Origin: a virus
IMG/VR virus record: IMGVR_UViG_3300042544_002506
Location: 1 to 52,732 of that record
DNA length: 52,732 nucleotides
Strand: one strand, 5' to 3'
Below the pieces are notes generated by a model, which was not told where the DNA came from, made no database searches, and saw only the letters and a list, made by a program, of their open reading frames with translations. The position numbers and the translations under genes are program-made. Positions 1 through 52,732 of this stretch are shown piece after piece (positions within the stretch are counted from its first letter, which is position 1; each line of letters opens with the position of its first letter).

Positions 1-57
1 GATCTCGAAGTTGCCAAGAAAGCAAACTGCGCAAAATATGGTACTATTTCCTTGTGA
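1..57 (+). CDS. 3' end of a small hypothetical gene (partial)
   Basis: Only the last 18 codons are in the window, ending TGA at 55-57. Residues DLEVAKKANC match a stretch of the protein at 510-842, and the DNA matches bases 581-606 almost exactly, so this is the tail of a paralogue whose C-terminus has diverged or been cut short. Its stop overlaps the GTG start of the next gene. Function unknown. Confidence 0.6.
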   Translation, partial: DLEVAKKANCAKYGTISL

Positions 58-266
58 GCAACCTCCAACAAAACGATGCCTATCAGCCAGTTAATTATGC
101 CTATCTCTCTGGGGCCCTTCAAGGCGGCATGCAAATGATCGCACGCGAACTTGTAATGGCTGGACTGCTGCAACACGATGATCTTGCAAAAGCAGAAGAA
201 ATTGTTGCTGCTATGATAACTCGCTGTGAAGCTAGTGAACGTGAATATTCAAAAACCAAAAACTAA
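54..266 (+). CDS. Small hypothetical protein, paralogue of 26092-26301
   Basis: 70 residues with a GTG start that overlaps the preceding stop (GTGA). The core around residues 14-64 (VNYAYLSG, then GLLQHDDL, then EASEREY) aligns with the protein at 26092-26301, so the two are distant duplicates in the early region. It looks helical and soluble, with no known motif. Function unknown. Confidence 0.7.
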   Translation: MSNLQQNDAYQPVNYAYLSGALQGGMQMIARELVMAGLLQHDDLAKAEEIVAAMITRCEASEREYSKTKN

Positions 267-271
267 AACTT

Positions 272-505
272 ATGAAAATTATATTTGAGAAAGAAGAAAA
301 TCAAGAAAAGCAATTGACACTTGCTGATGTCGATCACAATCAATTCTTTGTGTGTGGGGATGGTTATCTGTGTCAAAAGATCACCGATTCCCGTTACACT
401 ACCATTGCTAAAAGCAACGGACAACTTTACAGCGATATTTTTTCGTGTGATGCTCATTATCGAATCAAGCGCATTCTTCCTAAGATCGCGAAGATTGAAT
501 TTTGA
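272..505 (+). CDS. Small hypothetical protein, paralogue of 17615-17848
   Basis: 77 residues starting ATG 6 nt after the previous stop. It shares the start MKI-FEKE, the core NQFFVCGDG-LCQK and the end NIAKIEF/KIAKIEF with the protein at 17615-17848. The conserved Cys-containing core suggests a small beta-rich fold. No function can be assigned. Confidence 0.75.
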   Translation: MKIIFEKEENQEKQLTLADVDHNQFFVCGDGYLCQKITDSRYTTIAKSNGQLYSDIFSCDAHYRIKRILPKIAKIEF

Positions 506-509
506 GACT

Positions 510-842
510 ATGAACATCTATTCAGCAAGCGACTTGATCGCTCTTGGTTTTGATCCAAGTGATCCACACTTCAAGAGCGATCTCGAAGTCGCAAAGAAAG
601 CAAACTGCAGTCGCAAAGAACTTGTTGATGTTATCTTTGCAGCACGTCGAGAAGCAATAAAGACCTTTCATAGTGAGCCTCGCACCTACTCTTTCGATGA
701 AGCAGTTGCTTATCTTAGAGGCTGGCTTTGGAGCGAGTCAAATCTAGAAGCGCTAACTCACAACGAAGTTTGTGCAATGTTCAAGAATGCTGCAGCGTGT
801 GTTGAATGCGCGAATGATGGAATAGGAAATCGACCAACTTAA
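510..842 (+). CDS. Hypothetical protein, full-length version of the 1-57 fragment
   Basis: 110 residues from the ATG at 510, chosen because it directly follows the previous stop; upstream in-frame codons overlap the preceding gene. Residues 23-33 (SDLEVAKKANC) match the truncated reading frame at the left edge. Together with the genes at 54 and 272 this gives a duplicated arrangement X-gene-gene-X'. No known domain is recognised. Confidence 0.7.
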   Translation: MNIYSASDLIALGFDPSDPHFKSDLEVAKKANCSRKELVDVIFAARREAIKTFHSEPRTYSFDEAVAYLRGWLWSESNLEALTHNEVCAMFKNAAACVECANDGIGNRPT

Positions 843-844
843 TT

Positions 845-1012
845 ATGGCAAGCTCAGGAAAAGGTAAAGGCAGCGTAAAGACTGTTGAATGGTGGAAACA
901 TCTTCGTGATCGCAAACGCGCTCAAAATCGTTTGGTGCGAGAAGATGGCAAAGAACAGATTGAAACAGAATTAGAGGAAGCTGAAGAGGAGGGTGAAGAT
1001 GAAGAATATTAA
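845..1012 (+). CDS. Very small charged protein
   Basis: 55 residues: a basic N-terminal half (GKGKGSVK, then RDRKRAQNR) and a strongly acidic tail rich in Glu ending EDEEY. The tail overlaps the start of the first SV-array minigene in the same style as that family's junctions. A nucleic-acid or protein-binding adaptor is possible but only a guess. Confidence 0.6.
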   Translation: MASSGKGKGSVKTVEWWKHLRDRKRAQNRLVREDGKEQIETELEEAEEEGEDEEY

Positions 1013-1205
1013 ACACGAAGCGTATAATTTTATAAGTGTTGCGGTATGGGACGCAGCAGCACATAGTGTAGAGCATGCTGTTGATAATTATGTAAGCGGA
1101 CTTGCGTGGGGTAGTGCGTGGGACAGCATAAGCAATACTATATGGGCTATTGATGATAGTTCAAGAGATACTGTTAACAATACGATAGGCGCCTATGAAT
1201 ATTGA
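999..1205 (+). CDS. SV-repeat-family minigene A1
   Basis: 68 residues; the ATG at 999 (MKNIKHE) is preferred over the GTG at 993 because family members start MNIE/MKNI. A degraded four-residue period of Val/Ala (SVAVWDAAAHSVEHAV) runs through the body and it ends TIGAYEY. The last codons contain the ATG of the next member. First of 33 related minigenes in the window; function unknown. Confidence 0.7.
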   Translation: MKNIKHEAYNFISVAVWDAAAHSVEHAVDNYVSGLAWGSAWDSISNTIWAIDDSSRDTVNNTIGAYEY

Positions 1206-1377
1206 AACTGAAATAAGTTACAATGTGTACTATTCAGTGCTGTTCTTGGTGCATAGCCCTGTGAGTGGCGCTGTGAATTGTTCTGTGGGTGTTTCTGTGT
1301 ATAATACTGTGAGGGATGATGTGTGGAATTCAGTTAGTGATTCAGTTAGCAATGCAATAAAGGAATATGAATATTGA
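1195..1377 (+). CDS. SV-repeat-family minigene A2
   Basis: 60 residues, start MNIETEIS, end AIKEYEY. The second half (CSVGVSVYNTVRDDVWNSV) shows the x-Ser-Val-x period clearly. It overlaps both neighbours by 11 nt through the TATGAATATTGA junction, which implies coupled translation. Confidence 0.75.
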   Translation: MNIETEISYNVYYSVLFLVHSPVSGAVNCSVGVSVYNTVRDDVWNSVSDSVSNAIKEYEY

Positions 1378-1609
1378 AACTATAACACATGCATCTTTTA
1401 CAGAAGAAATTACTGAATTATGGGATGATGTTTGGAATTCAGTAATTTTTAGGACAAATTATAATTTGAATCGCGATGTTGCACTTAATATACGCAATCG
1501 TGTAAGTGAATTTGAAATAAGCCTTAGAGACGCTGGTCAATCTGAAGCTGGCGCATATAGTGGTGCGATGCACCGCACTAGACTAATAACAACAACCATT
1601 TTACAATAA
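1367..1609 (+). CDS. SV-repeat-family minigene A3 (array end)
   Basis: 80 residues with the family start MNIETITH but a C-terminus (TRLITTTILQ) that lacks EYEY, as expected for the last gene of a coupled array. Only faint repeat character is left (DDVWNSV). The stop is followed at once by an early promoter. Confidence 0.65.
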   Translation: MNIETITHASFTEEITELWDDVWNSVIFRTNYNLNRDVALNIRNRVSEFEISLRDAGQSEAGAYSGAMHRTRLITTTILQ

Positions 1610-1627
1610 CGAACTACAATATAATAA
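1608..1627 (+). promoter_or_regulatory. Early promoter
   Basis: AACGAACT-ACAA-TATAAT, directly after the array A stop and 6 nt before the 1634 start codon. Confidence 0.8.
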
Positions 1628-1633
1628 AAACAT

Positions 1634-2020
1634 ATGGGACTTGACATGTACTTAACTTCGCGCTCAGAAAATGAGCGCGCTAAAGCAAATGATTATGCCG
1701 ATTGGGCAGTGCTCGCCTATTGGCGCAAATTCAATGCACTACACGCTTGGTTTGTGCGCAATGTGCAAGACGACGTAGATAACTGCGGCGATTATGTTGT
1801 GACACAATCTAAACTAAGTGAGCTTATAGGCGTTCTCAAGACGCTGCAGCAGACTCGCGATACAAGCTTGCTGCCAACACAAAGCGGCTTCTTTTTTGGA
1901 GATACTAATTACGACCAATGGTATTGGAGCAAGGTTGCCTCTGCTATTGATACACTATCTAAAATCTTAACAACCTTTGACTTTGAAAACGATGAACTTC
2001 TTTATACTTCAAGCTGGTAA
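1634..2020 (+). CDS. Conserved phage protein of the 'MGLDMYL' type
   Basis: 128 residues beginning MGLDMYLTSR, a start I recall from many otherwise uncharacterised phage proteins. It is rich in Trp and Tyr (WAVLAYWRKFNALHAWF near residues 24-40; YDQWYWSKV near 97), suggesting a compact globular protein. Function unknown; the recognition is from memory of the N-terminal motif. Confidence 0.75.
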   Translation: MGLDMYLTSRSENERAKANDYADWAVLAYWRKFNALHAWFVRNVQDDVDNCGDYVVTQSKLSELIGVLKTLQQTRDTSLLPTQSGFFFGDTNYDQWYWSKVASAIDTLSKILTTFDFENDELLYTSSW

Positions 2021-2027
2021 CCCTCCT

Positions 2028-2234
2028 ATGGACAATAAGATCGCTGCGATAATTTTTCTATGCAGTGCTGTATTGGTTGTAACACACATACTTTCCTATG
2101 CAGCTGGTGCTAATGCTGAGAGTCCAGGCGGTGGTGATGCACCAATAATGCTGCCATTCGTATTGGTTATGGTTGCTACAATCGCATCAACATTATTCTC
2201 TCTTATTATTATCTTAACAAACATCTTATCTTAA
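2028..2234 (+). CDS. Small two-helix membrane protein
   Basis: 68 residues from the ATG at 2028 (an in-frame ATG at 1992 would overlap the previous gene). Two hydrophobic segments, about residues 4-22 and 43-66, flank a Gly/Pro-rich loop (ESPGGGDAP). Probably an inner-membrane early protein. No family recognised. Confidence 0.6.
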   Translation: MDNKIAAIIFLCSAVLVVTHILSYAAGANAESPGGGDAPIMLPFVLVMVATIASTLFSLIIILTNILS

Positions 2235-2243
2235 AATAACTAA

Positions 2244-2263
2244 AAGGAACTACTGTATAATAT
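2244..2263 (+). promoter_or_regulatory. Early promoter, GGAACT variant
   Basis: AAGGAACT-ACTG-TATAAT; drives the HD-domain gene at 2268, whose ATG is only 6 nt past the -10 box. Confidence 0.7.
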
Positions 2264-2267
2264 AATT

Positions 2268-2819
2268 ATGACAAGAGAACTTGCAATTGAAATTGCGACT
2301 GCTGCACACGCTGGGCAAAAGCGTAAAAACAGCGGAGAAGATTATATCGCGCATCCTTTAAAGGTTGCTGAGAACGCAGAACGAATTTTTCGAGAAGAAT
2401 ATGCTGGTGATTTCTTCCCTGATGAAGTAGAAGTTATTGCAAGAAAAATCTATATTGTCGGTGTGCTGCACGATGTAATTGAAGATACTGAGGTCAATTT
2501 GGAAGCAATATCCAATGTCTTTCCCGATATTCATATTCTTCAAGCATTGGCTAAGCTTACTCGACATGAAGGTCAAACCTATTTTGATTTCATCAAAGAA
2601 GTTATCGACAATGGCAGCATAATTGCTAAGATTGTAAAGATTGCCGATATTCGGCACAATATGAGCGACTTGAAGGAAGGCTCTTTGAAAGATAAATATC
2701 GCTTTGCTTTGGATAAGCTAACTGATACTTCAAAAGAACGCAAAGACCTATTGCAGCGAATACAAGCATTAGAAGACGAAATTGATGATATGCATTATCA
2801 ATCGCAAATGAATTTATAA
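2268..2819 (+). CDS. HD-domain (p)ppGpp hydrolase-like protein (SpoT/MESH1 type)
   Basis: 183 residues covering a single HD hydrolase domain of the RelA/SpoT family without synthetase or regulatory parts, the size of MESH1-like small alarmone hydrolases. Visible ligands and motifs are H29 (EDYIAHP), H68-D69 followed by E72-D73 (VLHDVIEDT), and D127/N131 (KIADIRHN). The family removes the 3' pyrophosphate of ppGpp using Mn2+. A phage copy under an early promoter could blunt the host stringent response during takeover; that role is inferred. Activity on other nucleotides is possible. Confidence 0.8.
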   Translation: MTRELAIEIATAAHAGQKRKNSGEDYIAHPLKVAENAERIFREEYAGDFFPDEVEVIARKIYIVGVLHDVIEDTEVNLEAISNVFPDIHILQALAKLTRHEGQTYFDFIKEVIDNGSIIAKIVKIADIRHNMSDLKEGSLKDKYRFALDKLTDTSKERKDLLQRIQALEDEIDDMHYQSQMNL

Positions 2820-2830
2820 AAGAAACTACT

Positions 2831-3367
2831 ATGAAAATATTTTGGGACATTGACGAGACACTGATTCATTCTCGTGTTTACATTGACAGTAAACATAAGC
2901 ACACATTCGTCGTTGACGTTTATGACGAACTCTACTACACATGCGTGCGACCCTGCTCCAATGACTTGATTAACTATAGTCGAGAATTGGTTGGTGCAGA
3001 TAATGTTTACATCTTAACTGCAGCGGCTGAGTTATATGCGCAGCGTATTAGTAAGAAAGCTGATTGGGGCTTTGCCGAGGATCATATCATTGGTCGGGAA
3101 ACTATTGAACGCTATAGCATTAATATCCCAAGTTTGTATGGCAGCAGCACGTATGTATCAGAGCATCCATTAGCTCATCCTGATAATGTCTTGATTGACA
3201 ACTTGATGCCAGAGTGGAACAATGAAAAGACATCGTTGATGCGCATTAATCCTAAGACAAACTATTGCAAAGTTGATGATTATATAGGCTATAATTTGGA
3301 AGAAGACATCTTTAGAGATAATATTAAACACTTTTTGAAAACGAGATATGAGAACAAAACAATTTGA
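2831..3367 (+). CDS. HAD-superfamily phosphatase
   Basis: 178 residues. The N-terminus carries HAD motif I, D6-I-D8-E-T (WDIDETL), motif II Thr lies in ILTAAAE (about T63), and an acidic motif appears as VLIDN. The insert pattern fits a small FCP1/5'-nucleotidase-like HAD enzyme. Substrate unknown. The gene follows the HD protein by 11 nt, so the two may be co-expressed. It overlaps the next gene by 20 nt. Confidence 0.75.
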   Translation: MKIFWDIDETLIHSRVYIDSKHKHTFVVDVYDELYYTCVRPCSNDLINYSRELVGADNVYILTAAAELYAQRISKKADWGFAEDHIIGRETIERYSINIPSLYGSSTYVSEHPLAHPDNVLIDNLMPEWNNEKTSLMRINPKTNYCKVDDYIGYNLEEDIFRDNIKHFLKTRYENKTI

Positions 3368-3644
3368 ATTGAGTAACGGTGACTTAGCTAATGGCGAGTC
3401 AATTGAAGAGATGATTAAAACTCTTGAGAGCCTTAACAAACGAGCAAAGGAGCTAGGAGCAATTGATACATCTGTCGATTTTTATCGAGGAGACTATGGC
3501 TATGTTGAAATTTCAGCAACCCGATACATGACACCTGAAGAGGTAGCAAAAGCTGAAGCAGACGATGCAGTCAGAAACCAAAGACAGCTTGACTTTGAGC
3601 GTAGACAATACGAAGCTCTTAGAGCAAAATTCGAAAAGCAATAA
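3348..3644 (+). CDS. Hypothetical coiled-coil protein
   Basis: 98 residues; starts inside the last codons of the HAD gene at an ATATGAG overlap. The C-terminal half is long, charged and helical (EVAKAEADDAVRNQRQ, then FERRQYEALRAKFEKQ). No catalytic motif is seen. Confidence 0.65.
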   Translation: MRTKQFELSNGDLANGESIEEMIKTLESLNKRAKELGAIDTSVDFYRGDYGYVEISATRYMTPEEVAKAEADDAVRNQRQLDFERRQYEALRAKFEKQ

Positions 3645-3662
3645 CGAACTCTAATATAATTA
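3643..3662 (+). promoter_or_regulatory. Early promoter
   Basis: AACGAACT-CTAA-TATAAT; precedes the 51-residue gene at 3675. Confidence 0.8.
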
Positions 3663-3674
3663 AGGACAGCAAAT

Positions 3675-3830
3675 ATGAAACTACTACAAAAAATTAAAAA
3701 CGTATTCACTCGCCGTCAATCAGTTTATGGTGCTAAGATCTTTACGCAACGTTCTTGGCTCGATCGTCAAGTAGACGACGCAATCTATAAGCGCGAGATG
3801 ATGCGCGGCGTTGGACCAGCTATCAAATAA
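3675..3830 (+). CDS. Very small basic protein
   Basis: 51 residues, net positive, with a helical amphipathic start (KLLQKIKNVFTRR) and a basic tail (YKREMMRGVGPAIK). Has its own promoter and a tidy ORF, which supports it being real. Function unknown. Confidence 0.6.
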   Translation: MKLLQKIKNVFTRRQSVYGAKIFTQRSWLDRQVDDAIYKREMMRGVGPAIK

Positions 3831-3852
3831 CAAAACAGTTAATTGAAAACAA

Positions 3853-3872
3853 AACGAACTACATTATAATTA
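3853..3872 (+). promoter_or_regulatory. Early promoter
   Basis: AACGAACT-ACAT-TATAAT; drives the DUF6745-like gene at 3879. Confidence 0.8.
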
Positions 3873-3878
3873 AAACAT

Positions 3879-4853
3879 ATGAAAGAGAAAATTACTCATA
3901 TCACTGACGAACAAAAAGCAAAAATGCCACAGTATGTGGATAGGTGGATCAAGACCGGTACTAATACTGATCGACTCGATCCAGTCCGTACCGCGAAGAC
4001 AATTGAGAACTACCGTAAGCTTATTGGTAAGCCTGTTGATGTTCCTTTGATTATCCTCGATAACCCTCTTGAAGCGTGGGCGGCTTGCCATCTCCTTAGT
4101 AACTTCGGAGTGAGCTTTGAGAACCTTAATGCAGAGCTTGCAGAGGTTTTCAATGGTAACCCTAAAGGCTATGAGATTCCTCGTGCTCGACTGCCATGGC
4201 AATGCGGTTCGTTCTTTGTATCGACCTTCTCCTTCTATGACTATATGTTTGAAGAGCTGGGCGTTGAGATCGACGCAGAGCTTTACGCGAAGTATAAAGT
4301 CTGGGAATCGACTTCTGAGCTTGGCTGTATCTATCCTTTGGATGAGTATACTATTGTCTCTCAGAAACCAACTGAGATTCATTTGAACGAAGCTCGTGTG
4401 CTGCATCGCGATGGTGGACCTGCTATTTCTTATGCTGGTATGGGTAACCTTAAGATCTATTGCTTGAATGGTGTTACTGTTCCAGAATATATCGCGGTGA
4501 CTCCTGAAGAGAAACTCGATCTTGAATACTACAAGACTATCGAGAACGCTGACGTCAAAGCTGAGTTTGTTCGCAAAGCTGGCATTGAACGCTTCAAAGA
4601 ACTTGGCAAATTGGTCGATGACTATACCAAGTATGCTGGAGCCGAATATGAACTCTGGCAGAAGAGTCAATATGAAATCTGGGATATGAGCGCGATCTTC
4701 GATGGTCTCGACTATGCTCCTTATTTGATGATGACAAATCTCACTACAGGTATTTATCATTTCGAGGGAGTTAGTCCAGCTTGTCGTACTCTTAAAGATG
4801 CAATCAAGGAACGCTTAGGCGGACGTGATCTTATCATTAAAGCTATTGCGTAA
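3879..4853 (+). CDS. DUF6745-like protein
   Basis: 324 residues. From memory of the family, three parts match DUF6745 proteins: an N-terminal helical segment (EQKAKMPQYVDRWI), a middle WQCGSFFVS...FYDYMFEELG block, and the hallmark LHRDGGPAISYAG followed by YCLNGVTVPEYIAVTPEE and an ENADVKAEFVRKAG segment. Bacterial members commonly carry a long DSVWDSVR-like repeat between the first two parts; this copy lacks it, while separate genes nearby encode just such repeats. Function of DUF6745 is unknown to me. It ends 11 nt inside the convergent endonuclease gene. Confidence 0.65.
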   Translation: MKEKITHITDEQKAKMPQYVDRWIKTGTNTDRLDPVRTAKTIENYRKLIGKPVDVPLIILDNPLEAWAACHLLSNFGVSFENLNAELAEVFNGNPKGYEIPRARLPWQCGSFFVSTFSFYDYMFEELGVEIDAELYAKYKVWESTSELGCIYPLDEYTIVSQKPTEIHLNEARVLHRDGGPAISYAGMGNLKIYCLNGVTVPEYIAVTPEEKLDLEYYKTIENADVKAEFVRKAGIERFKELGKLVDDYTKYAGAEYELWQKSQYEIWDMSAIFDGLDYAPYLMMTNLTTGIYHFEGVSPACRTLKDAIKERLGGRDLIIKAIA

Positions 4854-5994
4854 GCTTTAGCTTTGATTCGAGAATAGCTTCGATATTGTCGAAATCATAG
4901 TATGGAATTCTAACGAGTTCGATATTATGGTCTCGACAATATCTGTTTTTGCGTTGGTCGCGTTCTTGCGTTTCTTCGAAGGCTTTTTCTCCACCAAAAA
5001 ACTTGATAGGTTCGAAGTGTTGCTTACCGTCGAATTCTATCATTAAGTTAAGAGAAGGTACAAAGAAATCAAAATAGTATCTATAGCTATCATCCTTAAT
5101 ATATTTTTGAATTTTGTATTCACAGTTTAAAGAGTTGAGATACTTTGAAATCCTCGTCTCGCCTTGAGAGTTGCAGCACGCGACACAACCACTACCTCTC
5201 AAATGCCCACCAGGCTTTTGTTGAAACTCGCCATGAACAGGGCAGATAATATTGACGGGTGTAATACTGTTAATGTAATATACGTTTTCGTAATTGTAGA
5301 AATTATCATGAATTACGCTCGACCGCGCCACAAAACTCTTTTGTAGTTTCTTGTTATTATTTGCTCGTACTCGTTCAATGTTGCACTCTTCGCAACCACC
5401 AAACCCTCTCGATAATATAGTAGCCTTTGTCTCAAAGTACTTGTTGTGCTCAAGACACTTTACCCGTACGGTAGATACACTGTTAGCGTACCCTGATTCG
5501 GAAAGATCAAACTTATTATCTCCCCAGACGCTCTTAATAATATTCTCCCATTCTACTTTCCGCTTCGCGTGATTAGATTCAGAATAATTTTTATTTGGTT
5601 TGCATTTTTTGCAACCTCTTCCTAATGTATAGTGCGCAGAGTATGGCATCTTAAATAACCCATGGTCAGGGCAGATTATATCAACAGGCGTATTAGCATT
5701 CTTATACACAACTTTCGAATAATCGTATCTATCGCCATGCTTGTCTCTAAACTTTCCTAAAACATAATCATGGCTATGAGTTATTGGCGCACTATTTTTA
5801 ATCTTACCGCATGCCTGACAACCAAACCCTCTTAAATGAGCGCCTGCTCGTTGTTTAAATTCGCCATGCAAAGAACACACAGCTGTTATTATTGTATCGC
5901 TATTAACATAGTTGATGTTAACGTATTCATACACGCCTTTATGTACTTTTGTTGCTTTTTCGATAAAGCTCTCGTTTGTATGTCTTACAGGCAT
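4843..5994 (-). CDS. Vsr-like (EDxHD) homing endonuclease with zinc-finger repeats
   Basis: 383 residues. About residues 1-270 hold four copies of a roughly 60-residue unit ending in a CxxC knuckle (for example HGEFKQRAGAHLRGFGCQAC), a DNA-binding array common in phage homing enzymes. The C-terminus has the nuclease core FDFFVPSLNLMIEFDGKQH followed by a helix ending VRIPYYD, as in I-Bth0305I-type Vsr-like enzymes. It is convergent with the DUF6745 gene and sits behind a late-type box. Expected to cut a cognate phage locus and spread itself. Confidence 0.85.
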   Translation of the reverse strand: MPVRHTNESFIEKATKVHKGVYEYVNINYVNSDTIITAVCSLHGEFKQRAGAHLRGFGCQACGKIKNSAPITHSHDYVLGKFRDKHGDRYDYSKVVYKNANTPVDIICPDHGLFKMPYSAHYTLGRGCKKCKPNKNYSESNHAKRKVEWENIIKSVWGDNKFDLSESGYANSVSTVRVKCLEHNKYFETKATILSRGFGGCEECNIERVRANNNKKLQKSFVARSSVIHDNFYNYENVYYINSITPVNIICPVHGEFQQKPGGHLRGSGCVACCNSQGETRISKYLNSLNCEYKIQKYIKDDSYRYYFDFFVPSLNLMIEFDGKQHFEPIKFFGGEKAFEETQERDQRKNRYCRDHNIELVRIPYYDFDNIEAILESKLKLTQ

Positions 5995-6000
5995 ATAAAT

Positions 6001-6009
6001 TATTTAGTC
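6001..6009 (-). promoter_or_regulatory. Late-type promoter box for the Vsr-like endonuclease
   Basis: Minus-strand GACTAAATA ends 6 nt before the ATG at 5994. Confidence 0.6.
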
Positions 6010-6048
6010 TACGCACCGTACTTTTCTACGATTAACCGTAGATATCGT

Positions 6049-6068
6049 AACGAACTACTATATAATTA
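6049..6068 (+). promoter_or_regulatory. Early promoter
   Basis: AACGAACT-ACTA-TATAAT, 60 nt upstream of the gene at 6128. The interval contains a small AAGCA/TGCTT hairpin and a late box, so the gene may be read both early and late. Confidence 0.7.
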
Positions 6069-6114
6069 ACTCGTAAGCATATGATGTGCTTGCATAATTT
6101 AACTCCTAGCCTAT

Positions 6115-6122
6115 AATAAATA
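6115..6122 (+). promoter_or_regulatory. Late-type promoter box
   Basis: AATAAATA, 5 nt before the ATG at 6128. Confidence 0.55.
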
Positions 6123-6127
6123 CGAAT

Positions 6128-6472
6128 ATGAAATTAAATCAAAATGAATGTGTGCTTCACGGTGAAGCAATGATTATGCCTGCTTCTCTTCCAGCTGATG
6201 CTGTAGAGATCAAGCCATCAAACGATAATTACCACATTATCGCAGACAGTGAAACTACTGGCAACCACCATGTCATCGACACGGTTCCTGGTACTCGCTT
6301 CTTCAAGAGCGGTAGTCGTACCTTTATGACTAACGAGAAAGAGACTCGTGTTCGCTGCGTGCATCCAGCTCGTCACAATGCGATTGCGTTGAGCCCTGGT
6401 ACATATGAAGTTGGCGAGAATCAACTTGAGTATGACCACTTCGCTCAGAACCTACGTAAGGTTCGCGACTAA
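6128..6472 (+). CDS. Conserved phage protein of unknown function
   Basis: 114 residues, beta-rich. HIIADSETTGNHHVID (about residues 37-52), CVHPARHNAI (about 77) and the end YDHFAQNLRKVRD resemble a widespread phage family I remember only as hypothetical. It is flanked by an early and a late promoter and followed by a strong terminator, so it forms its own unit. Confidence 0.7.
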   Translation: MKLNQNECVLHGEAMIMPASLPADAVEIKPSNDNYHIIADSETTGNHHVIDTVPGTRFFKSGSRTFMTNEKETRVRCVHPARHNAIALSPGTYEVGENQLEYDHFAQNLRKVRD

Positions 6473-6498
6473 TATATTTGTAGTGTGTGTAGTAAATA

Positions 6499-6532
6499 GG
6501 GGAGAGTCTTTCGGCTCTTCCCTTATTTTTTT
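6499..6532 (+). terminator. Rho-independent terminator
   Basis: Eight-pair stem GGGGAGAG/CTCTTCCC (one G-T pair), loop TCTTTCGG, then TTATTTTTTT. Closes the 6128 transcript. Confidence 0.85.
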
Positions 6533-6540
6533 GTAGAGAG

Positions 6541-6548
6541 CATAAATA
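6541..6548 (+). promoter_or_regulatory. Late-type promoter box
   Basis: CATAAATA; its last A is the first base of an ATG at 6548, so the second ATG at 6554 (5 nt gap, as at other late genes) is the likelier start. Confidence 0.6.
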
Positions 6549-6553
6549 TGCTT

Positions 6554-7561
6554 ATGCGTAGAAACGATTTCAAACAGTTAACAAGCCTCTATGAGAGCGT
6601 ATATGTTGTTAGCGAAGCAAACTTAGCAGATGACAAAACTCTTATGGCAGCTCTTGACGAGGCTTTAGGTGAAAAAGGTATTACTGGAAACTCTCCTATC
6701 GAAAAATGGTTTAAGACACAGTACCTTAAATGGTTCAAATCTCCTGAGGGCGATGATAAGAAAAATGTATCACAGCACCAATATGCTGAAGGCGAGCCAG
6801 AGTGGATGTCGAGAGAAGGTATTGTAGATTTCGGTGGCTTCTCGCAGAGTGAGAAGCAGAAACTTTCTCATATGATCGACTACTTCCTCGCGCTTGATGA
6901 TAGAGAGATCGCAACGATTTACAAAGAACCATACGGCGTCATCGTTAATAAGGTTGCTGAGTGGGATCGTAGATTAGCTAAGAAGATGGAGAAATCAGAA
7001 ATCTCTCCGCTTGTCGAAGGCACTGACTTTAAAGTTATTCGTAAGACCCAAGACGAAACAGGAGCACCGATGAAGTGGGTTAAGCTTCTAACACCTGCAG
7101 CATTTAAGTTTGAAGGTAATTCAATGGGACACTGTGTAGGTGGTTATAACCCATCTAAGAAAGGTCTCGATATCATCTCTCTATATGATGAAGATAACTT
7201 GCCGCATGTTACTATCGAGATTCAAAACAAAGAAATAAGACAGATTAAAGGTAAGCAAAACGCTGCCCCTACATCTACATATCAGCCGCCTTGCTACGAG
7301 TTTGTTAAATATCTTGTTGACAGAGATGGATACAAGGTTACTGGTGACGGTGATAACATTGGTATGGCGCATTTTGAAAGTGAGTATTACTTCCGCGATA
7401 CACAAGAATGGCAAGATATCTTTACTAATAAGATCGTGCCTATGCAACAGAGAGCGTTTGATGAAATCAAGAAGCGCATTAAAGTTATTGCTACAGAAGG
7501 CTATGAGTATGCTTCAAGCTATATGTATAACCTTCTCAAAGAAAAGCGCTCAATCTGGTAA
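6554..7561 (+). CDS. PcfJ-like domain protein
   Basis: 335 residues from ATG 6554. The C-terminal half carries the PcfJ-type signature: MGHCVGGYNPSKKG near residue 193, then a strand pair ending HVTIEIQNKEIRQIKGKQN. PcfJ-like domains occur in plasmids and phages with unknown biochemical role. The N-terminus (RNDFKQLTSLYESVYVVSEA) resembles short targeting peptides of T4 internal head proteins; with the late box this raises the possibility of packaging. It is followed after 2 nt by an LRR gene. Confidence 0.75.
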   Translation: MRRNDFKQLTSLYESVYVVSEANLADDKTLMAALDEALGEKGITGNSPIEKWFKTQYLKWFKSPEGDDKKNVSQHQYAEGEPEWMSREGIVDFGGFSQSEKQKLSHMIDYFLALDDREIATIYKEPYGVIVNKVAEWDRRLAKKMEKSEISPLVEGTDFKVIRKTQDETGAPMKWVKLLTPAAFKFEGNSMGHCVGGYNPSKKGLDIISLYDEDNLPHVTIEIQNKEIRQIKGKQNAAPTSTYQPPCYEFVKYLVDRDGYKVTGDGDNIGMAHFESEYYFRDTQEWQDIFTNKIVPMQQRAFDEIKKRIKVIATEGYEYASSYMYNLLKEKRSIW

Positions 7562-7563
7562 AC

Positions 7564-8187
7564 ATGTCTAAGAAAATTATAGAAGGTTATGTTAACTTGA
7601 CCGGGTACTACCTCGAAGAACTTCCCGATTTCTTTAAGGATGTAAGTGTAGAAGGCGAGTTTTACTGTAACAAAAATCAATTAACTACGCTAGAAGGCTC
7701 GCCTCAAAGCGTAGGCGATCATTTTATATGTACTAGAAACCGTCTTATATCACTTAAAGGAGCTCCACAAAGAGTAGACGGTGATTTTTTATGCGGAGAT
7801 AATCGCCTAACCTCACTTGAAGGAGTTCCACTGATAATAGGTGGTGATTTTTCCTGTAATAGAAATCAATTAACTACACTCGAAGGCATATCTAAGAGTA
7901 CTATAGGTGGCGGTTTTTTTTGCGGAGGTAATCAACTAACATCGCTTGAAGGATCACCACCGGATATCAATGAATCGTTTAACTGTGAGTCAAATCGTCT
8001 TACCTCTCTCAAAGGAGGACCAGGGTATGTTGGAGGATCATTTATTTGTAGTAATAATAAACTTACTTCTCTGGAAGGTGCACCGCGTGTAGTTGATGGT
8101 GATTTCTATTGCAAAAATAATGACGTAAGGTTTACAGTAAAACAAGTAAGATCAGTGTGCAGGGTAGAAGGTGATATATATGTCTAA
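7564..8187 (+). CDS. Leucine-rich-repeat protein (21-residue repeats)
   Basis: 207 residues. Start KKIIEGYVNLTGYYLEELPDFF is a capping segment; then seven tandem 21-residue units of the type C-x-x-N-x-L-T-S-L-E-G-x-P-x-x-V-x-G-x-F, and a C-terminal tail (VKQVRSVCRVEGDIYV) shared with the LRR proteins at 31452 and 32200. Such solenoids bind proteins. It follows the PcfJ-like gene and overlaps the next LRR gene by 17 nt. Partner unknown. Confidence 0.85.
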   Translation: MSKKIIEGYVNLTGYYLEELPDFFKDVSVEGEFYCNKNQLTTLEGSPQSVGDHFICTRNRLISLKGAPQRVDGDFLCGDNRLTSLEGVPLIIGGDFSCNRNQLTTLEGISKSTIGGGFFCGGNQLTSLEGSPPDINESFNCESNRLTSLKGGPGYVGGSFICSNNKLTSLEGAPRVVDGDFYCKNNDVRFTVKQVRSVCRVEGDIYV

Positions 8188-8707
8188 GAAAGTTATAGAA
8201 GGGAATGTAGATCTCAGTGATATTTGGGTGGACGAGCTTCCAGATTTCCTCGCTGTTGATGAGCTACAAGGCAATCTTAGAATTGATCAATATAAATACC
8301 CTTCACTTAGATCTCTTAAAAACTCTCCGATCTTGGTAAACGGTACAGTAGTAATCAATTCTACCAATATTAGAGATCTTCAAGGGTCACCTCAAATGAT
8401 ATTAGGCAATTTTGAACTAGATGCAAACACGGAGCTAGCTTCTCTCAAAGGTGCACCTCGTTATATCGCAGGTATTTTTTCTGTGCAGTTTTCTGAGCAG
8501 CTTAGATCTTTGGATCATGGATGGCCTGAGAAGGTTAAAGTGGGTAGAGGGTTCCAATTGCACTATTCTGGAGAAATGGATGCGTTTAGAGTAGATGATG
8601 TACTCAAATATTACGATGTTGATCCTAAGGATATCTTTATAAACGACGCATACGAGGATCCAGATATGTATGACCTGGAAGATGGAGAGTACATTAACGA
8701 GTTGTAG
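8171..8707 (+). CDS. Degenerate leucine-rich-repeat protein
   Basis: 178 residues with the same start (KKVIEGNVDLSDIWVDELPDF) as the preceding gene but with decayed repeats (SLRSLKNSPILVNGTVV; DLQGSPQMILGNFEL; SLKGAPRYIAGIFSV) and an acidic tail ending DLEDGEYINEL. A diverged duplicate of 7564-8187, translated from an overlapping start. Confidence 0.8.
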   Translation: MIYMSKKVIEGNVDLSDIWVDELPDFLAVDELQGNLRIDQYKYPSLRSLKNSPILVNGTVVINSTNIRDLQGSPQMILGNFELDANTELASLKGAPRYIAGIFSVQFSEQLRSLDHGWPEKVKVGRGFQLHYSGEMDAFRVDDVLKYYDVDPKDIFINDAYEDPDMYDLEDGEYINEL

Positions 8708-8718
8708 TTGAACTCTAT

Positions 8719-8737
8719 GTGAACTACTCTATAATAT
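8719..8737 (+). promoter_or_regulatory. Early promoter, variant
   Basis: GTGAACT-ACTC-TATAAT, starting array B. Confidence 0.6.
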
Positions 8738-8741
8738 CTTT

Positions 8742-8783
8742 ATGAATGCTGAAGGAGACCCTGGGAATGCCAAGGTCTCTTGA
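8742..8783 (+). other. Possible leader peptide with hairpin
   Basis: A 13-codon ORF (MNAEGDPGNAKVS, stop TGA) begins at the expected first transcribed bases. It contains an inverted repeat GAGACC/GGTCTC around a 13-nt loop. Could be a leader controlling array B, or chance. Confidence 0.3.
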
Positions 8784-8804
8784 AGTTTATGAAGATAGGT
8801 AGTG

Positions 8805-9026
8805 ATGAGAGAAGAAACATTAGAATCCAAGATACGCGGCATAAGTGAAGCTAATATTGTGACGAGTGATCTTATATTAGCCACTCTTCGGACAGACAGT
8901 GAATGGCTTGCAAATGTCTTAAGTGAAATGGTTAGCGGTGTAACGCAATATACACGGCTAGCAGGAAGCGAGCTACAAAATCATATAGCGCAGACACTGC
9001 AAAATTATTATGAATATGGCAAATAG
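8805..9026 (+). CDS. SV-repeat-family minigene B1 (diverged)
   Basis: 73 residues from ATG 8805 (a GTG at 8802 is in frame). Repeat period lost except hints (VLSEMVSGV); ends NYYEYGK, and its penultimate codons contain the next ATG, the family junction. Confidence 0.6.
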   Translation: MREETLESKIRGISEANIVTSDLILATLRTDSEWLANVLSEMVSGVTQYTRLAGSELQNHIAQTLQNYYEYGK

Positions 9027-9231
9027 AGAGCTACAGGAAGAAGTAATTAGTAACAGCATAATCACAGCAATTATAGCAGATATGGATGCTCTTGCCGCAG
9101 AGCATCCTGACGAGTCACTTGTGATTCACAATATTTTTATACCAGTTAACAATCAGGTCGGCTCAAGATTTCTAGCAGAAATTGAAGATAAAGTCTGGAA
9201 CTATAGATATGGAAGACCTAAAGTTAAATAA
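9010..9231 (+). CDS. SV-repeat-family minigene B2 (diverged)
   Basis: 73 residues, start MNMANREL, end WNYRYGRPKVK. Overlaps B1 by 17 nt and B3 by 23 nt; the Tyr-x-Tyr end has been read through into a short basic tail. No known motif. Confidence 0.6.
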   Translation: MNMANRELQEEVISNSIITAIIADMDALAAEHPDESLVIHNIFIPVNNQVGSRFLAEIEDKVWNYRYGRPKVK

Positions 9232-9418
9232 GCGGCCACGGACTACTGAGTTTGAATCGTTTTATGATATGGTTCGCGCCGTACGTGATAACCTCTCCTG
9301 CGATCTCGACGACCCTAATTGGTGGCAAGATGTATACACACTTTCGCAAATTGAGGCTGGTGTGCATAAAGTTACAGGTGCTATACGGTGGGAGCTTTCC
9401 TTAGATAAAACGAACTAG
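9209..9418 (+). CDS. Small acidic protein ending array B
   Basis: 69 residues from ATG 9209, placed in the TATAGATATG junction of B2. Contains WWQDVYTLSQIEAGVHKVTGA, unlike SV members, so it may be an unrelated gene captured by the junction. Its stop overlaps the following promoter. Confidence 0.55.
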   Translation: MEDLKLNKRPRTTEFESFYDMVRAVRDNLSCDLDDPNWWQDVYTLSQIEAGVHKVTGAIRWELSLDKTN

Positions 9419-9428
9419 CGTATAATAG
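9409..9428 (+). promoter_or_regulatory. Early promoter
   Basis: AACGAACT-AGCG-TATAAT; starts array C. Confidence 0.8.
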
Positions 9429-9445
9429 ATATACACTGCAGGACT

Positions 9446-9649
9446 ATGCATATTAATATTTACGACGAACTACTTACTCGCTGCGGAAACTCTGTGTATA
9501 GTTCTATATGGTGGCCTGTAGCAACCAACGTAAGAGATAAAATTCCTTCGGAAATGTGGGATTTTTATAAAACTACTATTATACGAGATGGTACAACTGG
9601 CTCATTAAGCAGAGAAGTAGATAATGAGGTAGGAAATTATGAATATTGA
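9446..9649 (+). CDS. SV-repeat-family minigene C1
   Basis: 67 residues. Weak repeat near the start (NSVYSSIWWPVATNV), end EVGNYEY. Opens a chain of ten overlapping minigenes behind its own promoter. Confidence 0.65.
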   Translation: MHINIYDELLTRCGNSVYSSIWWPVATNVRDKIPSEMWDFYKTTIIRDGTTGSLSREVDNEVGNYEY

Positions 9650-9845
9650 AACTATAATTGATTGTGATATCGGTCACAGATGTCGTACTGCATTTCGTCA
9701 AGAGCTTGAGAATATTTGCAAGGTCAACTTTGATGGCCATGAGTATTACGGCCTTTATATTGAGCTGACATATGATATTGACACAGTTACTGACAGCCTA
9801 TATTTTAATTTTGAAGACACCGCAGATAGCTATTACTATGATTGA
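9639..9845 (+). CDS. SV-repeat-family minigene C2 (diverged)
   Basis: 68 residues, start MNIETIID, end DSYYYD. Repeat period almost gone; notable for many Tyr and acidic residues. Junctions to both neighbours are of the overlapping TAT/ATG type. Confidence 0.6.
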   Translation: MNIETIIDCDIGHRCRTAFRQELENICKVNFDGHEYYGLYIELTYDIDTVTDSLYFNFEDTADSYYYD

Positions 9846-10044
9846 TTTAGGTGAAGAGATAAGATACAAGATACAACTCTCAGCTCGTGACGCGATTACT
9901 TCAAAATTGATAGCAGTTAAGCATATGACATTTTCTGGTTATGGCATGGCTGATGATGAGATGTGGAATGAGATTATCTCGCCAATGACACGTCTTGCTA
10001 CTGAGCTAAAGGTATGGGGAGAGATTGGACGATATGAATATTGA
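9838..10044 (+). CDS. SV-repeat-family minigene C3 (diverged)
   Basis: 68 residues from the ATG at 9838, which overlaps the previous TATGATTGA end; a longer upstream frame exists but runs through C2. Ends GEIGRYEY. Confidence 0.6.
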   Translation: MIDLGEEIRYKIQLSARDAITSKLIAVKHMTFSGYGMADDEMWNEIISPMTRLATELKVWGEIGRYEY

Positions 10045-10273
10045 ACGCAAAATATATTATGACCCATGCAACTATAGTTGGGGTGATATACAAACAAACG
10101 CATTAAAACAAATTCGTAATACAAGAAGCATCGAGGATATCATGGTTGTGGTCTCGGGTGTTGAAGAGCTATGCGATGAAGTGAGAATGCAAAGCACGCT
10201 TGAACTTTTCATTGCTAATCACAATCCTGGTAATATACTAACAACAGAAAATGAAGAAGAACATCCACGGTGA
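10034..10273 (+). CDS. SV-repeat-family minigene C4 (diverged)
   Basis: 79 residues, start MNIERKIYYD. The C-terminus (TENEEEHPR) has lost EYEY but still overlaps the next start by 23 nt. Middle part helical and acidic. Confidence 0.6.
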   Translation: MNIERKIYYDPCNYSWGDIQTNALKQIRNTRSIEDIMVVVSGVEELCDEVRMQSTLELFIANHNPGNILTTENEEEHPR

Positions 10274-10541
10274 GATTGAAGGCGAGTTGATGGATAATAC
10301 TCAAGATGCATTATGCGAATTGAGAAGCAGTGTATTTGGCAATGGCACATATATGAATAATCCCGTTCATATGCACTATCACGATACAATAAACAATCAG
10401 CTATTTCTACAAACAGTATGCACCATTAAACAAAAGCTTAATGCAGAATTTTTCAGTAGAGACATTGAAGGCATAGCAAAAATTATGAAACAAGCGCATG
10501 AAAGATTACAACGACCGCGTATTAGCAGAAGAAATCGCTGA
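10251..10541 (+). CDS. SV-array gene C5, hypothetical
   Basis: 96 residues, larger than its neighbours, with a basic C-terminus (HERLQRPRISRRNR) and no Ser-Val repeat. Overlaps both neighbours. It may be a family member rebuilt by frame drift or an inserted gene. Confidence 0.55.
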   Translation: MKKNIHGEIEGELMDNTQDALCELRSSVFGNGTYMNNPVHMHYHDTINNQLFLQTVCTIKQKLNAEFFSRDIEGIAKIMKQAHERLQRPRISRRNR

Positions 10542-10704
10542 TTTCGATAAATTCAGAAAAATCACTACAGCGATCTATAGTGCTTGGAACGATAGAGCAG
10601 ATTATCGTGTATCTAATGCTGTGCTTGTAGGGGTATTTGATGGTGTGAATCCGATACAACTTCTTTCATGCGTTGGTGCTAGTCTGAAATATTATGAATA
10701 TTGA
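10498..10704 (+). CDS. SV-repeat-family minigene C6
   Basis: 68 residues starting at the ATG inside C5's end (44 nt overlap); ends SLKYYEY. Faint period-4 valines (RVSNAVLVGVFDGV). Confidence 0.6.
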   Translation: MKDYNDRVLAEEIADFDKFRKITTAIYSAWNDRADYRVSNAVLVGVFDGVNPIQLLSCVGASLKYYEY

Positions 10705-10900
10705 AAGTAAAATAGATTTTCATATGTGGGCTTCAATTCGAGGCCGTCTGCGCGACTCTTTGGAGAGTTTCATTGACCGGGATGTTGATTATTATGCTCA
10801 GCACGATGTGATCGATGAAGTCTTTGAGCCTGTGTGTCAATCTGCTGATGACAGTGTGAAGAATAGTGTGAGAACAGCAATAGAAGAATATGAATATTGA
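10694..10900 (+). CDS. SV-repeat-family minigene C7
   Basis: 68 residues, start MNIESKID, end TAIEEYEY. The second half keeps the period (PVCQSADDSVKNSVRTAI). 11-nt overlaps on both sides. Confidence 0.7.
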   Translation: MNIESKIDFHMWASIRGRLRDSLESFIDRDVDYYAQHDVIDEVFEPVCQSADDSVKNSVRTAIEEYEY

Positions 10901-11084
10901 AAAGAAAATAGTTGATTCTGTGGTGGATGCTGCGTGCAATTCTGTGTATGGTGCTGTGTATACCAATGTATGTAATTCTGTATCTACTAATGCTAGACAT
11001 CTCGGTTGGTTTTCTGTATATAGTGCTGTGTGGAATCCAGTAGAAGATACTGTTAGTAGCAAAATAAACGAATATGAATACTGA
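10890..11084 (+). CDS. SV-repeat-family minigene C8
   Basis: 64 residues, start MNIEKKIVDSV, end SKINEYEY. Intermediate state of decay: NSVYGAVYTNVCNSVSTN is still in register, then a break at ARHLGW, then SVYSAVWNPVEDTV. Confidence 0.75.
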   Translation: MNIEKKIVDSVVDAACNSVYGAVYTNVCNSVSTNARHLGWFSVYSAVWNPVEDTVSSKINEYEY

Positions 11085-11268
11085 AAAGGAAATATATGAC
11101 TCAGTTCATGGCTCAGTTTGGAGCTCGGTTTATAGCTCAGTTCATGGCTCAGTTATTAACTCAGTTCATGACTCAGTTCATGGTTCAGTTTATGGCTCAG
11201 TTTATATCTCAGTTTATGACTCAATTTATGGCTCAATTGACAATGCAATAAACGGATATGAATATTAA
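11074..11268 (+). CDS. Near-perfect SV tetrapeptide-repeat minigene C9
   Basis: 64 residues: cap MNTEKEIY, about twelve x-Ser-Val-x units in unbroken register (HGSV, WSSV, YSSV, HDSV and so on), then NAINGYEY. The repeated codons are almost always TCA GTT, while the two codons between vary. No signal peptide or Cys. A regular helix or solenoid with a Val stripe is likely; function unknown. Confidence 0.8.
   Translation: MNTEKEIYDSVHGSVWSSVYSSVHGSVINSVHDSVHGSVYGSVYISVYDSIYGSIDNAINGYEY
11098..11241 (+). repeat. 12-bp tandem repeat coding x-Ser-Val-x
   Basis: Twelve units of NNC-TCA-GTT-NNN in register; TCAGTT is nearly invariant. Confidence 0.9.
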
Positions 11269-11488
11269 AAACGAATTAACAAACTCATGCAATAGTGTGT
11301 CAATGAAAGTAGAATTAGATCTTTATAATAGCGTAAGTAATTGCGCTACACTTACATCAGTGACAACTGTTAAGCTTGCTCTTGTGCATGATCTTTGCAA
11401 GGTAATGAATTATGCATCGCCGATTAGTGTAAAACACGCTGTAGATAGTGAAATAGAACAATATAGATACAATGCAATTGGGTCCTGA
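11258..11488 (+). CDS. SV-repeat-family minigene C10 (array end)
   Basis: 76 residues, start MNIKNELT, end EQYRYNAIGS. Repeat decayed (LYNSVSNCATLTSVTTV). As the last gene of the chain it has lost the exact EYEY end and start-overlap junction. Confidence 0.65.
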   Translation: MNIKNELTNSCNSVSMKVELDLYNSVSNCATLTSVTTVKLALVHDLCKVMNYASPISVKHAVDSEIEQYRYNAIGS

Positions 11489-11490
11489 AA

Positions 11491-11499
11491 GACTAAATA
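11491..11499 (+). promoter_or_regulatory. Late-type promoter box
   Basis: GACTAAATA, 10 nt before the ATG at 11510. Confidence 0.6.
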
Positions 11500-11509
11500 G
11501 AGCTATAAG

Positions 11510-13003
11510 ATGAAGCCATTCAGAGATTATTTTCGTAACTATATTATTCTTAACGAATTCACGCAAGCAACTATTGATAAGCTCGTGAAGAAGTTCGAGA
11601 AGGATGCTCCTAAAGAAGAAATAGAGCGCGAACTAAGAGACTTTGAGAAGTATAAAACCAGTCTCGAGCTTAAAGATCCATTCCAATACAAGACATGGGT
11701 AGACTTAACACAAGCTGTTCATGGCGCCAAAGGTAAATCGCAATTCAAAAAGAAAAAGCCACAGAAGCAAGGCGAATCAAAGTATCAAGACAAAGGTACA
11801 GATATCCTTGCAGAGGATGATAATGTAATCATCTATAGCGGTGACACGCAAGACAAGTGCGTTCTATTAGGGAATGGCTATCCATTCTGTATCTCTAGAC
11901 CAGTTGGTGGTAATATGTTCAATGACTATAGATTAACAAAAGAATCGTCGTTCTATTTCATCTTCTTCAAGAATAAGCCAAGAAGTGCGAGAGACCATAT
12001 TATGGTATTGGATCACACAGCCAATGGCTATGAGTGGACCTTTGCTGAGAATGATACACAGAAGGTAAGAGGAGGTTGGGATACAATTATAGACAGGTAT
12101 CCAGAACTAGAACCATACGAAGATCTCTTTGAACAACGACCTCTTACAAAAGAAGAGTACGACTTAAGTAGAAGAATCGATATGTTTACAAGCTTCGGTA
12201 ACCAAAATCCAGAAGAGTTTGAAAGAGCCTTCAAGTATGAAGAGCGACCTACTGCGTTGAAGCAGATGTTTTCTCTGATGAATGATAAGTTGTGGAATTC
12301 TTTGGATTCATTTTTAAGAAATGAGTTCTTAGGTACAGGCCCTAACCTTACAAAACATATGATTGACTCTCTAAAACCAAATGAGAGAGAATATTATAAG
12401 AAGAGACGCGATCTTATTATGACTCAGACACTAGGACGTTTGGATCCTGATGATCCTGATTCAGCAGATGTAATATACAATATCGAAGTAAACGAGCTTG
12501 ATTCTGATCAAACAATTGATTTTCTACTCGAACACGACTCAGGCCAGGAACTTATCTATAACTATCTCATGAAGAAGGTGCAGCATGGCGCATCATATAA
12601 AGACCTTCCTGAAGGTATTATTTACGAGCTATTGATATCGAAAAGATTTGGCTACAATACCGCACGCTATATTGTTGGCTTGAAGAATCTCGACGCGGAT
12701 ATGTTAGACAGCGTATTCGATAATATAGACTCTGCTGATGCCACAGCATATGCAACAGAGATACTAAAAGGTAAAAATATACCAGCTAAGCTCATTGATA
12801 AGATAAAACAAACTAGGTATGGTGTATCGAGCTTTGCTGATTATTATAAGAAAGTACTTAACCTACCGGCATCTGAACTACCACCGTTGCTATTGCAGTA
12901 TGCAATGCGCGATGCTAAGGTAGCGGAGGAGATCTACGCTGTATATGGCGGTAAGGGGCTTCCAGAAGGTATAGTAAACCGCGTAAAAAGTTATCATTAC
13001 TAA
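11510..13003 (+). CDS. Large protein of unknown function, possible head-packaged protein
   Basis: 497 residues. N-terminus MKPFRDYFRNYIILNEF resembles T4 capsid-targeting peptides of the MKTYQEFIAEA kind. About residues 120-190 form a conserved-looking domain (LGNGYPFCISRPVGGN, then FYFIFFKNKPRSARDHIMVL), vaguely like the Cys-containing core of PcfJ-like proteins. The last 250 residues look like helical repeats (YEDLFEQR, ..., KVLNLPASELPPLLL). It has a late box and a terminator of its own, between two early minigene arrays. No firm family. Confidence 0.6.
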   Translation: MKPFRDYFRNYIILNEFTQATIDKLVKKFEKDAPKEEIERELRDFEKYKTSLELKDPFQYKTWVDLTQAVHGAKGKSQFKKKKPQKQGESKYQDKGTDILAEDDNVIIYSGDTQDKCVLLGNGYPFCISRPVGGNMFNDYRLTKESSFYFIFFKNKPRSARDHIMVLDHTANGYEWTFAENDTQKVRGGWDTIIDRYPELEPYEDLFEQRPLTKEEYDLSRRIDMFTSFGNQNPEEFERAFKYEERPTALKQMFSLMNDKLWNSLDSFLRNEFLGTGPNLTKHMIDSLKPNEREYYKKRRDLIMTQTLGRLDPDDPDSADVIYNIEVNELDSDQTIDFLLEHDSGQELIYNYLMKKVQHGASYKDLPEGIIYELLISKRFGYNTARYIVGLKNLDADMLDSVFDNIDSADATAYATEILKGKNIPAKLIDKIKQTRYGVSSFADYYKKVLNLPASELPPLLLQYAMRDAKVAEEIYAVYGGKGLPEGIVNRVKSYHY

Positions 13004-13024
13004 GGGAGTCAAATAGTGAGATAA

Positions 13025-13059
13025 AGAGAGCCTATAGAAATATAGGCTCTTTTCTTTTT
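13025..13059 (+). terminator. Rho-independent terminator
   Basis: Perfect ten-pair stem AGAGCCTATA/TATAGGCTCT with a GAAA tetraloop, then TTTCTTTTT; ends the late 11510 transcript just before an early promoter. Confidence 0.9.
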
Positions 13060-13079
13060 AACGAACTAGTGTATAATAT
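13060..13079 (+). promoter_or_regulatory. Early promoter
   Basis: AACGAACT-AGTG-TATAAT; starts array D of eleven minigenes. Confidence 0.8.
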
Positions 13080-13090
13080 AATGAAGGGGT

Positions 13091-13285
13091 ATGTATAATA
13101 AAATTGACAAGGTAGCAGAGATGATAGAATCTCCGCCATATTCTCAGGTGAGATCTTGTGTTTTTAGTTGCATAGATGGTGCTGTAAAACAGGATGCGTG
13201 GCATTATGTAGTTGCTAACACGCATAACGCAACATTCTCTGTAAGAGCTTCTGTTTACGAATCAATTAGGGAATATGAATATTGA
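13091..13285 (+). CDS. SV-repeat-family minigene D1
   Basis: 64 residues, no MNIE cap (MYNKIDKVAEM) because it is first behind the promoter; ends ESIREYEY. Only the end (SVRASVYESI) is in repeat register. Confidence 0.65.
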   Translation: MYNKIDKVAEMIESPPYSQVRSCVFSCIDGAVKQDAWHYVVANTHNATFSVRASVYESIREYEY

Positions 13286-13493
13286 AAAGAAAATAGATGT
13301 TTCAGTTTGGAGCTCAGTTTGGGGCTCAGTTTATAGCTCGGTTAATGGCTCAGTTAGGAGCTCAGTTTGGACCTCAGTTTGGACCTCAGTTGATAGCTCA
13401 GTTAATAACTCAGTTTATGACTCAGTTATTAACTCAGTTTGGGACTCAGTTTGGAGCTCAGTTGATAATACAATAAAGGAATATGAATATTGA
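13275..13493 (+). CDS. Near-perfect SV tetrapeptide-repeat minigene D2
   Basis: 72 residues, the longest clean copy: cap MNIEKKID, then about fourteen Ser-Val units (WSSV, WGSV, YSSV, NGSV, RSSV, WTSV twice, DSSV, NNSV, YDSV, INSV, WDSV, WSSV), then DNTIKEYEY. Trp is frequent at the variable site. Strong nucleotide conservation of TCAGTT argues for recent expansion or gene conversion. Confidence 0.8.
   Translation: MNIEKKIDVSVWSSVWGSVYSSVNGSVRSSVWTSVWTSVDSSVNNSVYDSVINSVWDSVWSSVDNTIKEYEY
13308..13466 (+). repeat. 12-bp tandem repeat coding x-Ser-Val-x
   Basis: Fourteen TCAGTT/TCGGTT hexamers spaced exactly 12 bp; between them Z codons (TGG, TAT, AAT, AGG, GAT, ATT) and X codons (AGC, GGC, ACC, AAC, GAC). 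Confidence 0.9.
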
Positions 13494-13692
13494 AAAGGAA
13501 CTAAGGGATAATATTGCGAGATATGTAAATCATGCTGTGTATATTTCAGTATATAGTCGTATATACGACTCAGCGCCTGAAGTTGAAACAGATGTATATT
13601 TTAGGGTACGACTTTCTGTAGGCGATATAGTGACGAGTTCGCTCAAGGGTAATACATCAACGCATATTGAAAACTATAGCTATAAGAAGTAA
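13483..13692 (+). CDS. SV-repeat-family minigene D3
   Basis: 69 residues, start MNIEKELR, end ENYSYKK. The repeat survives in HAVYISVYSRIYDSA. The junction to the next gene is broken here: the next ATG lies 1 nt after the stop. Confidence 0.65.
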   Translation: MNIEKELRDNIARYVNHAVYISVYSRIYDSAPEVETDVYFRVRLSVGDIVTSSLKGNTSTHIENYSYKK

Positions 13693-13693
13693 A

Positions 13694-13906
13694 ATGAGCG
13701 CACCAGTAGAATATATTGTTGGGAACTGTACCTATGGTATTATTGATAATGTAGTATATAATCAAATAATAGTAATATGTGGAGACGCTATTGAGAGAGA
13801 TCCTTCTATTGTTATTTGGGAGGAGTTCTATAAAAGTGTGAACGACTCTACAAGTGGCAGTTTACGTAGAACTATTGCTACTAACATTATCAACTATGAA
13901 TATTAA
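13694..13906 (+). CDS. SV-repeat-family minigene D4 (diverged)
   Basis: 70 residues from the first ATG after D3; ends TNIINYEY, which contains the D5 start. Ser-rich end (KSVNDSTSGSLRRTI) is the only trace of the repeat. Confidence 0.6.
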   Translation: MSAPVEYIVGNCTYGIIDNVVYNQIIVICGDAIERDPSIVIWEEFYKSVNDSTSGSLRRTIATNIINYEY

Positions 13907-14099
13907 AAATGAGGTATATGACGATGTATGTCTTAATGTAGATTACCCTTTGCGGGAAGAGCTAGGTGATTTTTTGTTAGGTTGTGTAAGCAGTGCCGCG
14001 TATAACTCTGCGTGGTATTCGTTGTGGGAGTCTTTACGAGATCCAACAATCAGTCCGCAGAGTTGTACCGATGATGTAGTAGGTGAATATGAATATTGA
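13896..14099 (+). CDS. SV-repeat-family minigene D5 (diverged)
   Basis: 67 residues, start MNIKNEVYDDV, end DVVGEYEY. Partly in register (CVSSAAYNSAWYSLWESL). Confidence 0.65.
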   Translation: MNIKNEVYDDVCLNVDYPLREELGDFLLGCVSSAAYNSAWYSLWESLRDPTISPQSCTDDVVGEYEY

Positions 14100-14295
14100 T
14101 AGCGAAATACACTATAATGTACGAGACACGGTAAGGTCTTCTGTAGGCCATGCACTTTGGGATTCTGTGAGCGATATTATTACTCTCCATGTTACATGCT
14201 CATTGAGTGCTCCTCTGAGGAATAAGGTTGATGATATTGTAAGCGTTGTAAGTGATACTGTATACACAGCAATATATGAAACAAATGAATATTGA
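14089..14295 (+). CDS. SV-repeat-family minigene D6
   Basis: 68 residues from ATG 14089 (GTG 14083 also in frame). Register visible in VRDTVRSSVGHALWDSV and VVSDTVYTAI; ends YETNEY. Confidence 0.65.
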   Translation: MNIDSEIHYNVRDTVRSSVGHALWDSVSDIITLHVTCSLSAPLRNKVDDIVSVVSDTVYTAIYETNEY

Positions 14296-14497
14296 AAAGG
14301 AAATATGGGAGAGAGCGTGCGAGGGCGAGTGGCATTCAGTATCTCAGACTGTGTGGAAAGCTACTCTTCGTAATAATCTAATGGCTAATTGTTTGGTGTC
14401 AGAAACTGTACGAAGTGTTGAGTATGCAGTGCGAGATTCTTTGCAGTCTTCTGTAGAGCAAGCTGTTGATAATACAATAAAGGAATATGGATATTGA
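14285..14497 (+). CDS. SV-repeat-family minigene D7
   Basis: 70 residues, start MNIEKEIW, end NTIKEYGY. C-terminal half in register (VRSVEYAVRDSLQSSVEQAV). A single base change turned EYEY into EYGY and the next start MNIE into MDIE. Confidence 0.7.
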   Translation: MNIEKEIWERACEGEWHSVSQTVWKATLRNNLMANCLVSETVRSVEYAVRDSLQSSVEQAVDNTIKEYGY

Positions 14498-14681
14498 AAA
14501 GGAAATAGATCGCTCAGTTGGTGTTACAGTTTTTGACTCAGTTAGTGTCTCAGTTTGGAGCTCGGTTTATAGCTCAGTTCATGGCTCAGTTTGGAACTCG
14601 GTTAGTAACTCAATTTATGGCTCAGTTGGCGTCTCAGTTTGGGACTCAGTTGATGATACAATAGCAGGATATGAATATTGA
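14487..14681 (+). CDS. Near-perfect SV tetrapeptide-repeat minigene D8
   Basis: 64 residues: cap MDIEKEID, about twelve units (FDSV, SVSV, WSSV, YSSV, HGSV, WNSV, GVSV, WDSV), end DDTIAGYEY. Adjacent to a second clean copy, so a recent tandem duplication is likely. Confidence 0.8.
   Translation: MDIEKEIDRSVGVTVFDSVSVSVWSSVYSSVHGSVWNSVSNSIYGSVGVSVWDSVDDTIAGYEY
14511..14653 (+). repeat. 12-bp tandem repeat coding x-Ser-Val-x
   Basis: Twelve units; one Ile substitution (TCAATT) and one ACAGTT break the otherwise invariant TCAGTT. Confidence 0.9.
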
Positions 14682-14865
14682 AAAGGAAATAGATGACTCA
14701 GTTTATGACTCAGTTTATGACTCAGTTTGCGACTCAGTTAGTGACTCAGTTGGTGCCTCAGTTCATGGCTCAGTTATTAACTCAGTTCGTAGCTCAGTTT
14801 GGGGCTCAGTTCATATCTCAGTTAGGAACTCAGTTGATAATACAATAAAGGAATATGAATATTGA
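14671..14865 (+). CDS. Near-perfect SV tetrapeptide-repeat minigene D9
   Basis: 64 residues: cap MNIEKEID, units YDSV (twice), CDSV, SDSV, GASV, HGSV, INSV, RSSV, WGSV, HISV, RNSV, end DNTIKEYEY. Same length as D8 but different variable residues, showing that only two of four positions diversify. Confidence 0.8.
   Translation: MNIEKEIDDSVYDSVYDSVCDSVSDSVGASVHGSVINSVRSSVWGSVHISVRNSVDNTIKEYEY
14694..14837 (+). repeat. 12-bp tandem repeat coding x-Ser-Val-x
   Basis: Twelve consecutive CTCAGTT hexamer units; X codons all have the form NNC. Confidence 0.9.
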
Positions 14866-15061
14866 AACGGAGATAAAAGAAATTACAAGAAATTCCGTGT
14901 TTATGAGTGTATATTGCAAGATACACTCGTGTGCTCATAGTAATATAGCTAAACAAGTTTTACAAGACACTTACATACTGAGTCAAAGGGTGTATGATAG
15001 CGCACGGGTAACTGCTATAAAAACCGAAGAACACAAAAACAATATAAATGAAAGATATTAA
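14855..15061 (+). CDS. SV-repeat-family minigene D10 (diverged)
   Basis: 68 residues, start MNIETEIK, end NNINERY. Repeat limited to RNSVFMSVYCKI. The D11 start lies in its last codons. Confidence 0.65.
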   Translation: MNIETEIKEITRNSVFMSVYCKIHSCAHSNIAKQVLQDTYILSQRVYDSARVTAIKTEEHKNNINERY

Positions 15062-15266
15062 CCTCATTGTAGACTTCCGTATATCTAGTAAAGAACACAT
15101 TGCAACATTAACTATAGCACGCTCTATAGAAAACGCTGTCGAGTATGGTGTATGGTCGAGTGCGTGGATAGGAGTAAAAGCACCTGTGCGTGATACTGTA
15201 GGCGAATTTTCGACTGTAATAGATCCATTTCTACGCCCTAGAGCTGTTAAAACCGTACAATTTTAG
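15048..15266 (+). CDS. SV-repeat-family minigene D11 (array end)
   Basis: 72 residues, start MKDINLIV, no EYEY end. AVEYGVWSSAWIGVKAPVRDTV is still in period. Last gene of array D. Confidence 0.6.
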   Translation: MKDINLIVDFRISSKEHIATLTIARSIENAVEYGVWSSAWIGVKAPVRDTVGEFSTVIDPFLRPRAVKTVQF

Positions 15267-15436
15267 TGTAAAAGATTGTAAAAATAACCAAAAGTTTTTA
15301 CAAAAGTTTTATGAAATAATGCGCATGAAGTTATAATAAGCCTATAAAGCTCAAAGGAAAAGGAAGATATATGGAAAGAGGAAATATAGAAATATAAGGA
15401 ACCAGGATAAAATATATTGAATGAAGGGAGCGAAAT
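15267..15436. other. Intergenic AT-rich gap between arrays D and E
   Basis: 170 bp with no convincing gene. A -10-like TATAAT at 15332-15337 lacks the AACGAACT box. An ATG GAA AGA GGA ORF of 8 codons at 15371 may be the remnant of a minigene start. Confidence 0.4.
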
Positions 15437-15628
15437 ATGGATATTGCAATAGAAATATTGTATCGTGAGTTCGAAAACAGCATTGAATGGCGTACCGGTA
15501 TATTCGAAAATTTAGAAAGAAATACAGAGCGTGAAATAATAAATTATGTGCAAAGCAATAGTTGGTATAATTCAGAAACATCACAACTCACACGAGATCT
15601 AAAAGAAAAAATATATGCCGCGTTTTGA
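15437..15628 (+). CDS. SV-array minigene E1 (diverged)
   Basis: 63 residues, start MDIAIEILY, preceded by a purine-rich GAAGGGAG. No EYEY end, but the following gene starts inside its last codons. Function unknown. Confidence 0.55.
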   Translation: MDIAIEILYREFENSIEWRTGIFENLERNTEREIINYVQSNSWYNSETSQLTRDLKEKIYAAF

Positions 15629-15815
15629 TAATGAAGAAGAATGGTTCAAAGCGTGGAGTACTTTGAATGGTGCATGCGCAGTTCAATTGCATAAGTGTAT
15701 TCATGACTCGATGACGCTCATGACGAGAAACAATATAAAAGTTAATGTGCAGAATACTGTAGGGAGAATTACGAATACTATAAAATATGGACACTCTGAG
15801 AAATACCAAGATTAA
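15615..15815 (+). CDS. SV-array minigene E2 (diverged)
   Basis: 66 residues, end GHSEKYQD. Slight period in VNVQNTVGRITNTI. Overlaps E1 by 14 nt. Confidence 0.55.
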   Translation: MPRFDNEEEWFKAWSTLNGACAVQLHKCIHDSMTLMTRNNIKVNVQNTVGRITNTIKYGHSEKYQD

Positions 15816-15820
15816 CAACT

Positions 15821-16051
15821 ATGGAACCGTTTAAAACACCTTACTTTGATTCACCATTTTACGCGTTGTACGATATCAATAACACTATGGAAAGAGAAAT
15901 ATACGCTATCCTCGATACAAAGGTATCATTCATAGTGCGCTTAACAGTACTTGATAATGTTAGATTTATGCTATCACGTCCGCACGATAGCATTCATAAT
16001 AGTATACACGACGCTATGCACGAATACTTTAAAACCACCACGGCAAAATAA
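15821..16051 (+). CDS. SV-array minigene E3 (diverged)
   Basis: 76 residues; an internal MEREIYAIL looks like a family cap with an N-terminal extension, and SIHNSIHDAMHEYF is a degraded repeat plus EYEY end. Confidence 0.55.
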   Translation: MEPFKTPYFDSPFYALYDINNTMEREIYAILDTKVSFIVRLTVLDNVRFMLSRPHDSIHNSIHDAMHEYFKTTTAK

Positions 16052-16085
16052 TTTACACGACGCGCTGAGAGCAACCTCGTGCTAT

Positions 16086-16105
16086 AACGAACTATAATAT
16101 AACGA
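16086..16105 (+). promoter_or_regulatory. Early promoter
   Basis: AACGAACT-ATAA-TATAAC; starts array F. Confidence 0.7.
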
Positions 16106-16110
16106 GTGAT

Positions 16111-16296
16111 ATGAAAGAACTATATGATTACTGTGGGTATACTATGTACGATACAATGAGCAAAAGCTTGCTTGAGAGTACTGGTAGCGCTGCGTGGTAT
16201 GATGTAAGAGATGATGTGTATACTTCTGTGCTAGATGTAATGCGACGCACTGTGGAGAATACTGTAGCAAGCGCGATTTATGAATATGAATATTGA
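16111..16296 (+). CDS. SV-repeat-family minigene F1
   Basis: 61 residues, no MNIE cap (first gene), repeat in DVRDDVYTSVLDVMRRTVENTV, end AIYEYEY. Confidence 0.7.
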   Translation: MKELYDYCGYTMYDTMSKSLLESTGSAAWYDVRDDVYTSVLDVMRRTVENTVASAIYEYEY

Positions 16297-16492
16297 AGGG
16301 CATTTATATGATATAACCCGGCGCAAAACCTATATCAATATAGTCGACCAGCTTTTCGATAAAATATCGAAACCTGTGTTTAGTAGAGTAACAGACGACA
16401 CTTGGACGCAAGTAGAGATTCCAGTAGGTAACGTAGTATGGAGCCAGTTGTATGATAATATAGCAAGCACACTTTATGAATACAAGTACTGA
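16286..16492 (+). CDS. SV-repeat-family minigene F2
   Basis: 68 residues from ATG 16286 (ATG 16280 is in frame), start MNIEGHLY, end TLYEYKY. Period faint (PVGNVVWSQLYDNI). Confidence 0.65.
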   Translation: MNIEGHLYDITRRKTYINIVDQLFDKISKPVFSRVTDDTWTQVEIPVGNVVWSQLYDNIASTLYEYKY

Positions 16493-16730
16493 TATAAAGC
16501 AAATCTTAGTTGGTCCAAGCAGCGAGGTATGCGACGCAACATGGAACACCCTTTGCACCTCTTTGAATGTCGAGTCTCTCAAAAAGATTGGTAGTGCTTA
16601 CGAATCAAAAAAAGCGGTAATTGGCGGCGTAAATGCAGGGGTGGTTCGGGAGTTGGAAGGAATCCGGAGAATGGGTTTCAGTGTGGACGAGGTTATTGAT
16701 AACGAACCTCAGTATAATATAGGAGTATGA
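16476..16730 (+). CDS. SV-array gene F3, hypothetical
   Basis: 84 residues, start MNTSTDIK at the family junction. The body (VCDATWNTLCTSL; GVVRELEGIRRMGF) is not repetitive. Its last ten codons are the next early promoter: DNEPQYNIGV is encoded by AACGAACCTCAGTATAATAT and flanks. Confidence 0.6.
   Translation: MNTSTDIKQILVGPSSEVCDATWNTLCTSLNVESLKKIGSAYESKKAVIGGVNAGVVRELEGIRRMGFSVDEVIDNEPQYNIGV
16701..16720 (+). promoter_or_regulatory. Early promoter inside a coding end
   Basis: AACGAACC-TCAG-TATAAT within the 3' end of F3; drives 16727 with only 6 nt before the ATG. Confidence 0.75.
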
Positions 16731-17020
16731 GTGATGTAATGTTACACGGTGTGCTGAATATGTCGCCTGAATTGTGGAGCGATAGTCCTATTGATATCGC
16801 TCAGAGACACGCGCGATATGTAGAAGCTTCGAAGCGTATTTTAGAACTCGAGGAAGATGCCGCGAACCAGCGCAGACTTGCAGACTTAGCGCTAGCGCAC
16901 AGAGATATAATCATCAAGGAACGCGATACACTGGAGACAGCTCTTAAAGAAATAAAAATGTATCAGTATTTGATTATGCCACAATGCCAGAAGAAGCTCG
17001 AAGAAAATATCGCGAGATAG
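16727..17020 (+). CDS. Coiled-coil hypothetical protein
   Basis: 97 residues. About residues 30-80 are a charged heptad-like helix (EASKRILELEEDAANQRRL). Starts ATGAG overlapping the F3 stop (ATGA). Function unknown. Confidence 0.65.
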   Translation: MSDVMLHGVLNMSPELWSDSPIDIAQRHARYVEASKRILELEEDAANQRRLADLALAHRDIIIKERDTLETALKEIKMYQYLIMPQCQKKLEENIAR

Positions 17021-17056
17021 TTTTAGGTATAGCAGATAAAGCCCTCGCCGAGCTAA

Positions 17057-17076
17057 AAGGAACCTCAATACAATAA
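17057..17076 (+). promoter_or_regulatory. Early promoter, GGAACC variant
   Basis: AAGGAACC-TCAA-TACAAT; drives 17081. Confidence 0.65.
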
Positions 17077-17080
17077 CGAC

Positions 17081-17305
17081 ATGAACGACAACGAACTCGT
17101 ACACGTAGGCGACATCTTTATTAAAAACGACTCTGGCGATATTTACAGAGTCAAGAAAATTTTGAACGGCGAGATTTTTCCAGATGATCCTTTCTTCAAG
17201 GTTGCGTCGCTTATTGATAATCCCGAGCAGGATATTTCTGGTGGATTTACCCTATTTCAAGCGCGCGAAGCTAAGCTCCAACTCTATAAACCTGCAAGCT
17301 TCTAA
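17081..17305 (+). CDS. Small hypothetical protein
   Basis: 74 residues; the start (ELVHVGDIFIKNDSGDIYRV) reads like a small beta-barrel (SH3-like) fold, by eye only. Single gene with its own promoter. Confidence 0.6.
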   Translation: MNDNELVHVGDIFIKNDSGDIYRVKKILNGEIFPDDPFFKVASLIDNPEQDISGGFTLFQAREAKLQLYKPASF

Positions 17306-17308
17306 CTA

Positions 17309-17328
17309 AACGAACCTCAGTATAATAT
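17309..17328 (+). promoter_or_regulatory. Early promoter
   Basis: AACGAACC-TCAG-TATAAT, then AGGAG before ATG 17335. Confidence 0.8.
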
Positions 17329-17334
17329 AGGAGT

Positions 17335-17589
17335 ATGAACATGACTTACTGTATGTGGCACAACACGAATCAAGACCTGCAACAACTCGTTAATGACCTG
17401 CAGGACGCTCTTGATGAAGGTATTCCTTTGAGTGCGTATATCGAGGAACGCGGCTCTGTTGATGAACGCTATGCAATCAAAGGAGTGCGTAGAAAATGTC
17501 AAGAGCTCTTAGATATCCTTGGCACTATGGAATCTATCGAAGAAGAGCTTATGGAGGACACTGTGACCTTCAACGAATCCAACGACTAA
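17335..17589 (+). CDS. Small helical protein, paralogue of 17877-18122
   Basis: 84 residues. M-W-x-N-T near the start, then a conserved pattern of helices (LVNDLQDALDEGIPLSAYIEERG; CQELLDIL) shared with 17877-18122. Acidic. Function unknown. Confidence 0.65.
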   Translation: MNMTYCMWHNTNQDLQQLVNDLQDALDEGIPLSAYIEERGSVDERYAIKGVRRKCQELLDILGTMESIEEELMEDTVTFNESND

Positions 17590-17608
17590 ACGAACCTCGG
17601 TATAATAT
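17589..17608 (+). promoter_or_regulatory. Early promoter
   Basis: AACGAACC-TCGG-TATAAT; drives 17615. Confidence 0.8.
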
Positions 17609-17614
17609 AGGAGT

Positions 17615-17848
17615 ATGAAAATTGTATTTGAAAAAGAAGATCAGAACAGCAAGCATTTGACATTCAATGATGTAGAAATGAATCAATTCTTTGTATGCGG
17701 CGATGGCCATCTGTGTCAAAAGGTCAGTATGAATCTCTACAATACCATCGCTGACGAGCGTGGCAAGCTATGCTGTGATAGGTTTTCATGCAGCACTGAT
17801 TATGTTATTAGACGCATCATTCCGAATATCGCGAAGATTGAATTTTGA
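17615..17848 (+). CDS. Small hypothetical protein, paralogue of 272-505
   Basis: 77 residues, same length and ends as the protein at 272-505 (MKIVFEKE..., NQFFVCGDGHLCQK, NIAKIEF). Four Cys in the second half are mostly not shared, so a metal site is unlikely. Confidence 0.7.
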   Translation: MKIVFEKEDQNSKHLTFNDVEMNQFFVCGDGHLCQKVSMNLYNTIADERGKLCCDRFSCSTDYVIRRIIPNIAKIEF

Positions 17849-17852
17849 TCAT

Positions 17853-17872
17853 AACGAACTCTAATAGACTAA
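17853..17872 (+). promoter_or_regulatory. Early promoter, weak -10
   Basis: AACGAACT-CTAA-TAGACT; drives 17877. The -10 is poorer than in other copies. Confidence 0.5.
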
Positions 17873-17876
17873 GCAC

Positions 17877-18122
17877 ATGATTAACAGCATCAATCCTGAC
17901 TCCTACATGTGGCGTAATACTGCATCAGCTCTCAAGCAGCTCTTAGACAACATCGCTACTGCATATGCCGACGAGGGAATGAACCTCGATGAGTATATCG
18001 CATCGCGCAAATCTGATGGTGAACGACAAGCTGTTCGTATTGTATTCGGCTTAGTAGACGAGCTCGTTGAGGAACTTCAGTGCATGGAAGAAGCGCCTGT
18101 AAATTTTCTCGCCAAGCGATAA
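17877..18122 (+). CDS. Small helical protein, paralogue of 17335-17589
   Basis: 81 residues; MWRNTASALKQLLDNIATAY and DEGMNLDEYIASRKSDGER align with 17335-17589. One unrelated gene (17615) lies between the pair. Confidence 0.65.
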   Translation: MINSINPDSYMWRNTASALKQLLDNIATAYADEGMNLDEYIASRKSDGERQAVRIVFGLVDELVEELQCMEEAPVNFLAKR

Positions 18123-18123
18123 T

Positions 18124-18143
18124 AACGAACCTCGATATAATAT
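18124..18143 (+). promoter_or_regulatory. Early promoter
   Basis: AACGAACC-TCGA-TATAAT; drives 18148 and probably the first tRNA-like gene. Confidence 0.8.
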
Positions 18144-18147
18144 CATC

Positions 18148-18327
18148 ATGAGCAATCAACAATTCTATTCTTACTGGGCAACTGTAATTGATCAAATGCC
18201 TGATGATATCCTCGAGGAGACTGTTCGCATGATCAACTCGCGGCAACAAATTGGAATACAGGAGATGCTCCGTAATGAACTAGGGTATCGTAACCAGACG
18301 GAGATCATAATGGACAACGAAGACTAA
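18148..18327 (+). CDS. Very small hypothetical protein
   Basis: 59 residues (FYSYWATVIDQMPDDILEE, then MINSRQQIGIQEMLRNELG, then an acidic end), helical. Its stop is 6 nt before the first tRNA-like gene. Confidence 0.6.
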   Translation: MSNQQFYSYWATVIDQMPDDILEETVRMINSRQQIGIQEMLRNELGYRNQTEIIMDNED

Positions 18328-18333
18328 CTCAAC

Positions 18334-18435
18334 AAGTGTGTGGTGTAATGGTAGCACAACCCAAGCAAAGGGCTTCTTGTCCGATAGGATAGGTGGAGTT
18401 TCATCGAGGCGCAGGTTCGATTCCTGCCACACTTA
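18334..18435 (+). tRNA. tRNA-like gene 1, anticodon not assignable
   Basis: Acceptor AAGTGTG (18334-18340) pairs fully with CACACTT (18428-18434); D stem GTGT/GCAC with GGTA loop; T arm GCAGG-TTCGATT-CCTGC (18411-18427); discriminator A, no encoded CCA. The 53 nt between the D and T arms (normal about 22-40) do not give a standard anticodon stem with U33. A side hairpin TGTCC-GATA-GGATA can form there. Either a long-variable-arm tRNA, one with an insertion, or a decayed gene. At 102 nt it is too long for a class I tRNA. Confidence 0.6.
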
Positions 18436-18443
18436 CTCGGCAT

Positions 18444-18463
18444 TACGAACATCATTACAATAA
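18444..18463 (+). promoter_or_regulatory. Early promoter variant in front of tRNA-like gene 2
   Basis: TACGAACA-TCAT-TACAAT; the -10 ends at 18461 and the tRNA 5' end is at 18468, close to the expected +1. Confidence 0.6.
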
Positions 18464-18467
18464 CAAC

Positions 18468-18565
18468 AGCGGGATAACTCAGCCAGGTAGAGTCATCGGA
18501 GGAGTAGCAGCATACCAGCAGTGAAAGTTCGGTGGTCGTTGGTTCAAATCCAACTCCCGCTGCCA
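18468..18565 (+). tRNA. tRNA-like gene 2 with encoded CCA, expanded anticodon loop
   Basis: Acceptor AGCGGGA (18468-18474) pairs with TCCCGCT (18555-18561), followed by G and encoded CCA (18563-18565). D stem ACTC/GAGT; T arm GTTGG-TTCAAAT-CCAAC. The best anticodon stem is CATCG (18494-18498) with CGGTG (18530-18534), but the loop is 31 nt instead of 7, so about 24 nt extra. Identity cannot be read. The antisense translation gives the familiar GVGFEPT artefact seen over real tRNA genes. Confidence 0.65.
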
Positions 18566-18575
18566 TTTTTTGCAT

Positions 18576-18595
18576 AACGAACCTCGATATAATTA
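18576..18595 (+). promoter_or_regulatory. Early promoter
   Basis: AACGAACC-TCGA-TATAAT; drives 18609. Confidence 0.8.
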
Positions 18596-18608
18596 ACACA
18601 CACAATAT

Positions 18609-19115
18609 ATGAAAGACTGCATCGCACAACTCGACATTCGCCAAGGACAAAATCAACGTACCGTATTCCGTCGCTCTCATAGCGTAACGCCTTCTGCGCG
18701 TTACTATGGTTCCTCTAACCTTATCAATGCGACTGACGAGGTCGGCTCTGAGGCTGGTATCTTCCAAGCACGCTTTAAGTCCAAAGCTTGGTCTAAGTTC
18801 ACTCAAGCTGCTACGCGCCTTACTGCTAAAACGCTCCGTGAGAAGCTTGAGCTCTCAAACAATATCTCTATCACCTTCTCTATCTATGCCGGGTGCTCTA
18901 TGTGTCCTTGCTCTCCTGGGTTCGTTATCCGTCCTAAGAACGACAATGGCGAAAAGGAACTGCGCGATAAGGAACTTCAAGGAACCACGATCTGGGGCTC
19001 CTTGAAGTTCGCGGACCATATCGTAGCGAACTTCAAGGAGACGAAAGGAACTGAGTTCCTGAACGCGTTCGCGGCCGAAAAGGAACAAAACGAGAAGGAA
19101 CAAAACGAACAATAA
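18609..19115 (+). CDS. Hypothetical protein with CxxCxC motif
   Basis: 168 residues. N-terminal QLDIRQGQNQ and SVTPSARYYGSSNL segments look conserved; GCSMCPCSPGF near residue 97 could bind a metal. The tail is a charged repeat (EKEQNEKEQNEQ). No recognised family. A symmetric hairpin follows it. Confidence 0.65.
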   Translation: MKDCIAQLDIRQGQNQRTVFRRSHSVTPSARYYGSSNLINATDEVGSEAGIFQARFKSKAWSKFTQAATRLTAKTLREKLELSNNISITFSIYAGCSMCPCSPGFVIRPKNDNGEKELRDKELQGTTIWGSLKFADHIVANFKETKGTEFLNAFAAEKEQNEKEQNEQ

Positions 19116-19142
19116 TTTTTGTGTGGTAATGTGTGTGCATAT

Positions 19143-19168
19143 GGAGAGGGAGTGTGTGCTCCCTCTCC
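19143..19168. terminator. Perfect hairpin after 18609 gene
   Basis: GGAGAGGGAG/CTCCCTCTCC, loop TGTGTG; no T-run follows, so it is a weak terminator or an mRNA 3'-end stabiliser. Confidence 0.5.
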
Positions 19169-19181
19169 GAACACTCCACGT

Positions 19182-19201
19182 AACGAACTTCAGTATAATT
19201 C
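19182..19201 (+). promoter_or_regulatory. Early promoter
   Basis: AACGAACT-TCAG-TATAAT; drives 19208. Confidence 0.8.
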
Positions 19202-19207
19202 TAGTGT

Positions 19208-19426
19208 ATGCAAAAGACTAAACACCAACAAGACATTCAAAAAGTCCTCACTAAGCTCGCAAAGATCGATGTTATTACCTACGCCTTTGTATTAACCGCT
19301 ATCGATAAGTACTGCGATAAAGTCCTCGATGATGAGGAACACACGCTAAGAGTTATGGAGAACTCGGTCATCGCTGGCGAGGCTTGGATCAGTACTGCAA
19401 AGGAAATTGAAGCAGCTCTCAAGTAA
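19208..19426 (+). CDS. Small helical hypothetical protein
   Basis: 72 residues, all helix by composition (VLTKLAKIDVITYAFVLTAI; ENSVIAGEAWISTAKEIEAAL). The TAA stop overlaps the next AACGAACT box. Confidence 0.6.
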   Translation: MQKTKHQQDIQKVLTKLAKIDVITYAFVLTAIDKYCDKVLDDEEHTLRVMENSVIAGEAWISTAKEIEAALK

Positions 19427-19444
19427 CGAACTTCGATACAATTA
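19425..19444 (+). promoter_or_regulatory. Early promoter overlapping a stop codon
   Basis: AACGAACT-TCGA-TACAAT; drives 19457. Confidence 0.8.
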
Positions 19445-19456
19445 GGAGCAAACAAT

Positions 19457-19681
19457 ATGAAGATCGACAATAACGAATTCAAAGCTCTTATCTCTCTCGC
19501 GGCTCTAGCCTACGAAGATGTTAACGAGCCTGCGCAAGAGATTGGCAAGTTCGTTAATGCGATCGTCATTCCTTTGCTGACCAAGCGCAAGAACTCTCAA
19601 GCGTACAAAGATGCGCGAGAGGATCTACTCTCGCGTGGACGTAATGCTCGCGTGCTTCTCAAGAAAGAAGAAGCACGATAA
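19457..19681 (+). CDS. Small hypothetical protein
   Basis: 74 residues, helical with a basic C-terminus (DLLSRGRNARVLLKKEEAR). Ends at the next promoter. Function unknown. Confidence 0.6.
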   Translation: MKIDNNEFKALISLAALAYEDVNEPAQEIGKFVNAIVIPLLTKRKNSQAYKDAREDLLSRGRNARVLLKKEEAR

Positions 19682-19699
19682 CGAACCCCGATATAATTA
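19680..19699 (+). promoter_or_regulatory. Early promoter
   Basis: AACGAACC-CCGA-TATAAT; drives the RadA-like gene. Confidence 0.8.
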
Positions 19700-19713
19700 C
19701 ATACACACAATAT

Positions 19714-20610
19714 ATGCAACTTAAAAACATTACTCAATCCGGTTTCACTAAGGTATCCAATATCAACATTCCTTCGATCTTCTTCAATCGTCTCTCTACT
19801 GGCGTCAAAGAGTTCGATTCGCTCTTCGGAGAAGGAATCCTTCCTGGGTCGTCTATGACTTTTTGCGGCCAAGCTGGCGTAGGTAAGACTACTATGCTTC
19901 TTCAAATGATGGAAGCTCTCGCTGGTAACTACGAGGTAGGTTACGCTTCGGGAGAGGAGAGTTCGTTCCAGCTCGCCTATACTTGCCGCCGCCTTGGTAT
20001 CAAGAACGTAGCGATTGCGAACGAGACCGATGTTGATCGTCTTGTTAAGGCTACAAAGACTCTCGATGTACTCGTTGTCGATTCCTTCCAAGCTCTCTCC
20101 TCTACGAAGCAAATGAACTCTCGCGAGTTCGAACGCTATGCGGTAAACGAACTTGTTGCTGCTGGCAAGGAGAACGAATGCGTGATTGTGTTCGTAATGC
20201 ACTTGACTAAGACTGGCGACCTTAAAGGCTCTACGCTAGTGCCGCATGCGGTTGATGTGAACTTCAAGATCACTCGCGACGATGAGGGCGACGAGACTGC
20301 ACGTATCATTAGCGTGTACAAGAACCGCTTCGGCTCTACGGGAGAGTATCACGCCAATATGACTCGTGCGGGTATCGAAATCTCTGAGCGTAAAGAGATC
20401 TCTGCGCCTAAGTCTAAGGTCGATCGCCGCAAAGAACTTCACGAAGCGATCCTTACTATGGACCCTCCTCTGATTACAAAGGGTGCGCTGATACAAAAAT
20501 TTGGACTTACTTCGAGTCAATGCTACTTGGTTCTACGCGAACTCCAAGATATGGGTAAGCTTATCAAGTACGGTAAAGGAGACTCTGCTACCTGGAAGAA
20601 GACACTCTAA
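19714..20610 (+). CDS. RadA-like RecA-fold ATPase with winged helix
   Basis: 298 residues. Walker A GQAGVGKTT (52-60), Walker B LVVD (120-123) and the RadA signature KNRFG (203-207) are all present. The usual N-terminal zinc finger and C-terminal Lon-like domain of bacterial RadA/Sms are missing; instead residues about 238-298 read as a winged helix (LITKGALIQKFGLTSSQCY). RadA is a DnaB-like helicase that promotes branch migration in recombination; a phage version may support recombination-dependent replication. KaiC-like ATPase is the alternative. Followed by a convergent HNH gene overlapping by 4 nt. Confidence 0.8.
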   Translation: MQLKNITQSGFTKVSNINIPSIFFNRLSTGVKEFDSLFGEGILPGSSMTFCGQAGVGKTTMLLQMMEALAGNYEVGYASGEESSFQLAYTCRRLGIKNVAIANETDVDRLVKATKTLDVLVVDSFQALSSTKQMNSREFERYAVNELVAAGKENECVIVFVMHLTKTGDLKGSTLVPHAVDVNFKITRDDEGDETARIISVYKNRFGSTGEYHANMTRAGIEISERKEISAPKSKVDRRKELHEAILTMDPPLITKGALIQKFGLTSSQCYLVLRELQDMGKLIKYGKGDSATWKKTL

Positions 20611-21233
20611 GACCTACTCTTATAATGGCATTCAAGGCTGCAATACTTCTTTACGTTCTTCTTTGAAGATAGCATCTCGCTGCCGCAATAGTCGCAATGC
20701 TTAGAGAACATTCTAGATAACGTTAAGCAACTACGGCTACAGTGCTTTGTTGTTCTTGTAGATAATACTTTGAACTTACCACCGCAGCCTGAACAACATC
20801 TCGTTACAAATGGTAAGAATGTTTGTTTATAGCATTCTTTGCTACAGTATGGTCTATCTCTCGCAACTTGTGATTTGTTTGCGTAAAACTCTTTATTACA
20901 CTGCTTACAAGCTACAATCTTACCGTTCATTCGGTGAGCGCTTAATTGACGCCGCATCCATCCATATATCTTATTTGACTTTCTTTGCTTAGAGGTAGTT
21001 GAAGATAGAAAAAAGACAGCATACATAAGCTTTATATTACCTGGGTATATCTTCACAAGTAGTTGATGGCATACATAATGCTCTTCAGGAGTGAGATCGA
21101 CTAAGTTGTCTTCATCGTCTGTTCCATTCATACATCTTGGTATAATGTGATGACGTTCTTTATAGGTACCAGCTTCTAGTTTGCGCTCTTTAGCTCTTGA
21201 GATGATACTATCGTATATTCTTTGGTAATTCAT
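20607..21233 (-). CDS. HNH homing endonuclease
   Basis: 208 residues. ERHHIIPRCMNGTDDEDNLVDLTPEEHYVCHQLL (read in pieces, about residues 26-60) is the T4-type HNH core with His-His, Asn and His in order. Several CxxC pairs follow (CKQCNKEF, CSKEC, CCSGCGGKF, CDYCGSE), giving zinc-finger DNA binding. The ATG is 8 nt from a late-type box. Inserted after the RadA-like gene. Confidence 0.85.
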   Translation of the reverse strand: MNYQRIYDSIISRAKERKLEAGTYKERHHIIPRCMNGTDDEDNLVDLTPEEHYVCHQLLVKIYPGNIKLMYAVFFLSSTTSKQRKSNKIYGWMRRQLSAHRMNGKIVACKQCNKEFYANKSQVARDRPYCSKECYKQTFLPFVTRCCSGCGGKFKVLSTRTTKHCSRSCLTLSRMFSKHCDYCGSEMLSSKKNVKKYCSLECHYKSRS

Positions 21234-21241
21234 TGCAAGTA

Positions 21242-21250
21242 TATTTAGTC
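21242..21250 (-). promoter_or_regulatory. Late-type promoter box for the HNH endonuclease
   Basis: Minus-strand GACTAAATA, 8 nt before the ATG at 21233. Confidence 0.6.
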
Positions 21251-21277
21251 AAACAGTTGATGTTCTCTATGTATTAC

Positions 21278-21285
21278 ACTAAATA
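21278..21285 (+). promoter_or_regulatory. Late-type box without a following gene
   Basis: ACTAAATA on the plus strand, 5 nt before the first long hairpin arm (21291). Confidence 0.4.
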
Positions 21286-21290
21286 ACTTT

Positions 21291-21353
21291 AGAGCTCAGC
21301 GCGAGTCTTTTGGTAGTTCATTGCAACCGTCTTCCATAACAGCGCTGAGCTCT
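21291..21353 (+). ncRNA. Candidate late hairpin RNA
   Basis: AGAGCTCAGCGC (21291-21302) pairs with GCGCTGAGCTCT (21342-21353) around a 39-nt loop; begins where transcription from the box at 21278 would start. Confidence 0.35.
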
Positions 21354-21393
21354 TTCTATTTTCATTCTCTAAGCTCTAAGGCTAGCGCCGCCT

Positions 21394-21444
21394 CAGTTCC
21401 CAAATCTAAAAGTCACACGGCAATGAGATTTGGGAACTGTTCCC
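21394..21444. repeat. Alternative inverted repeats
   Basis: CAGTTCCCAAATCT pairs with AGATTTGGGAACTG (14 bp, loop 18). The second arm also forms the palindrome GGGAACTGTTCCC, so the two foldings exclude each other. Confidence 0.7.
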
Positions 21445-21509
21445 AACTCTTAAAAATGAAACGGGGGAGCGCATAGCAAAACACAGTTATCAGCTCCTCG
21501 TCGAGCTAA

Positions 21510-21529
21510 AACGAACCTCGATATAATTA
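21510..21529 (+). promoter_or_regulatory. Early promoter
   Basis: AACGAACC-TCGA-TATAAT; drives 21542. Confidence 0.8.
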
Positions 21530-21541
21530 CGTACACGCAAT

Positions 21542-22024
21542 ATGAAATCAACACTCCTATTTCTACAACGGTTTACTCCGCCAAAAGGTTATATGATCAA
21601 CCGCGAGGCGACTCTCGCTGAGCGCAAAGCAATCGGCCGCAAAGCGCTCGTTGATAGACTCGCGCCTGAGATCTGGAACATGCTCTGGGAACTCAATGAT
21701 TACACAACTCTTTCTCACTTCGGAAGTATCACTCATTGGAGCTACAAAGATGGCAAAGTAGAAGCTTGGGTAAATTGCGGTGCTGTTCACTACTATGGTT
21801 TTCAAGAATTCAAAGATATGCTGCTCGACTATGAGCCTACCTATGTGTTACGAATGCATAAGCTCTGCGCGAAGAATCTACGCGATCAAAAGGCTCTACG
21901 CGGCAATGCTCGTAAGGAAGAAGCAATGAAACATCTTCGCGAGGTTCAGGTGAAGCCCACAGAACGTAAAGCGACCAAGCCGGTCAAGATCAAGATCGAC
22001 CTTGAGATCGAAGCTTGGCTCTGA
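21542..22024 (+). CDS. Hypothetical protein
   Basis: 160 residues. A central block rich in aromatic residues (THWSYKDGKVEAWVNCGAVHYYGF near 63-86) and a basic Lys-rich tail (RKATKPVKIKIDLEIEAWL). No known family. DNA binding possible from charge only. Confidence 0.65.
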   Translation: MKSTLLFLQRFTPPKGYMINREATLAERKAIGRKALVDRLAPEIWNMLWELNDYTTLSHFGSITHWSYKDGKVEAWVNCGAVHYYGFQEFKDMLLDYEPTYVLRMHKLCAKNLRDQKALRGNARKEEAMKHLREVQVKPTERKATKPVKIKIDLEIEAWL

Positions 22025-22030
22025 GTGCAT

Positions 22031-22050
22031 AACGAACTCCGATACAATGG
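22031..22050 (+). promoter_or_regulatory. Early promoter
   Basis: AACGAACT-CCGA-TACAAT; drives 22055. Confidence 0.8.
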
Positions 22051-22054
22051 GCGT

Positions 22055-22213
22055 ATGAAAAAGAGCCGCAAATTGTCAAAGTCTTTTGACTATAGCCCCA
22101 TCGCGCTTAGAGCGTTAACGCGCCACAGTTATGCTCCTCCTGTGAAGAAGTTCAAGGATAAGAAGCATGACGCTAAGAAGTACGGGTGCCGCTCGAAGCA
22201 AAACGAACTCTGA
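22055..22213 (+). CDS. Very small, very basic protein
   Basis: 52 residues with about 17 Lys/Arg (KKSRKLSKSF; VKKFKDKKHDAKKYGCRSK). The start at 22055 follows the promoter; an upstream GTG would place the promoter inside the gene. Ends NEL, encoded by the next promoter's AACGAACTCTGA. Probably nucleic-acid binding (inference from charge). Confidence 0.6.
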   Translation: MKKSRKLSKSFDYSPIALRALTRHSYAPPVKKFKDKKHDAKKYGCRSKQNEL

Positions 22214-22221
22214 TACAATAC
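22202..22221 (+). promoter_or_regulatory. Early promoter carrying the stop of 22055 gene
   Basis: AACGAACT-CTGA-TACAAT; drives 22226. Confidence 0.8.
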
Positions 22222-22225
22222 CTCA

Positions 22226-22462
22226 GTGTATAATACCAACAACAAAACATCTGAAGAGCTTTGGGCGATCACTTCTGAAACAGGAGCGATATTGTGGAGC
22301 CGTGGCGGCTCCAGCTCTACACCACGGCTTATGGTTTATGAATCTGAAAAGAAAGCTGAAGCTGCTCTCAAAAGTTCCTGGACAAAGCAAGTTCATAATG
22401 CTGATGCAGTCCAGATTCGTAAGATCTATTCCGCTCCGCAAAACGAACTCCATTATATTTAA
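22226..22462 (+). CDS. Small hypothetical protein
   Basis: 78 residues with a GTG start 4 nt past the -10 box. ELWAITSETGAILWSRGG and KKAEAALKSS suggest a small alpha/beta fold. The C-terminus QNELHYI is encoded by the next promoter. Confidence 0.6.
   Translation: MYNTNNKTSEELWAITSETGAILWSRGGSSSTPRLMVYESEKKAEAALKSSWTKQVHNADAVQIRKIYSAPQNELHYI
22442..22461 (+). promoter_or_regulatory. Early promoter inside a coding end
   Basis: AACGAACT-CCAT-TATATT; drives 22475. Confidence 0.65.
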
Positions 22463-22474
22463 CGCACACAGCAT

Positions 22475-22696
22475 ATGAAAGACTTCTTCCCACCACAATT
22501 TGATCGCAACAAAAACGGCTCACTCTTTGATCGCGGTAGCGCGGATGCTTACTACCGTCGCGCTTTTGAACCGCATTGGTATCCAGAAGGTACTTACAAT
22601 GGCGAGAAGATTACGAACTTGACCTCGGAAGAGATCGAGGAATACCGCGCAGGGTTCAAATATCAAGAATCGACTGGCGTCTTCAAAGAATATTAA
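22475..22696 (+). CDS. Conserved small phage protein (DRGSADAYY type)
   Basis: 73 residues. FDRGSADAYYRRAFEPHWYP and LTSEEIEEYRAGF match a short family I recall in many enterobacterial and other phages, annotated only as hypothetical. Some relatives look like ribosome-modulation-factor folds (RGxxD-Y-R), which is unproven here. Confidence 0.7.
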   Translation: MKDFFPPQFDRNKNGSLFDRGSADAYYRRAFEPHWYPEGTYNGEKITNLTSEEIEEYRAGFKYQESTGVFKEY

Positions 22697-22700
22697 TCAA

Positions 22701-22720
22701 AACGAACTCCGATATAATTA
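22701..22720 (+). promoter_or_regulatory. Early promoter
   Basis: AACGAACT-CCGA-TATAAT; drives 22734. Confidence 0.8.
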
Positions 22721-22733
22721 ACGCACACAGCAT

Positions 22734-22997
22734 ATGAAATTACCAACACGTACAAATATTAAGAAGATCCTTAACCGCTACGACCTTTCTCGCAGCTACA
22801 CGGACAAGCGAGCGAATGGAAACCGGATCAAGATCTCGACACGGATGAGCGAAGAATCAATAGAGCTCATTCAAAAGGAACTTTCAAAAGAGTTTCCTCA
22901 TCTTGACATCGTTGTCAAACTTATTGATTCAAAGTTCACGTCTTCCGGTGGTTCACGAATCTGCACTGCAATTTACTCTTCCGTCAAGCTCAGCTAA
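22734..22997 (+). CDS. Small basic hypothetical protein
   Basis: 87 residues, basic N-terminal half (NIKKILNRYDLSRSYTDKR) and a beta-rich second half. No family recognised. Confidence 0.6.
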   Translation: MKLPTRTNIKKILNRYDLSRSYTDKRANGNRIKISTRMSEESIELIQKELSKEFPHLDIVVKLIDSKFTSSGGSRICTAIYSSVKLS

Positions 22998-23016
22998 ACG
23001 AACTTCATTATAATTA
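22997..23016 (+). promoter_or_regulatory. Early promoter
   Basis: AACGAACT-TCAT-TATAAT; the next ATG (23048) is about 30 nt away, one of the few early genes with a real leader. Confidence 0.8.
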
Positions 23017-23047
23017 ACTTGTAACCAACAACAAACACATTAACATT

Positions 23048-23479
23048 ATGCCATTTACTACAATCGTCGCTCCTGAACAAGTCCGTCAACAATTCACCGC
23101 TCTGCGCGATAAGCTCAAAGCTACCGATAAGCTGCTGATGCAAGCTTGCTGGGATACAGTCCAAGAGCTGCTCTTCACTGCAATGTCTGAAGAAGATCTT
23201 GCGAACCGAATCGATAAGCTTCGTGCTGATCAAAAGGTAGTTAAGGCTGCTCTCAAGCCTGCTGCTAAGAAAGCTCCAAAGAAGGAGGCTAAGAAAGAAG
23301 CTCCTAAAGCCAAGAAGGAGAAAGCGCCTAAAGCTAAGAAGGAGAAGGAAGTTCCTTCTAAGCCAGTAGCTAAGAAGTCCAAGAAGAAACTGCTCAAAGA
23401 AGCACCGCTTGTCCTTACTGAAGGAGAGCGCATCATCGCTGAGGACGACGATGTTCCTTGCTTCGTCTCGGTAGGCTAA
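23048..23479 (+). CDS. Lys/Ala-rich histone-H1-like tail protein
   Basis: 143 residues. Residues 1-70 are a helical domain (VRQQFTALRDKLKATDKLL); residues 71-118 are a low-complexity tail of Ala, Lys and Pro (AAKKAPKKEAKKEAPKAKK and continuing) like histone H1/Hc1 tails; the last 25 residues are acidic. Probably binds DNA or RNA through the tail. Could compact host DNA or recruit ribosomes; not shown. Confidence 0.7.
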   Translation: MPFTTIVAPEQVRQQFTALRDKLKATDKLLMQACWDTVQELLFTAMSEEDLANRIDKLRADQKVVKAALKPAAKKAPKKEAKKEAPKAKKEKAPKAKKEKEVPSKPVAKKSKKKLLKEAPLVLTEGERIIAEDDDVPCFVSVG

Positions 23480-23522
23480 GTTATGCGGCCCTGAGCATTT
23501 GGCGTAAAAAGGCTCAAAGCTT

Positions 23523-23542
23523 TACGAACTCTAATATAATTA
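23523..23542 (+). promoter_or_regulatory. Early promoter
   Basis: TACGAACT-CTAA-TATAAT; drives 23547 with a 5-nt or shorter leader. Confidence 0.75.
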
Positions 23543-23546
23543 GGCG

Positions 23547-23768
23547 ATGCAAGTAGAACTAAACAAACTGATTGACGACCTGAGTGAAAAGTTTTGGAAC
23601 AATTGTACCTTTTCAAAGCCAGCGGCTAATGCGAGGGAAAGTGTTCTCCAAACAATCAAAGCATATTTCATTAAGAAAGATCTTGTGATCGTTTCACGTG
23701 TTGAATATGACCGGCTCTTGAAAGAAATTGAAAACATAAGAGAGTCAGAAAACGGAACGCCTTACTAA
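23547..23768 (+). CDS. Small helical hypothetical protein
   Basis: 73 residues; helical, ending KEIENIRESENGTPY. Function unknown. Confidence 0.6.
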   Translation: MQVELNKLIDDLSEKFWNNCTFSKPAANARESVLQTIKAYFIKKDLVIVSRVEYDRLLKEIENIRESENGTPY

Positions 23769-23788
23769 AACGAACTTCAATATAATAT
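23769..23788 (+). promoter_or_regulatory. Early promoter
   Basis: AACGAACT-TCAA-TATAAT; drives 23793. Confidence 0.8.
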
Positions 23789-23792
23789 TGGT

Positions 23793-23987
23793 ATGATGAA
23801 CAACACTACACGCAACACTACTACTCGTTCAAACTGGTCTGTCAAATTTGGAGCTGTAAAGTCCGTAGACGCTTCCGAAGTGATCTTCAAAGCAACCGTA
23901 AAGGTCAATCCTTATCTGCGCTCTAAGACCTACTTGAAGCGTCCAGGCATCTCGATGAAGGGTAAAACGAACGCAGAAGCTTACTAA
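23793..23987 (+). CDS. Small Thr/Asn-rich hypothetical protein
   Basis: 64 residues, N-terminus MMNNTTRNTTTRSN, then a beta-like stretch (WSVKFGAVKSVDASEVIFKA). Basic. Function unknown. Confidence 0.6.
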   Translation: MMNNTTRNTTTRSNWSVKFGAVKSVDASEVIFKATVKVNPYLRSKTYLKRPGISMKGKTNAEAY

Positions 23988-23990
23988 CTT

Positions 23991-23999
23991 GACTAAATA
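23991..23999 (+). promoter_or_regulatory. Late-type promoter box
   Basis: GACTAAATA, 6 nt before the ATG at 24006. Confidence 0.6.
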
Positions 24000-24005
24000 A
24001 CGTCA

Positions 24006-24416
24006 ATGAAAAGAGATATCGACTTACTCAACGAAGCGTACAACAAAGTGCGCAAACAATCACAGCTCACTGAAGGCAGAAAGGATGGTAACTTTGACGA
24101 TTACGAAACTGATCAAATGAGACGTTTTAACGATCCGAATTACGATGACGAAGACGATGAACCATTGTCTGACTATGATGCAGGCAAGGTGCGCGTCGGA
24201 GACGTCAAAGCATGGGAAGCTCTCTTAGCTGCTGTTGAAGGTGATGAGAACATCGATGCAGATAGATTCCTACAGATGTGGGCGCAATCAACAAAGCAGA
24301 ACCCTGCTGGTCTTGATCTCGATAGATGCATCAATGACTTCGCATCTGCTTCTGGTATCGGTCTCGCTTTCGATCCTACAGACAATACTCTGTATGTGGA
24401 CGATTATTACGATTGA
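24006..24416 (+). CDS. Acidic protein from a late promoter, possible virion component
   Basis: 136 residues, very acidic centre (DDEDDEPLSDYD) and tail (VDDYYD). The N-terminus MKRDIDLLNEAYNKVRK resembles the targeting-like starts of the genes at 6554 and 11510. Its late box within an early region suggests a product needed at assembly. No domain recognised. Confidence 0.6.
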   Translation: MKRDIDLLNEAYNKVRKQSQLTEGRKDGNFDDYETDQMRRFNDPNYDDEDDEPLSDYDAGKVRVGDVKAWEALLAAVEGDENIDADRFLQMWAQSTKQNPAGLDLDRCINDFASASGIGLAFDPTDNTLYVDDYYD

Positions 24417-24445
24417 TCATTCGCTCAGTACAAAACGGTCAAATT

Positions 24446-24473
24446 GGAACCCTCAGTAAATTCTGAGGGTTCC
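24446..24473. terminator. Perfect hairpin after 24006 gene
   Basis: GGAACCCTCAG/CTGAGGGTTCC, loop TAAATT; no T-run follows. Probable transcript end or processing signal. Confidence 0.55.
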
Positions 24474-24480
24474 GCGTCTA

Positions 24481-24500
24481 AACGAACTCCGATATAATTT
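24481..24500 (+). promoter_or_regulatory. Early promoter
   Basis: AACGAACT-CCGA-TATAAT; drives 24505. Confidence 0.8.
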
Positions 24501-24504
24501 AGGT

Positions 24505-24960
24505 ATGCTTACGACCACCATCGCAACTTCGATTCAATACGGAAACTACAAAGCGCTTATGAGCCGCATAGAGCAGATCAAAGCACTCATGAAGCACTAC
24601 GCTAAAGCGTTCAAAGATGAATTTGATTACAATCCAAAGGTGGTTGTTCATATGCGCCCCATTAAGGGCCGAGTTGCTGGGAGAGCGTTCTGCAATAACC
24701 CTCTCATTGAGATTGACCCTCGTTACAAGTTCCGTGAAATCATCGAGACCATCGCTCACGAGCTTACTCACTCAGAGCAATACAAACAAGGTCGATTGAA
24801 GCACCTTGTAGGTAATCAATCGATCTGGGAGAGCCGTACGATGAGCCGAGGAACTACATACTCGCAATACTTAGCGCTTCCTTGGGAGGTTGAAGCTCGT
24901 AAACGCGCTAAGGAGTTCGTTGACAAGTACTTCACTCACAACTACCTCGACGTTGCTTAA
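24505..24960 (+). CDS. Zinc metalloprotease-like protein (HExxH)
   Basis: 151 residues. H85-E86-L-T-H89 (IAHELTHSEQ) is a gluzincin/SprT-like zinc motif and LPWEVEARKRA near residue 125 could supply the third ligand. The preceding strand (VVVHMRPIKG) is typical of small phage metallopeptidases. Cytoplasmic, no signal peptide. Target unknown; early expression suggests a host protein. Confidence 0.7.
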   Translation: MLTTTIATSIQYGNYKALMSRIEQIKALMKHYAKAFKDEFDYNPKVVVHMRPIKGRVAGRAFCNNPLIEIDPRYKFREIIETIAHELTHSEQYKQGRLKHLVGNQSIWESRTMSRGTTYSQYLALPWEVEARKRAKEFVDKYFTHNYLDVA

Positions 24961-24964
24961 GCTT

Positions 24965-24984
24965 AACGAACTCCAATATAATAA
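24965..24984 (+). promoter_or_regulatory. Early promoter
   Basis: AACGAACT-CCAA-TATAAT; drives 24989. Confidence 0.8.
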
Positions 24985-24988
24985 CATT

Positions 24989-25159
24989 ATGATCAAAGCA
25001 ATACTACTCGCAACCGTTACGCTCACCGCACTGTTCCTTCTCATTCAGATCTTCTTTGGCTGGCAGATCGCTGCTGCCTTCGTTGGCGGCTGCGTCGTCA
25101 CCGATCTGTTCTGGGGCTTGGCGTTGCGTAAGAGACTCGCAACGCTGGATGCGCAATAA
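24989..25159 (+). CDS. Small membrane protein
   Basis: 56 residues, two hydrophobic segments (about 3-20 and 23-45) and a short basic tail (LRKRLATLDAQ). Probably an inner-membrane early protein. Confidence 0.6.
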   Translation: MIKAILLATVTLTALFLLIQIFFGWQIAAAFVGGCVVTDLFWGLALRKRLATLDAQ

Positions 25160-25177
25160 TGAACTTCTGTATAATAC
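25158..25177 (+). promoter_or_regulatory. Early promoter, AATGAACT variant
   Basis: AATGAACT-TCTG-TATAAT; overlaps the previous stop TAA. Confidence 0.75.
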
Positions 25178-25181
25178 TGGT

Positions 25182-25343
25182 ATGACAACATATTGGGAAC
25201 TAGAAAAAGAGTTGATTGAACAGCATGGTCTTGAGAAGGTGAATGAAGCACTTGCTCAGCTTGAAGAGGATCTTGGTCAGAATGGCTTTGATGCTTACAG
25301 AAGTGGAGAGCATGATCTACTTCTCAACTACTTCGAGCAATAA
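25182..25343 (+). CDS. Very small acidic protein
   Basis: 53 residues, helical and acidic (YWELEKELIEQHGLEKVNEA). Ends 16 nt inside the convergent GIY-YIG gene. Confidence 0.6.
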   Translation: MTTYWELEKELIEQHGLEKVNEALAQLEEDLGQNGFDAYRSGEHDLLLNYFEQ

Positions 25344-26032
25344 GGAATGAAGCTCGATCGCTTTTCTCGAGCTCTTCTTTTTGCCTCTTTAACATTGCGT
25401 ATATGCTCTTCGGTTTGTTTTCTACCTTTGAGTGCTTCCGCCTGTTTCCGTACATGCTCTCGGGTTTGTTTTCTACCTTTCAAAGCTTCGCGTATTTTCT
25501 GCTTATGTTCTTCTGACTTTGGAACTCCCTTCATCGCACAGCAACCAGCAGGAGCTTGCGACTTACGTAAATTGCGCTCTGTTGAATGCTTCTTACCCTT
25601 TAACGCGATACTTATCTTGCGCTTCGTTTCTTCTGATTGATTGCCACCAGCAATACTTCGACGGTAGCTCTTGTTGATAAACTTGTGTTGTAAATCACTA
25701 GTCAAAACCTTCACCAGTACCTTACTCTCCCACAACGACGCTGCTTCAGCTGTATCAAACGTTTTACGAATTTGAATGATGTCAGGCTCACCATATAATG
25801 TACGGAACTCAGCTACGGTTGCTGATGATGTGAAGTAGGTTACCCAAAAGTCATCAGGATGACAACCTGTGCTGTGTAAGCACTTATATTTTCTTGAGTA
25901 TCTTACTCCGTAATAAAACTTATTAAGTTTAGACCAGCCTATCAAATAGCAATAGGGACGATAAATAGTATTATGCTGTTGGTTTGTTTTCATGACAATA
26001 GATTGGTTGGGATGTAGGAGTCCGCGAACCAT
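25328..26032 (-). CDS. GIY-YIG-like homing endonuclease with NUMOD3 repeats
   Basis: 234 residues. The N-terminal CYLIGWSKLNKFYYGVRYSR fits a GIY-YIG core (Tyr...Tyr-Gly-x-Arg-Tyr), and from about residue 130 there are four NUMOD3-type units (EETKRKISIALKGKKHS; SEEHKQKIREALKGRK; TREHVRKQAEALKGRK; TEEHIRNVKEAKRR) that bind DNA. The ATG at 26032 is 7 nt from a late box. Convergent with the gene at 25182. Confidence 0.8.
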   Translation of the reverse strand: MVRGLLHPNQSIVMKTNQQHNTIYRPYCYLIGWSKLNKFYYGVRYSRKYKCLHSTGCHPDDFWVTYFTSSATVAEFRTLYGEPDIIQIRKTFDTAEAASLWESKVLVKVLTSDLQHKFINKSYRRSIAGGNQSEETKRKISIALKGKKHSTERNLRKSQAPAGCCAMKGVPKSEEHKQKIREALKGRKQTREHVRKQAEALKGRKQTEEHIRNVKEAKRRAREKRSSFIPYCSK

Positions 26033-26039
26033 ATAATTA

Positions 26040-26048
26040 TATTTAGTC
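26040..26048 (-). promoter_or_regulatory. Late-type promoter box for the GIY-YIG endonuclease
   Basis: Minus-strand GACTAAATA, 7 nt before the ATG. Confidence 0.6.
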
Positions 26049-26067
26049 TCTTAGTGTTGTTTTGCAT

Positions 26068-26087
26068 AATGAACTTCGGTATAATTG
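26068..26087 (+). promoter_or_regulatory. Early promoter
   Basis: AATGAACT-TCGG-TATAAT; drives 26092. Confidence 0.75.
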
Positions 26088-26091
26088 AGGT

Positions 26092-26301
26092 ATGGAAAAT
26101 AAAGAACATACATCAACCAAGTACGTTTCAGTAAATTACAGCTACCTCGCTGGTGTCCTTACTTCTAAGCTCCTCATGATTGCAGGAGAGCTCTTAAAGC
26201 AGGGCTTACTGAAGGACGACAAGCTCGACGAAGCAATAGCGATCGCCCTCAAAGCGATCGCTGATGCAGAGGAATCTGAGCGCAATTACACTCAAGGTTA
26301 A
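26092..26301 (+). CDS. Small hypothetical protein, paralogue of 54-266
   Basis: 69 residues; VNYSYLAGVLTSKLLMIAGEL, GLLKDDKLDE and EESERNY correspond to the protein at 54-266. Helical. Ends at a promoter. Confidence 0.7.
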   Translation: MENKEHTSTKYVSVNYSYLAGVLTSKLLMIAGELLKQGLLKDDKLDEAIAIALKAIADAEESERNYTQG

Positions 26302-26319
26302 CGAACTTCGATACAATAT
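26300..26319 (+). promoter_or_regulatory. Early promoter overlapping a stop codon
   Basis: AACGAACT-TCGA-TACAAT; drives 26324 with essentially no leader. Confidence 0.8.
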
Positions 26320-26323
26320 TATT

Positions 26324-26452
26324 ATGACAGACAAAGACGACGCCTACGCTGCTATTGCCATTCTCGTTGCTTGCTTCGCCGGCATCTGCATCTTCATGAC
26401 CATCTTAACGATTGTTGTGGCTGCTTGCAAATGGATCGCTGGAGTGCTCTAA
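26324..26452 (+). CDS. Single-span membrane peptide
   Basis: 42 residues: acidic start (MTDKDDAY), one long hydrophobic helix (AAIAILVACFAGICIFMTIL and on), short end KWIAGVL. Inner-membrane peptide; target unknown. Confidence 0.6.
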   Translation: MTDKDDAYAAIAILVACFAGICIFMTILTIVVAACKWIAGVL

Positions 26453-26508
26453 ATCAGAGCTTATTGATTCCCGCTGGGAGCTTTGGGGCTCTCCTATTCT
26501 TTACCAAA

Positions 26509-26757
26509 ATGAGTACAGACACTAATGAAACGATTTATGAAAGGGCTAAAGCGTATGAGGACATGGATGATGATGACCGTGCTTTCGCTATTCACTCTGC
26601 GCGATACATCCTCGAGGAGGTTAGCATGGAGAGGATGGCTGAGATCAGTGGGCTACCACTTGGAGTCATCGCCGCTGCCTTCGACAACATCTTCATCGAC
26701 AAGGACACAGTTCGCACCAAGGTGCCAAAAGGACAGCGCGGACCAAGGCGCCGATAA
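26509..26757 (+). CDS. Small hypothetical protein with helix-turn-helix-like middle
   Basis: 82 residues from ATG 26509. MERMAEISGLPLGVIAAAFDN (about 43-63) has the shape of a helix-turn-helix, and the end is basic (VPKGQRGPRRR). A small DNA-binding regulator is plausible. No promoter box directly ahead, so likely read from 26300. Confidence 0.6.
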   Translation: MSTDTNETIYERAKAYEDMDDDDRAFAIHSARYILEEVSMERMAEISGLPLGVIAAAFDNIFIDKDTVRTKVPKGQRGPRRR

Positions 26758-26775
26758 CGAACTTTGATACAATTA
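26756..26775 (+). promoter_or_regulatory. Early promoter in front of a structured RNA
   Basis: AACGAACT-TTGA-TACAAT; no ORF follows before the next promoter at 26886. Confidence 0.8.
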
Positions 26776-26779
26776 CAGT

Positions 26780-26885
26780 AGACAGACACAAAGGATTTGA
26801 TGTCGCTCATGGTAGGGAAGCAGGGAGGTCTGCCATGAGTGCAATAGCACATAGTCGCCCTGATGCCGACATCATCCTTTATCTT
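26780..26885 (+). ncRNA. Structured small RNA with its own promoter
   Basis: Closing helix AAAGGAT-(TT)-GATGTCG (26790-26805) pairs with CGACATCATCCTTT (26867-26880), 14 bp with a two-base bulge. Inside are hairpin CTCATGG (26806-26812)/CCATGAG (26833-26839) and a short GTGC-AATA-GCAC hairpin (26839-26850), giving a three-way junction. No ORF of useful length. Expected transcript about 105 nt. Role unknown: an antisense or decoy RNA against the host, or a phage regulator. Confidence 0.6.
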
Positions 26886-26905
26886 AACGAACTCTGATAC
26901 AATTA
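26886..26905 (+). promoter_or_regulatory. Early promoter
   Basis: AACGAACT-CTGA-TACAAT; 5 nt from -10 to the ATG at 26909. Confidence 0.8.
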
Positions 26906-26908
26906 GGT

Positions 26909-27196
26909 ATGACCGCTACTGCAGAACCAATCAATGGAGCAACCTATAACAAAGCAGCTCTCGCTGTCTTTTCGAGTCTTTTGATTCACCCTGACTGGGA
27001 GCTCGAAGATCACCTCGCGTACTTGCAACACGAAGTGTACATCGACATCGAGACTCCTATTACCTATTGCTACTGGCCAGATGGGCCAAAGACAGAGCCT
27101 CTCAGAAAGTTCGTTAAATCGTGGTTGAATCGCATAGAGCGTCTCAAAGAGGTTTGCCACGAAATCATGGTAAGCAAGACGGTTAACGAACTCTGA
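26909..27196 (+). CDS. Hypothetical protein
   Basis: 95 residues; WELEDHLAYLQHEVYIDIETP and WLNRIERLKEVCHEI are helical. Ends VNEL, supplied by the following promoter. Function unknown. Confidence 0.65.
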   Translation: MTATAEPINGATYNKAALAVFSSLLIHPDWELEDHLAYLQHEVYIDIETPITYCYWPDGPKTEPLRKFVKSWLNRIERLKEVCHEIMVSKTVNEL

Positions 27197-27204
27197 TACA
27201 ATAT
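27185..27204 (+). promoter_or_regulatory. Early promoter carrying a stop codon
   Basis: AACGAACT-CTGA-TACAAT; encodes the NEL-stop of 26909 and drives 27209. Confidence 0.8.
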
Positions 27205-27208
27205 CATT

Positions 27209-27538
27209 ATGCAGACATTCAAACTTCATCGCGAATACATCAGACAATTCATCGATTTCCTCGGCAAGCTTGAGCGCGGTGAACAGATCTCTTACGATTG
27301 GTTCTCTAGCCATCTATCAGATCTTCGTAGGCTCCTTGATGGCTATAACTTTCAATTCGCAGATAATACTATTCAAGTTGAAGACGAAGACCTGCAACAC
27401 ATCCTTTGGTTCTTTGAGCGCTTTGACTACTCAGATGATATCGAGGACGGTGATCGCGTTATCTTCGACATCCATACTATGTCGGCTGATGCATTCAAAG
27501 CAATGCGCGTGTACCTCGATTGCCTTAACGAACTCTGA
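27209..27538 (+). CDS. Acidic hypothetical protein
   Basis: 109 residues, acidic, aromatic-rich (DLQHILWFFERFDYSDDIEDG). Ends LNEL at the next promoter. No family recognised. Confidence 0.65.
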   Translation: MQTFKLHREYIRQFIDFLGKLERGEQISYDWFSSHLSDLRRLLDGYNFQFADNTIQVEDEDLQHILWFFERFDYSDDIEDGDRVIFDIHTMSADAFKAMRVYLDCLNEL

Positions 27539-27546
27539 TACAATTA
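27527..27546 (+). promoter_or_regulatory. Early promoter carrying a stop codon
   Basis: AACGAACT-CTGA-TACAAT; encodes the end of 27209 and drives 27550. Confidence 0.8.
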
Positions 27547-27549
27547 GGT

Positions 27550-27837
27550 ATGAACGAAAGCACATTCAACCCAGACATCGATTACAAAGCAACAAACGAT
27601 TGCTCTTATGCAAGCCCTTACAGAGCTTTGCGAAATGACGCGACAATCAGAGTTTCTAAGAAGTTAGCGCGAGAAATTATTCTGCACAATTACACAGTTG
27701 ATCGCCTTGATAAAGTTCATAACCTCCAATTGAAGCATATTGGCCTTGGTGTATACGAGGTAAAATTGATACATGATTGCGCTAGCATCAATGGTAAAGA
27801 TGTCGGTCGTAATCTCATTGTTGCATCGTTCTATTGA
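27550..27837 (+). CDS. Hypothetical protein, related to 27873-28130
   Basis: 95 residues. The second half (LQLKHIGLGVYEVKLIHD) aligns with VTHLGKGIYGCRVFTDG of the next protein, so the two are likely tandem duplicates with different N-termini. Confidence 0.6.
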   Translation: MNESTFNPDIDYKATNDCSYASPYRALRNDATIRVSKKLAREIILHNYTVDRLDKVHNLQLKHIGLGVYEVKLIHDCASINGKDVGRNLIVASFY

Positions 27838-27848
27838 AACAACAGCAC

Positions 27849-27868
27849 AACGAACTCTGATACAATTA
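27849..27868 (+). promoter_or_regulatory. Early promoter
   Basis: AACGAACT-CTGA-TACAAT; drives 27873. Confidence 0.8.
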
Positions 27869-27872
27869 CATT

Positions 27873-28130
27873 ATGACAAAGACTTATCCATTCTGGAAAA
27901 TTGCAACTCCCCGCCGCATGATGCTTGGCTATTGCGTGCATGAGATCAAAGTGACACACCTTGGCAAAGGCATCTATGGTTGCAGAGTATTTACCGATGG
28001 CGTGCTCAATGCTGAGAATCGCTGCAAAGGTAAAGAGAACATTCGCTTAGCTTGTCGCGACCTACTGCGCTGGGAGTCTAAGTTAGGCAACATCAGCGCC
28101 TTTGCTCAATCATCTCGCCACCGTCAATAA
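27873..28130 (+). CDS. Basic hypothetical protein, related to 27550-27837
   Basis: 85 residues, net positive (ATPRRMM, ENRCKGKENIRL, SSRHRQ). Shares the H-L/I-G-x-G-x-Y core with its upstream neighbour. Confidence 0.6.
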   Translation: MTKTYPFWKIATPRRMMLGYCVHEIKVTHLGKGIYGCRVFTDGVLNAENRCKGKENIRLACRDLLRWESKLGNISAFAQSSRHRQ

Positions 28131-28148
28131 CGAACTCTGATACAATAT
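28129..28148 (+). promoter_or_regulatory. Early promoter overlapping a stop codon
   Basis: AACGAACT-CTGA-TACAAT; drives 28155. Confidence 0.8.
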
Positions 28149-28154
28149 TACAGA

Positions 28155-28367
28155 ATGACCGAATATCTCGATTCTAAAGGTAATCCTCTTGAAGTAGGCC
28201 ACGAGTATGCTCTTGTCACTTACTGGGAAGAGAGCTTCACACCCAACCCTGCTAGTGAGTGGATCAAAGCTGTTTGGACAGGTACTAGCTTTGTGGATGC
28301 AGATGGCTGCAGTTGGACTGAATGGCTTGAGAAGCCTGGTGTGGTTTCTCCTGATGTTGCGTACTAA
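28155..28367 (+). CDS. Small Trp-rich protein
   Basis: 70 residues with five Trp; LEVGHEYALVTYWE and KAVWTGTSFVDADG suggest a small beta-barrel. Function unknown. Confidence 0.65.
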   Translation: MTEYLDSKGNPLEVGHEYALVTYWEESFTPNPASEWIKAVWTGTSFVDADGCSWTEWLEKPGVVSPDVAY

Positions 28368-28386
28368 ACGAACTCTGATACAATTA
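28367..28386 (+). promoter_or_regulatory. Early promoter
   Basis: AACGAACT-CTGA-TACAAT; drives 28390. Confidence 0.8.
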
Positions 28387-28389
28387 GGT

Positions 28390-28614
28390 ATGATCACGGA
28401 AGCACTCACACGCACATTCAAGCCAACAGAAAGCAACTACCCTTACATCATTCCTGCTCTGCGTAATGGCATGGAGGTAAAGGTGACAAAGAAGATCGCT
28501 AAGGAGTTTGCGTTGGCTGAGCCTGGAATCATTGTTAAGGGTACTGTCCGCTATATTGAGTTTGCTCCAGCTGATCTCGGCCTCGTCGTAATGACTCTTA
28601 AAAACGAACTCTGA
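28390..28614 (+). CDS. Small hypothetical protein
   Basis: 74 residues from ATG 28390; RNGMEVKVTKKIAKEFALAE has the same strand-helix pattern as ATIRVSKKLAREIILHN in 27550, so it may belong to that family. Ends KNEL via the next promoter. Confidence 0.6.
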   Translation: MITEALTRTFKPTESNYPYIIPALRNGMEVKVTKKIAKEFALAEPGIIVKGTVRYIEFAPADLGLVVMTLKNEL

Positions 28615-28622
28615 TACAATTA
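28603..28622 (+). promoter_or_regulatory. Early promoter carrying a stop codon
   Basis: AACGAACT-CTGA-TACAAT; drives 28627. Confidence 0.8.
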
Positions 28623-28626
28623 CATT

Positions 28627-28860
28627 ATGCAACGACCGATTATTACTACCGCTTCAGATGGCCGCACCTACACTTGGGATAAATCAGACACCGCATACAT
28701 TGGAGTAGAAACTTCTTGTGGGTGTTATGGAGCTGAGCTACGCGATGATGGTCGCTGGTCTCCTATTAACGTCGAAGGTTGTCACTTCCAAGTCTGGAGT
28801 GATGAAGCGTATGACACTCCAGAAGAAGCATGTGAGCGTTCACATGAAATCTTCACCTGA
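28627..28860 (+). CDS. Small acidic hypothetical protein
   Basis: 77 residues with a CGC motif (VETSCGCYGAEL) and a C-terminal helix (TPEEACERSHEIF). No family recognised. Confidence 0.6.
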   Translation: MQRPIITTASDGRTYTWDKSDTAYIGVETSCGCYGAELRDDGRWSPINVEGCHFQVWSDEAYDTPEEACERSHEIFT

Positions 28861-28862
28861 TT

Positions 28863-28882
28863 AACGAACTCTGATACAATTA
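28863..28882 (+). promoter_or_regulatory. Early promoter
   Basis: AACGAACT-CTGA-TACAAT; 22 nt leader before 28905. Confidence 0.8.
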
Positions 28883-28904
28883 AACAGTAACCAAAATAAA
28901 CTAG

Positions 28905-29207
28905 ATGTCAATCACACTTCACATTCCGCAATTAGTTATTACCGTGCTGAGCTGGGCTACCTTGGCTCTTGTTATCTTATTGATCATTACCTGGACGAAG
29001 CGTTTAGCTCTTCATCGCATCTCAGAGGTCAAAGCATTATCAAAAATGTATCTCTGGTTGCTGTTTACGAATGACTTCAAAGACGAGATGGTCCGTAACC
29101 TCTTTGACAGATACATCAGGAATTTGATGAACCGCGATGACGAGGCCAAGCTCGTATATGATCTAAAGAACATCCTTGATAAGGTCATCAAGAGCAACGA
29201 ACTCTAA
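28905..29207 (+). CDS. Single-span membrane protein with cytoplasmic helix
   Basis: 100 residues: hydrophobic segment about 9-30 (LVITVLSWATLALVILLIIT), then a charged helical domain (DEMVRNLFDRYIRNLMNR). Probably anchored in the inner membrane. Ends NEL at the next promoter. Confidence 0.65.
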   Translation: MSITLHIPQLVITVLSWATLALVILLIITWTKRLALHRISEVKALSKMYLWLLFTNDFKDEMVRNLFDRYIRNLMNRDDEAKLVYDLKNILDKVIKSNEL

Positions 29208-29215
29208 TACAATAT
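29196..29215 (+). promoter_or_regulatory. Early promoter carrying a stop codon
   Basis: AACGAACT-CTAA-TACAAT; the stop is TAA here. Drives 29222. Confidence 0.8.
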
Positions 29216-29221
29216 CAATAT

Positions 29222-29467
29222 ATGGAAGTAACTCAATACATGAAGGACACTGGCGTGCTTGTTGAACCTGTTGAATGCGTTCTGGAAGGCATCGATGGTA
29301 ATGCATTCGCTCTGATCGGTCATTGGTCGAAGTGTGCCCGTAAAGCTGGTCGTACCGCAGATGAGATCGCTATCGTTCAGCACGAGGCGATGGCCAATGA
29401 CTACGATCACTTAGTAGGTACTCTGGCACGCCACTGTGCTGACTACTGGGAAGATGTTCCCTTTTAA
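29222..29467 (+). CDS. Conserved small phage protein
   Basis: 81 residues. EGIDGNAFALIGHWSKCARKAG and MANDYDHLVGTLARH match a widespread small phage and bacterial family I know only as hypothetical (D-G-N-A-F motif). Function unknown. Confidence 0.7.
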   Translation: MEVTQYMKDTGVLVEPVECVLEGIDGNAFALIGHWSKCARKAGRTADEIAIVQHEAMANDYDHLVGTLARHCADYWEDVPF

Positions 29468-29487
29468 TTTCAATGTGTGTGGTTGAC

Positions 29488-29523
29488 AGACTCACCGGTG
29501 CTCAGAGAGATGCCGGTGAGTCT
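29488..29523. terminator. Perfect 11-bp hairpin
   Basis: AGACTCACCGG/CCGGTGAGTCT around a 14-nt loop, 20 nt after the 29222 gene; no T-run, so function as a terminator is uncertain. Confidence 0.45.
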
Positions 29524-29640
29524 CTGCATCTACCGCGTTATTTCAGAACCGGGTTCTCTAGAGAGAGCGGGTCTCTGAGCATGTAAGCGTTCGAGAATGT
29601 CTATAGCTGAGAGCTTTTAGGAAACGTTTTTAGGCCATGG

Positions 29641-29777
29641 CTCCTATAAATTTTTTTCGCAAATCTCCCAACTCTCCTTATAAAAATTTTTTTTGCTATT
29701 CTCCCAGACTCCTTATAAAAATTTTTTTCGCAAATCTCGGAATTCCTATAAAATTTTTTTTTTTGCAAATTTTCTAT
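29641..29777. repeat. Four ~34-bp AT-tract direct repeats
   Basis: Copies start near 29641, 29674, 29709 and 29743. Core: CTCC(T)TATAAAAATTTTTTT, then CGCAAATCTC or a variant. Each has an A-run followed by a T-run of 7-10. Confidence 0.8.
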
Positions 29778-29787
29778 ACTCTCTTAT

Positions 29788-29807
29788 AACGAACTCTGAT
29801 ATAATTA
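29788..29807 (+). promoter_or_regulatory. Early promoter
   Basis: AACGAACT-CTGA-TATAAT, following a fifth partial CTCTTATAA repeat; drives 29812. Confidence 0.8.
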
Positions 29808-29811
29808 CAAT

Positions 29812-30051
29812 ATGGAAACAGTTGAAACATACACACCAGTTCTACGCGAATTTGATTGCTTCTCTGCTGAAATGGTGCTTGATAGCTCTGGTGAATGGGT
29901 GCGCTATGAAGACTACAAAGAACTCTCAGAATATGCAGACAAGCTCGCTGAAGGATTGCCATGCTTGCCAAAGGACATTGAAGTTCTCCGATCCACCAAC
30001 GCCGCGCTTGCTCAACGAGTCTTTGAACTTGAATCTATGCTACACGATTAA
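29812..30051 (+). CDS. Small acidic coiled-coil protein
   Basis: 79 residues; SSGEWVRYEDYKELSEYADK and a C-terminal helix (STNAALAQRVFELESML). Phage relatives with W-V-x-Y-x-D-Y are known as hypothetical. Followed by a run of 13 A. Confidence 0.65.
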   Translation: METVETYTPVLREFDCFSAEMVLDSSGEWVRYEDYKELSEYADKLAEGLPCLPKDIEVLRSTNAALAQRVFELESMLHD

Positions 30052-30070
30052 CAAAAAAAAAAAACTATAA

Positions 30071-30844
30071 ATGAAAAGTCTAATTATCGGCAGCACCGCC
30101 ATCAAACACTGGTATCCTGATTTTAAGCGAGAGCCAAAGGATCTTGACTTGATCGATACTGAAACATATATGAGTACAAAGGAAGTTGAACGTCTTTGGA
30201 TCCATCAGTTTCAGGAGCTTCTTGATATTAATATTGATGACCGCTATCTCGATCCAAACAGTCTGCTTACACTCAAGCTATCTCACCTTGGCTGGGATAT
30301 TCTCTGGGAGAAGCATGTAGCGGATGTCGAGTTCCTATTCAGTAAAGGCTGCATGGTCGACCGGGGGTTATACGAGAGACTTGTTGCGGGCTGGATACGA
30401 AAGCATGGTAAGAAATGGGCATCTCTTAAAGGTAAAGACTCTACTACATTTTTTGAAGATGCTGTTGCACGTAAATACAATCATGATAGTATTCATGAAA
30501 TTGTAGCTATCTATGATAAGCCCCTCTACGAACAACTCATTCACGAAGGTGTACAGTGTAGCGAAAAAGGATTTGAAAAACTCTCTTATGAGGATAAAAT
30601 ATATCTTGTAAAGGAGGAGGTGTGGGTGACTGCATTAGAGCGGTATCTCATTCCCAATGACTTTAAATACAGTGCTACTCTCGCTTATCAACAAGCGCTT
30701 AAGAAGCTTGCAACAACCATGTCTAGCGGCTGGTTCAAGTTTTTTATTCTCAGTAACATTCATATCCTGAGAAAATGCCGTGACAGATCCTATATTGATA
30801 AATTTAAAACTGCTGAATCTCAAAACCTAATCAAACTAAACTAA
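30071..30844 (+). CDS. Nucleotidyltransferase-fold phage protein (DUF7275-like)
   Basis: 257 residues. The start LIIGSTAIKHWYPDF followed by REPKDLDLIDTE is a minimal nucleotidyltransferase core: G-S near residue 7 and D-x-D near residue 25. The fold is seen in a T4-like phage family I recall as DUF7275. KHVADVEFLF may give the third acidic residue. Transfers to an unknown substrate, or is inactive. Starts after an A-run without an early promoter. Confidence 0.65.
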   Translation: MKSLIIGSTAIKHWYPDFKREPKDLDLIDTETYMSTKEVERLWIHQFQELLDINIDDRYLDPNSLLTLKLSHLGWDILWEKHVADVEFLFSKGCMVDRGLYERLVAGWIRKHGKKWASLKGKDSTTFFEDAVARKYNHDSIHEIVAIYDKPLYEQLIHEGVQCSEKGFEKLSYEDKIYLVKEEVWVTALERYLIPNDFKYSATLAYQQALKKLATTMSSGWFKFFILSNIHILRKCRDRSYIDKFKTAESQNLIKLN

Positions 30845-30845
30845 C

Positions 30846-31370
30846 ATGATGATGACTAAAGAACAACAAAAACAAGTACAAATACTCGAACTACAGAACC
30901 AGATCAAAGAACTCAATAGGCAGATTGAGTTGCTCAGTAAGCGTAAAGGTCTTAAGGATATTACTCCTAAGGAAATTTATACTGACTATCTGCGTCTTCT
31001 AGGTGAAGATGAAGAGACTAGAAAAGATGCTCGTAAATATATTGACATGAGCTTGTTGACTAGTCCTTATACTAAAGACTATGGTATTAATGTACACGAG
31101 TTTGTTACTGCAGAGTTTCAGTATACCCGCGTTCGTCTAACCTTTGATGAATTTACGCTCGAGGTTGTTGACCAGAAGGGTGGCGGTGAAGGCAGTGGTG
31201 AGCATTGGCATAGTGTTCTCAAGGCGGTTGATGTAGCTGATCCTACTATTGTTCGATACTTCTACATTCCTGGTTACTACGCATCTTACGAAGGTACAAC
31301 TATTGACTTTGATGACATCTATGAAGTCACACCTTTCGACAAAGTTGTTGTTGATTGGAAGCGTGCATAA
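30846..31370 (+). CDS. Conserved phage protein with N-terminal coiled coil
   Basis: 174 residues. Residues 5-36 form a coiled coil (QILELQNQIKELNRQIELLS). GGGEGSGEHWHSVLKAVD and YFYIPGYYASYEGTTIDFDD in the second half belong to a conserved phage family of unknown function. Starts ATGATGATG 1 nt after the previous stop, so co-translated. Confidence 0.7.
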   Translation: MMMTKEQQKQVQILELQNQIKELNRQIELLSKRKGLKDITPKEIYTDYLRLLGEDEETRKDARKYIDMSLLTSPYTKDYGINVHEFVTAEFQYTRVRLTFDEFTLEVVDQKGGGEGSGEHWHSVLKAVDVADPTIVRYFYIPGYYASYEGTTIDFDDIYEVTPFDKVVVDWKRA

Positions 31371-31389
31371 TTAACCCTGCATATTATAA

Positions 31390-31430
31390 AAAAAGCTCTC
31401 TGCATTTACTTGCGGAGAGCTTTTTCTTTT
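31390..31430. terminator. Bidirectional terminator
   Basis: AAAAAGCTCTC and GAGAGCTTTTT pair around a TGCATTTACTTGCG loop, with A-run and T-run flanks; separates the early plus-strand genes from the minus-strand LRR/lysozyme operon. Confidence 0.9.
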
Positions 31431-31451
31431 TATTGTTGTTACAAGAAAGGT

Positions 31452-32207
31452 TTATATATTTAGGTCGATCGGGTTGCGACGAACCTTTACACTACCGCTT
31501 ACCTTGCATACGCTTCGTATTTGTTCTTCTGTGAATGTTTGCAAGCTATAATCTTTCTCACTACCTTGCGGGTAACAAATAAAGTTGCCATTTACTACCT
31601 TTGGACACCCTTCAAGTGATTCGAGCGGATTTTCTGATACATTGAAAGTATAATCTACATATTCTGGTGCTCCTCTTAAGTCTCTTAGACCGCAACCATA
31701 TGCGCTAAAGGTACCATATGACCTTACAGGTGCACCTTCTAATGATGTAAGATTCTTATTGTCATTCACTATGTAGTATGACATATTCTGATAGTCAGCT
31801 AACAAAGCTGTTGGACCACCTATAAGGTTTCTTAAATCGCAAAAAGATGCATCAAACCGTCTCATTTCTTGCGGGCAACCTTCTAATGATCTGAGATTGG
31901 TATTATACCTACAATCATACGAACTCCATACTTCATCCGGCGAACCGACAAGACTAGTTAATAGGTTGCGCGATACATCATAACTACCCTTAACGATTCT
32001 TGGGCCGCCTTCTAATGATTTAAGGCTTGATCTACTTACATTAAAATAGCCATAGATAAGACGCGGACTATTCTTTAAGTTTGTGAAACTGTTTTTACCC
32101 GCATACAAACTACCGTGTACCTCGTCTATCTCACCAAGAAACTCGGGTAGCTCTTCGAGATACATTTCCTCTAACTCTATTAAACCTTCTATAATTTTCT
32201 TAGACAT
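31452..32207 (-). CDS. Degenerate leucine-rich-repeat protein
   Basis: 251 residues. Cap KKIIEGLIELEEMYLEELPEF, then repeats of unequal quality (SFTNLKNSPRLIYGYFNV; LKSLEGGPRIVKGSYDV; LTSLVGSPDEVWSSYDC; LTSLEGAPVRSYGTFSA) and the family tail FTEEQIRSVCKVSGSVKV. Third gene of a minus-strand operon led by a lysozyme; overlaps the previous gene by 8 nt. Confidence 0.8.
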   Translation of the reverse strand: MSKKIIEGLIELEEMYLEELPEFLGEIDEVHGSLYAGKNSFTNLKNSPRLIYGYFNVSRSSLKSLEGGPRIVKGSYDVSRNLLTSLVGSPDEVWSSYDCRYNTNLRSLEGCPQEMRRFDASFCDLRNLIGGPTALLADYQNMSYYIVNDNKNLTSLEGAPVRSYGTFSAYGCGLRDLRGAPEYVDYTFNVSENPLESLEGCPKVVNGNFICYPQGSEKDYSLQTFTEEQIRSVCKVSGSVKVRRNPIDLNI

Positions 32208-32880
32208 ATACTTTACCTCCTACCTCACACACTGCTCTAACTTGTTCTTCAGTAAATTGTACATCGTTATTACTACACTCAAAAATTCCGCCTACATATT
32301 TCGGTGCTCCTTCAAGTGATGTTAGTTGGTTATAACTACAAACAAAATGACCACTTACACTTATAGGCGCTCCTTTAAGTGAGGTTAGTTTGTTATTAGT
32401 ACAATCAAAATTACCAACTACTCTCTGCGGAGCTCCTTCGAGAGATATTAGTCGGTTGTCAGTACAATCAAAATTACTAACTACTCTCTGCGGAGCTCCT
32501 TTAAGTGATGTTAGTTGGTTACCTAAACAATAAAAACTACCACCAACACTTTGCGGTGCTCCTTCGAGTGATGTGAGTAGGTTATGATAACAATAAAAAC
32601 TATCACCTACACTTTGAGGCGCTCCTTCGAGTGTAGTCAATTTATTGTTATAACAGTAAAAATTCTTACCTACACTACGTGGAGCTCCTTCGAGTGATGT
32701 TAGTTTATTATTTTCGCAATTAAAAGTACTACCTACACTACGTGGAGCTCCTTTTAAAGTTGTTAGTTGGTTGTTAGTACACTTAAAATAACCTTCTATC
32801 TCAACACCCTCAAAAAAATCAGGTAGATTATCAAGATAGAGTTTGCTTATATCAACATGCCCCTTTATAATTTTCTTCAT
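32200..32880 (-). CDS. Leucine-rich-repeat protein, regular
   Basis: 226 residues. Cap KKIIKGHVDISKLYLDNLPDFF, eight nearly identical 21-residue units (for example CENNKLTSLEGAPRSVGKNF) and tail FTEEQVRAVCEVGGKVYV. Closely related to 7564-8187. Translationally coupled to the lysozyme (ATGA). The high repeat identity allows slippage or recombination. Confidence 0.85.
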   Translation of the reverse strand: MKKIIKGHVDISKLYLDNLPDFFEGVEIEGYFKCTNNQLTTLKGAPRSVGSTFNCENNKLTSLEGAPRSVGKNFYCYNNKLTTLEGAPQSVGDSFYCYHNLLTSLEGAPQSVGGSFYCLGNQLTSLKGAPQRVVSNFDCTDNRLISLEGAPQRVVGNFDCTNNKLTSLKGAPISVSGHFVCSYNQLTSLEGAPKYVGGIFECSNNDVQFTEEQVRAVCEVGGKVYV

Positions 32881-33572
32881 TGGTCCATTGTTTGTTCTAG
32901 CTCTTTAGCATATCTTAATCTCTTACCTGTGTGCGGTACACCAGCCTTTTCGTATTTCTTCAAGAAGATTAGAGTGGCGTCTTCTACACTATCAGCATTA
33001 TTAAGCATTTGTTTTACTCTCATATATTCTGGATGAACTGTTAGTTCGTGTATAATAAAGTCGATCTGTGTGTTAAAATCAGTCCATTTTTTACCTTGTT
33101 TTTTGGCAAATGATACAAGATTGATTCTGTCTGTATCAAACCTACCACCTTTCTCCCATTGAACTAATCCTCTTCCTGGACCACCTCTCAACTGAACCAT
33201 GTCTGATTTCAACTCTTCTCCAGCTTCTGCTTTGAGATTCGCAACGATTCCTATCGCTGCTGTACGTGTTAAACCGCTTAGCATTAACTTATAAAATGCG
33301 TGTCTTGCTCTTGCTTGAGGAGAGCTTATATCCTGCGATATGTTCGGACGTACCTTGACAGGCTCTTCAGCTCTCTGAGATATGTTCGGACGTACTTTGA
33401 TAGGTGTTCTTGGTCTCTCAGATGTTTCTATCTTCTGTTCAATAGATTGTCGTGGATTGTCGTTATACTTATTTAAAATGGTGTTACCTCCTTTGATCAT
33501 TCCGAGTCCGGCTGCTCCTGCAGCTAGAGCCTTTAAATAGGTCTTTACATTTTCATCAAATTGCAAAATCAT
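32877..33572 (-). CDS. Phage tail-type lysozyme (Phage_lysozyme2 family)
   Basis: 231 residues. N-terminal hydrophobic stretch (about 10-25, LKALAAGAAGLGMI) and a linker with two copies of PIKVRPNISQ / PVKVRPNISQ. The catalytic domain (about 90-230) shows LTRTAAIGIVANLKAEAG with the likely catalytic Glu, then GGPGRGLVQWEKGGR. Cleaves peptidoglycan glycan strands. First gene of the operon from a GATAAATA box. May be virion-associated or an endolysin. Confidence 0.75.
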   Translation of the reverse strand: MILQFDENVKTYLKALAAGAAGLGMIKGGNTILNKYNDNPRQSIEQKIETSERPRTPIKVRPNISQRAEEPVKVRPNISQDISSPQARARHAFYKLMLSGLTRTAAIGIVANLKAEAGEELKSDMVQLRGGPGRGLVQWEKGGRFDTDRINLVSFAKKQGKKWTDFNTQIDFIIHELTVHPEYMRVKQMLNNADSVEDATLIFLKKYEKAGVPHTGKRLRYAKELEQTMDQ

Positions 33573-33584
33573 TTTATATAGCTT

Positions 33585-33592
33585 TATTTATC
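33585..33592 (-). promoter_or_regulatory. Late-type promoter box
   Basis: Minus-strand GATAAATA, 12 nt before the ATG at 33572. Confidence 0.6.
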
Positions 33593-33623
33593 CTTTTAAC
33601 ATAGTTTTTTAAAGCTAGGTGTA

Positions 33624-33629
33624 TATAAT
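33624..33629 (+). promoter_or_regulatory. Possible -10 box without AACGAACT
   Basis: TATAAT, 6 nt before ATG 33636; may represent a middle class. Confidence 0.45.
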
Positions 33630-33635
33630 ATTCAT

Positions 33636-34274
33636 ATGCGTAATATCAACCTTCCGAAGGCTCGTGTATACATCCGTAAAGATGCCTTCGGTGGCTCAAG
33701 CGAAGAATTTGAACCAGCTTGGCTTGTGTCAGTTCGCGCACTTAGATCGCGACCGCTTTGCTTTCAGGTATGGGTTGATAAGTATGCTGCGTGCTACGAT
33801 AAAGTACCACCTCATACACTATACTGGAAAGTTCCTAGCAGCTTTCAACAAGCTCTACCTCTTTCTAAAATACAGATGTGGGAATGCTTATCAGGTTCTA
33901 TAGAATGCTGGGTAAAAGCACAACTCGGCGATGCGCCTGTTATTGTAAATCTAGGTAAGGATTACGGTACAACTAGAGGCAAGTACTGGTTTACGCTCGA
34001 TTTTATACCAGAGAATGAAGCGCTTGGTTATGTTGATGTTGGTGAAGCAGGTGTTCTTGAAGAGCACAAAGAGGGTAATGTTATCAAACTTGCAAACGGT
34101 CAAATTGCCATCTACCCTAATAACCGTCTCAAGTGGCTTCCTCCCTCTCTTACATCTGCATCAGCATTGTCTGCTATTCCTCCATGGAGTGTAGCGAGTG
34201 ATGCGCAATGGGAAGCGTGGATGACAGGAGAAGATAAGGCAGAATTACACGGAGATTCTGAATGGGCTTATTGA
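33636..34274 (+). CDS. Conserved phage protein of unknown function
   Basis: 212 residues. NLPKARVYIRKDAFGG and the W/Y-rich continuation (LCFQVWVDKYAACYDKVPP) recall a conserved family in T4-like phages. Ends near WSVASDAQWEAWM. No enzymatic motif seen. Confidence 0.65.
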   Translation: MRNINLPKARVYIRKDAFGGSSEEFEPAWLVSVRALRSRPLCFQVWVDKYAACYDKVPPHTLYWKVPSSFQQALPLSKIQMWECLSGSIECWVKAQLGDAPVIVNLGKDYGTTRGKYWFTLDFIPENEALGYVDVGEAGVLEEHKEGNVIKLANGQIAIYPNNRLKWLPPSLTSASALSAIPPWSVASDAQWEAWMTGEDKAELHGDSEWAY

Positions 34275-34279
34275 TTCAA

Positions 34280-34299
34280 AACGAACTTCACTATAATTA
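34280..34299 (+). promoter_or_regulatory. Early promoter (last copy)
   Basis: AACGAACT-TCAC-TATAAT; drives the DNA ligase. No further copies in the remaining 18 kb. Confidence 0.8.
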
Positions 34300-34303
34300 G
34301 TAT

Positions 34304-35422
34304 ATGAACCTAGATACACTTTATAAAAGGGATAGCAATGATGGTGTCCGTCAATGGACAATTGAGGTAAATGAAACAGGTTACCGTACTCACAGTGGTT
34401 TGGTGAATGGTAAGATTGTAACTAGTGAGTGGTTTAAGGTTGAAGCGACAAATGTTGGTCGTTCTAATGAGAGGGATCTCGCTACTCAAGCGCAATTCGA
34501 AGCACAGGCACGCTGGCAAAAGAAAGTTGATTCGGGATACAGTCCTAATCAAGAGAGTTGTAATACAGCAACAGTCAAAATCACTCCTATGCTTGCTAAA
34601 AAATGGGAAGACCGCAAAGATAAGCTCTCGTTTCCTTTAGCATCACAACCTAAGCTCGATGGTCTTAGATGTTGGATTGATAAGCAAGGTGCGTGGACTC
34701 GTAACGGTAAGCGTTGGATGACTGTACCATTTTTAACAAAAGCGCTGAGAGGCTTTTTTGATAGTCATCCTCATGCCATTCTTGATGGGGAGCTTTATAG
34801 TCACGAACTTAAGCATGACTTTAATAAAATCTGTAGCTTGGTTAAAAAGTCAAAACCAACAGCAGAAGATATTGACGAGTGCGAATCGAAGATCAAGTAC
34901 TACATTTACGACTGTGTAATTCATCCTATGAAAACGTCTACATTTACAAGTCGTATTGAAAGTGTGCGAGAAATTGTACAAAGACTGCCGCAAAACTTTG
35001 TAGCTGTACCAACAACCATTGCTAATGATCAAACTGAGCTTGATGCTCTATATGGTGGTTATATTGAGGATGGCTTTGAGGGTCAGATGGTACGACTGCC
35101 AGATAGTCCTTACGAATTCAAACGCAGCGCAAATCTATTGAAACGAAAAGAGTTTCAGGATGACGAGTACTTGATTGTTGATATTTGTGAAGGCAATGGC
35201 AATAAGAGCGGCATGGCAGGATATGCAATCTTGCAACACGCTGACGGTCGCACATTTAATAGTAATATCAAAGGGCAGCATGACTTCTTGACAGAGTTAC
35301 TTAAGAATAGAGAGACATATATTAGCACATATGCTACATGCACATTCTTCAATCTTACTCCTGATGGTATTCCTCGCTTTCCATACATTACGCGTCTCCG
35401 AGACGGTAAGGGTGTCGATTGA
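34304..35422 (+). CDS. ATP-dependent DNA ligase with N-terminal WGR-like domain
   Basis: 372 residues. Residues 1-85 look like a WGR domain (RQWTIEVNETGYRTHSGLVN, NVGRSNERDLATQAQ). The adenylation domain has motif I K117-L-D-G-L-R with the AMP-accepting Lys, motif III DGELYSHEL, motif IV EGFEGQMVR and motif V LLKRKEF. It seals nicks in replication, repair and recombination. WGR domains occur on other phage ligases and bind DNA ends or nicks. Confidence 0.9.
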   Translation: MNLDTLYKRDSNDGVRQWTIEVNETGYRTHSGLVNGKIVTSEWFKVEATNVGRSNERDLATQAQFEAQARWQKKVDSGYSPNQESCNTATVKITPMLAKKWEDRKDKLSFPLASQPKLDGLRCWIDKQGAWTRNGKRWMTVPFLTKALRGFFDSHPHAILDGELYSHELKHDFNKICSLVKKSKPTAEDIDECESKIKYYIYDCVIHPMKTSTFTSRIESVREIVQRLPQNFVAVPTTIANDQTELDALYGGYIEDGFEGQMVRLPDSPYEFKRSANLLKRKEFQDDEYLIVDICEGNGNKSGMAGYAILQHADGRTFNSNIKGQHDFLTELLKNRETYISTYATCTFFNLTPDGIPRFPYITRLRDGKGVD

Positions 35423-35442
35423 TCCTTTTGTGGTAGTTAATG

Positions 35443-35450
35443 CATAAATA
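35443..35450 (+). promoter_or_regulatory. Late-type promoter box
   Basis: CATAAATA, 9 nt before ATG 35460. Confidence 0.55.
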
Positions 35451-35459
35451 ATAACTACC

Positions 35460-35678
35460 ATGATTGCATTTCTTAGAAAACTACTAGATTGGTTTCTAGC
35501 AGATTACGAGCAACCAGTTAAGCAAAAGCAGTATTTGTATAGGTATAAGCACCGTGTTTTTTGGTGCGATCCGCAGACAATAAAGAGACTGAATGATGCT
35601 TTAGCAATGGCTAATAGCGAAGAAAGGTATAAGCGAGTTCTTTCGCCTGAGTCAGAGCGGTATAAAAAGAGAGATTAA
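35460..35678 (+). CDS. Small basic hypothetical protein
   Basis: 72 residues, amphipathic start (FLRKLLDWFLADYEQ), basic centre (QKQYLYRYKHRVF). Late box ahead, terminator behind, so a monocistronic late gene. Confidence 0.65.
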   Translation: MIAFLRKLLDWFLADYEQPVKQKQYLYRYKHRVFWCDPQTIKRLNDALAMANSEERYKRVLSPESERYKKRD

Positions 35679-35680
35679 AA

Positions 35681-35714
35681 AACCGAGCTAGTTAAGCTAG
35701 CTCGGTTGATTTTT
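35681..35714. terminator. Bidirectional terminator
   Basis: Perfect 11-bp stem AACCGAGCTAG/CTAGCTCGGTT, loop TTAAG, A-run before and GATTTTTT after; serves 35460 and the convergent lysis operon. Confidence 0.9.
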
Positions 35715-35883
35715 TATATTCTTGCAGCTCGTCTTTTGTTATATGAAAACGGCATCGATCACCGTATCTAAAAAAGACCTTGTTACCATCTATTCTGTAA
35801 ATGCTGATATAATCTTCGCCTCTGCCGTTATTGAGCTTAAGAAGATTATCTCTAAATGATTCGTTGATGTATACTTTTTCCAT
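35692..35883 (-). CDS. Small hypothetical protein
   Basis: 63 residues; beta-rich centre (DYISIYRIDGNKVFFRYGDR). Last gene of the minus-strand lysis operon; function unknown. Confidence 0.6.
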   Translation of the reverse strand: MEKVYINESFRDNLLKLNNGRGEDYISIYRIDGNKVFFRYGDRCRFHITKDELQEYKKSTELA

Positions 35884-35890
35884 GTGCTTG

Positions 35891-36127
35891 TTATCTGATT
35901 TGTTCGCTTTCTAATTTTCTAAAACGAGCGTCTGAATGCCAGAGCTCATCTGTCTGCGGAGTATAAACACCTTCAACTGTTTTAATTGGTTGATCCGCTT
36001 TGAGGTGTAGAGTAGGTGGTTGATATATGTTCAATGAATTCTCTTTCTCTCTTAAGCTCCACCCGCAAGAGGTCAGCACGAGCATGATCGCTACTAAGCT
36101 TAGATGTACGAAGTTTTTCGATTTCAT
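35891..36127 (-). CDS. Outer-membrane spanin-like lipoprotein (Rz1-like)
   Basis: 78 residues from the ATG at 36127: signal peptide MKSKNFVHLSLVAIMLVLTS with lipobox LTSC (Cys 21), then a Pro-containing periplasmic part. It overlaps the 35982-36251 gene by about 146 nt in another frame, the classical Rz/Rz1 arrangement. Expected to join inner and outer membranes at lysis, which also argues for a Gram-negative host. Confidence 0.7.
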   Translation of the reverse strand: MKSKNFVHLSLVAIMLVLTSCGWSLREKENSLNIYQPPTLHLKADQPIKTVEGVYTPQTDELWHSDARFRKLESEQIR

Positions 36128-36251
36128 TGACAATTTCTTTCTGTTCCTGTCTCGACTTGACAATAATATCATAATAGAAAGCTTTAGAGCGTAGCTTAAA
36201 GTACTCAGTAAGAGCTACAAAAAAAGCTTTAAACAACGCTATAGCATCCAT
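35982..36251 (-). CDS. Inner-membrane spanin-like protein (Rz-like)
   Basis: 89 residues: a hydrophobic N-terminal segment (AIALFKAFFVALTEYF, weaker than usual) and a long periplasmic coiled coil (QEQKEIVNEIEKLRTSK; RVELKREREFIEHI). Placed between the holin-like gene and the overlapping lipoprotein. The short hydrophobic anchor is the main doubt. Confidence 0.6.
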   Translation of the reverse strand: MDAIALFKAFFVALTEYFKLRSKAFYYDIIVKSRQEQKEIVNEIEKLRTSKLSSDHARADLLRVELKREREFIEHISTTYSTPQSGSTN

Positions 36252-36433
36252 TACTTGTTCTTTGCTTTACCGATGTTAAGAGCAACAAAGTCAATAATAG
36301 CGTAGACTTTGGCAAGTGGTGTACCAGGTTCTGGAGTTGGTGTAATTGCAGCGATTGCAGATGCGAGAGCTACTGCAGCTGTTACAACATTAAACCATGG
36401 GTATTGTTGAATGTATTCGATTAGTGTTTCCAT
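36251..36433 (-). CDS. Holin-like small membrane protein
   Basis: 60 residues: FNVVTAAVALASAIAAITPTP (about 14-34) and VYAIIDFVALNIGKAKNK (about 43-60), two hydrophobic stretches and a basic end. I recall similar 'TPTPxPGTxLAKxY' proteins near phage lysis genes. First gene of the lysis operon; stop/start share one base with the spanin-like gene. Confidence 0.6.
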   Translation of the reverse strand: METLIEYIQQYPWFNVVTAAVALASAIAAITPTPEPGTPLAKVYAIIDFVALNIGKAKNK

Positions 36434-36438
36434 AAAAA

Positions 36439-36447
36439 TATTTATTC
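36439..36447 (-). promoter_or_regulatory. Late-type promoter box for lysis operon
   Basis: Minus-strand GAATAAATA, 5 nt before the ATG at 36433. Confidence 0.6.
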
Positions 36448-36473
36448 TATAAAGTTTATTTTTTTGGTAGGCG

Positions 36474-36482
36474 ACCTAAATA
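36474..36482 (+). promoter_or_regulatory. Late-type promoter box
   Basis: ACCTAAATA, 5 nt before ATG 36488; divergent from the lysis promoter. Confidence 0.6.
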
Positions 36483-36487
36483 TTTTT

Positions 36488-36691
36488 ATGATTAAAGTAT
36501 TATCAGACAATAGCGTTCAACTCTGTGGTAAAGGTAAATGCTGTCCAATCGTAACATTACGCGAAGACGGCACATATGAAGTTAAAGATGATTACGGCAA
36601 TACAGTTCTTGTTAAGAAAGAAGAGCTTGAGCTAGTAGCTGATGCAGTCAAGACTCTCGATATTAAAAGAGATCAACTAATCTGTGGATAA
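36488..36691 (+). CDS. Small hypothetical protein
   Basis: 67 residues; MIKVLSDNSVQLCGKGKCCP then VTLREDGTYEVKDDYG, a small beta domain with C-x-x-x-x-C-C. Overlaps the next gene by 8 nt. Confidence 0.65.
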   Translation: MIKVLSDNSVQLCGKGKCCPIVTLREDGTYEVKDDYGNTVLVKKEELELVADAVKTLDIKRDQLICG

Positions 36692-36974
36692 CTTATACTT
36701 CTTTACAGTCTCTTGTATAGGTCTATGCTTTATATTAAAGTATGGATCTATACTTTCTTTTATTAGAACTCCTCTTCTCAAGATTGCATTCTTCAGAGAG
36801 TTGTTTACATGTGCACTGTGTCTTGGCTTCTGGTCAGGAGTTATACTTGGCACCACTGCTTACCTCTTTAATGAAGTGAGTTTGTATGTAGCTCTCTTAT
36901 CTGCAGTGTATAGCGCTGCTACATGCTGGGTAGCTGATTATGTATTAGACATAATCGTTAAGCATTCTCGATAA
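36684..36974 (+). CDS. Membrane protein, DUF1360-like
   Basis: 96 residues with three hydrophobic segments. FRELFTCALCLGFWSGVIL (about 37-55) has the C-x-x-C-x-G-F-W-x-G motif I associate with DUF1360 membrane proteins. Translationally coupled to 36488. Role unknown. Confidence 0.65.
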   Translation: MDNLYFFTVSCIGLCFILKYGSILSFIRTPLLKIAFFRELFTCALCLGFWSGVILGTTAYLFNEVSLYVALLSAVYSAATCWVADYVLDIIVKHSR

Positions 36975-37260
36975 ACTTCAACAACTCATATAACTGAGCT
37001 GAACAATAACCCATTCCGCGTTCCTCGCTATCAGCAAGCAAATTGTTGATTACAGCTTTAAGAGGTCCGATCGGAATGGATTTTTCTTCTTCGGATTCTG
37101 GAAGAGCCGCTGTTATCATACCTGCTCCAGGCTTATTGATCCCGGTGAGATAAGAGTTTTTAATATCTAGTCTAGGTGTATACTTTAGGTTATCAGATGG
37201 ATCATTGCCCATTGGGTAGCTTTCATATATTGCTTGGAGGTCTCTAAAACTATTACTCAT
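36958..37260 (-). CDS. Hypothetical late protein
   Basis: 100 residues. N-terminus SNSFRDLQAIYESYPMG resembles the starts of the other isolated late genes (6554, 24006). Helical end (CSAQLYELLKFIENA). Convergent overlap of 17 nt with the DUF1360-like gene. Confidence 0.6.
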   Translation of the reverse strand: MSNSFRDLQAIYESYPMGNDPSDNLKYTPRLDIKNSYLTGINKPGAGMITAALPESEEEKSIPIGPLKAVINNLLADSEERGMGYCSAQLYELLKFIENA

Positions 37261-37269
37261 ACTTACGTG

Positions 37270-37277
37270 TATTTAGT
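37270..37277 (-). promoter_or_regulatory. Late-type promoter box
   Basis: Minus-strand ACTAAATA, 9 nt before the ATG at 37260. Confidence 0.6.
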
Positions 37278-37298
37278 TGAAAAGCATTAAACTTCTAT

Positions 37299-37304
37299 TA
37301 TAAT
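37299..37304 (+). promoter_or_regulatory. Possible -10 box for the nrd operon
   Basis: TATAAT preceded by AAACTTCTAT, a degraded relative of the early box; 7 nt before ATG 37312. Confidence 0.45.
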
Positions 37305-37311
37305 TTATTAA

Positions 37312-37662
37312 ATGGATAGAACACTAATTTGTCTTATCTCTGGTAAAAAATATGTATTTAGCCAGGATTACTTTAATAAAAAAGCGGAAGAGTATGGAGG
37401 TGCGGAACAACTTAAAAAGTTCTTTGTTACTAAGAAAGTAAAGTCTCTTATTGGTAGAAGTTATTCGGTTGATGAGATTCGCCGTATTCTAAGTATCAAT
37501 GGAGAGGAAGGACTTGTACCATCTGATAGTAGGGATATTATAGAAATAATGTCTTTTCATAAGATGAAAATTGATGCTTCGTCTAGACGAAATACTAACA
37601 AATTACCTACCATAAAAACCGATCCAATCGTCGCTGAATTCATAAATAACTTACAGGTATGA
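37312..37662 (+). CDS. Hypothetical protein
   Basis: 116 residues. Starts with a strand pair and conserved-looking CLISGKKYVFSQDYFNKK, then a basic helical part (VTKKVKSLIGRSYS). First gene of the operon leading into nrdB-nrdA; overlaps the next by ATGA. Function unknown. Confidence 0.65.
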   Translation: MDRTLICLISGKKYVFSQDYFNKKAEEYGGAEQLKKFFVTKKVKSLIGRSYSVDEIRRILSINGEEGLVPSDSRDIIEIMSFHKMKIDASSRRNTNKLPTIKTDPIVAEFINNLQV

Positions 37663-37889
37663 CTAAAAGATTTATTGCACAACAAGGTAGCAAAGGCACT
37701 GTTAGGGTGTTTGATGCTTCAACAGGAAACTTATATAAAATTATCAATGTCGGTGGTGATGTTGTATCACAACCAATTGTAACAGAAAGTGAAATGTCTG
37801 TCATGGTGAAATCGGGAGAAACTAATTTTCTCAAAACCTTTATATTGCCATCAGGTGGGCTGAAGAACACCGTTACACTTTCTAACTAA
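37659..37889 (+). CDS. Small beta-rich hypothetical protein
   Basis: 76 residues: short strands throughout (FIAQQGSKGTVRVFDASTGN; MSVMVKSGETNFLKTFILPS), similar in feel to small virion accessory proteins. Lies 8 nt before nrdB. Confidence 0.6.
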   Translation: MTKRFIAQQGSKGTVRVFDASTGNLYKIINVGGDVVSQPIVTESEMSVMVKSGETNFLKTFILPSGGLKNTVTLSN

Positions 37890-37897
37890 TATATACT

Positions 37898-38881
37898 ATG
37901 ACAGATATTACTATTTTCGACGAACAAATTTGTCGAAAGCCAAATCGCTATGCTTGGACTGAAAAATTCATCGAAGCAATGCATAATGGCTTTTGGACTG
38001 ATAAAGAATTCTCATTTAAATCTGATGTTCAACAATTTAAAGTTGAGCTTACCGATCAAGAAAGAGAGATTATTATACGTACACTATCAGCTATTGGACA
38101 AATTGAGGTAGCTGTTAAGACATTCTGGGCTAAGCTCGGTGAAAATCTTCCTCATCCATCTTTACAAGATCTTGGTTATGTTATGGCTAACGTAGAAGTT
38201 ATACATAATAATGCATATGAAAGACTTATATCTGTATTAGATCTTGAGGATGTATTTGAAGAGAACCTTAAACTAGAGTGGATTCAAGGCAGAGTAAAGT
38301 ATTTACGTAAATACACACATAAGTTTTACAAAGACAGCCGTAAGCAATATCTATATGCATTGATCTTGTTTACTCTCTTTGTTGAGAATGTGTCTCTTTT
38401 TTCTCAATTTTATATTATTAACTGGTTTGCGAGATTTAAGAATGTACTTAAAGATACAGATCAACAAGTAAAATATACACGTAATGAGGAGAATATTCAC
38501 GCTCTTGTTGGTATCAAAATTATCAATACTATTCGTGAAGAGCTTCCTTCTCTGTTTGACGAAGAGTTAGAGCAAAAGATTCATAGCGAAGCTCATGAAG
38601 CATTTAAGTCTGAAGCTAAGATTGTTGACTGGATGATTAACGGTATTCAAGAGCCAAGTCTTTCAGCACCTATTCTCAAAGAGTTTATTAAGAATCGTAT
38701 TAACGAGTCACTTGCACAAATTGGATTTAAGCCAGCTTTTGAAGTAGATAAAGAACTTTTAGAGTCTACAATGTGGTTCGAGGAAGAGTTACTAGGCAAT
38801 AATATGGTAGACTTCTTTCATTCGCGTCCAGTTGACTACGCTAAGAATACGCAATCATTTTCAGAAGACGACTTATTTTAA
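37898..38881 (+). CDS. nrdB: Ribonucleotide reductase class Ia, small (radical) subunit
   Basis: 327 residues. Di-iron ligands are visible in order: E70, E100 and H103 (VEVIHNNAY), E163, E198 and H201 (NEENIH). Y107, four after H103, matches the tyrosyl-radical position of E. coli NrdB (Y122). Supplies the radical to NrdA for reducing ribonucleoside diphosphates. nrdA follows after 3 nt. It feeds phage DNA synthesis. Confidence 0.95.
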   Translation: MTDITIFDEQICRKPNRYAWTEKFIEAMHNGFWTDKEFSFKSDVQQFKVELTDQEREIIIRTLSAIGQIEVAVKTFWAKLGENLPHPSLQDLGYVMANVEVIHNNAYERLISVLDLEDVFEENLKLEWIQGRVKYLRKYTHKFYKDSRKQYLYALILFTLFVENVSLFSQFYIINWFARFKNVLKDTDQQVKYTRNEENIHALVGIKIINTIREELPSLFDEELEQKIHSEAHEAFKSEAKIVDWMINGIQEPSLSAPILKEFIKNRINESLAQIGFKPAFEVDKELLESTMWFEEELLGNNMVDFFHSRPVDYAKNTQSFSEDDLF

Positions 38882-38884
38882 TAT

Positions 38885-40534
38885 ATGGAAAAATACAAAT
38901 GGCTTAATAAAGATTCACGAAAGTTTCTTGAGAGGGACTATCTACTTGAAGGAGAAACTCCAGAACAACGTATAGCAGATATTGCTAACAGTGCTCAGAA
39001 GCTTCTTCGTAAAGATGGTTTCGCAGAGAAGTTTATTGATTATATGGAGAGAGGCTTTTACTCTCTTTCAACTCCAATCTGGACTAACTTCGGACGTAAA
39101 AGAGGCCTGCCTATTTCTTGCTTTGGGAGTTACATTCCAGATGATATTGTAGGCATTCTTCAAAAGGTTGGTGAAGTTGGAGCTATGTCTGCTGGAGGCG
39201 GAGGTACATCCGCGTACTTTGGAGATGTAAGATCACGTGGCTCTAAAATTAGTTCTAATGGTACATCAACAGGCGTTCATCATCAGCTGACTGTATTTGA
39301 AGCATTGACCAATTATGTATCTCAAGGAAGTGTAAGACGTGGTTCTTTCGCTGCTTATCTACCTATTGATCATGGCGATATCGAAGAGTTTCTCAAAATT
39401 CGATCTGAAGGTAACAATATTCAAGAAATGTCTTTTGGGATTACTGTAACCGATGAATGGTTAAACTCCATGTATGAAGGTGACAAAGAGAAGAGACGTA
39501 TTTGGGGTCTAGTTATTAAGAAGAGATTTGAAACTGGTTACCCATATATCTTCTTTACTGATACTGCAAACAATCAAGCTCCTCAAGTCTATAAAGATAA
39601 AGGTAAACGTATTAATGCTAGTAATCTATGCACAGAAATTTTCCTATCTACAGATGAGAACGAATCATTTGTTTGTGATCTATCTTCTCTCAATCTTGAA
39701 AAATGGGATGAAATTAAAGAGTTACCAGATGTTATTGAAGTACTGAGCTATTTCCTCGATGCAGTTATGACTGAGTTTATCGAAAAGACTGCAGGTAATC
39801 CTCTTATGGTAGCTGCTCGAAATTTCGCTATCAATCAACGTGCTCTTGGTATAGGTGTTCTTGGGTGGCATTCATACTTACAATCAAAGTCTGTACCGTT
39901 TGAATCCTTGGAAGCTAAGTTTACAAACATCGAGATTTGGGAACGTATCAGAAACGATGCTGATGCTGCAACAGCTAAGATGGCTACTGAATATGGTGAA
40001 CCTCCTCTTTTAGAAGGCTACGGTAAGCGTAATGTAACTATGCTTGCTATTGCTCCTACAACTTCGAGTAGCTTTATTCTTGGTCAAGTTAGTCCGAGCA
40101 TTGAGCCACTTAACAGTAACTACTTTGTTAAGGATCTCGCTAAAGGTAAGTTTACATACCGTAATCCATATCTTGAGAAGATGCTAGAGTCAAAAGATAA
40201 AAATGATACAGATACATGGAAGTCTATTCTTACAAGAGGTGGATCTGTTCAGCATCTTGACTTCTTATCGCAAGATGAGAAAGATATCTTTAAGACATTC
40301 GGTGAGATTTCTCAGAAAGAAATTATTACACAAGCTGCTGATAGACAGCAGTATATTGATCAAGGGCAGTCGCTTAACTTAATGATTCCTCCTGCTGTTA
40401 AAGCTAAGGAAGTTAACGAGTTAATTAAGTTTGCGTGGGAGAGCGGAATTAAGTCGCTCTACTACCAACGGTCAGCTAATCCAGCTCAAGAGCTTGCACG
40501 ATCTATATTAACGTGTTCGTCTTGTGAAGGTTAA
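38885..40534 (+). CDS. nrdA: Ribonucleotide reductase class Ia, large subunit (short form)
   Basis: 549 residues, shorter than the roughly 760 of E. coli NrdA: there is no N-terminal ATP-cone, so allosteric activity control by dATP is probably missing. Catalytic site motif N-L-C-T-E near residue 248, substrate-binding GGGGTSAYFGDVRSRGS near 103-120 and the C-terminal redox pair C544/C547 (LTCSSCEG) are present. The order nrdB-nrdA is the reverse of E. coli. A strong terminator follows. Confidence 0.93.
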   Translation: MEKYKWLNKDSRKFLERDYLLEGETPEQRIADIANSAQKLLRKDGFAEKFIDYMERGFYSLSTPIWTNFGRKRGLPISCFGSYIPDDIVGILQKVGEVGAMSAGGGGTSAYFGDVRSRGSKISSNGTSTGVHHQLTVFEALTNYVSQGSVRRGSFAAYLPIDHGDIEEFLKIRSEGNNIQEMSFGITVTDEWLNSMYEGDKEKRRIWGLVIKKRFETGYPYIFFTDTANNQAPQVYKDKGKRINASNLCTEIFLSTDENESFVCDLSSLNLEKWDEIKELPDVIEVLSYFLDAVMTEFIEKTAGNPLMVAARNFAINQRALGIGVLGWHSYLQSKSVPFESLEAKFTNIEIWERIRNDADAATAKMATEYGEPPLLEGYGKRNVTMLAIAPTTSSSFILGQVSPSIEPLNSNYFVKDLAKGKFTYRNPYLEKMLESKDKNDTDTWKSILTRGGSVQHLDFLSQDEKDIFKTFGEISQKEIITQAADRQQYIDQGQSLNLMIPPAVKAKEVNELIKFAWESGIKSLYYQRSANPAQELARSILTCSSCEG

Positions 40535-40539
40535 TAATT

Positions 40540-40566
40540 AACCCCGGCAATGCCGGGGTTTTTTTT
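40540..40566 (+). terminator. Rho-independent terminator
   Basis: AACCCCGG/CCGGGGTT, loop CAATG, then TTTTTT. Ends the nrd operon; also lies just downstream of the convergent amidase gene. Confidence 0.9.
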
Positions 40567-41326
40567 ACTTAGAATTTAATTTGCGTAAGTCGGTTAATGC
40601 TGCGACTGTAGCGTCTATTCGTTTATCGTATTTTGCAGATGGTATAATTACTCCATCAAATACTGTTTTTCCAAGTACAATACTTAGACCTTGAATTGCT
40701 TCTGACCTAGTATATCCTTTATTAAGAGTAACATAATCAACAACTGGTACAATGTCAACGATATTATCATTAACTATTTCTTCAGTTTTAACATTTGTAC
40801 GCTTACTATTAATTAAGCTTATAACCCATGGCTTAGTAACTTTAATACCAGGGCATGTTTTCGATGTCTTTGGATCATCTCTATGAAAACGAATCGTGGT
40901 ATTATTAATTTCAATTCCAAGCCACTCAGCAAGGACAGCTACTGTTTCAGCTGCAGTCTCCCAGCATTGTAAACCTCTACCTGACAATGGATCTTCCTTA
41001 TCATAATCTCCTAACACCTCGATACCAATAGAATTTCGATTAAACGAAACCGCGTGAATACCAGACATTGTTGGCGGAGTCATTCCGAAGATTTGATCTT
41101 CATCGATAAAGAAATGAGGACCTCTAGACCAGCCTAACTCGCCGGAATAAAAGGTTTTAATATTTTCAATATGCTGTATAGTAAATCCTTTTGGTCTCTG
41201 AGCTAGTGAAGGAGCTGCAGTATGGTGAAGTACAATACAATTAATGGCTGCTGGTTTTGTGAGTGTTTGGAGGTACTCTTTTAATGAATTTGGTGTCCAA
41301 ACTCTTCCGGTATTTTCGAATGACAT
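40565..41326 (-). CDS. N-acetylmuramoyl-L-alanine amidase endolysin
   Basis: 253 residues. About residues 28-180 form an Amidase_2/PGRP domain: zinc ligands in IVLHHTA (H34/H35), IRFHRDD and SKTCPGI, as in T7-type amidases. HFFIDEDQIFGM and SIGIEVLGDYD support the fold. The last 60 residues (KGYTRSEAIQGLSIVLGK) may bind the cell wall. It cuts the amide bond between MurNAc and the stem peptide. No signal peptide, so it would need the holin, or acts from the virion. Confidence 0.88.
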   Translation of the reverse strand: MSFENTGRVWTPNSLKEYLQTLTKPAAINCIVLHHTAAPSLAQRPKGFTIQHIENIKTFYSGELGWSRGPHFFIDEDQIFGMTPPTMSGIHAVSFNRNSIGIEVLGDYDKEDPLSGRGLQCWETAAETVAVLAEWLGIEINNTTIRFHRDDPKTSKTCPGIKVTKPWVISLINSKRTNVKTEEIVNDNIVDIVPVVDYVTLNKGYTRSEAIQGLSIVLGKTVFDGVIIPSAKYDKRIDATVAALTDLRKLNSK

Positions 41327-41333
41327 ACATAAG

Positions 41334-41340
41334 TATTTAT
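41334..41340 (-). promoter_or_regulatory. Late-type promoter box
   Basis: Minus-strand ATAAATA (in GTTATAAATA), 7 nt before the ATG at 41326. Confidence 0.65.
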
Positions 41341-41352
41341 AACAATTTTAAC

Positions 41353-42024
41353 ATGAAACCTTTTATGAAAGCAAAAAAATGGAAATATAAACTAAACGAC
41401 AACTCTGATGAAGCTGAAGTTTCAGAAGGTTACCAACCTCAAATTTTTATAACACCTCAAGCAAGTGGCGGCATGTCACAACAGCAAGCAAGTCTAAGGG
41501 TAGTAGAAAATACTATCTTTTTTTATGGCGAGGTAAATGATAGCACATGTCTGGATCTCAACGCGATCCTTATTGATCTCGATGCTAAAATCTGGAACAC
41601 ATTTGCGTTTATTGACTCTGCTACTAAGCCTCATATCAAGCTTAGAATTAAATCTGATGGAGGAGAGATCTTCTCCGCTCTTTCAACTATCGATGTTATC
41701 AGAAATCTTAAGTGCGATGTCTATACATATGTAGATGGATGCGCTGCTTCTGCTGCAACACTGCTATCTATTTGCGGTAAGAAGAGATTCATTGGTAAGA
41801 ATGCATTCATGTTGATCCACCAATTATCTGCAGGTAGTACTGGTAAGTTTAAAGAGCTTGAAGACAGCTTTGAGAACTGTAAAGTTGTAATGAAACTTCT
41901 TAAGGATATCTACAAGCAATACACGAAGATAAACATGAAAACTCTTAACGAGATTCTCGATCATGACTTATGGATGGATGCTTCTACGTGTTTGAACTAC
42001 GGGCTTGTTGACGAGATCATTTAA
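41353..42024 (+). CDS. ClpP-like serine protease
   Basis: 223 residues from ATG 41353. ClpP-fold motifs: oxyanion IKSDGGEIFSAL (about 99-110), nucleophile S133 in GCAASAATL, His 156 in MLIHQLS, and a likely Asp 221 in GLVDEII. The N-terminal 50 residues are an extra, poorly conserved extension. In many phages this fold is the head-maturation protease; here it neighbours baseplate genes, so it could be that or a ClpP homologue acting on other proteins. Ends 4 nt inside the convergent spike gene. Confidence 0.82.
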   Translation: MKPFMKAKKWKYKLNDNSDEAEVSEGYQPQIFITPQASGGMSQQQASLRVVENTIFFYGEVNDSTCLDLNAILIDLDAKIWNTFAFIDSATKPHIKLRIKSDGGEIFSALSTIDVIRNLKCDVYTYVDGCAASAATLLSICGKKRFIGKNAFMLIHQLSAGSTGKFKELEDSFENCKVVMKLLKDIYKQYTKINMKTLNEILDHDLWMDASTCLNYGLVDEII

Positions 42025-43562
42025 GCCTGCGCAGTTTTAAACTCGTGTACTACCTGAGTTGCGGGTGTAGTTATGAACTTGTTAATACTATTGTTCATAG
42101 CTGCATTCCGCAACGCTTCATTTGAAGTGTATAGCTTGAGAGGTACATTGTTGAAGTGATGTGAGTGAGGTTCAAGCTCAACTGTATTAGGTGTACTAAC
42201 CGCATACACTCTACCATCTGCTCCAAGTACTCCAATTACAGTACCTTCTACTAACTTGCCAAATACTTTCGTCTCATATGTCTGCTGTACTTCAACAGGA
42301 GCACTTATATGATTAACATATGTTTCGCCTTCTGTATAAGTTGAGCCACTAACTATAAGATTCTTTGCAACACCTACACTTGAATCAAGTAGTACTTGTC
42401 TTGGCGATCTTATCATGATACGAGGAGCAAATATATCTACATACGTAGAACTGTTTAATGTAGCTCCTCCTACACCTGAAATATTAACAAGTGTACCAGC
42501 TAGTTTAACGCTTGTACCGCTGAATGTTATAGGTCCTGTTGTTTTAATCTGAACACCGCCAGACCCTACCATCACATTATACTTATTACCAACTGTAAGT
42601 GTTTTTGTACCGCATGGAAAGTTGCTCGCGTTATCAACTTCTTCTACAAGTGGCAATTCACCGAAGTGTCTAAATACACTCTTTTTAGACACACCTATTT
42701 CTGTAACGCATGATCTACCTTCACTATCTATACGAACAGAAGGATAGTTATTAACTACAGCTCCAATTGTCTCGATGCTGTGTCTTTTAACTGAAGAGAT
42801 CTCATCACCTCCATTACCAAGCTTGCTCTCTATCACAGATAGCTCATCTTGGATTTCAATCATTCGATCCTTCAGGTTTGCCTTTGCTGAATTAGTAGTC
42901 CATTGTCCATCCTGAGTCGAAGAAGAGATACTAGCACCATAACGGATAATTCCAGATGCACTTGTACCAGTTTGCTGACCAAATGCTTGATCTATATTAC
43001 CTACATCAGGTGATGTTTGCGCTGGTGGGTTTGTTGATTTATCTGGTATTGGAGCGTAAGATGTAACTTCATCTACATCACTATTCACACTTGGAACTTT
43101 AACATAACCACTAAAGTTATTGTTAACGGATAGTCTCGAATTTTTACCTAAGTCAGGATTGCTTATTCTTTGCCCGCTTAGACCTCGTAGTAAATTAAAC
43201 TGAGAGTTAATAGCAGCTATATCTTTGTACTTGTCTCTCCATTCTGCGTGTTGCTCAACTTGCTCCTTAGTAATATGACCCTTTAATTCATATGAGTTAC
43301 CACCAACACGTACAATATTGTCTTTCTCTACATACAGTGAGTTAGTATTACCTACAGTGTGAAACTCGTCAAATAAAACTGTAGTCTGCTTATTGTTTGT
43401 AGCTAACTCATTTGTAACAACATTATTGATAGCTATATTTGACCCAGCATATTGAGAAATTTTAATTTCTTCTCTATCAGTAGAGTTATTAATTTCTATC
43501 GTACCGCCTCGTTGATTAACGATTAGTTTATTGCGGTAATCTTTTGTACTAGATTCTTTCAT
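42021..43562 (-). CDS. Baseplate spike protein, gp5 C-terminal beta-helix-like
   Basis: 513 residues. From about residue 290 on, short strands with repeated small motifs (GGVQIKTTGPITFSGTSVKL; YVDIFAPRIMIRSP) fit the triple beta-helix of T4 gp5, and LEPHSHHFNNVPLKLYTSNE near the end resembles spike C-termini. No lysozyme domain is seen. It follows the OB-fold gene by 1 nt; together they make a split gp5. Confidence 0.7.
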   Translation of the reverse strand: MKESSTKDYRNKLIVNQRGGTIEINNSTDREEIKISQYAGSNIAINNVVTNELATNNKQTTVLFDEFHTVGNTNSLYVEKDNIVRVGGNSYELKGHITKEQVEQHAEWRDKYKDIAAINSQFNLLRGLSGQRISNPDLGKNSRLSVNNNFSGYVKVPSVNSDVDEVTSYAPIPDKSTNPPAQTSPDVGNIDQAFGQQTGTSASGIIRYGASISSSTQDGQWTTNSAKANLKDRMIEIQDELSVIESKLGNGGDEISSVKRHSIETIGAVVNNYPSVRIDSEGRSCVTEIGVSKKSVFRHFGELPLVEEVDNASNFPCGTKTLTVGNKYNVMVGSGGVQIKTTGPITFSGTSVKLAGTLVNISGVGGATLNSSTYVDIFAPRIMIRSPRQVLLDSSVGVAKNLIVSGSTYTEGETYVNHISAPVEVQQTYETKVFGKLVEGTVIGVLGADGRVYAVSTPNTVELEPHSHHFNNVPLKLYTSNEALRNAAMNNSINKFITTPATQVVHEFKTAQA

Positions 43563-43563
43563 A

Positions 43564-44298
43564 TTATTTCTTTACATTTTCGAACACACCAGGTTGTGTT
43601 AATGACTGTTTTTCACAATCAGGTTGGTCATGGTTATACATAAGACTTATCTCTCTATAGTCGTGACGTACACCAAAATAGACAGGAAAGTTTGTATCGC
43701 CATTATAGTGAAACACCCACACTTTTGTACCTATCTCTGGTACACCAAATACACCCTTCGACTTATTTACTTGTTTTGATGGACGAGTGAGAAAACTATA
43801 TGGGTTGTTGTTAGCTGTCATCAACTCTGTTGGATCACGAAAAGCATCTCCTATTGAGCCACCATATTCTTCATAAAACCAAGCTGGTGAAAAGCTTCCA
43901 TTCTCTACTGAAGGTGATTCTGTATTATTAGTTTCGAACTCATCAAAGTAATCAGTATCTGAGATTGTACATATTTGTCCATCAGCATTATATCGTCCTG
44001 GGCCACCTTCACCGAAAAGCGGTGCGCATGGCTCAGCCCAAGGAATAAAATTTGATATCTCCTCGTAAATCTTTGTATCAGACCAGCTATCATTTTTATT
44101 GTTAGATCCTGGAAAGCGCATACTAAACTTTTTGTAATCTGCTAACCAGTTCTGCAATGGTTGATTACTTATTTCTGGAATGTATACTTTCACTCTGTAT
44201 AAGCTTCGAGGATCGTTATTTTTAACTACGATGCCTTTATAGAAAGATGTGTCATCTCTCTTATACTCAACAGCACTATTTACACCACGAACAAACAT
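43564..44298 (-). CDS. Baseplate hub OB-fold protein, gp5 N-terminal-like
   Basis: 244 residues. YKGIVVKNNDPRSLYRVKVY (about 21-40) and FGVPEIGTKVWVFHYNGDTN (about 190-209) are the two halves of the gp5/VgrG OB-fold, with a large insertion between. It would sit at the top of the central spike, under the gp27-like hub. First gene of a minus-strand late operon. Confidence 0.75.
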   Translation of the reverse strand: MFVRGVNSAVEYKRDDTSFYKGIVVKNNDPRSLYRVKVYIPEISNQPLQNWLADYKKFSMRFPGSNNKNDSWSDTKIYEEISNFIPWAEPCAPLFGEGGPGRYNADGQICTISDTDYFDEFETNNTESPSVENGSFSPAWFYEEYGGSIGDAFRDPTELMTANNNPYSFLTRPSKQVNKSKGVFGVPEIGTKVWVFHYNGDTNFPVYFGVRHDYREISLMYNHDQPDCEKQSLTQPGVFENVKK

Positions 44299-44304
44299 TA
44301 TAAC

Positions 44305-44312
44305 TATTTATC
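44305..44312 (-). promoter_or_regulatory. Late-type promoter box
   Basis: Minus-strand GATAAATA, 6 nt before the ATG at 44298. Confidence 0.65.
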
Positions 44313-44343
44313 GGAGACCACTTGATCTTCAATAGATAGGTAA

Positions 44344-44349
44344 TATAAT
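44344..44349 (+). promoter_or_regulatory. Possible -10 box for the deazaguanine operon
   Basis: TATAAT in GGTAATATAATTG, 7 nt before ATG 44357; no AACGAACT box. Confidence 0.45.
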
Positions 44350-44356
44350 TGATTAT

Positions 44357-45169
44357 ATGTTAGTATCTCACGAAACTCCTATTTCCTATCTCGATGAATC
44401 TCGTAAGTATAATGATTATGATTATGCATTGTGTCACTTATTTGAGACGCATCCAGAGTATTACAACTTTTTTAAAGTAAGTCTAGCGCAAGGTCGCGAA
44501 GTACTACTTGATAATTCTATCTTTGAATTGAAGACTGCATTTGATCCTGATAAGTTTGCTAAGTACGTTAGAGAGTTGAAGCCTACTTATTATATTGCTC
44601 CTGATGTTCTCGAAGATTCGCAAGCTACAATTGACTCGTTCAAAGCGTTTCGTGAAAAGTATCCTGATTTGCCCGGCTTATGTATTGGTGCTGTTCAAGG
44701 TAATACTTTTCAAGAAATTGTAGACTGTTATAAGTTTATGTCTGAAAATGCAGACTATATTGCAATCTCTTTTGACTTCTCGTGGTATCAGCAAATTGGT
44801 TTATCGAATAGTAAAGATCCTGCACTAGCGAAACTTGAAAAGATGTCATCAGGTAGACGTATGATGATTAGTATGTTGCAAGAGAATAATATTTGGAATT
44901 ACAATAAGCCTCATCACTTGCTTGGTAATTCACTGCCGCAAGAGATGAAAGAGTATTGCTTTACGCCAAGCATTCGAAGTGTTGATACATCTAACCCTGT
45001 TGTTGCAGGTATTCATAACATTCGATACATTACCAAATACGGTATGACATGCAAGCCTTCTGTGATGCTCGCTGATCTAATTGATATTGAACTTAACGAA
45101 GATCAAAAAGAAGATTTGCAGTTTAATGTTAAAGAATATCGCAAGCTTACAAAATTCGATCAACGATAA
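44357..45169 (+). CDS. TGT/DpdA-like 7-deazaguanine DNA transglycosylase
   Basis: 270 residues with a TGT-type TIM barrel: LLDNSIFEL (D52) corresponds to the DSGGFQ active-site motif of tRNA-guanine transglycosylase, IGAVQGNTFQE (110-120) to its GxVQG motif, LLGNSLPQE (188-196) to G-x-G-x-P, and VDTSNP (D210) to the nucleophile region DCVLP. The tRNA-type zinc motif is absent. DpdA enzymes exchange guanine in DNA for a 7-deazaguanine base. The neighbours (formyltransferase, QueF) support a DNA-modifying role. A tRNA-modifying role is the alternative. The stop overlaps the next start. Confidence 0.7.
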   Translation: MLVSHETPISYLDESRKYNDYDYALCHLFETHPEYYNFFKVSLAQGREVLLDNSIFELKTAFDPDKFAKYVRELKPTYYIAPDVLEDSQATIDSFKAFREKYPDLPGLCIGAVQGNTFQEIVDCYKFMSENADYIAISFDFSWYQQIGLSNSKDPALAKLEKMSSGRRMMISMLQENNIWNYNKPHHLLGNSLPQEMKEYCFTPSIRSVDTSNPVVAGIHNIRYITKYGMTCKPSVMLADLIDIELNEDQKEDLQFNVKEYRKLTKFDQR

Positions 45170-45786
45170 TGAGTATATATAAAGATAGATGCTGGGTCGC
45201 ATTCTTTTCTCAATCCGGAAAAGAAATCTGCGACATTTCTGAAGCTATTGGCAGGTATCCTGATGTAGTGTTTACTGATAACACTACCATTAGTAAACTC
45301 GATCCCCGGATTGTAAACTGCAGAAAGCTTATCATTCGCAAATATAGAGGACTTAATAAGTTCCAGCAAATGAGATACTACACTGAAGATATACCTGCAG
45401 GTAAGATGTTTGATGCTTCTACCGTTGTAACACTGCATGGATGGCTTAATATCGTACCAGGTGCTGTGTGTAGGTTGTTTGATGGTAAGATGTTTAATGG
45501 CCACCCTGGTTTGATCAGTAAGTATGAAGATCTTAAAGGTAAAGATCCGCAGGTTAGATGCTTTAATAATATCGAGAAGTATGAACGTGTTGGTAGTGTT
45601 GTTCATGTTGTAACTCCTGGTGTTGATGAAGGTGAAATCAAATATGTTTCAAGCACAGCAGCAAATAAATGCGTTAATCTAGATACAACCTACAAAGTTT
45701 TAGCTAATACATCTCTGAGATGTTGGTTGCAGTTCTTTGAAAAGGAACTAGGCTATACTATTAAAGATGAACATATTTGTAACTGA
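45169..45786 (+). CDS. PurN-fold formyltransferase, DpdN-like
   Basis: 205 residues. The formyltransferase triad is visible as N110 and H112 (MFNGHPGLI) and D153 (VHVVTPGVDEGEI), the same order as N106, H108, D144 of E. coli PurN. N-terminal AFFSQSGKEI fits the Rossmann start. It overlaps the DpdA-like gene by 1 nt. DpdN is the family name for the enzyme proposed to formylate preQ1 in phage DNA; position and fold suggest that job here, using a formyl-tetrahydrofolate donor. A purine or sugar formyltransferase is the alternative. Confidence 0.68.
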   Translation: MSIYKDRCWVAFFSQSGKEICDISEAIGRYPDVVFTDNTTISKLDPRIVNCRKLIIRKYRGLNKFQQMRYYTEDIPAGKMFDASTVVTLHGWLNIVPGAVCRLFDGKMFNGHPGLISKYEDLKGKDPQVRCFNNIEKYERVGSVVHVVTPGVDEGEIKYVSSTAANKCVNLDTTYKVLANTSLRCWLQFFEKELGYTIKDEHICN

Positions 45787-46303
45787 TGACGATCCAATTA
45801 TAGCTGCTCATAATTTATGCGACCAGCATGTCAAAAGTAAAATGCAAATTGAAGGAGCTATTATGTTAGCTCATGCATTTGATCAAGAGACTCTCAATCA
45901 CGAATCTACCCCTCGTACGCAATCTGGAAAGGTACGTAAGAGAGGTAGGGGATATTTTAACCATCAGTGCTCTATTTGGGCTAGAGAGTCTCTTGAAAAC
46001 TTTGAATGGCTTGTAGAGCATACGCTTGAAATGTTTAACGAGCGACGAGTCAGACTTCCGGGATCGAAAGACCATTTTACAGAAGGCTTTATTAAATGGT
46101 GTAAAGCTAATAAGCATAACACTATTATTGCGCAACGTCCTATGACACCTTATGCGATTGCAATCAATGCAGATAGCAATTGTCGTAAGATTCCAAACTT
46201 CGAAGCTCTAACAACTGTTGATAAGTATCGTGAGTTCATCATTCACGATAAAGAATTTGCTACATGGTCTGTAAGAAACAAACCAACCTGGTACAAAAAG
46301 TAA
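45767..46303 (+). CDS. Conserved protein in the deazaguanine operon, function unknown
   Basis: 178 residues. NIFVTDDDPIIAAHNLCDQH, KMQIEGAIMLAHAF, NHQCSIWARES and NFEWLVEHTLEMFNERR define a conserved phage family I recognise by pattern but cannot name. Conserved His, Cys, Trp suggest a nucleic-acid or nucleotide enzyme. Overlaps the formyltransferase by 20 nt, so translated with it. Confidence 0.65.
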   Translation: MNIFVTDDDPIIAAHNLCDQHVKSKMQIEGAIMLAHAFDQETLNHESTPRTQSGKVRKRGRGYFNHQCSIWARESLENFEWLVEHTLEMFNERRVRLPGSKDHFTEGFIKWCKANKHNTIIAQRPMTPYAIAINADSNCRKIPNFEALTTVDKYREFIIHDKEFATWSVRNKPTWYKK

Positions 46304-46325
46304 TTGATTTCTCCTTTAATTAAAT

Positions 46326-46331
46326 TATAAT
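46326..46331 (+). promoter_or_regulatory. Possible -10 box
   Basis: TATAAT, 5 nt before ATG 46337; no AACGAACT box. Confidence 0.45.
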
Positions 46332-46336
46332 ATATT

Positions 46337-46897
46337 ATGATTGTTTCATTTAGTGGTGCACAAAGCACGGGAAAAACTACTCTTCTTAACTATCTACAAG
46401 AGAAGAATTGTCATATAGCATTCGTACCTGAGGTAACTAGATTAGTAAAGCGTAAGTATCATTTACCGATCAATGAAGATGGTACTAATGTTACTCAGCT
46501 TATGATTGTAACTGAGCACTTGCGCAATGTGTATAAGTTTGCAGATTATACTAACGCTATCTTAGATCGATGCGCTTTAGATGGACTTGTATATACACAA
46601 TGGCTTTATAATGAAGGTAAAGTAGATAAGTGTGTACTAGATACAGCTAATACAATCTACGATCAAATCATATCGAAATATGATTTAATTTTCTACACTT
46701 CTCCTGATGATGTTGTATTGACTGATGATGGAGAAAGAAGCGTAAACGCAAAATTCAGATCTGATATTATTGAAATATTCAATAGCTATATCGCTAATTT
46801 ACCTAATGTTGTTACGCTTCGCGGAACTGTAGAAGAACGTCTTAAAACTATCAAAAAAGAGATTGAATCTCGCAAACTATCCTATATACTTTTATAA
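46337..46897 (+). CDS. NadR-like P-loop kinase (AAA_28 type)
   Basis: 186 residues. Walker A GAQSTGKTT (6-14), then FVPEVTRLV with the conserved P-E-x-x-R of NadR-type kinases, and ILDRCALDGLVY as the Walker B/lid region. Small nucleotide or nucleoside kinases have this layout. In this operon it could phosphorylate a deazaguanine or deoxynucleoside, or be an unrelated dNTP-supply kinase. Confidence 0.7.
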   Translation: MIVSFSGAQSTGKTTLLNYLQEKNCHIAFVPEVTRLVKRKYHLPINEDGTNVTQLMIVTEHLRNVYKFADYTNAILDRCALDGLVYTQWLYNEGKVDKCVLDTANTIYDQIISKYDLIFYTSPDDVVLTDDGERSVNAKFRSDIIEIFNSYIANLPNVVTLRGTVEERLKTIKKEIESRKLSYILL

Positions 46898-46901
46898 CTT
46901 T

Positions 46902-47828
46902 ATGTCAAAACTAGATAACTCGAACATCAGTAAACACCTCGGTAAGTCGTCAGAGTACGCTTGCTTCTACGATCCATCTCTTCTTGTTAGAGAGCCTCGA
47001 TCGTCAAATAGAACTCATCTCGATCTTCAAGATGATAACCTACCATTTGTTGGTAGTGATACCTGGAATGGTTACGAAGTAACTGCACTTAGTAATAATG
47101 GCTTGCCGTTTTTCTGTGTTGTTAAATTCACATATCCGTGTGATAGTAAGTATATTGTAGAGTCTAAGTCTCTTAAACTGTACTTTAACTCGTTCAGTAT
47201 GACTAAGCTTGGCGATACACAAGAAGAAGTCTTTGCAAGTATTAAAGAGAAAGCTGAAAAAGATCTTAGTGAATTGCTCGAGACTACAGTAATTGTAGAG
47301 ACTTTCTCTAATTTATTCTGTATTGAAAGCGCTAGAACTATGGTAGCTGAATGGAATCTTGATGAAGAGTCTCAGCAATCTCATATCACTATTGAAGATA
47401 CATACCCTATTGAAGATATTGTCTTTGAAAAATATCTCGAAGATCCTTCTTTGCTACGTGTTGTAGATGCTGAAGTTCCTGTTTCGAGATATCATAGTGC
47501 ATTGCTTCGCTCGAGATGCCGTGTAACTGCGCAGCCAGATTCTGGTGATGTGTTTGTACACATCAAAGGTAAAAAGACCGTTGATCCGATTTCTCTTCTT
47601 GAATATATTGTCTCGTTCAGAGATGAGTGTCATTTTCATGAAGAGATTTGCGAAGCGATCTATAAGAGATTGTGGGATCTTCTTGAGCCAGAAGAATTGA
47701 ATGTAATGTGTCTTTATGCTCGACGTGGTGGATGGGATATTTGCCCTGAGAGAGCATCGAACGAGAAGCTGCTTCATTCAAGTCTAGGAGATGCTTCTTG
47801 CGTTCATGTAAAAATGCCACGGCAGTAA
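46902..47828 (+). CDS. queF: NADPH-dependent 7-cyano-7-deazaguanine reductase (QueF, bimodular)
   Basis: 308 residues from ATG 46902. Strong resemblance over its whole length to E. coli QueF: DNLPFVGSDTWNGYEV, VESKSLKLYFNSFSMTKLG (the QueF signature ESKSxKLYxxSF), the catalytic Cys 206 in SRCRVTAQPDSGD, and EYIVSFRDECHFHEEIC near residue 230-246. Reduces preQ0 to preQ1 with NADPH. In a phage this supplies preQ1 for DNA modification by a DpdA-type enzyme. No preQ0 synthesis gene (FolE/QueD/QueE/QueC) is in the window, so preQ0 must come from the host or another phage locus. Confidence 0.92.
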   Translation: MSKLDNSNISKHLGKSSEYACFYDPSLLVREPRSSNRTHLDLQDDNLPFVGSDTWNGYEVTALSNNGLPFFCVVKFTYPCDSKYIVESKSLKLYFNSFSMTKLGDTQEEVFASIKEKAEKDLSELLETTVIVETFSNLFCIESARTMVAEWNLDEESQQSHITIEDTYPIEDIVFEKYLEDPSLLRVVDAEVPVSRYHSALLRSRCRVTAQPDSGDVFVHIKGKKTVDPISLLEYIVSFRDECHFHEEICEAIYKRLWDLLEPEELNVMCLYARRGGWDICPERASNEKLLHSSLGDASCVHVKMPRQ

Positions 47829-47834
47829 TAAATA
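47827..47834 (+). promoter_or_regulatory. Late-type promoter box
   Basis: AATAAATA overlapping the queF stop, 7 nt before ATG 47842. Confidence 0.65.
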
Positions 47835-47841
47835 AGATTAT

Positions 47842-48168
47842 ATGCCATCGGTCCCGACTAGTAACAATGGGTCAACTTTTTACAATCAGAACGATTGTAA
47901 ATCTTTCAAACAGACATTAGCAGCAGGTTCTCTTGTTGCGCTGTCTGCTTATACATGCTCTGAAGTGTTAATAGTCAATCGGACCGGTGGCAATATTCTT
48001 GTTTTTGATAACAATAATTTTAGTGTTCAAAATAGCTTCTTAATGAAGAATGATGAACAATATACATTCAGAGGATTAACAAATACTTCTGTTGTATCTA
48101 CAAGTGGTGCTGCGACGGGCGATATCTACTACAGATCGCAATTTTATAGTTTACTTCCGCAGCGTTAA
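47842..48168 (+). CDS. Small virion-type protein
   Basis: 108 residues, beta-rich, Ser/Thr/Asn-rich (PSVPTSNNGSTFYNQND; IVNRTGGNILVFDNNN), ending YYRSQFYSLLPQR. Composition and position before the fibre suggest a fibre-associated or decoration protein. Late box directly ahead. Confidence 0.6.
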   Translation: MPSVPTSNNGSTFYNQNDCKSFKQTLAAGSLVALSAYTCSEVLIVNRTGGNILVFDNNNFSVQNSFLMKNDEQYTFRGLTNTSVVSTSGAATGDIYYRSQFYSLLPQR

Positions 48169-48169
48169 C

Positions 48170-48177
48170 TATAAATA
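48170..48177 (+). promoter_or_regulatory. Late-type promoter box, T4 consensus
   Basis: TATAAATA exactly as in T4 late promoters, 6 nt before ATG 48184. Confidence 0.75.
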
Positions 48178-48183
48178 GTCTTG

Positions 48184-51126
48184 ATGAGACTATTTAGCGA
48201 AAAGGTTAATCCGACCTTTAATAGCTCAGGCTATAACATCCTTACAGTTAAAGACTACACTGAAGTCTTTTTCGATGTCTATGAGTTTGAGATAAATGGA
48301 TCCAGGTTTGTTGCAGAAAAAACAGGTGTGTTTGAAGACTCACCTATTGTTTCTATTCCTGTTGATCATAACAATATTGTAGAGCAGTATGACTTTGTAC
48401 TTCATAAAGGAAGTCAAAGCATTCATTTCGATCCCTCTACAACATCTACACCTTCGCATCTTAAATCTACCTCAGATGTAGAGCCTCTTCTTGTAGAGAG
48501 CGTCGAAGATGAAACAGATGAAGTATTTCTTGAAGATAGGAAAGTTGCAATCTTAGAAGAAATTGAAAAGGCTAAAGTTGCTGCTGCTAAGTATATCTCT
48601 CAGATCGAAAAACAAAATAAGAGAGAACTGGTAAATTACCAAACAGAAAGAGAAGTAGCTCTCAAAGAAGACATCGACAAGCAAAAAAGAATTCTATTAG
48701 ATGAATTTTACACCCTAGTAGAAGGGCTAAGAGTCAAGATTGCAGAAGAGAGTAATGATGCTACTTTAGAGTTGAAAGATCTTATCTCTGATCAACTTAA
48801 AAAAGTATCATCAAATGTAGATGCGCAAATTGCTTCTGCTGAGCAAGCTATCGATACAAAGATCGAGGAACGTGCTAATGAGTTATTGAATAATGTTCTG
48901 CTCAGCGAAGTAAAACGTTCAAGCAAAGATATTGCGGATAATCTTAACAGTCAAGTTAAGACAATAGCAGAAAATATTTCTAAGTCACTAACCTCTACTA
49001 AGAAACAGATAGAGGTAGATATCAATGAGAAGCTCCAAGAGATCTCAACGGAGCTTAATGCCAAAGACAAAGCTATAGTCGAACTCAATGATACCGTAAA
49101 CAAGCAGAGCAACAGGGCTCTCAGTAGGATCGGTACTGTTAAAACACAGTTAGAAGGTACAGTTAAAGATGTAGTTGATTCACTCGAAGCGCGTATCGAC
49201 TCTGCGTCAGATAAGCTTACAAAATACTACAGTGAGAAACTACAACTTGTAGAAGCCTCATTGTCAAATGCCTCTGAGCATACAAAGAATCATATCATAG
49301 GTCTCATTAAGGAATCATATCAAAGCTTACAGGATGATATAGCTAATATAAAAGTAACAGTACCTAATATTGTTATTGAGAAGTCAAACGGTAAGCAAGA
49401 GATTGACGTTACAGCTCTTAGAACTGAACTTGAGAAGTCTGTAAGTGGTCGATTTGTAAATGAGATAGCTTCTCTTAAGCGTCTAATTGAACTTTCATCT
49501 GGTGGCGGTTCTGTCGCTATGCAATTTGCAGCTGGCGGCACAATGAATGGCAATCTGAATGTAACTGGTCAGTATTTGTCTGCAGGTGTAGATCTGCTGA
49601 CGATATTTTCAGGCGGTGGTGGTGATGATACTTATGTTAATACTTTAGTAAGATCTAATAGTGCTAACTGGGACGGAGCTTACAACACAAGTGTTATATA
49701 CCAATCAAATAGCGCCACCTACGCTACTATAGATTTTACAAATTCTAAGTTCTTTACTCTATCTGGCGGAACTGTAACAGGTCCTACGACGTTTAACAAC
49801 AACGTTACGATTCAAGGTAATCTAACTGCTTTAGGAACAACTACTTTTAACAACACTATATTCTCTGTAACTAGCGCGTTGAGTGTTGTTCATGTAGGTG
49901 GTGGGCCAGCTATGTGGGTTGGTAATAACGGAACAGGTGATATTGCATCCTTTTACGACATCGACCAAAACATAGAAGTGTTACATGTAGGTGGAGTTAA
50001 TTCAACGTTTCCTAATGTTGGCGTTCATACATCTACCCCTAACGAAAGATTTACTGTATCAGGAAATATCAGTGCTAGTGGAAGTGTATTTGGAAACAAT
50101 TTAGTGTACACAGCTGGAGATCAAACAATCGCCGGAGCAAAGACATTCTCTAATAATATTGTTGGCAATGGCACTGCTAATAGATTGCCAAATCAATTAG
50201 CAGTCGCTTCATCTGATATAATTACAAAAGGATTAGCTGATTCGCGATATACTAGCAGAAATGAAAGAATAACAGACGACACTACATTTCTTCAAACCAC
50301 ATGGGAGCAATTTTTAGATTTTGATGATCAGTATAATGCTGATCTAACATTAGCTGCGGCTTCTGGCGGGACAACATTCGGCGCGTCTCCAGCAGTATTT
50401 GGCGATGTGTGGACTACAAGTAATGCTGGTGTTACTGCTTTTAGTGGAAATGATGCACATACTCACCGTGGCATTTTTCTTGTCAGAGGGCCAACAGCAA
50501 GCAGCCAAGCTTTTTATATTGGTATAAACAGAACAACTATACCGTATAATTTAACAAATAGAATAGATGAATTCACTTGTCGTGTATTTGTAGGTAGTAC
50601 TGATTTTAGGACGCAAGGATACTTTAAGATTGGAATAATACCAAAAGGCGGAACAGGTGGCGCTGATCAATCTCTACGTGGAGGGTTAATTTTTAACCCG
50701 TACTTAAATTCAACTAATTTAGTTCTTGGAGTTAATAAGGCCGCTACTGCATCACCATACACATTTACAACTACATCTGCAAATGTTGATTTTTTAGATA
50801 CTGGTGTTAATTTTATTGACCTACTAGATAAATGGGTAAATATTACTTATAGAATTGATCGCAGTGTCGGGCCTACTATCACCATAATTATCACTAGAGA
50901 GAATGTAATTCTATTTCAAGCTAGTTATAATACTGCCACCGATCCTGTTGTTAGTACATGGACTAGAAAAGCTGACTTATATCTTCTAGGAGCAAGTAAT
51001 GAGATTGGCATACAAAATGGAAAATTCACTTATACCACACGCTCTCAACTTCACATAGATTATCTATACTATAAAGTAACAGGAACTTCTGCCGCACCAT
51101 CAAATTGGAACTCACTAAGATTTTAA
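48184..51126 (+). CDS. Long tail fibre protein
   Basis: 980 residues. About 1-90 is an N-terminal attachment domain; about 115-440 is a very long coiled coil (EKAKVAAAKYISQIEKQNKR and on, with many Lys/Glu heptads); from about 455 come beta-helix-like shaft repeats (GTMNGNLNVTGQYLSAG; GTVTGPTTFNNNVTIQGNLT; AGDQTIAGAKTFSNNIVGNG); the last 280 residues look like a lectin-like tip (RIDRSVGPTITIIITRENVI). Expected to bind the host receptor. Start at 48184 rather than the TTG three bases before. Confidence 0.8.
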   Translation: MRLFSEKVNPTFNSSGYNILTVKDYTEVFFDVYEFEINGSRFVAEKTGVFEDSPIVSIPVDHNNIVEQYDFVLHKGSQSIHFDPSTTSTPSHLKSTSDVEPLLVESVEDETDEVFLEDRKVAILEEIEKAKVAAAKYISQIEKQNKRELVNYQTEREVALKEDIDKQKRILLDEFYTLVEGLRVKIAEESNDATLELKDLISDQLKKVSSNVDAQIASAEQAIDTKIEERANELLNNVLLSEVKRSSKDIADNLNSQVKTIAENISKSLTSTKKQIEVDINEKLQEISTELNAKDKAIVELNDTVNKQSNRALSRIGTVKTQLEGTVKDVVDSLEARIDSASDKLTKYYSEKLQLVEASLSNASEHTKNHIIGLIKESYQSLQDDIANIKVTVPNIVIEKSNGKQEIDVTALRTELEKSVSGRFVNEIASLKRLIELSSGGGSVAMQFAAGGTMNGNLNVTGQYLSAGVDLLTIFSGGGGDDTYVNTLVRSNSANWDGAYNTSVIYQSNSATYATIDFTNSKFFTLSGGTVTGPTTFNNNVTIQGNLTALGTTTFNNTIFSVTSALSVVHVGGGPAMWVGNNGTGDIASFYDIDQNIEVLHVGGVNSTFPNVGVHTSTPNERFTVSGNISASGSVFGNNLVYTAGDQTIAGAKTFSNNIVGNGTANRLPNQLAVASSDIITKGLADSRYTSRNERITDDTTFLQTTWEQFLDFDDQYNADLTLAAASGGTTFGASPAVFGDVWTTSNAGVTAFSGNDAHTHRGIFLVRGPTASSQAFYIGINRTTIPYNLTNRIDEFTCRVFVGSTDFRTQGYFKIGIIPKGGTGGADQSLRGGLIFNPYLNSTNLVLGVNKAATASPYTFTTTSANVDFLDTGVNFIDLLDKWVNITYRIDRSVGPTITIIITRENVILFQASYNTATDPVVSTWTRKADLYLLGASNEIGIQNGKFTYTTRSQLHIDYLYYKVTGTSAAPSNWNSLRF

Positions 51127-51129
51127 GAT

Positions 51130-51477
51130 ATGAACTTAACAACAAAACAACAAATAGATATTGACATCGCCAGTATAGAAGCATCAGCAACCACATTCTT
51201 AAATGCTGTCAATGCTGCTATACATTCTCTCAATGACTCTCACCAAGTTTTTTGGAGTCTACCTGACGATAGATTGACAGCAGTTCTACAAAAGCTATAT
51301 GACAACAATCAACTCTTGTCGTTATTTGCTAACCATGAATACAGTGCAACATCATTGAACGAAATTAAAAGCAGAGCAAATTCTAAAGGCTGCGAGGCAA
51401 TCGCAGCTGCTGGTAGAGAGTTTCAGATTGTTAATGGTGTTGTGTCCTTGATTGTTAAACCGATCGCAGAAATATAA
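51130..51477 (+). CDS. Small protein after the tail fibre
   Basis: 115 residues, helical (DIDIASIEASATTFLNAVNA; LTAVLQKLYDNNQLLSLF). Three nt after the fibre stop, so co-translated; may be a fibre chaperone or tip protein, as commonly encoded behind phage fibres (inference by position). Confidence 0.6.
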   Translation: MNLTTKQQIDIDIASIEASATTFLNAVNAAIHSLNDSHQVFWSLPDDRLTAVLQKLYDNNQLLSLFANHEYSATSLNEIKSRANSKGCEAIAAAGREFQIVNGVVSLIVKPIAEI

Positions 51478-51496
51478 GGTACTCTATTATTAACTT

Positions 51497-51540
51497 AAAG
51501 ACCCGCTACAATCATAAAGATGTAGCGGGTCTTTTTTTTC
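51497..51540 (+). terminator. Rho-independent terminator
   Basis: Perfect 14-bp stem AAAGACCCGCTACA/TGTAGCGGGTCTTT, loop ATCATAAAGA, then a T-run. Confidence 0.92.
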
Positions 51541-51560
51541 TATGAAGAACGAATTAGATA

Positions 51561-51983
51561 TTATCTATAACCAAGTACGAATAGTCTTCTGATCTCTGGG
51601 TATGTGGTATCGAAGTTATTAGATGTAAGTGATTGAGCTGTTGTACCAGTTGTACATGTAAATAGTGTTGAAGAACCATCTGTATAAAGTACAGCGAATG
51701 TAGCTCCGTTGTGTGCGCGGTCTACTCTGAATGTTGTACCAGTTGCAGCAGAAAGAGCAGCTGTAAATGTACCTGTACCAGATGCTGGAGATGTCAGAGC
51801 GTCAAATGCAATACCACGTACTTGCTTAGCGCTGAGCGAGATATCATTGAATGGCCCTGTACCTACAGTAAGAAGCTCTACTGTTTTATAGCTAGTTGAC
51901 CCGCCTGAGACAGACCATGCAAGGTTAGAAGGTGATTGGCCGTAAGCTGAAAGTGCTTGAGATGTAAAACTAATAATAGGCAT
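51561..51983 (-). CDS. Probable head decoration or small structural protein
   Basis: 140 residues, rich in Ser, Thr, Gly, Ala and beta strands (AWSVSGGSTSYKTVELLTVG; TFTAALSAATGTTFRVDRAH). Lies directly downstream of the capsid gene with its own late box and no cap motif. A decoration protein is likely from composition and position only. Confidence 0.55.
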   Translation of the reverse strand: MPIISFTSQALSAYGQSPSNLAWSVSGGSTSYKTVELLTVGTGPFNDISLSAKQVRGIAFDALTSPASGTGTFTAALSAATGTTFRVDRAHNGATFAVLYTDGSSTLFTCTTGTTAQSLTSNNFDTTYPEIRRLFVLGYR

Positions 51984-51988
51984 ATCAT

Positions 51989-51996
51989 TATTTATT
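51989..51996 (-). promoter_or_regulatory. Late-type promoter box
   Basis: Minus-strand AATAAATA, 5 nt before the ATG at 51983. Confidence 0.65.
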
Positions 51997-52018
51997 CATC
52001 GTAGCTGAAATATATACA

Positions 52019-52055
52019 AAAAAATTTGCCAGGGGCTCTTCGGCACCCCTGGCAA
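52019..52055 (-). terminator. Rho-independent terminator of the capsid gene
   Basis: TTGCCAGGGG/CCCCTGGCAA, loop of 10; read on the minus strand it is followed by TTTTTTT. Confidence 0.9.
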
Positions 52056-52080
52056 TAAAAGTTGTTTCTGAACAGTTCGT

Positions 52081-52732
52081 TTAGAAGTACACTGATTGTG
52101 AGCTTGGCGTAAACGCTTGACCTAGACCCTGAACAATAACAACATGGTAATAGAGGTTGGAGCCGAAGATGTTATCTACAACACCGTAACGAGTAAGCAA
52201 GCCTACGCGTGGTGCGAAGTCGTTCGGACCAATTGTTCTTTGAACCATGATAGGAATGTAAGGGCAATAGATGATACCTGTGTCATAGAATTCGCTTCCC
52301 TTGAAACCAAGAAGAGCGTATTCGATGGATGTGCTCGGATCTCCGTACCCTACGCTGCCGTAGAGTGAGGAATTCTGAACTTCAGTACGAGTATCGCGAT
52401 ATACCGAGAAACGACCACCAACGGAACCTACTTTAGCAACACCTGTTGGTTGTGTAGCAACATCACCTTGAACTGGCACCCACTGGAATTCTGGGAGCAT
52501 CTCAAGGATAGCGCATACACGAGGTGTAGCAACAATGAAGTTAGCAGCGCCACGACGGTTACGTGCAGCAATTCTGTTTGCTTCAATGATAAGTTTTTGG
52601 TAGAAGTCTCTATTTCTCTCAACGAGCCAGCGGCCATCAGCAGAAGCAGGAGACCAGAACGAAACACCAGCACCCACGCCACCATTGATAGCAGCTTGGA
52701 TCATGCGGATGATCATTTCACGGTCGATCTCA
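52081..52732 (-). CDS. Major capsid protein, T4 gp23-like (5' part outside window)
   Basis: At least 217 residues; the reading frame stays open to the window edge (GAG ATC GAC CGT GAA ahead of the first Met), so the N-terminal half is missing. Matches to T4 gp23: NFIVATPRVCAILEMLPEF, GGRFSVYRDTRT, LLGFKGSEFYDTGIIYCPY, then FAPRVGLLTRYGVVDNIFG. HK97-fold shell protein, normally cleaved by the prohead protease. This anchors the window in the T4 superfamily. Confidence 0.93.
   Translation of the reverse strand, partial: EIDREMIIRMIQAAINGGVGAGVSFWSPASADGRWLVERNRDFYQKLIIEANRIAARNRRGAANFIVATPRVCAILEMLPEFQWVPVQGDVATQPTGVAKVGSVGGRFSVYRDTRTEVQNSSLYGSVGYGDPSTSIEYALLGFKGSEFYDTGIIYCPYIPIMVQRTIGPNDFAPRVGLLTRYGVVDNIFGSNLYYHVVIVQGLGQAFTPSSQSVYF

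Follow-up and report, generated by a model that had tools for sequence, protein, structure and literature searches.

The question raised by this locus is why a phage should carry a long series of very small, overlapping genes, the purest of which are built on one tetrapeptide repeat. The window, that is, the whole stretch of viral DNA analysed (52,732 nucleotides), had been reported in a preliminary description to hold 33 short genes in six clusters, amounting to about 7 kb. An ORF check of the window found all of them: 33 small plus-strand ORFs with a mean length of 70 amino acids, summing to 7,029 nt.

Organization of the minigene clusters

All six clusters lie on the plus strand. Cluster A (993..1609) comprises m1 (993-1205), m2 (1195-1377) and m3 (1367-1609), the last two each beginning within an 11-nt overlap, and cluster B (8802..9418) comprises m4 (8802-9026), m5 (9010-9231) and m6 (9209-9418), which are not xxSV-like. 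Cluster C (9446..11488) holds m7 (9446-9649), m8 (9639-9845), m9 (9838-10044), m10 (10034-10273), m11 (10251-10541), m12 (10498-10704), m13 (10694-10900), m14 (10890-11084), m15 (11074-11268) and m16 (11258-11488). Cluster D (13091..15266) is formed by m17 (13091-13285), m18 (13275-13493), m19 (13483-13692), m20 (13694-13906), m21 (13896-14099), m22 (14089-14295), m23 (14285-14497), m24 (14487-14681), m25 (14671-14865), m26 (14855-15061) and m27 (15048-15266). Finally, cluster E (15437..16051) includes m28 (15437-15628), m29 (15615-15815) and m30 (15821-16051), and cluster F (16111..16730) includes m31 (16111-16296), m32 (16286-16492) and m33 (16476-16730). The copies m15, m18, m24 and m25 are near-pure xxSV repeats, in agreement with the four (starting at 11074, 13275, 14487 and 14671) singled out earlier.

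Between 8.80 and 16.73 kb, 32 plus-strand ORFs of at least 55 amino acids are present and 25 of them have a coupled successor, whereas Markov-resampled DNA of the same span yielded 3.25 ORFs and 0.04 coupled junctions (maximum of 1 junction over 100 trials). The reading of the segment as one decayed gene is rejected. Family membership was assessed with a profile HMM in leave-one-out form, in which 28 of the 33 products outscored every one of their own 200 residue shuffles and are recognisably one family; m11 was surpassed by 1 of its 200 shuffles, and m4, m6, m28 and m33 gave no family signal by sequence in the same test. The arrays are real: small individual genes of a tetrapeptide-repeat family, chained by overlaps. 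The expanded family proposed in the preliminary description stands.

The MNIE start and EYEY end noted for these genes are present, but they are not two protein motifs: both arise from a single DNA element, (T)ATGAATATTGA, translated in two frames across an 11-nt stop-start overlap, and ATGAATATTGA occurs 13 times. Reinitiation at the TATGAATATTGA overlap would let each mRNA yield several related repeat proteins. The +1 frame of the pure copies (TQFMAQFG...) was considered as the functional one, but it is the SV frame that holds both the coupled start-stop overlaps and the peptide common to different phages, and the +1 frame was therefore rejected.

Repeat unit, codon usage and selection

The unit is a tetrapeptide of two variable residues followed by Ser-Val, or by Gln-Val in some phages. 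Position x1 is rich in W, Y, R, H, S, G and N, and x2 is mainly D, N, G or S, its codons in the window being mainly RNC. Ser-Val is conserved with near-frozen codons that differ by phage (TCA-GTT, TCC-GTT, TCT-GTA, TCC-GTG, TCT-GTG or AGT-GTG), and in the window the near-invariant positions make up a contiguous 7-nt block, CTCAGTT, every 12 bp.

Steps at x1 and x2 in ten repeat arrays comprised 46 synonymous and 200 non-synonymous changes, with about 102 synonymous changes expected. Pairs of pure copies gave omega values of 1.6-3.6, which are weak one by one (Fisher p 0.008-0.42) and come from paralogue comparisons pairing units not necessarily homologous one to one. Judged from these codon counts, x1 and x2 of the pure copies change under diversifying pressure. 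Orthologues in another contig (L080) are available for two diverged copies, namely m9 (L080:4305-4532; omega 0.33, Fisher p 0.0012) and m32 (L080:4516-4740; omega 0.32, Fisher p 0.0006); both are under purifying selection. Moreover, m4 and m5 have orthologues in the relatives L097 and L098, with identities of 73-76% and 75%, respectively. The copies had been seen as showing every stage of decay; this is unsupported, and wrong for those copies that allow a comparison, since the m9 and m32 orthologues stand at omega about 0.3 and the pure copies change mainly non-synonymously.

Distribution and turnover of the arrays

The family had also been taken as lineage-specific, which does not hold. In several other phages, arrays of xxSV or xxQV minigenes adjoin genes for a DUF6745 protein and a GHAHA-type protein; further phages, and bacteria, have this repeat inside the DUF6745 protein. 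Because three contigs (L099, L100 and L102) stop within an array or a short way from it, such arrays are probably under-counted. Close relatives lack arrays (contigs L097 and L098 compared): the segment 846-1611 of the window, containing cluster A, is absent from L097 with a clean junction. Furthermore, a chimaeric deletion has rearranged the array between phages that are 99.8% identical. Recombination between repeats adds, removes and fuses units and whole minigenes.

The DUF6745 and GHAHA partner genes

In the window, the DUF6745 (PF20530) protein gene (3879..4853, plus strand; Pfam E 4.9e-8, 32.9 bits against a cut-off of 27) lies in the same region as the minigene arrays. Its product has no internal tetrapeptide array, and the gene gives an omega of 0.05 against L097. 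The GHAHA-type protein gene (6128..6472, plus strand) has relatives with the pattern YRQGDV...GE.TGHAHA... (phrog_27831). It was found in all DUF6745 phage records tested and in none of five records without DUF6745, and it adjoins the DUF6745 gene in most loci examined, as a small and constant partner.

The DUF6745 gene adjoins minigene arrays in eight other records (G001, G004, G005, G007, L100, L101, L102 and L112), and in six (L013, L015, L016, L076, L077 and L105) the repeat is inside the DUF6745 protein. Minigenes accompany 8 of 10 DUF6745 genes without internal repeats, as against none of 6 with them (Fisher p 0.007), and a search with DUF6745 only still recovered repeats in L100, L101, L102 and L105. 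The internal arrays of many phage and bacterial DUF6745 proteins are of the xxSV, xxQV, xSSL or xxQL type and sit N-terminal to the domain, the place that LRR-like repeats take in Deinococcus. In the window the repeat is split off into stand-alone genes. The association has exceptions: an 86-kb fragment (G003) has minigenes, with neither DUF6745 nor GHAHA found, and L097 and L098 have DUF6745, with no xxSV minigenes in the contigs examined.

A plus-strand GAACTA-N3-TATAAT promoter-like element is located 8 nt before the DUF6745 start (3856..3870), ahead of the GHAHA gene (6052..6066), and at clusters B (8721..8735), C (9412..9426) and D (13063..13077), the last directly after a terminator-like hairpin (13024-13053). 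A TATAAC variant (16089..16103) lies 7 nt before m31 in cluster F. The promoters reported ahead of the arrays are thereby confirmed as one phage-type promoter-like class preceding four of the six clusters, an assignment of class and not of timing. The sharing of this class by DUF6745, GHAHA and clusters B, C, D and F is read as co-regulation.

Comparison with known systems

The closest likeness found is with gp54 of mycobacteriophage Tweety, a tetrapeptide-repeat protein with a 12-bp unit of two constant and two variable residues, in which third codon positions are invariant, first and second positions vary, and repeat number differs among relatives (PMC2884959). It has a counter-defence role (PMC9262239), a changed repeat number overcoming a prophage-encoded defence. 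The unit length and the variable residues (W, G or Q at x1 and S or Y at x2 in gp54) are alike in both systems, and the invariant third position fits x2, although in the minigenes x1 varies at its third position too. In contrast, the gp54 repeat is AAxx and not xxSV, and gp54 is a single large protein whose N- and C-terminal domains are unique and have no counterpart in the minigene products. It has no Pfam match and no DUF6745 domain, and its flanks are not homologous to the DUF6745 alignment (hhalign probability 0.09%). In Bordetella phage BMP-1, VR2 of the non-essential gene bbp36 is likewise a tandem repeat whose copy number varies; as described in PMC2884959, it is a 24-bp element within one gene and not a coupled minigene array. 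Diversity-generating retroelements share codon-restricted diversity with the arrays, but concentrate it in one variable region and not in a tandem array.

That no phage system like this had been described was borne out: none with such a coupled-minigene organisation was found in the literature and database search.

Proposed function and alternative explanations

Inhibitors, decoys and scaffolds had been suggested as roles. Among possible readings, that of a binding module under diversification has the best support in the present analysis. We tentatively propose, as a possibility to be taken seriously, that the arrays encode, in trans, recognition modules that recombine and diversify and that belong to a host-interaction module formed by DUF6745 and GHAHA. 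By analogy with gp54, this would probably serve in counter-defence. The minigene products would act in trans as interchangeable modules that bind or occupy host targets of a variable kind, in the likeliest case components of host defence. Changes in the x1/x2 residues, in the number of units and in the number of genes would let the phage retune specificity, much as Tweety gp54 is retuned by repeat number. It is rather doubtful that the picture holds in full, with dozens of coupled tetrapeptide-repeat proteins, two variable residues per unit, diversified by selection and by recombination between repeats, and attached in trans to a core of DUF6745 and GHAHA for changing host targets. If it did, this would be a phage protein repertoire, reshuffled by recombination and diversifying at two positions in each four-residue unit, in a form undescribed before; it would provide a first testable role for DUF6745 and its GHAHA partner, both widespread and unexplained, and natural sets of repeat proteins with which to study a possible residue code.

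An unlikely alternative is a structural or scaffolding role, in which long amphipathic helices form assemblies among themselves or together with membranes, virion structures or replication structures, the diversity of near-equivalent copies reflecting loose requirements. AlphaFold predicts m25 as a single 60-residue helix (pLDDT 91), and V at every fourth residue would make a winding hydrophobic stripe. However, S, V, G, N, D, W and Y are poor helix formers, the same repeat is of low confidence (below 50) within the model of a DUF6745 protein that contains it, loose requirements predict relaxed change and not an excess of non-synonymous change at x1/x2, and a core structural part would hardly be missing from close relatives. 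It is quite improbable that the products are substrates modified by a DUF6745-associated enzyme, as in a RiPP-like multi-core system. They are small repetitive peptides rich in W, Y and S, and the neighbours of DUF6745 in Streptomyces and Deinococcus plasmids include STM4011-4015 cluster genes, among them radical SAM genes in the case of Deinococcus; yet a radical SAM domain (PF04055) was found in none of 11 array- or DUF6745-bearing phage records, which are fragments (control, 14 of 14 genomes), and elsewhere, in phages and bacteria, the repeat belongs to the DUF6745 protein itself.

Explanations at the DNA level were rejected. A selfish or neutral minisatellite, whose 12-bp repeat grows by slippage and unequal crossing-over with open frames as a by-product, would fit the rearrangement between near-identical phages and the homogenised codons within each phage, but it is very improbable, being already disfavoured by the omega of about 0.32 in diverged orthologous copies, the excess of coupled junctions over chance, the different codons with which different phages spell the same peptide, and the recurring association with DUF6745 and GHAHA. 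The contiguous CTCAGTT block could suggest iteron-like sites or a recombination or packaging signal; this is extremely unlikely, as Ser-Val and not the 7-mer is common to all array phages, the repeat also occurs inside DUF6745 proteins, and diverged copies without the repeat are still conserved as proteins. Almost no credence is given to targeted mutagenesis of the retroelement type as the source of x1/x2 variation: a reverse transcriptase domain (RVT_1) occurs in none of 7 array records, again fragments (control, 3 of 14 genomes), the variation is spread across all units of many genes, and the codon pattern varies by phage.

Database and fold searches

Neither the minigene region nor its products matched INPHARED, and the products gave no match above the Pfam cut-off, PF20530 included, no convincing PHROGs match (no E below 0.007) and no match among PDB sequences or in PADLOC, where none links the DUF6745-GHAHA module to defence or counter-defence. 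A DNA-pattern scan of viral contigs returned mostly chance matches beyond the array phages already known. In L016, a PADLOC 'REase_II' match lies within the repeat region. DUF6745 is named in no paper of the literature searched, and no function has been described for it. A fold search of the DUF6745 model found nothing in the PDB (best E 0.6); in a viral structure library it matched DUF6745 proteins, among them the one encoded by Microcystis phage LMM01.

Minigene arrays and their expression

The window, an IMG/VR virus record of 52.7 kb, encodes a phage major head protein, a ribonucleotide reductase and a DNA ligase, and is therefore a tailed-phage fragment. All 33 short plus-strand ORFs (m1-m33) listed in the preliminary description were found in place, in clusters A (993-1609), B (8802-9418), C (9446-11488), D (13091-15266), E (15437-16051) and F (16111-16730). 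Between 8.80 and 16.73 kb, 25 ORFs of at least 55 aa have a coupled successor, versus 0.04 in resampled sequence. In leave-one-out HMM tests, 28 minigenes outscore all 200 of their own shuffles and m11 is borderline, while m4, m6, m28 and m33 fail, being members by position and size only.

The MNIE start and the EYEY end of the minigenes are one DNA string, TATGAATATTGA, in two reading frames, and these caps therefore double as an 11-nt stop-start overlap. Shine-Dalgarno motifs are scarce at internal minigene starts (6/27), but they are equally lacking in control genes of the window (0/21). A promoter class, GAACT-N4-TATAAT, has 23 matches with at most one mismatch (0.65 expected), and its GAACTA subclass precedes DUF6745 (PF20530), its small partner gene GHAHA and clusters B, C, D and F. 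For most genes under this promoter the start codon lies 6-8 nt past TATAAT (examples at 3856-3879, 19185-19208 and 24484-24505), a spacing which, together with the control genes devoid of Shine-Dalgarno motifs, suggests that leaderless mRNAs are used by this phage; translation reinitiation at the minigene overlaps is therefore reasonable to infer.

Conservation and diversification of the repeat

The Ser and Val codons of the xxSV repeat are near-frozen within each phage and different among phages: TCA-GTT in the window, TCC-GTT, TCT-GTA, TCC-GTG, TCT-GTG and AGT-GTG in contigs L009, L017, L013, L016 and L014, respectively. Thus, it is a protein repeat, the peptide being common to these phages and the DNA not.

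Changes in the variable residues, x1 and x2, fall mostly at codon positions 1 and 2. Minimum spanning trees of the distinct 12-mers of ten arrays gave 200 non-synonymous and 46 synonymous steps, with about 102 of the latter expected, and the deficit was individually significant (p < 0.05) in eight arrays. Since the expectation rests on assumptions (transition weight 2, Ser-Val fixed) and the edges of a tree do not represent independent lineages, this excess is strong but not formal evidence of diversification. Among the near-pure copies (m15, m18, m24 and m25), pairwise omega was 1.6-3.6, two of the six pairs being individually significant.

AlphaFold predicted m25 as a single helix (residues 3-62, pLDDT 91), and a similar type of repeat in the DUF6745 protein of contig L076 as helical, mostly at pLDDT < 50, most of the DUF6745 domain exceeding 75; no PDB relative was found, and the conclusions do not rely on the helix prediction.

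Association with DUF6745 and GHAHA

The DUF6745 gene of the window lies at 3879-4853 and GHAHA at 6128-6472. Stand-alone xxSV minigenes adjoin DUF6745 genes in records G001/G002, G004, G005, G007, L100 and L101, and xxQV minigenes in L102 and L112, counted as one lineage (DUF6745 85% identical); L100, L101, L102 and L112 were retrieved with DUF6745, not the repeat, as query. In other contigs the array is internal to the DUF6745 protein, preceded by an N-terminal segment and followed by the domain, as xxSV (L013, L015, L016, L076) or xxQV (L077, L105). The same site holds xSSL repeats in phage MW202476 and xxQL repeats in prophage prophiGD102-1; in a Deinococcus plasmid protein, tetrapeptides are replaced by an N-terminal half that is LRR-like. 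Minigenes accompany 8/10 DUF6745 genes without internal repeats versus 0/6 with them (Fisher p 0.007; some loci are fragments). GHAHA, named after a conserved motif (phrog_27831 in L076), is present in 16 of 21 records tested, that is, in every one with a DUF6745 gene, and was not seen in the five without (G003, G010-G013). Moreover, the pair occurs in Streptomyces and Deinococcus plasmids, next to the STM4011-4015 cluster. A link of some kind between the repeats and DUF6745 is probable.

Several other genes were observed. An endonuclease-like gene (4843-5994, minus strand; DUF723, weak PvuRts1I-like match) separates DUF6745 from GHAHA and is missing from contigs L097 and L098. Three genes of the window (7564-8187, 31452-32207 and 32200-32880) code for LRR-like proteins, all of LTSLEGAP type. 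The 914-aa DUF6745 protein encoded at L016:9323-12067 contains over 100 tetrapeptide units, and this repeat matches a PADLOC nicking-endonuclease model, probably owing to its composition.

Array turnover

Most core genes of the window phage share 58-92% identity with their counterparts in related records G001 and G003, in which only 2/33 minigenes have clear orthologues. The diverged copies had been described as decaying, a reading contradicted by these two, both with orthologues in G003 (L080): m9 (65% identity, omega 0.33, Fisher p 0.0012) and m32 (51%, 0.32, p 0.0006). For m4 and m5, orthologues in L097/L098 gave omega 0.48-0.63, not significantly below 1.

L097 and L098 are closer relatives (75-97% DNA identity over shared flanks, 85% over DUF6745), retaining DUF6745, GHAHA and cluster B whole or in part; no xxSV minigenes were seen in these contigs, and cluster A is absent from L097 with a clean junction. 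Records G006 and G002 are 99.8% identical over 2,982 bp extending into the array, where a 66-aa minigene and a second one in one record correspond to a single 46-aa chimaera in the other, the product expected from recombination between repeats. A 43-aa gene (L097:8661-8792), joining an m5-like start to an m6-like end, is a second instance of fusion, via deletion within a cluster.

Possible function

Protein-level constraint on two diverged copies, x1/x2 diversification, changes in unit and gene number through recombination, and the recurrent tie to DUF6745-GHAHA, in cis or in trans, lead us to infer that the repeats may be interchangeable recognition modules. Among experimentally studied cases, Tweety gp54 comes closest: its unit length and codon pattern are those of the window repeat, and its repeat-number mutants overcome a prophage defence (PMC9262239). 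Tweety gp54 is analogous rather than related. Counter-defence is therefore the best guess as to the purpose of the repeats, albeit a rather doubtful one. A single-protein tetrapeptide repeat is already described, as an analogue for one aspect only. In the literature searched, DUF6745 is named in no paper and the SV-repeat strings tested are absent; numerous diversifying repeat minigenes, arrayed in coupled fashion and tied to a DUF6745-GHAHA-type module, appear undescribed in the searchable literature.

Other observations

The array region is flanked by paralogues of one small gene (272-505 and 17614-17848), the latter being 95% identical to an L097/L098 gene at the position syntenic with the former. 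The related phage contig L092 (G001:56001-73442) carries more than 20 tRNAs and a tmRNA-like gene with the tag GKNTLALAA. Finally, a 102-nt tRNA of the window (18334-18435), detected by Rfam and not by ARAGORN, perhaps carries an insertion.
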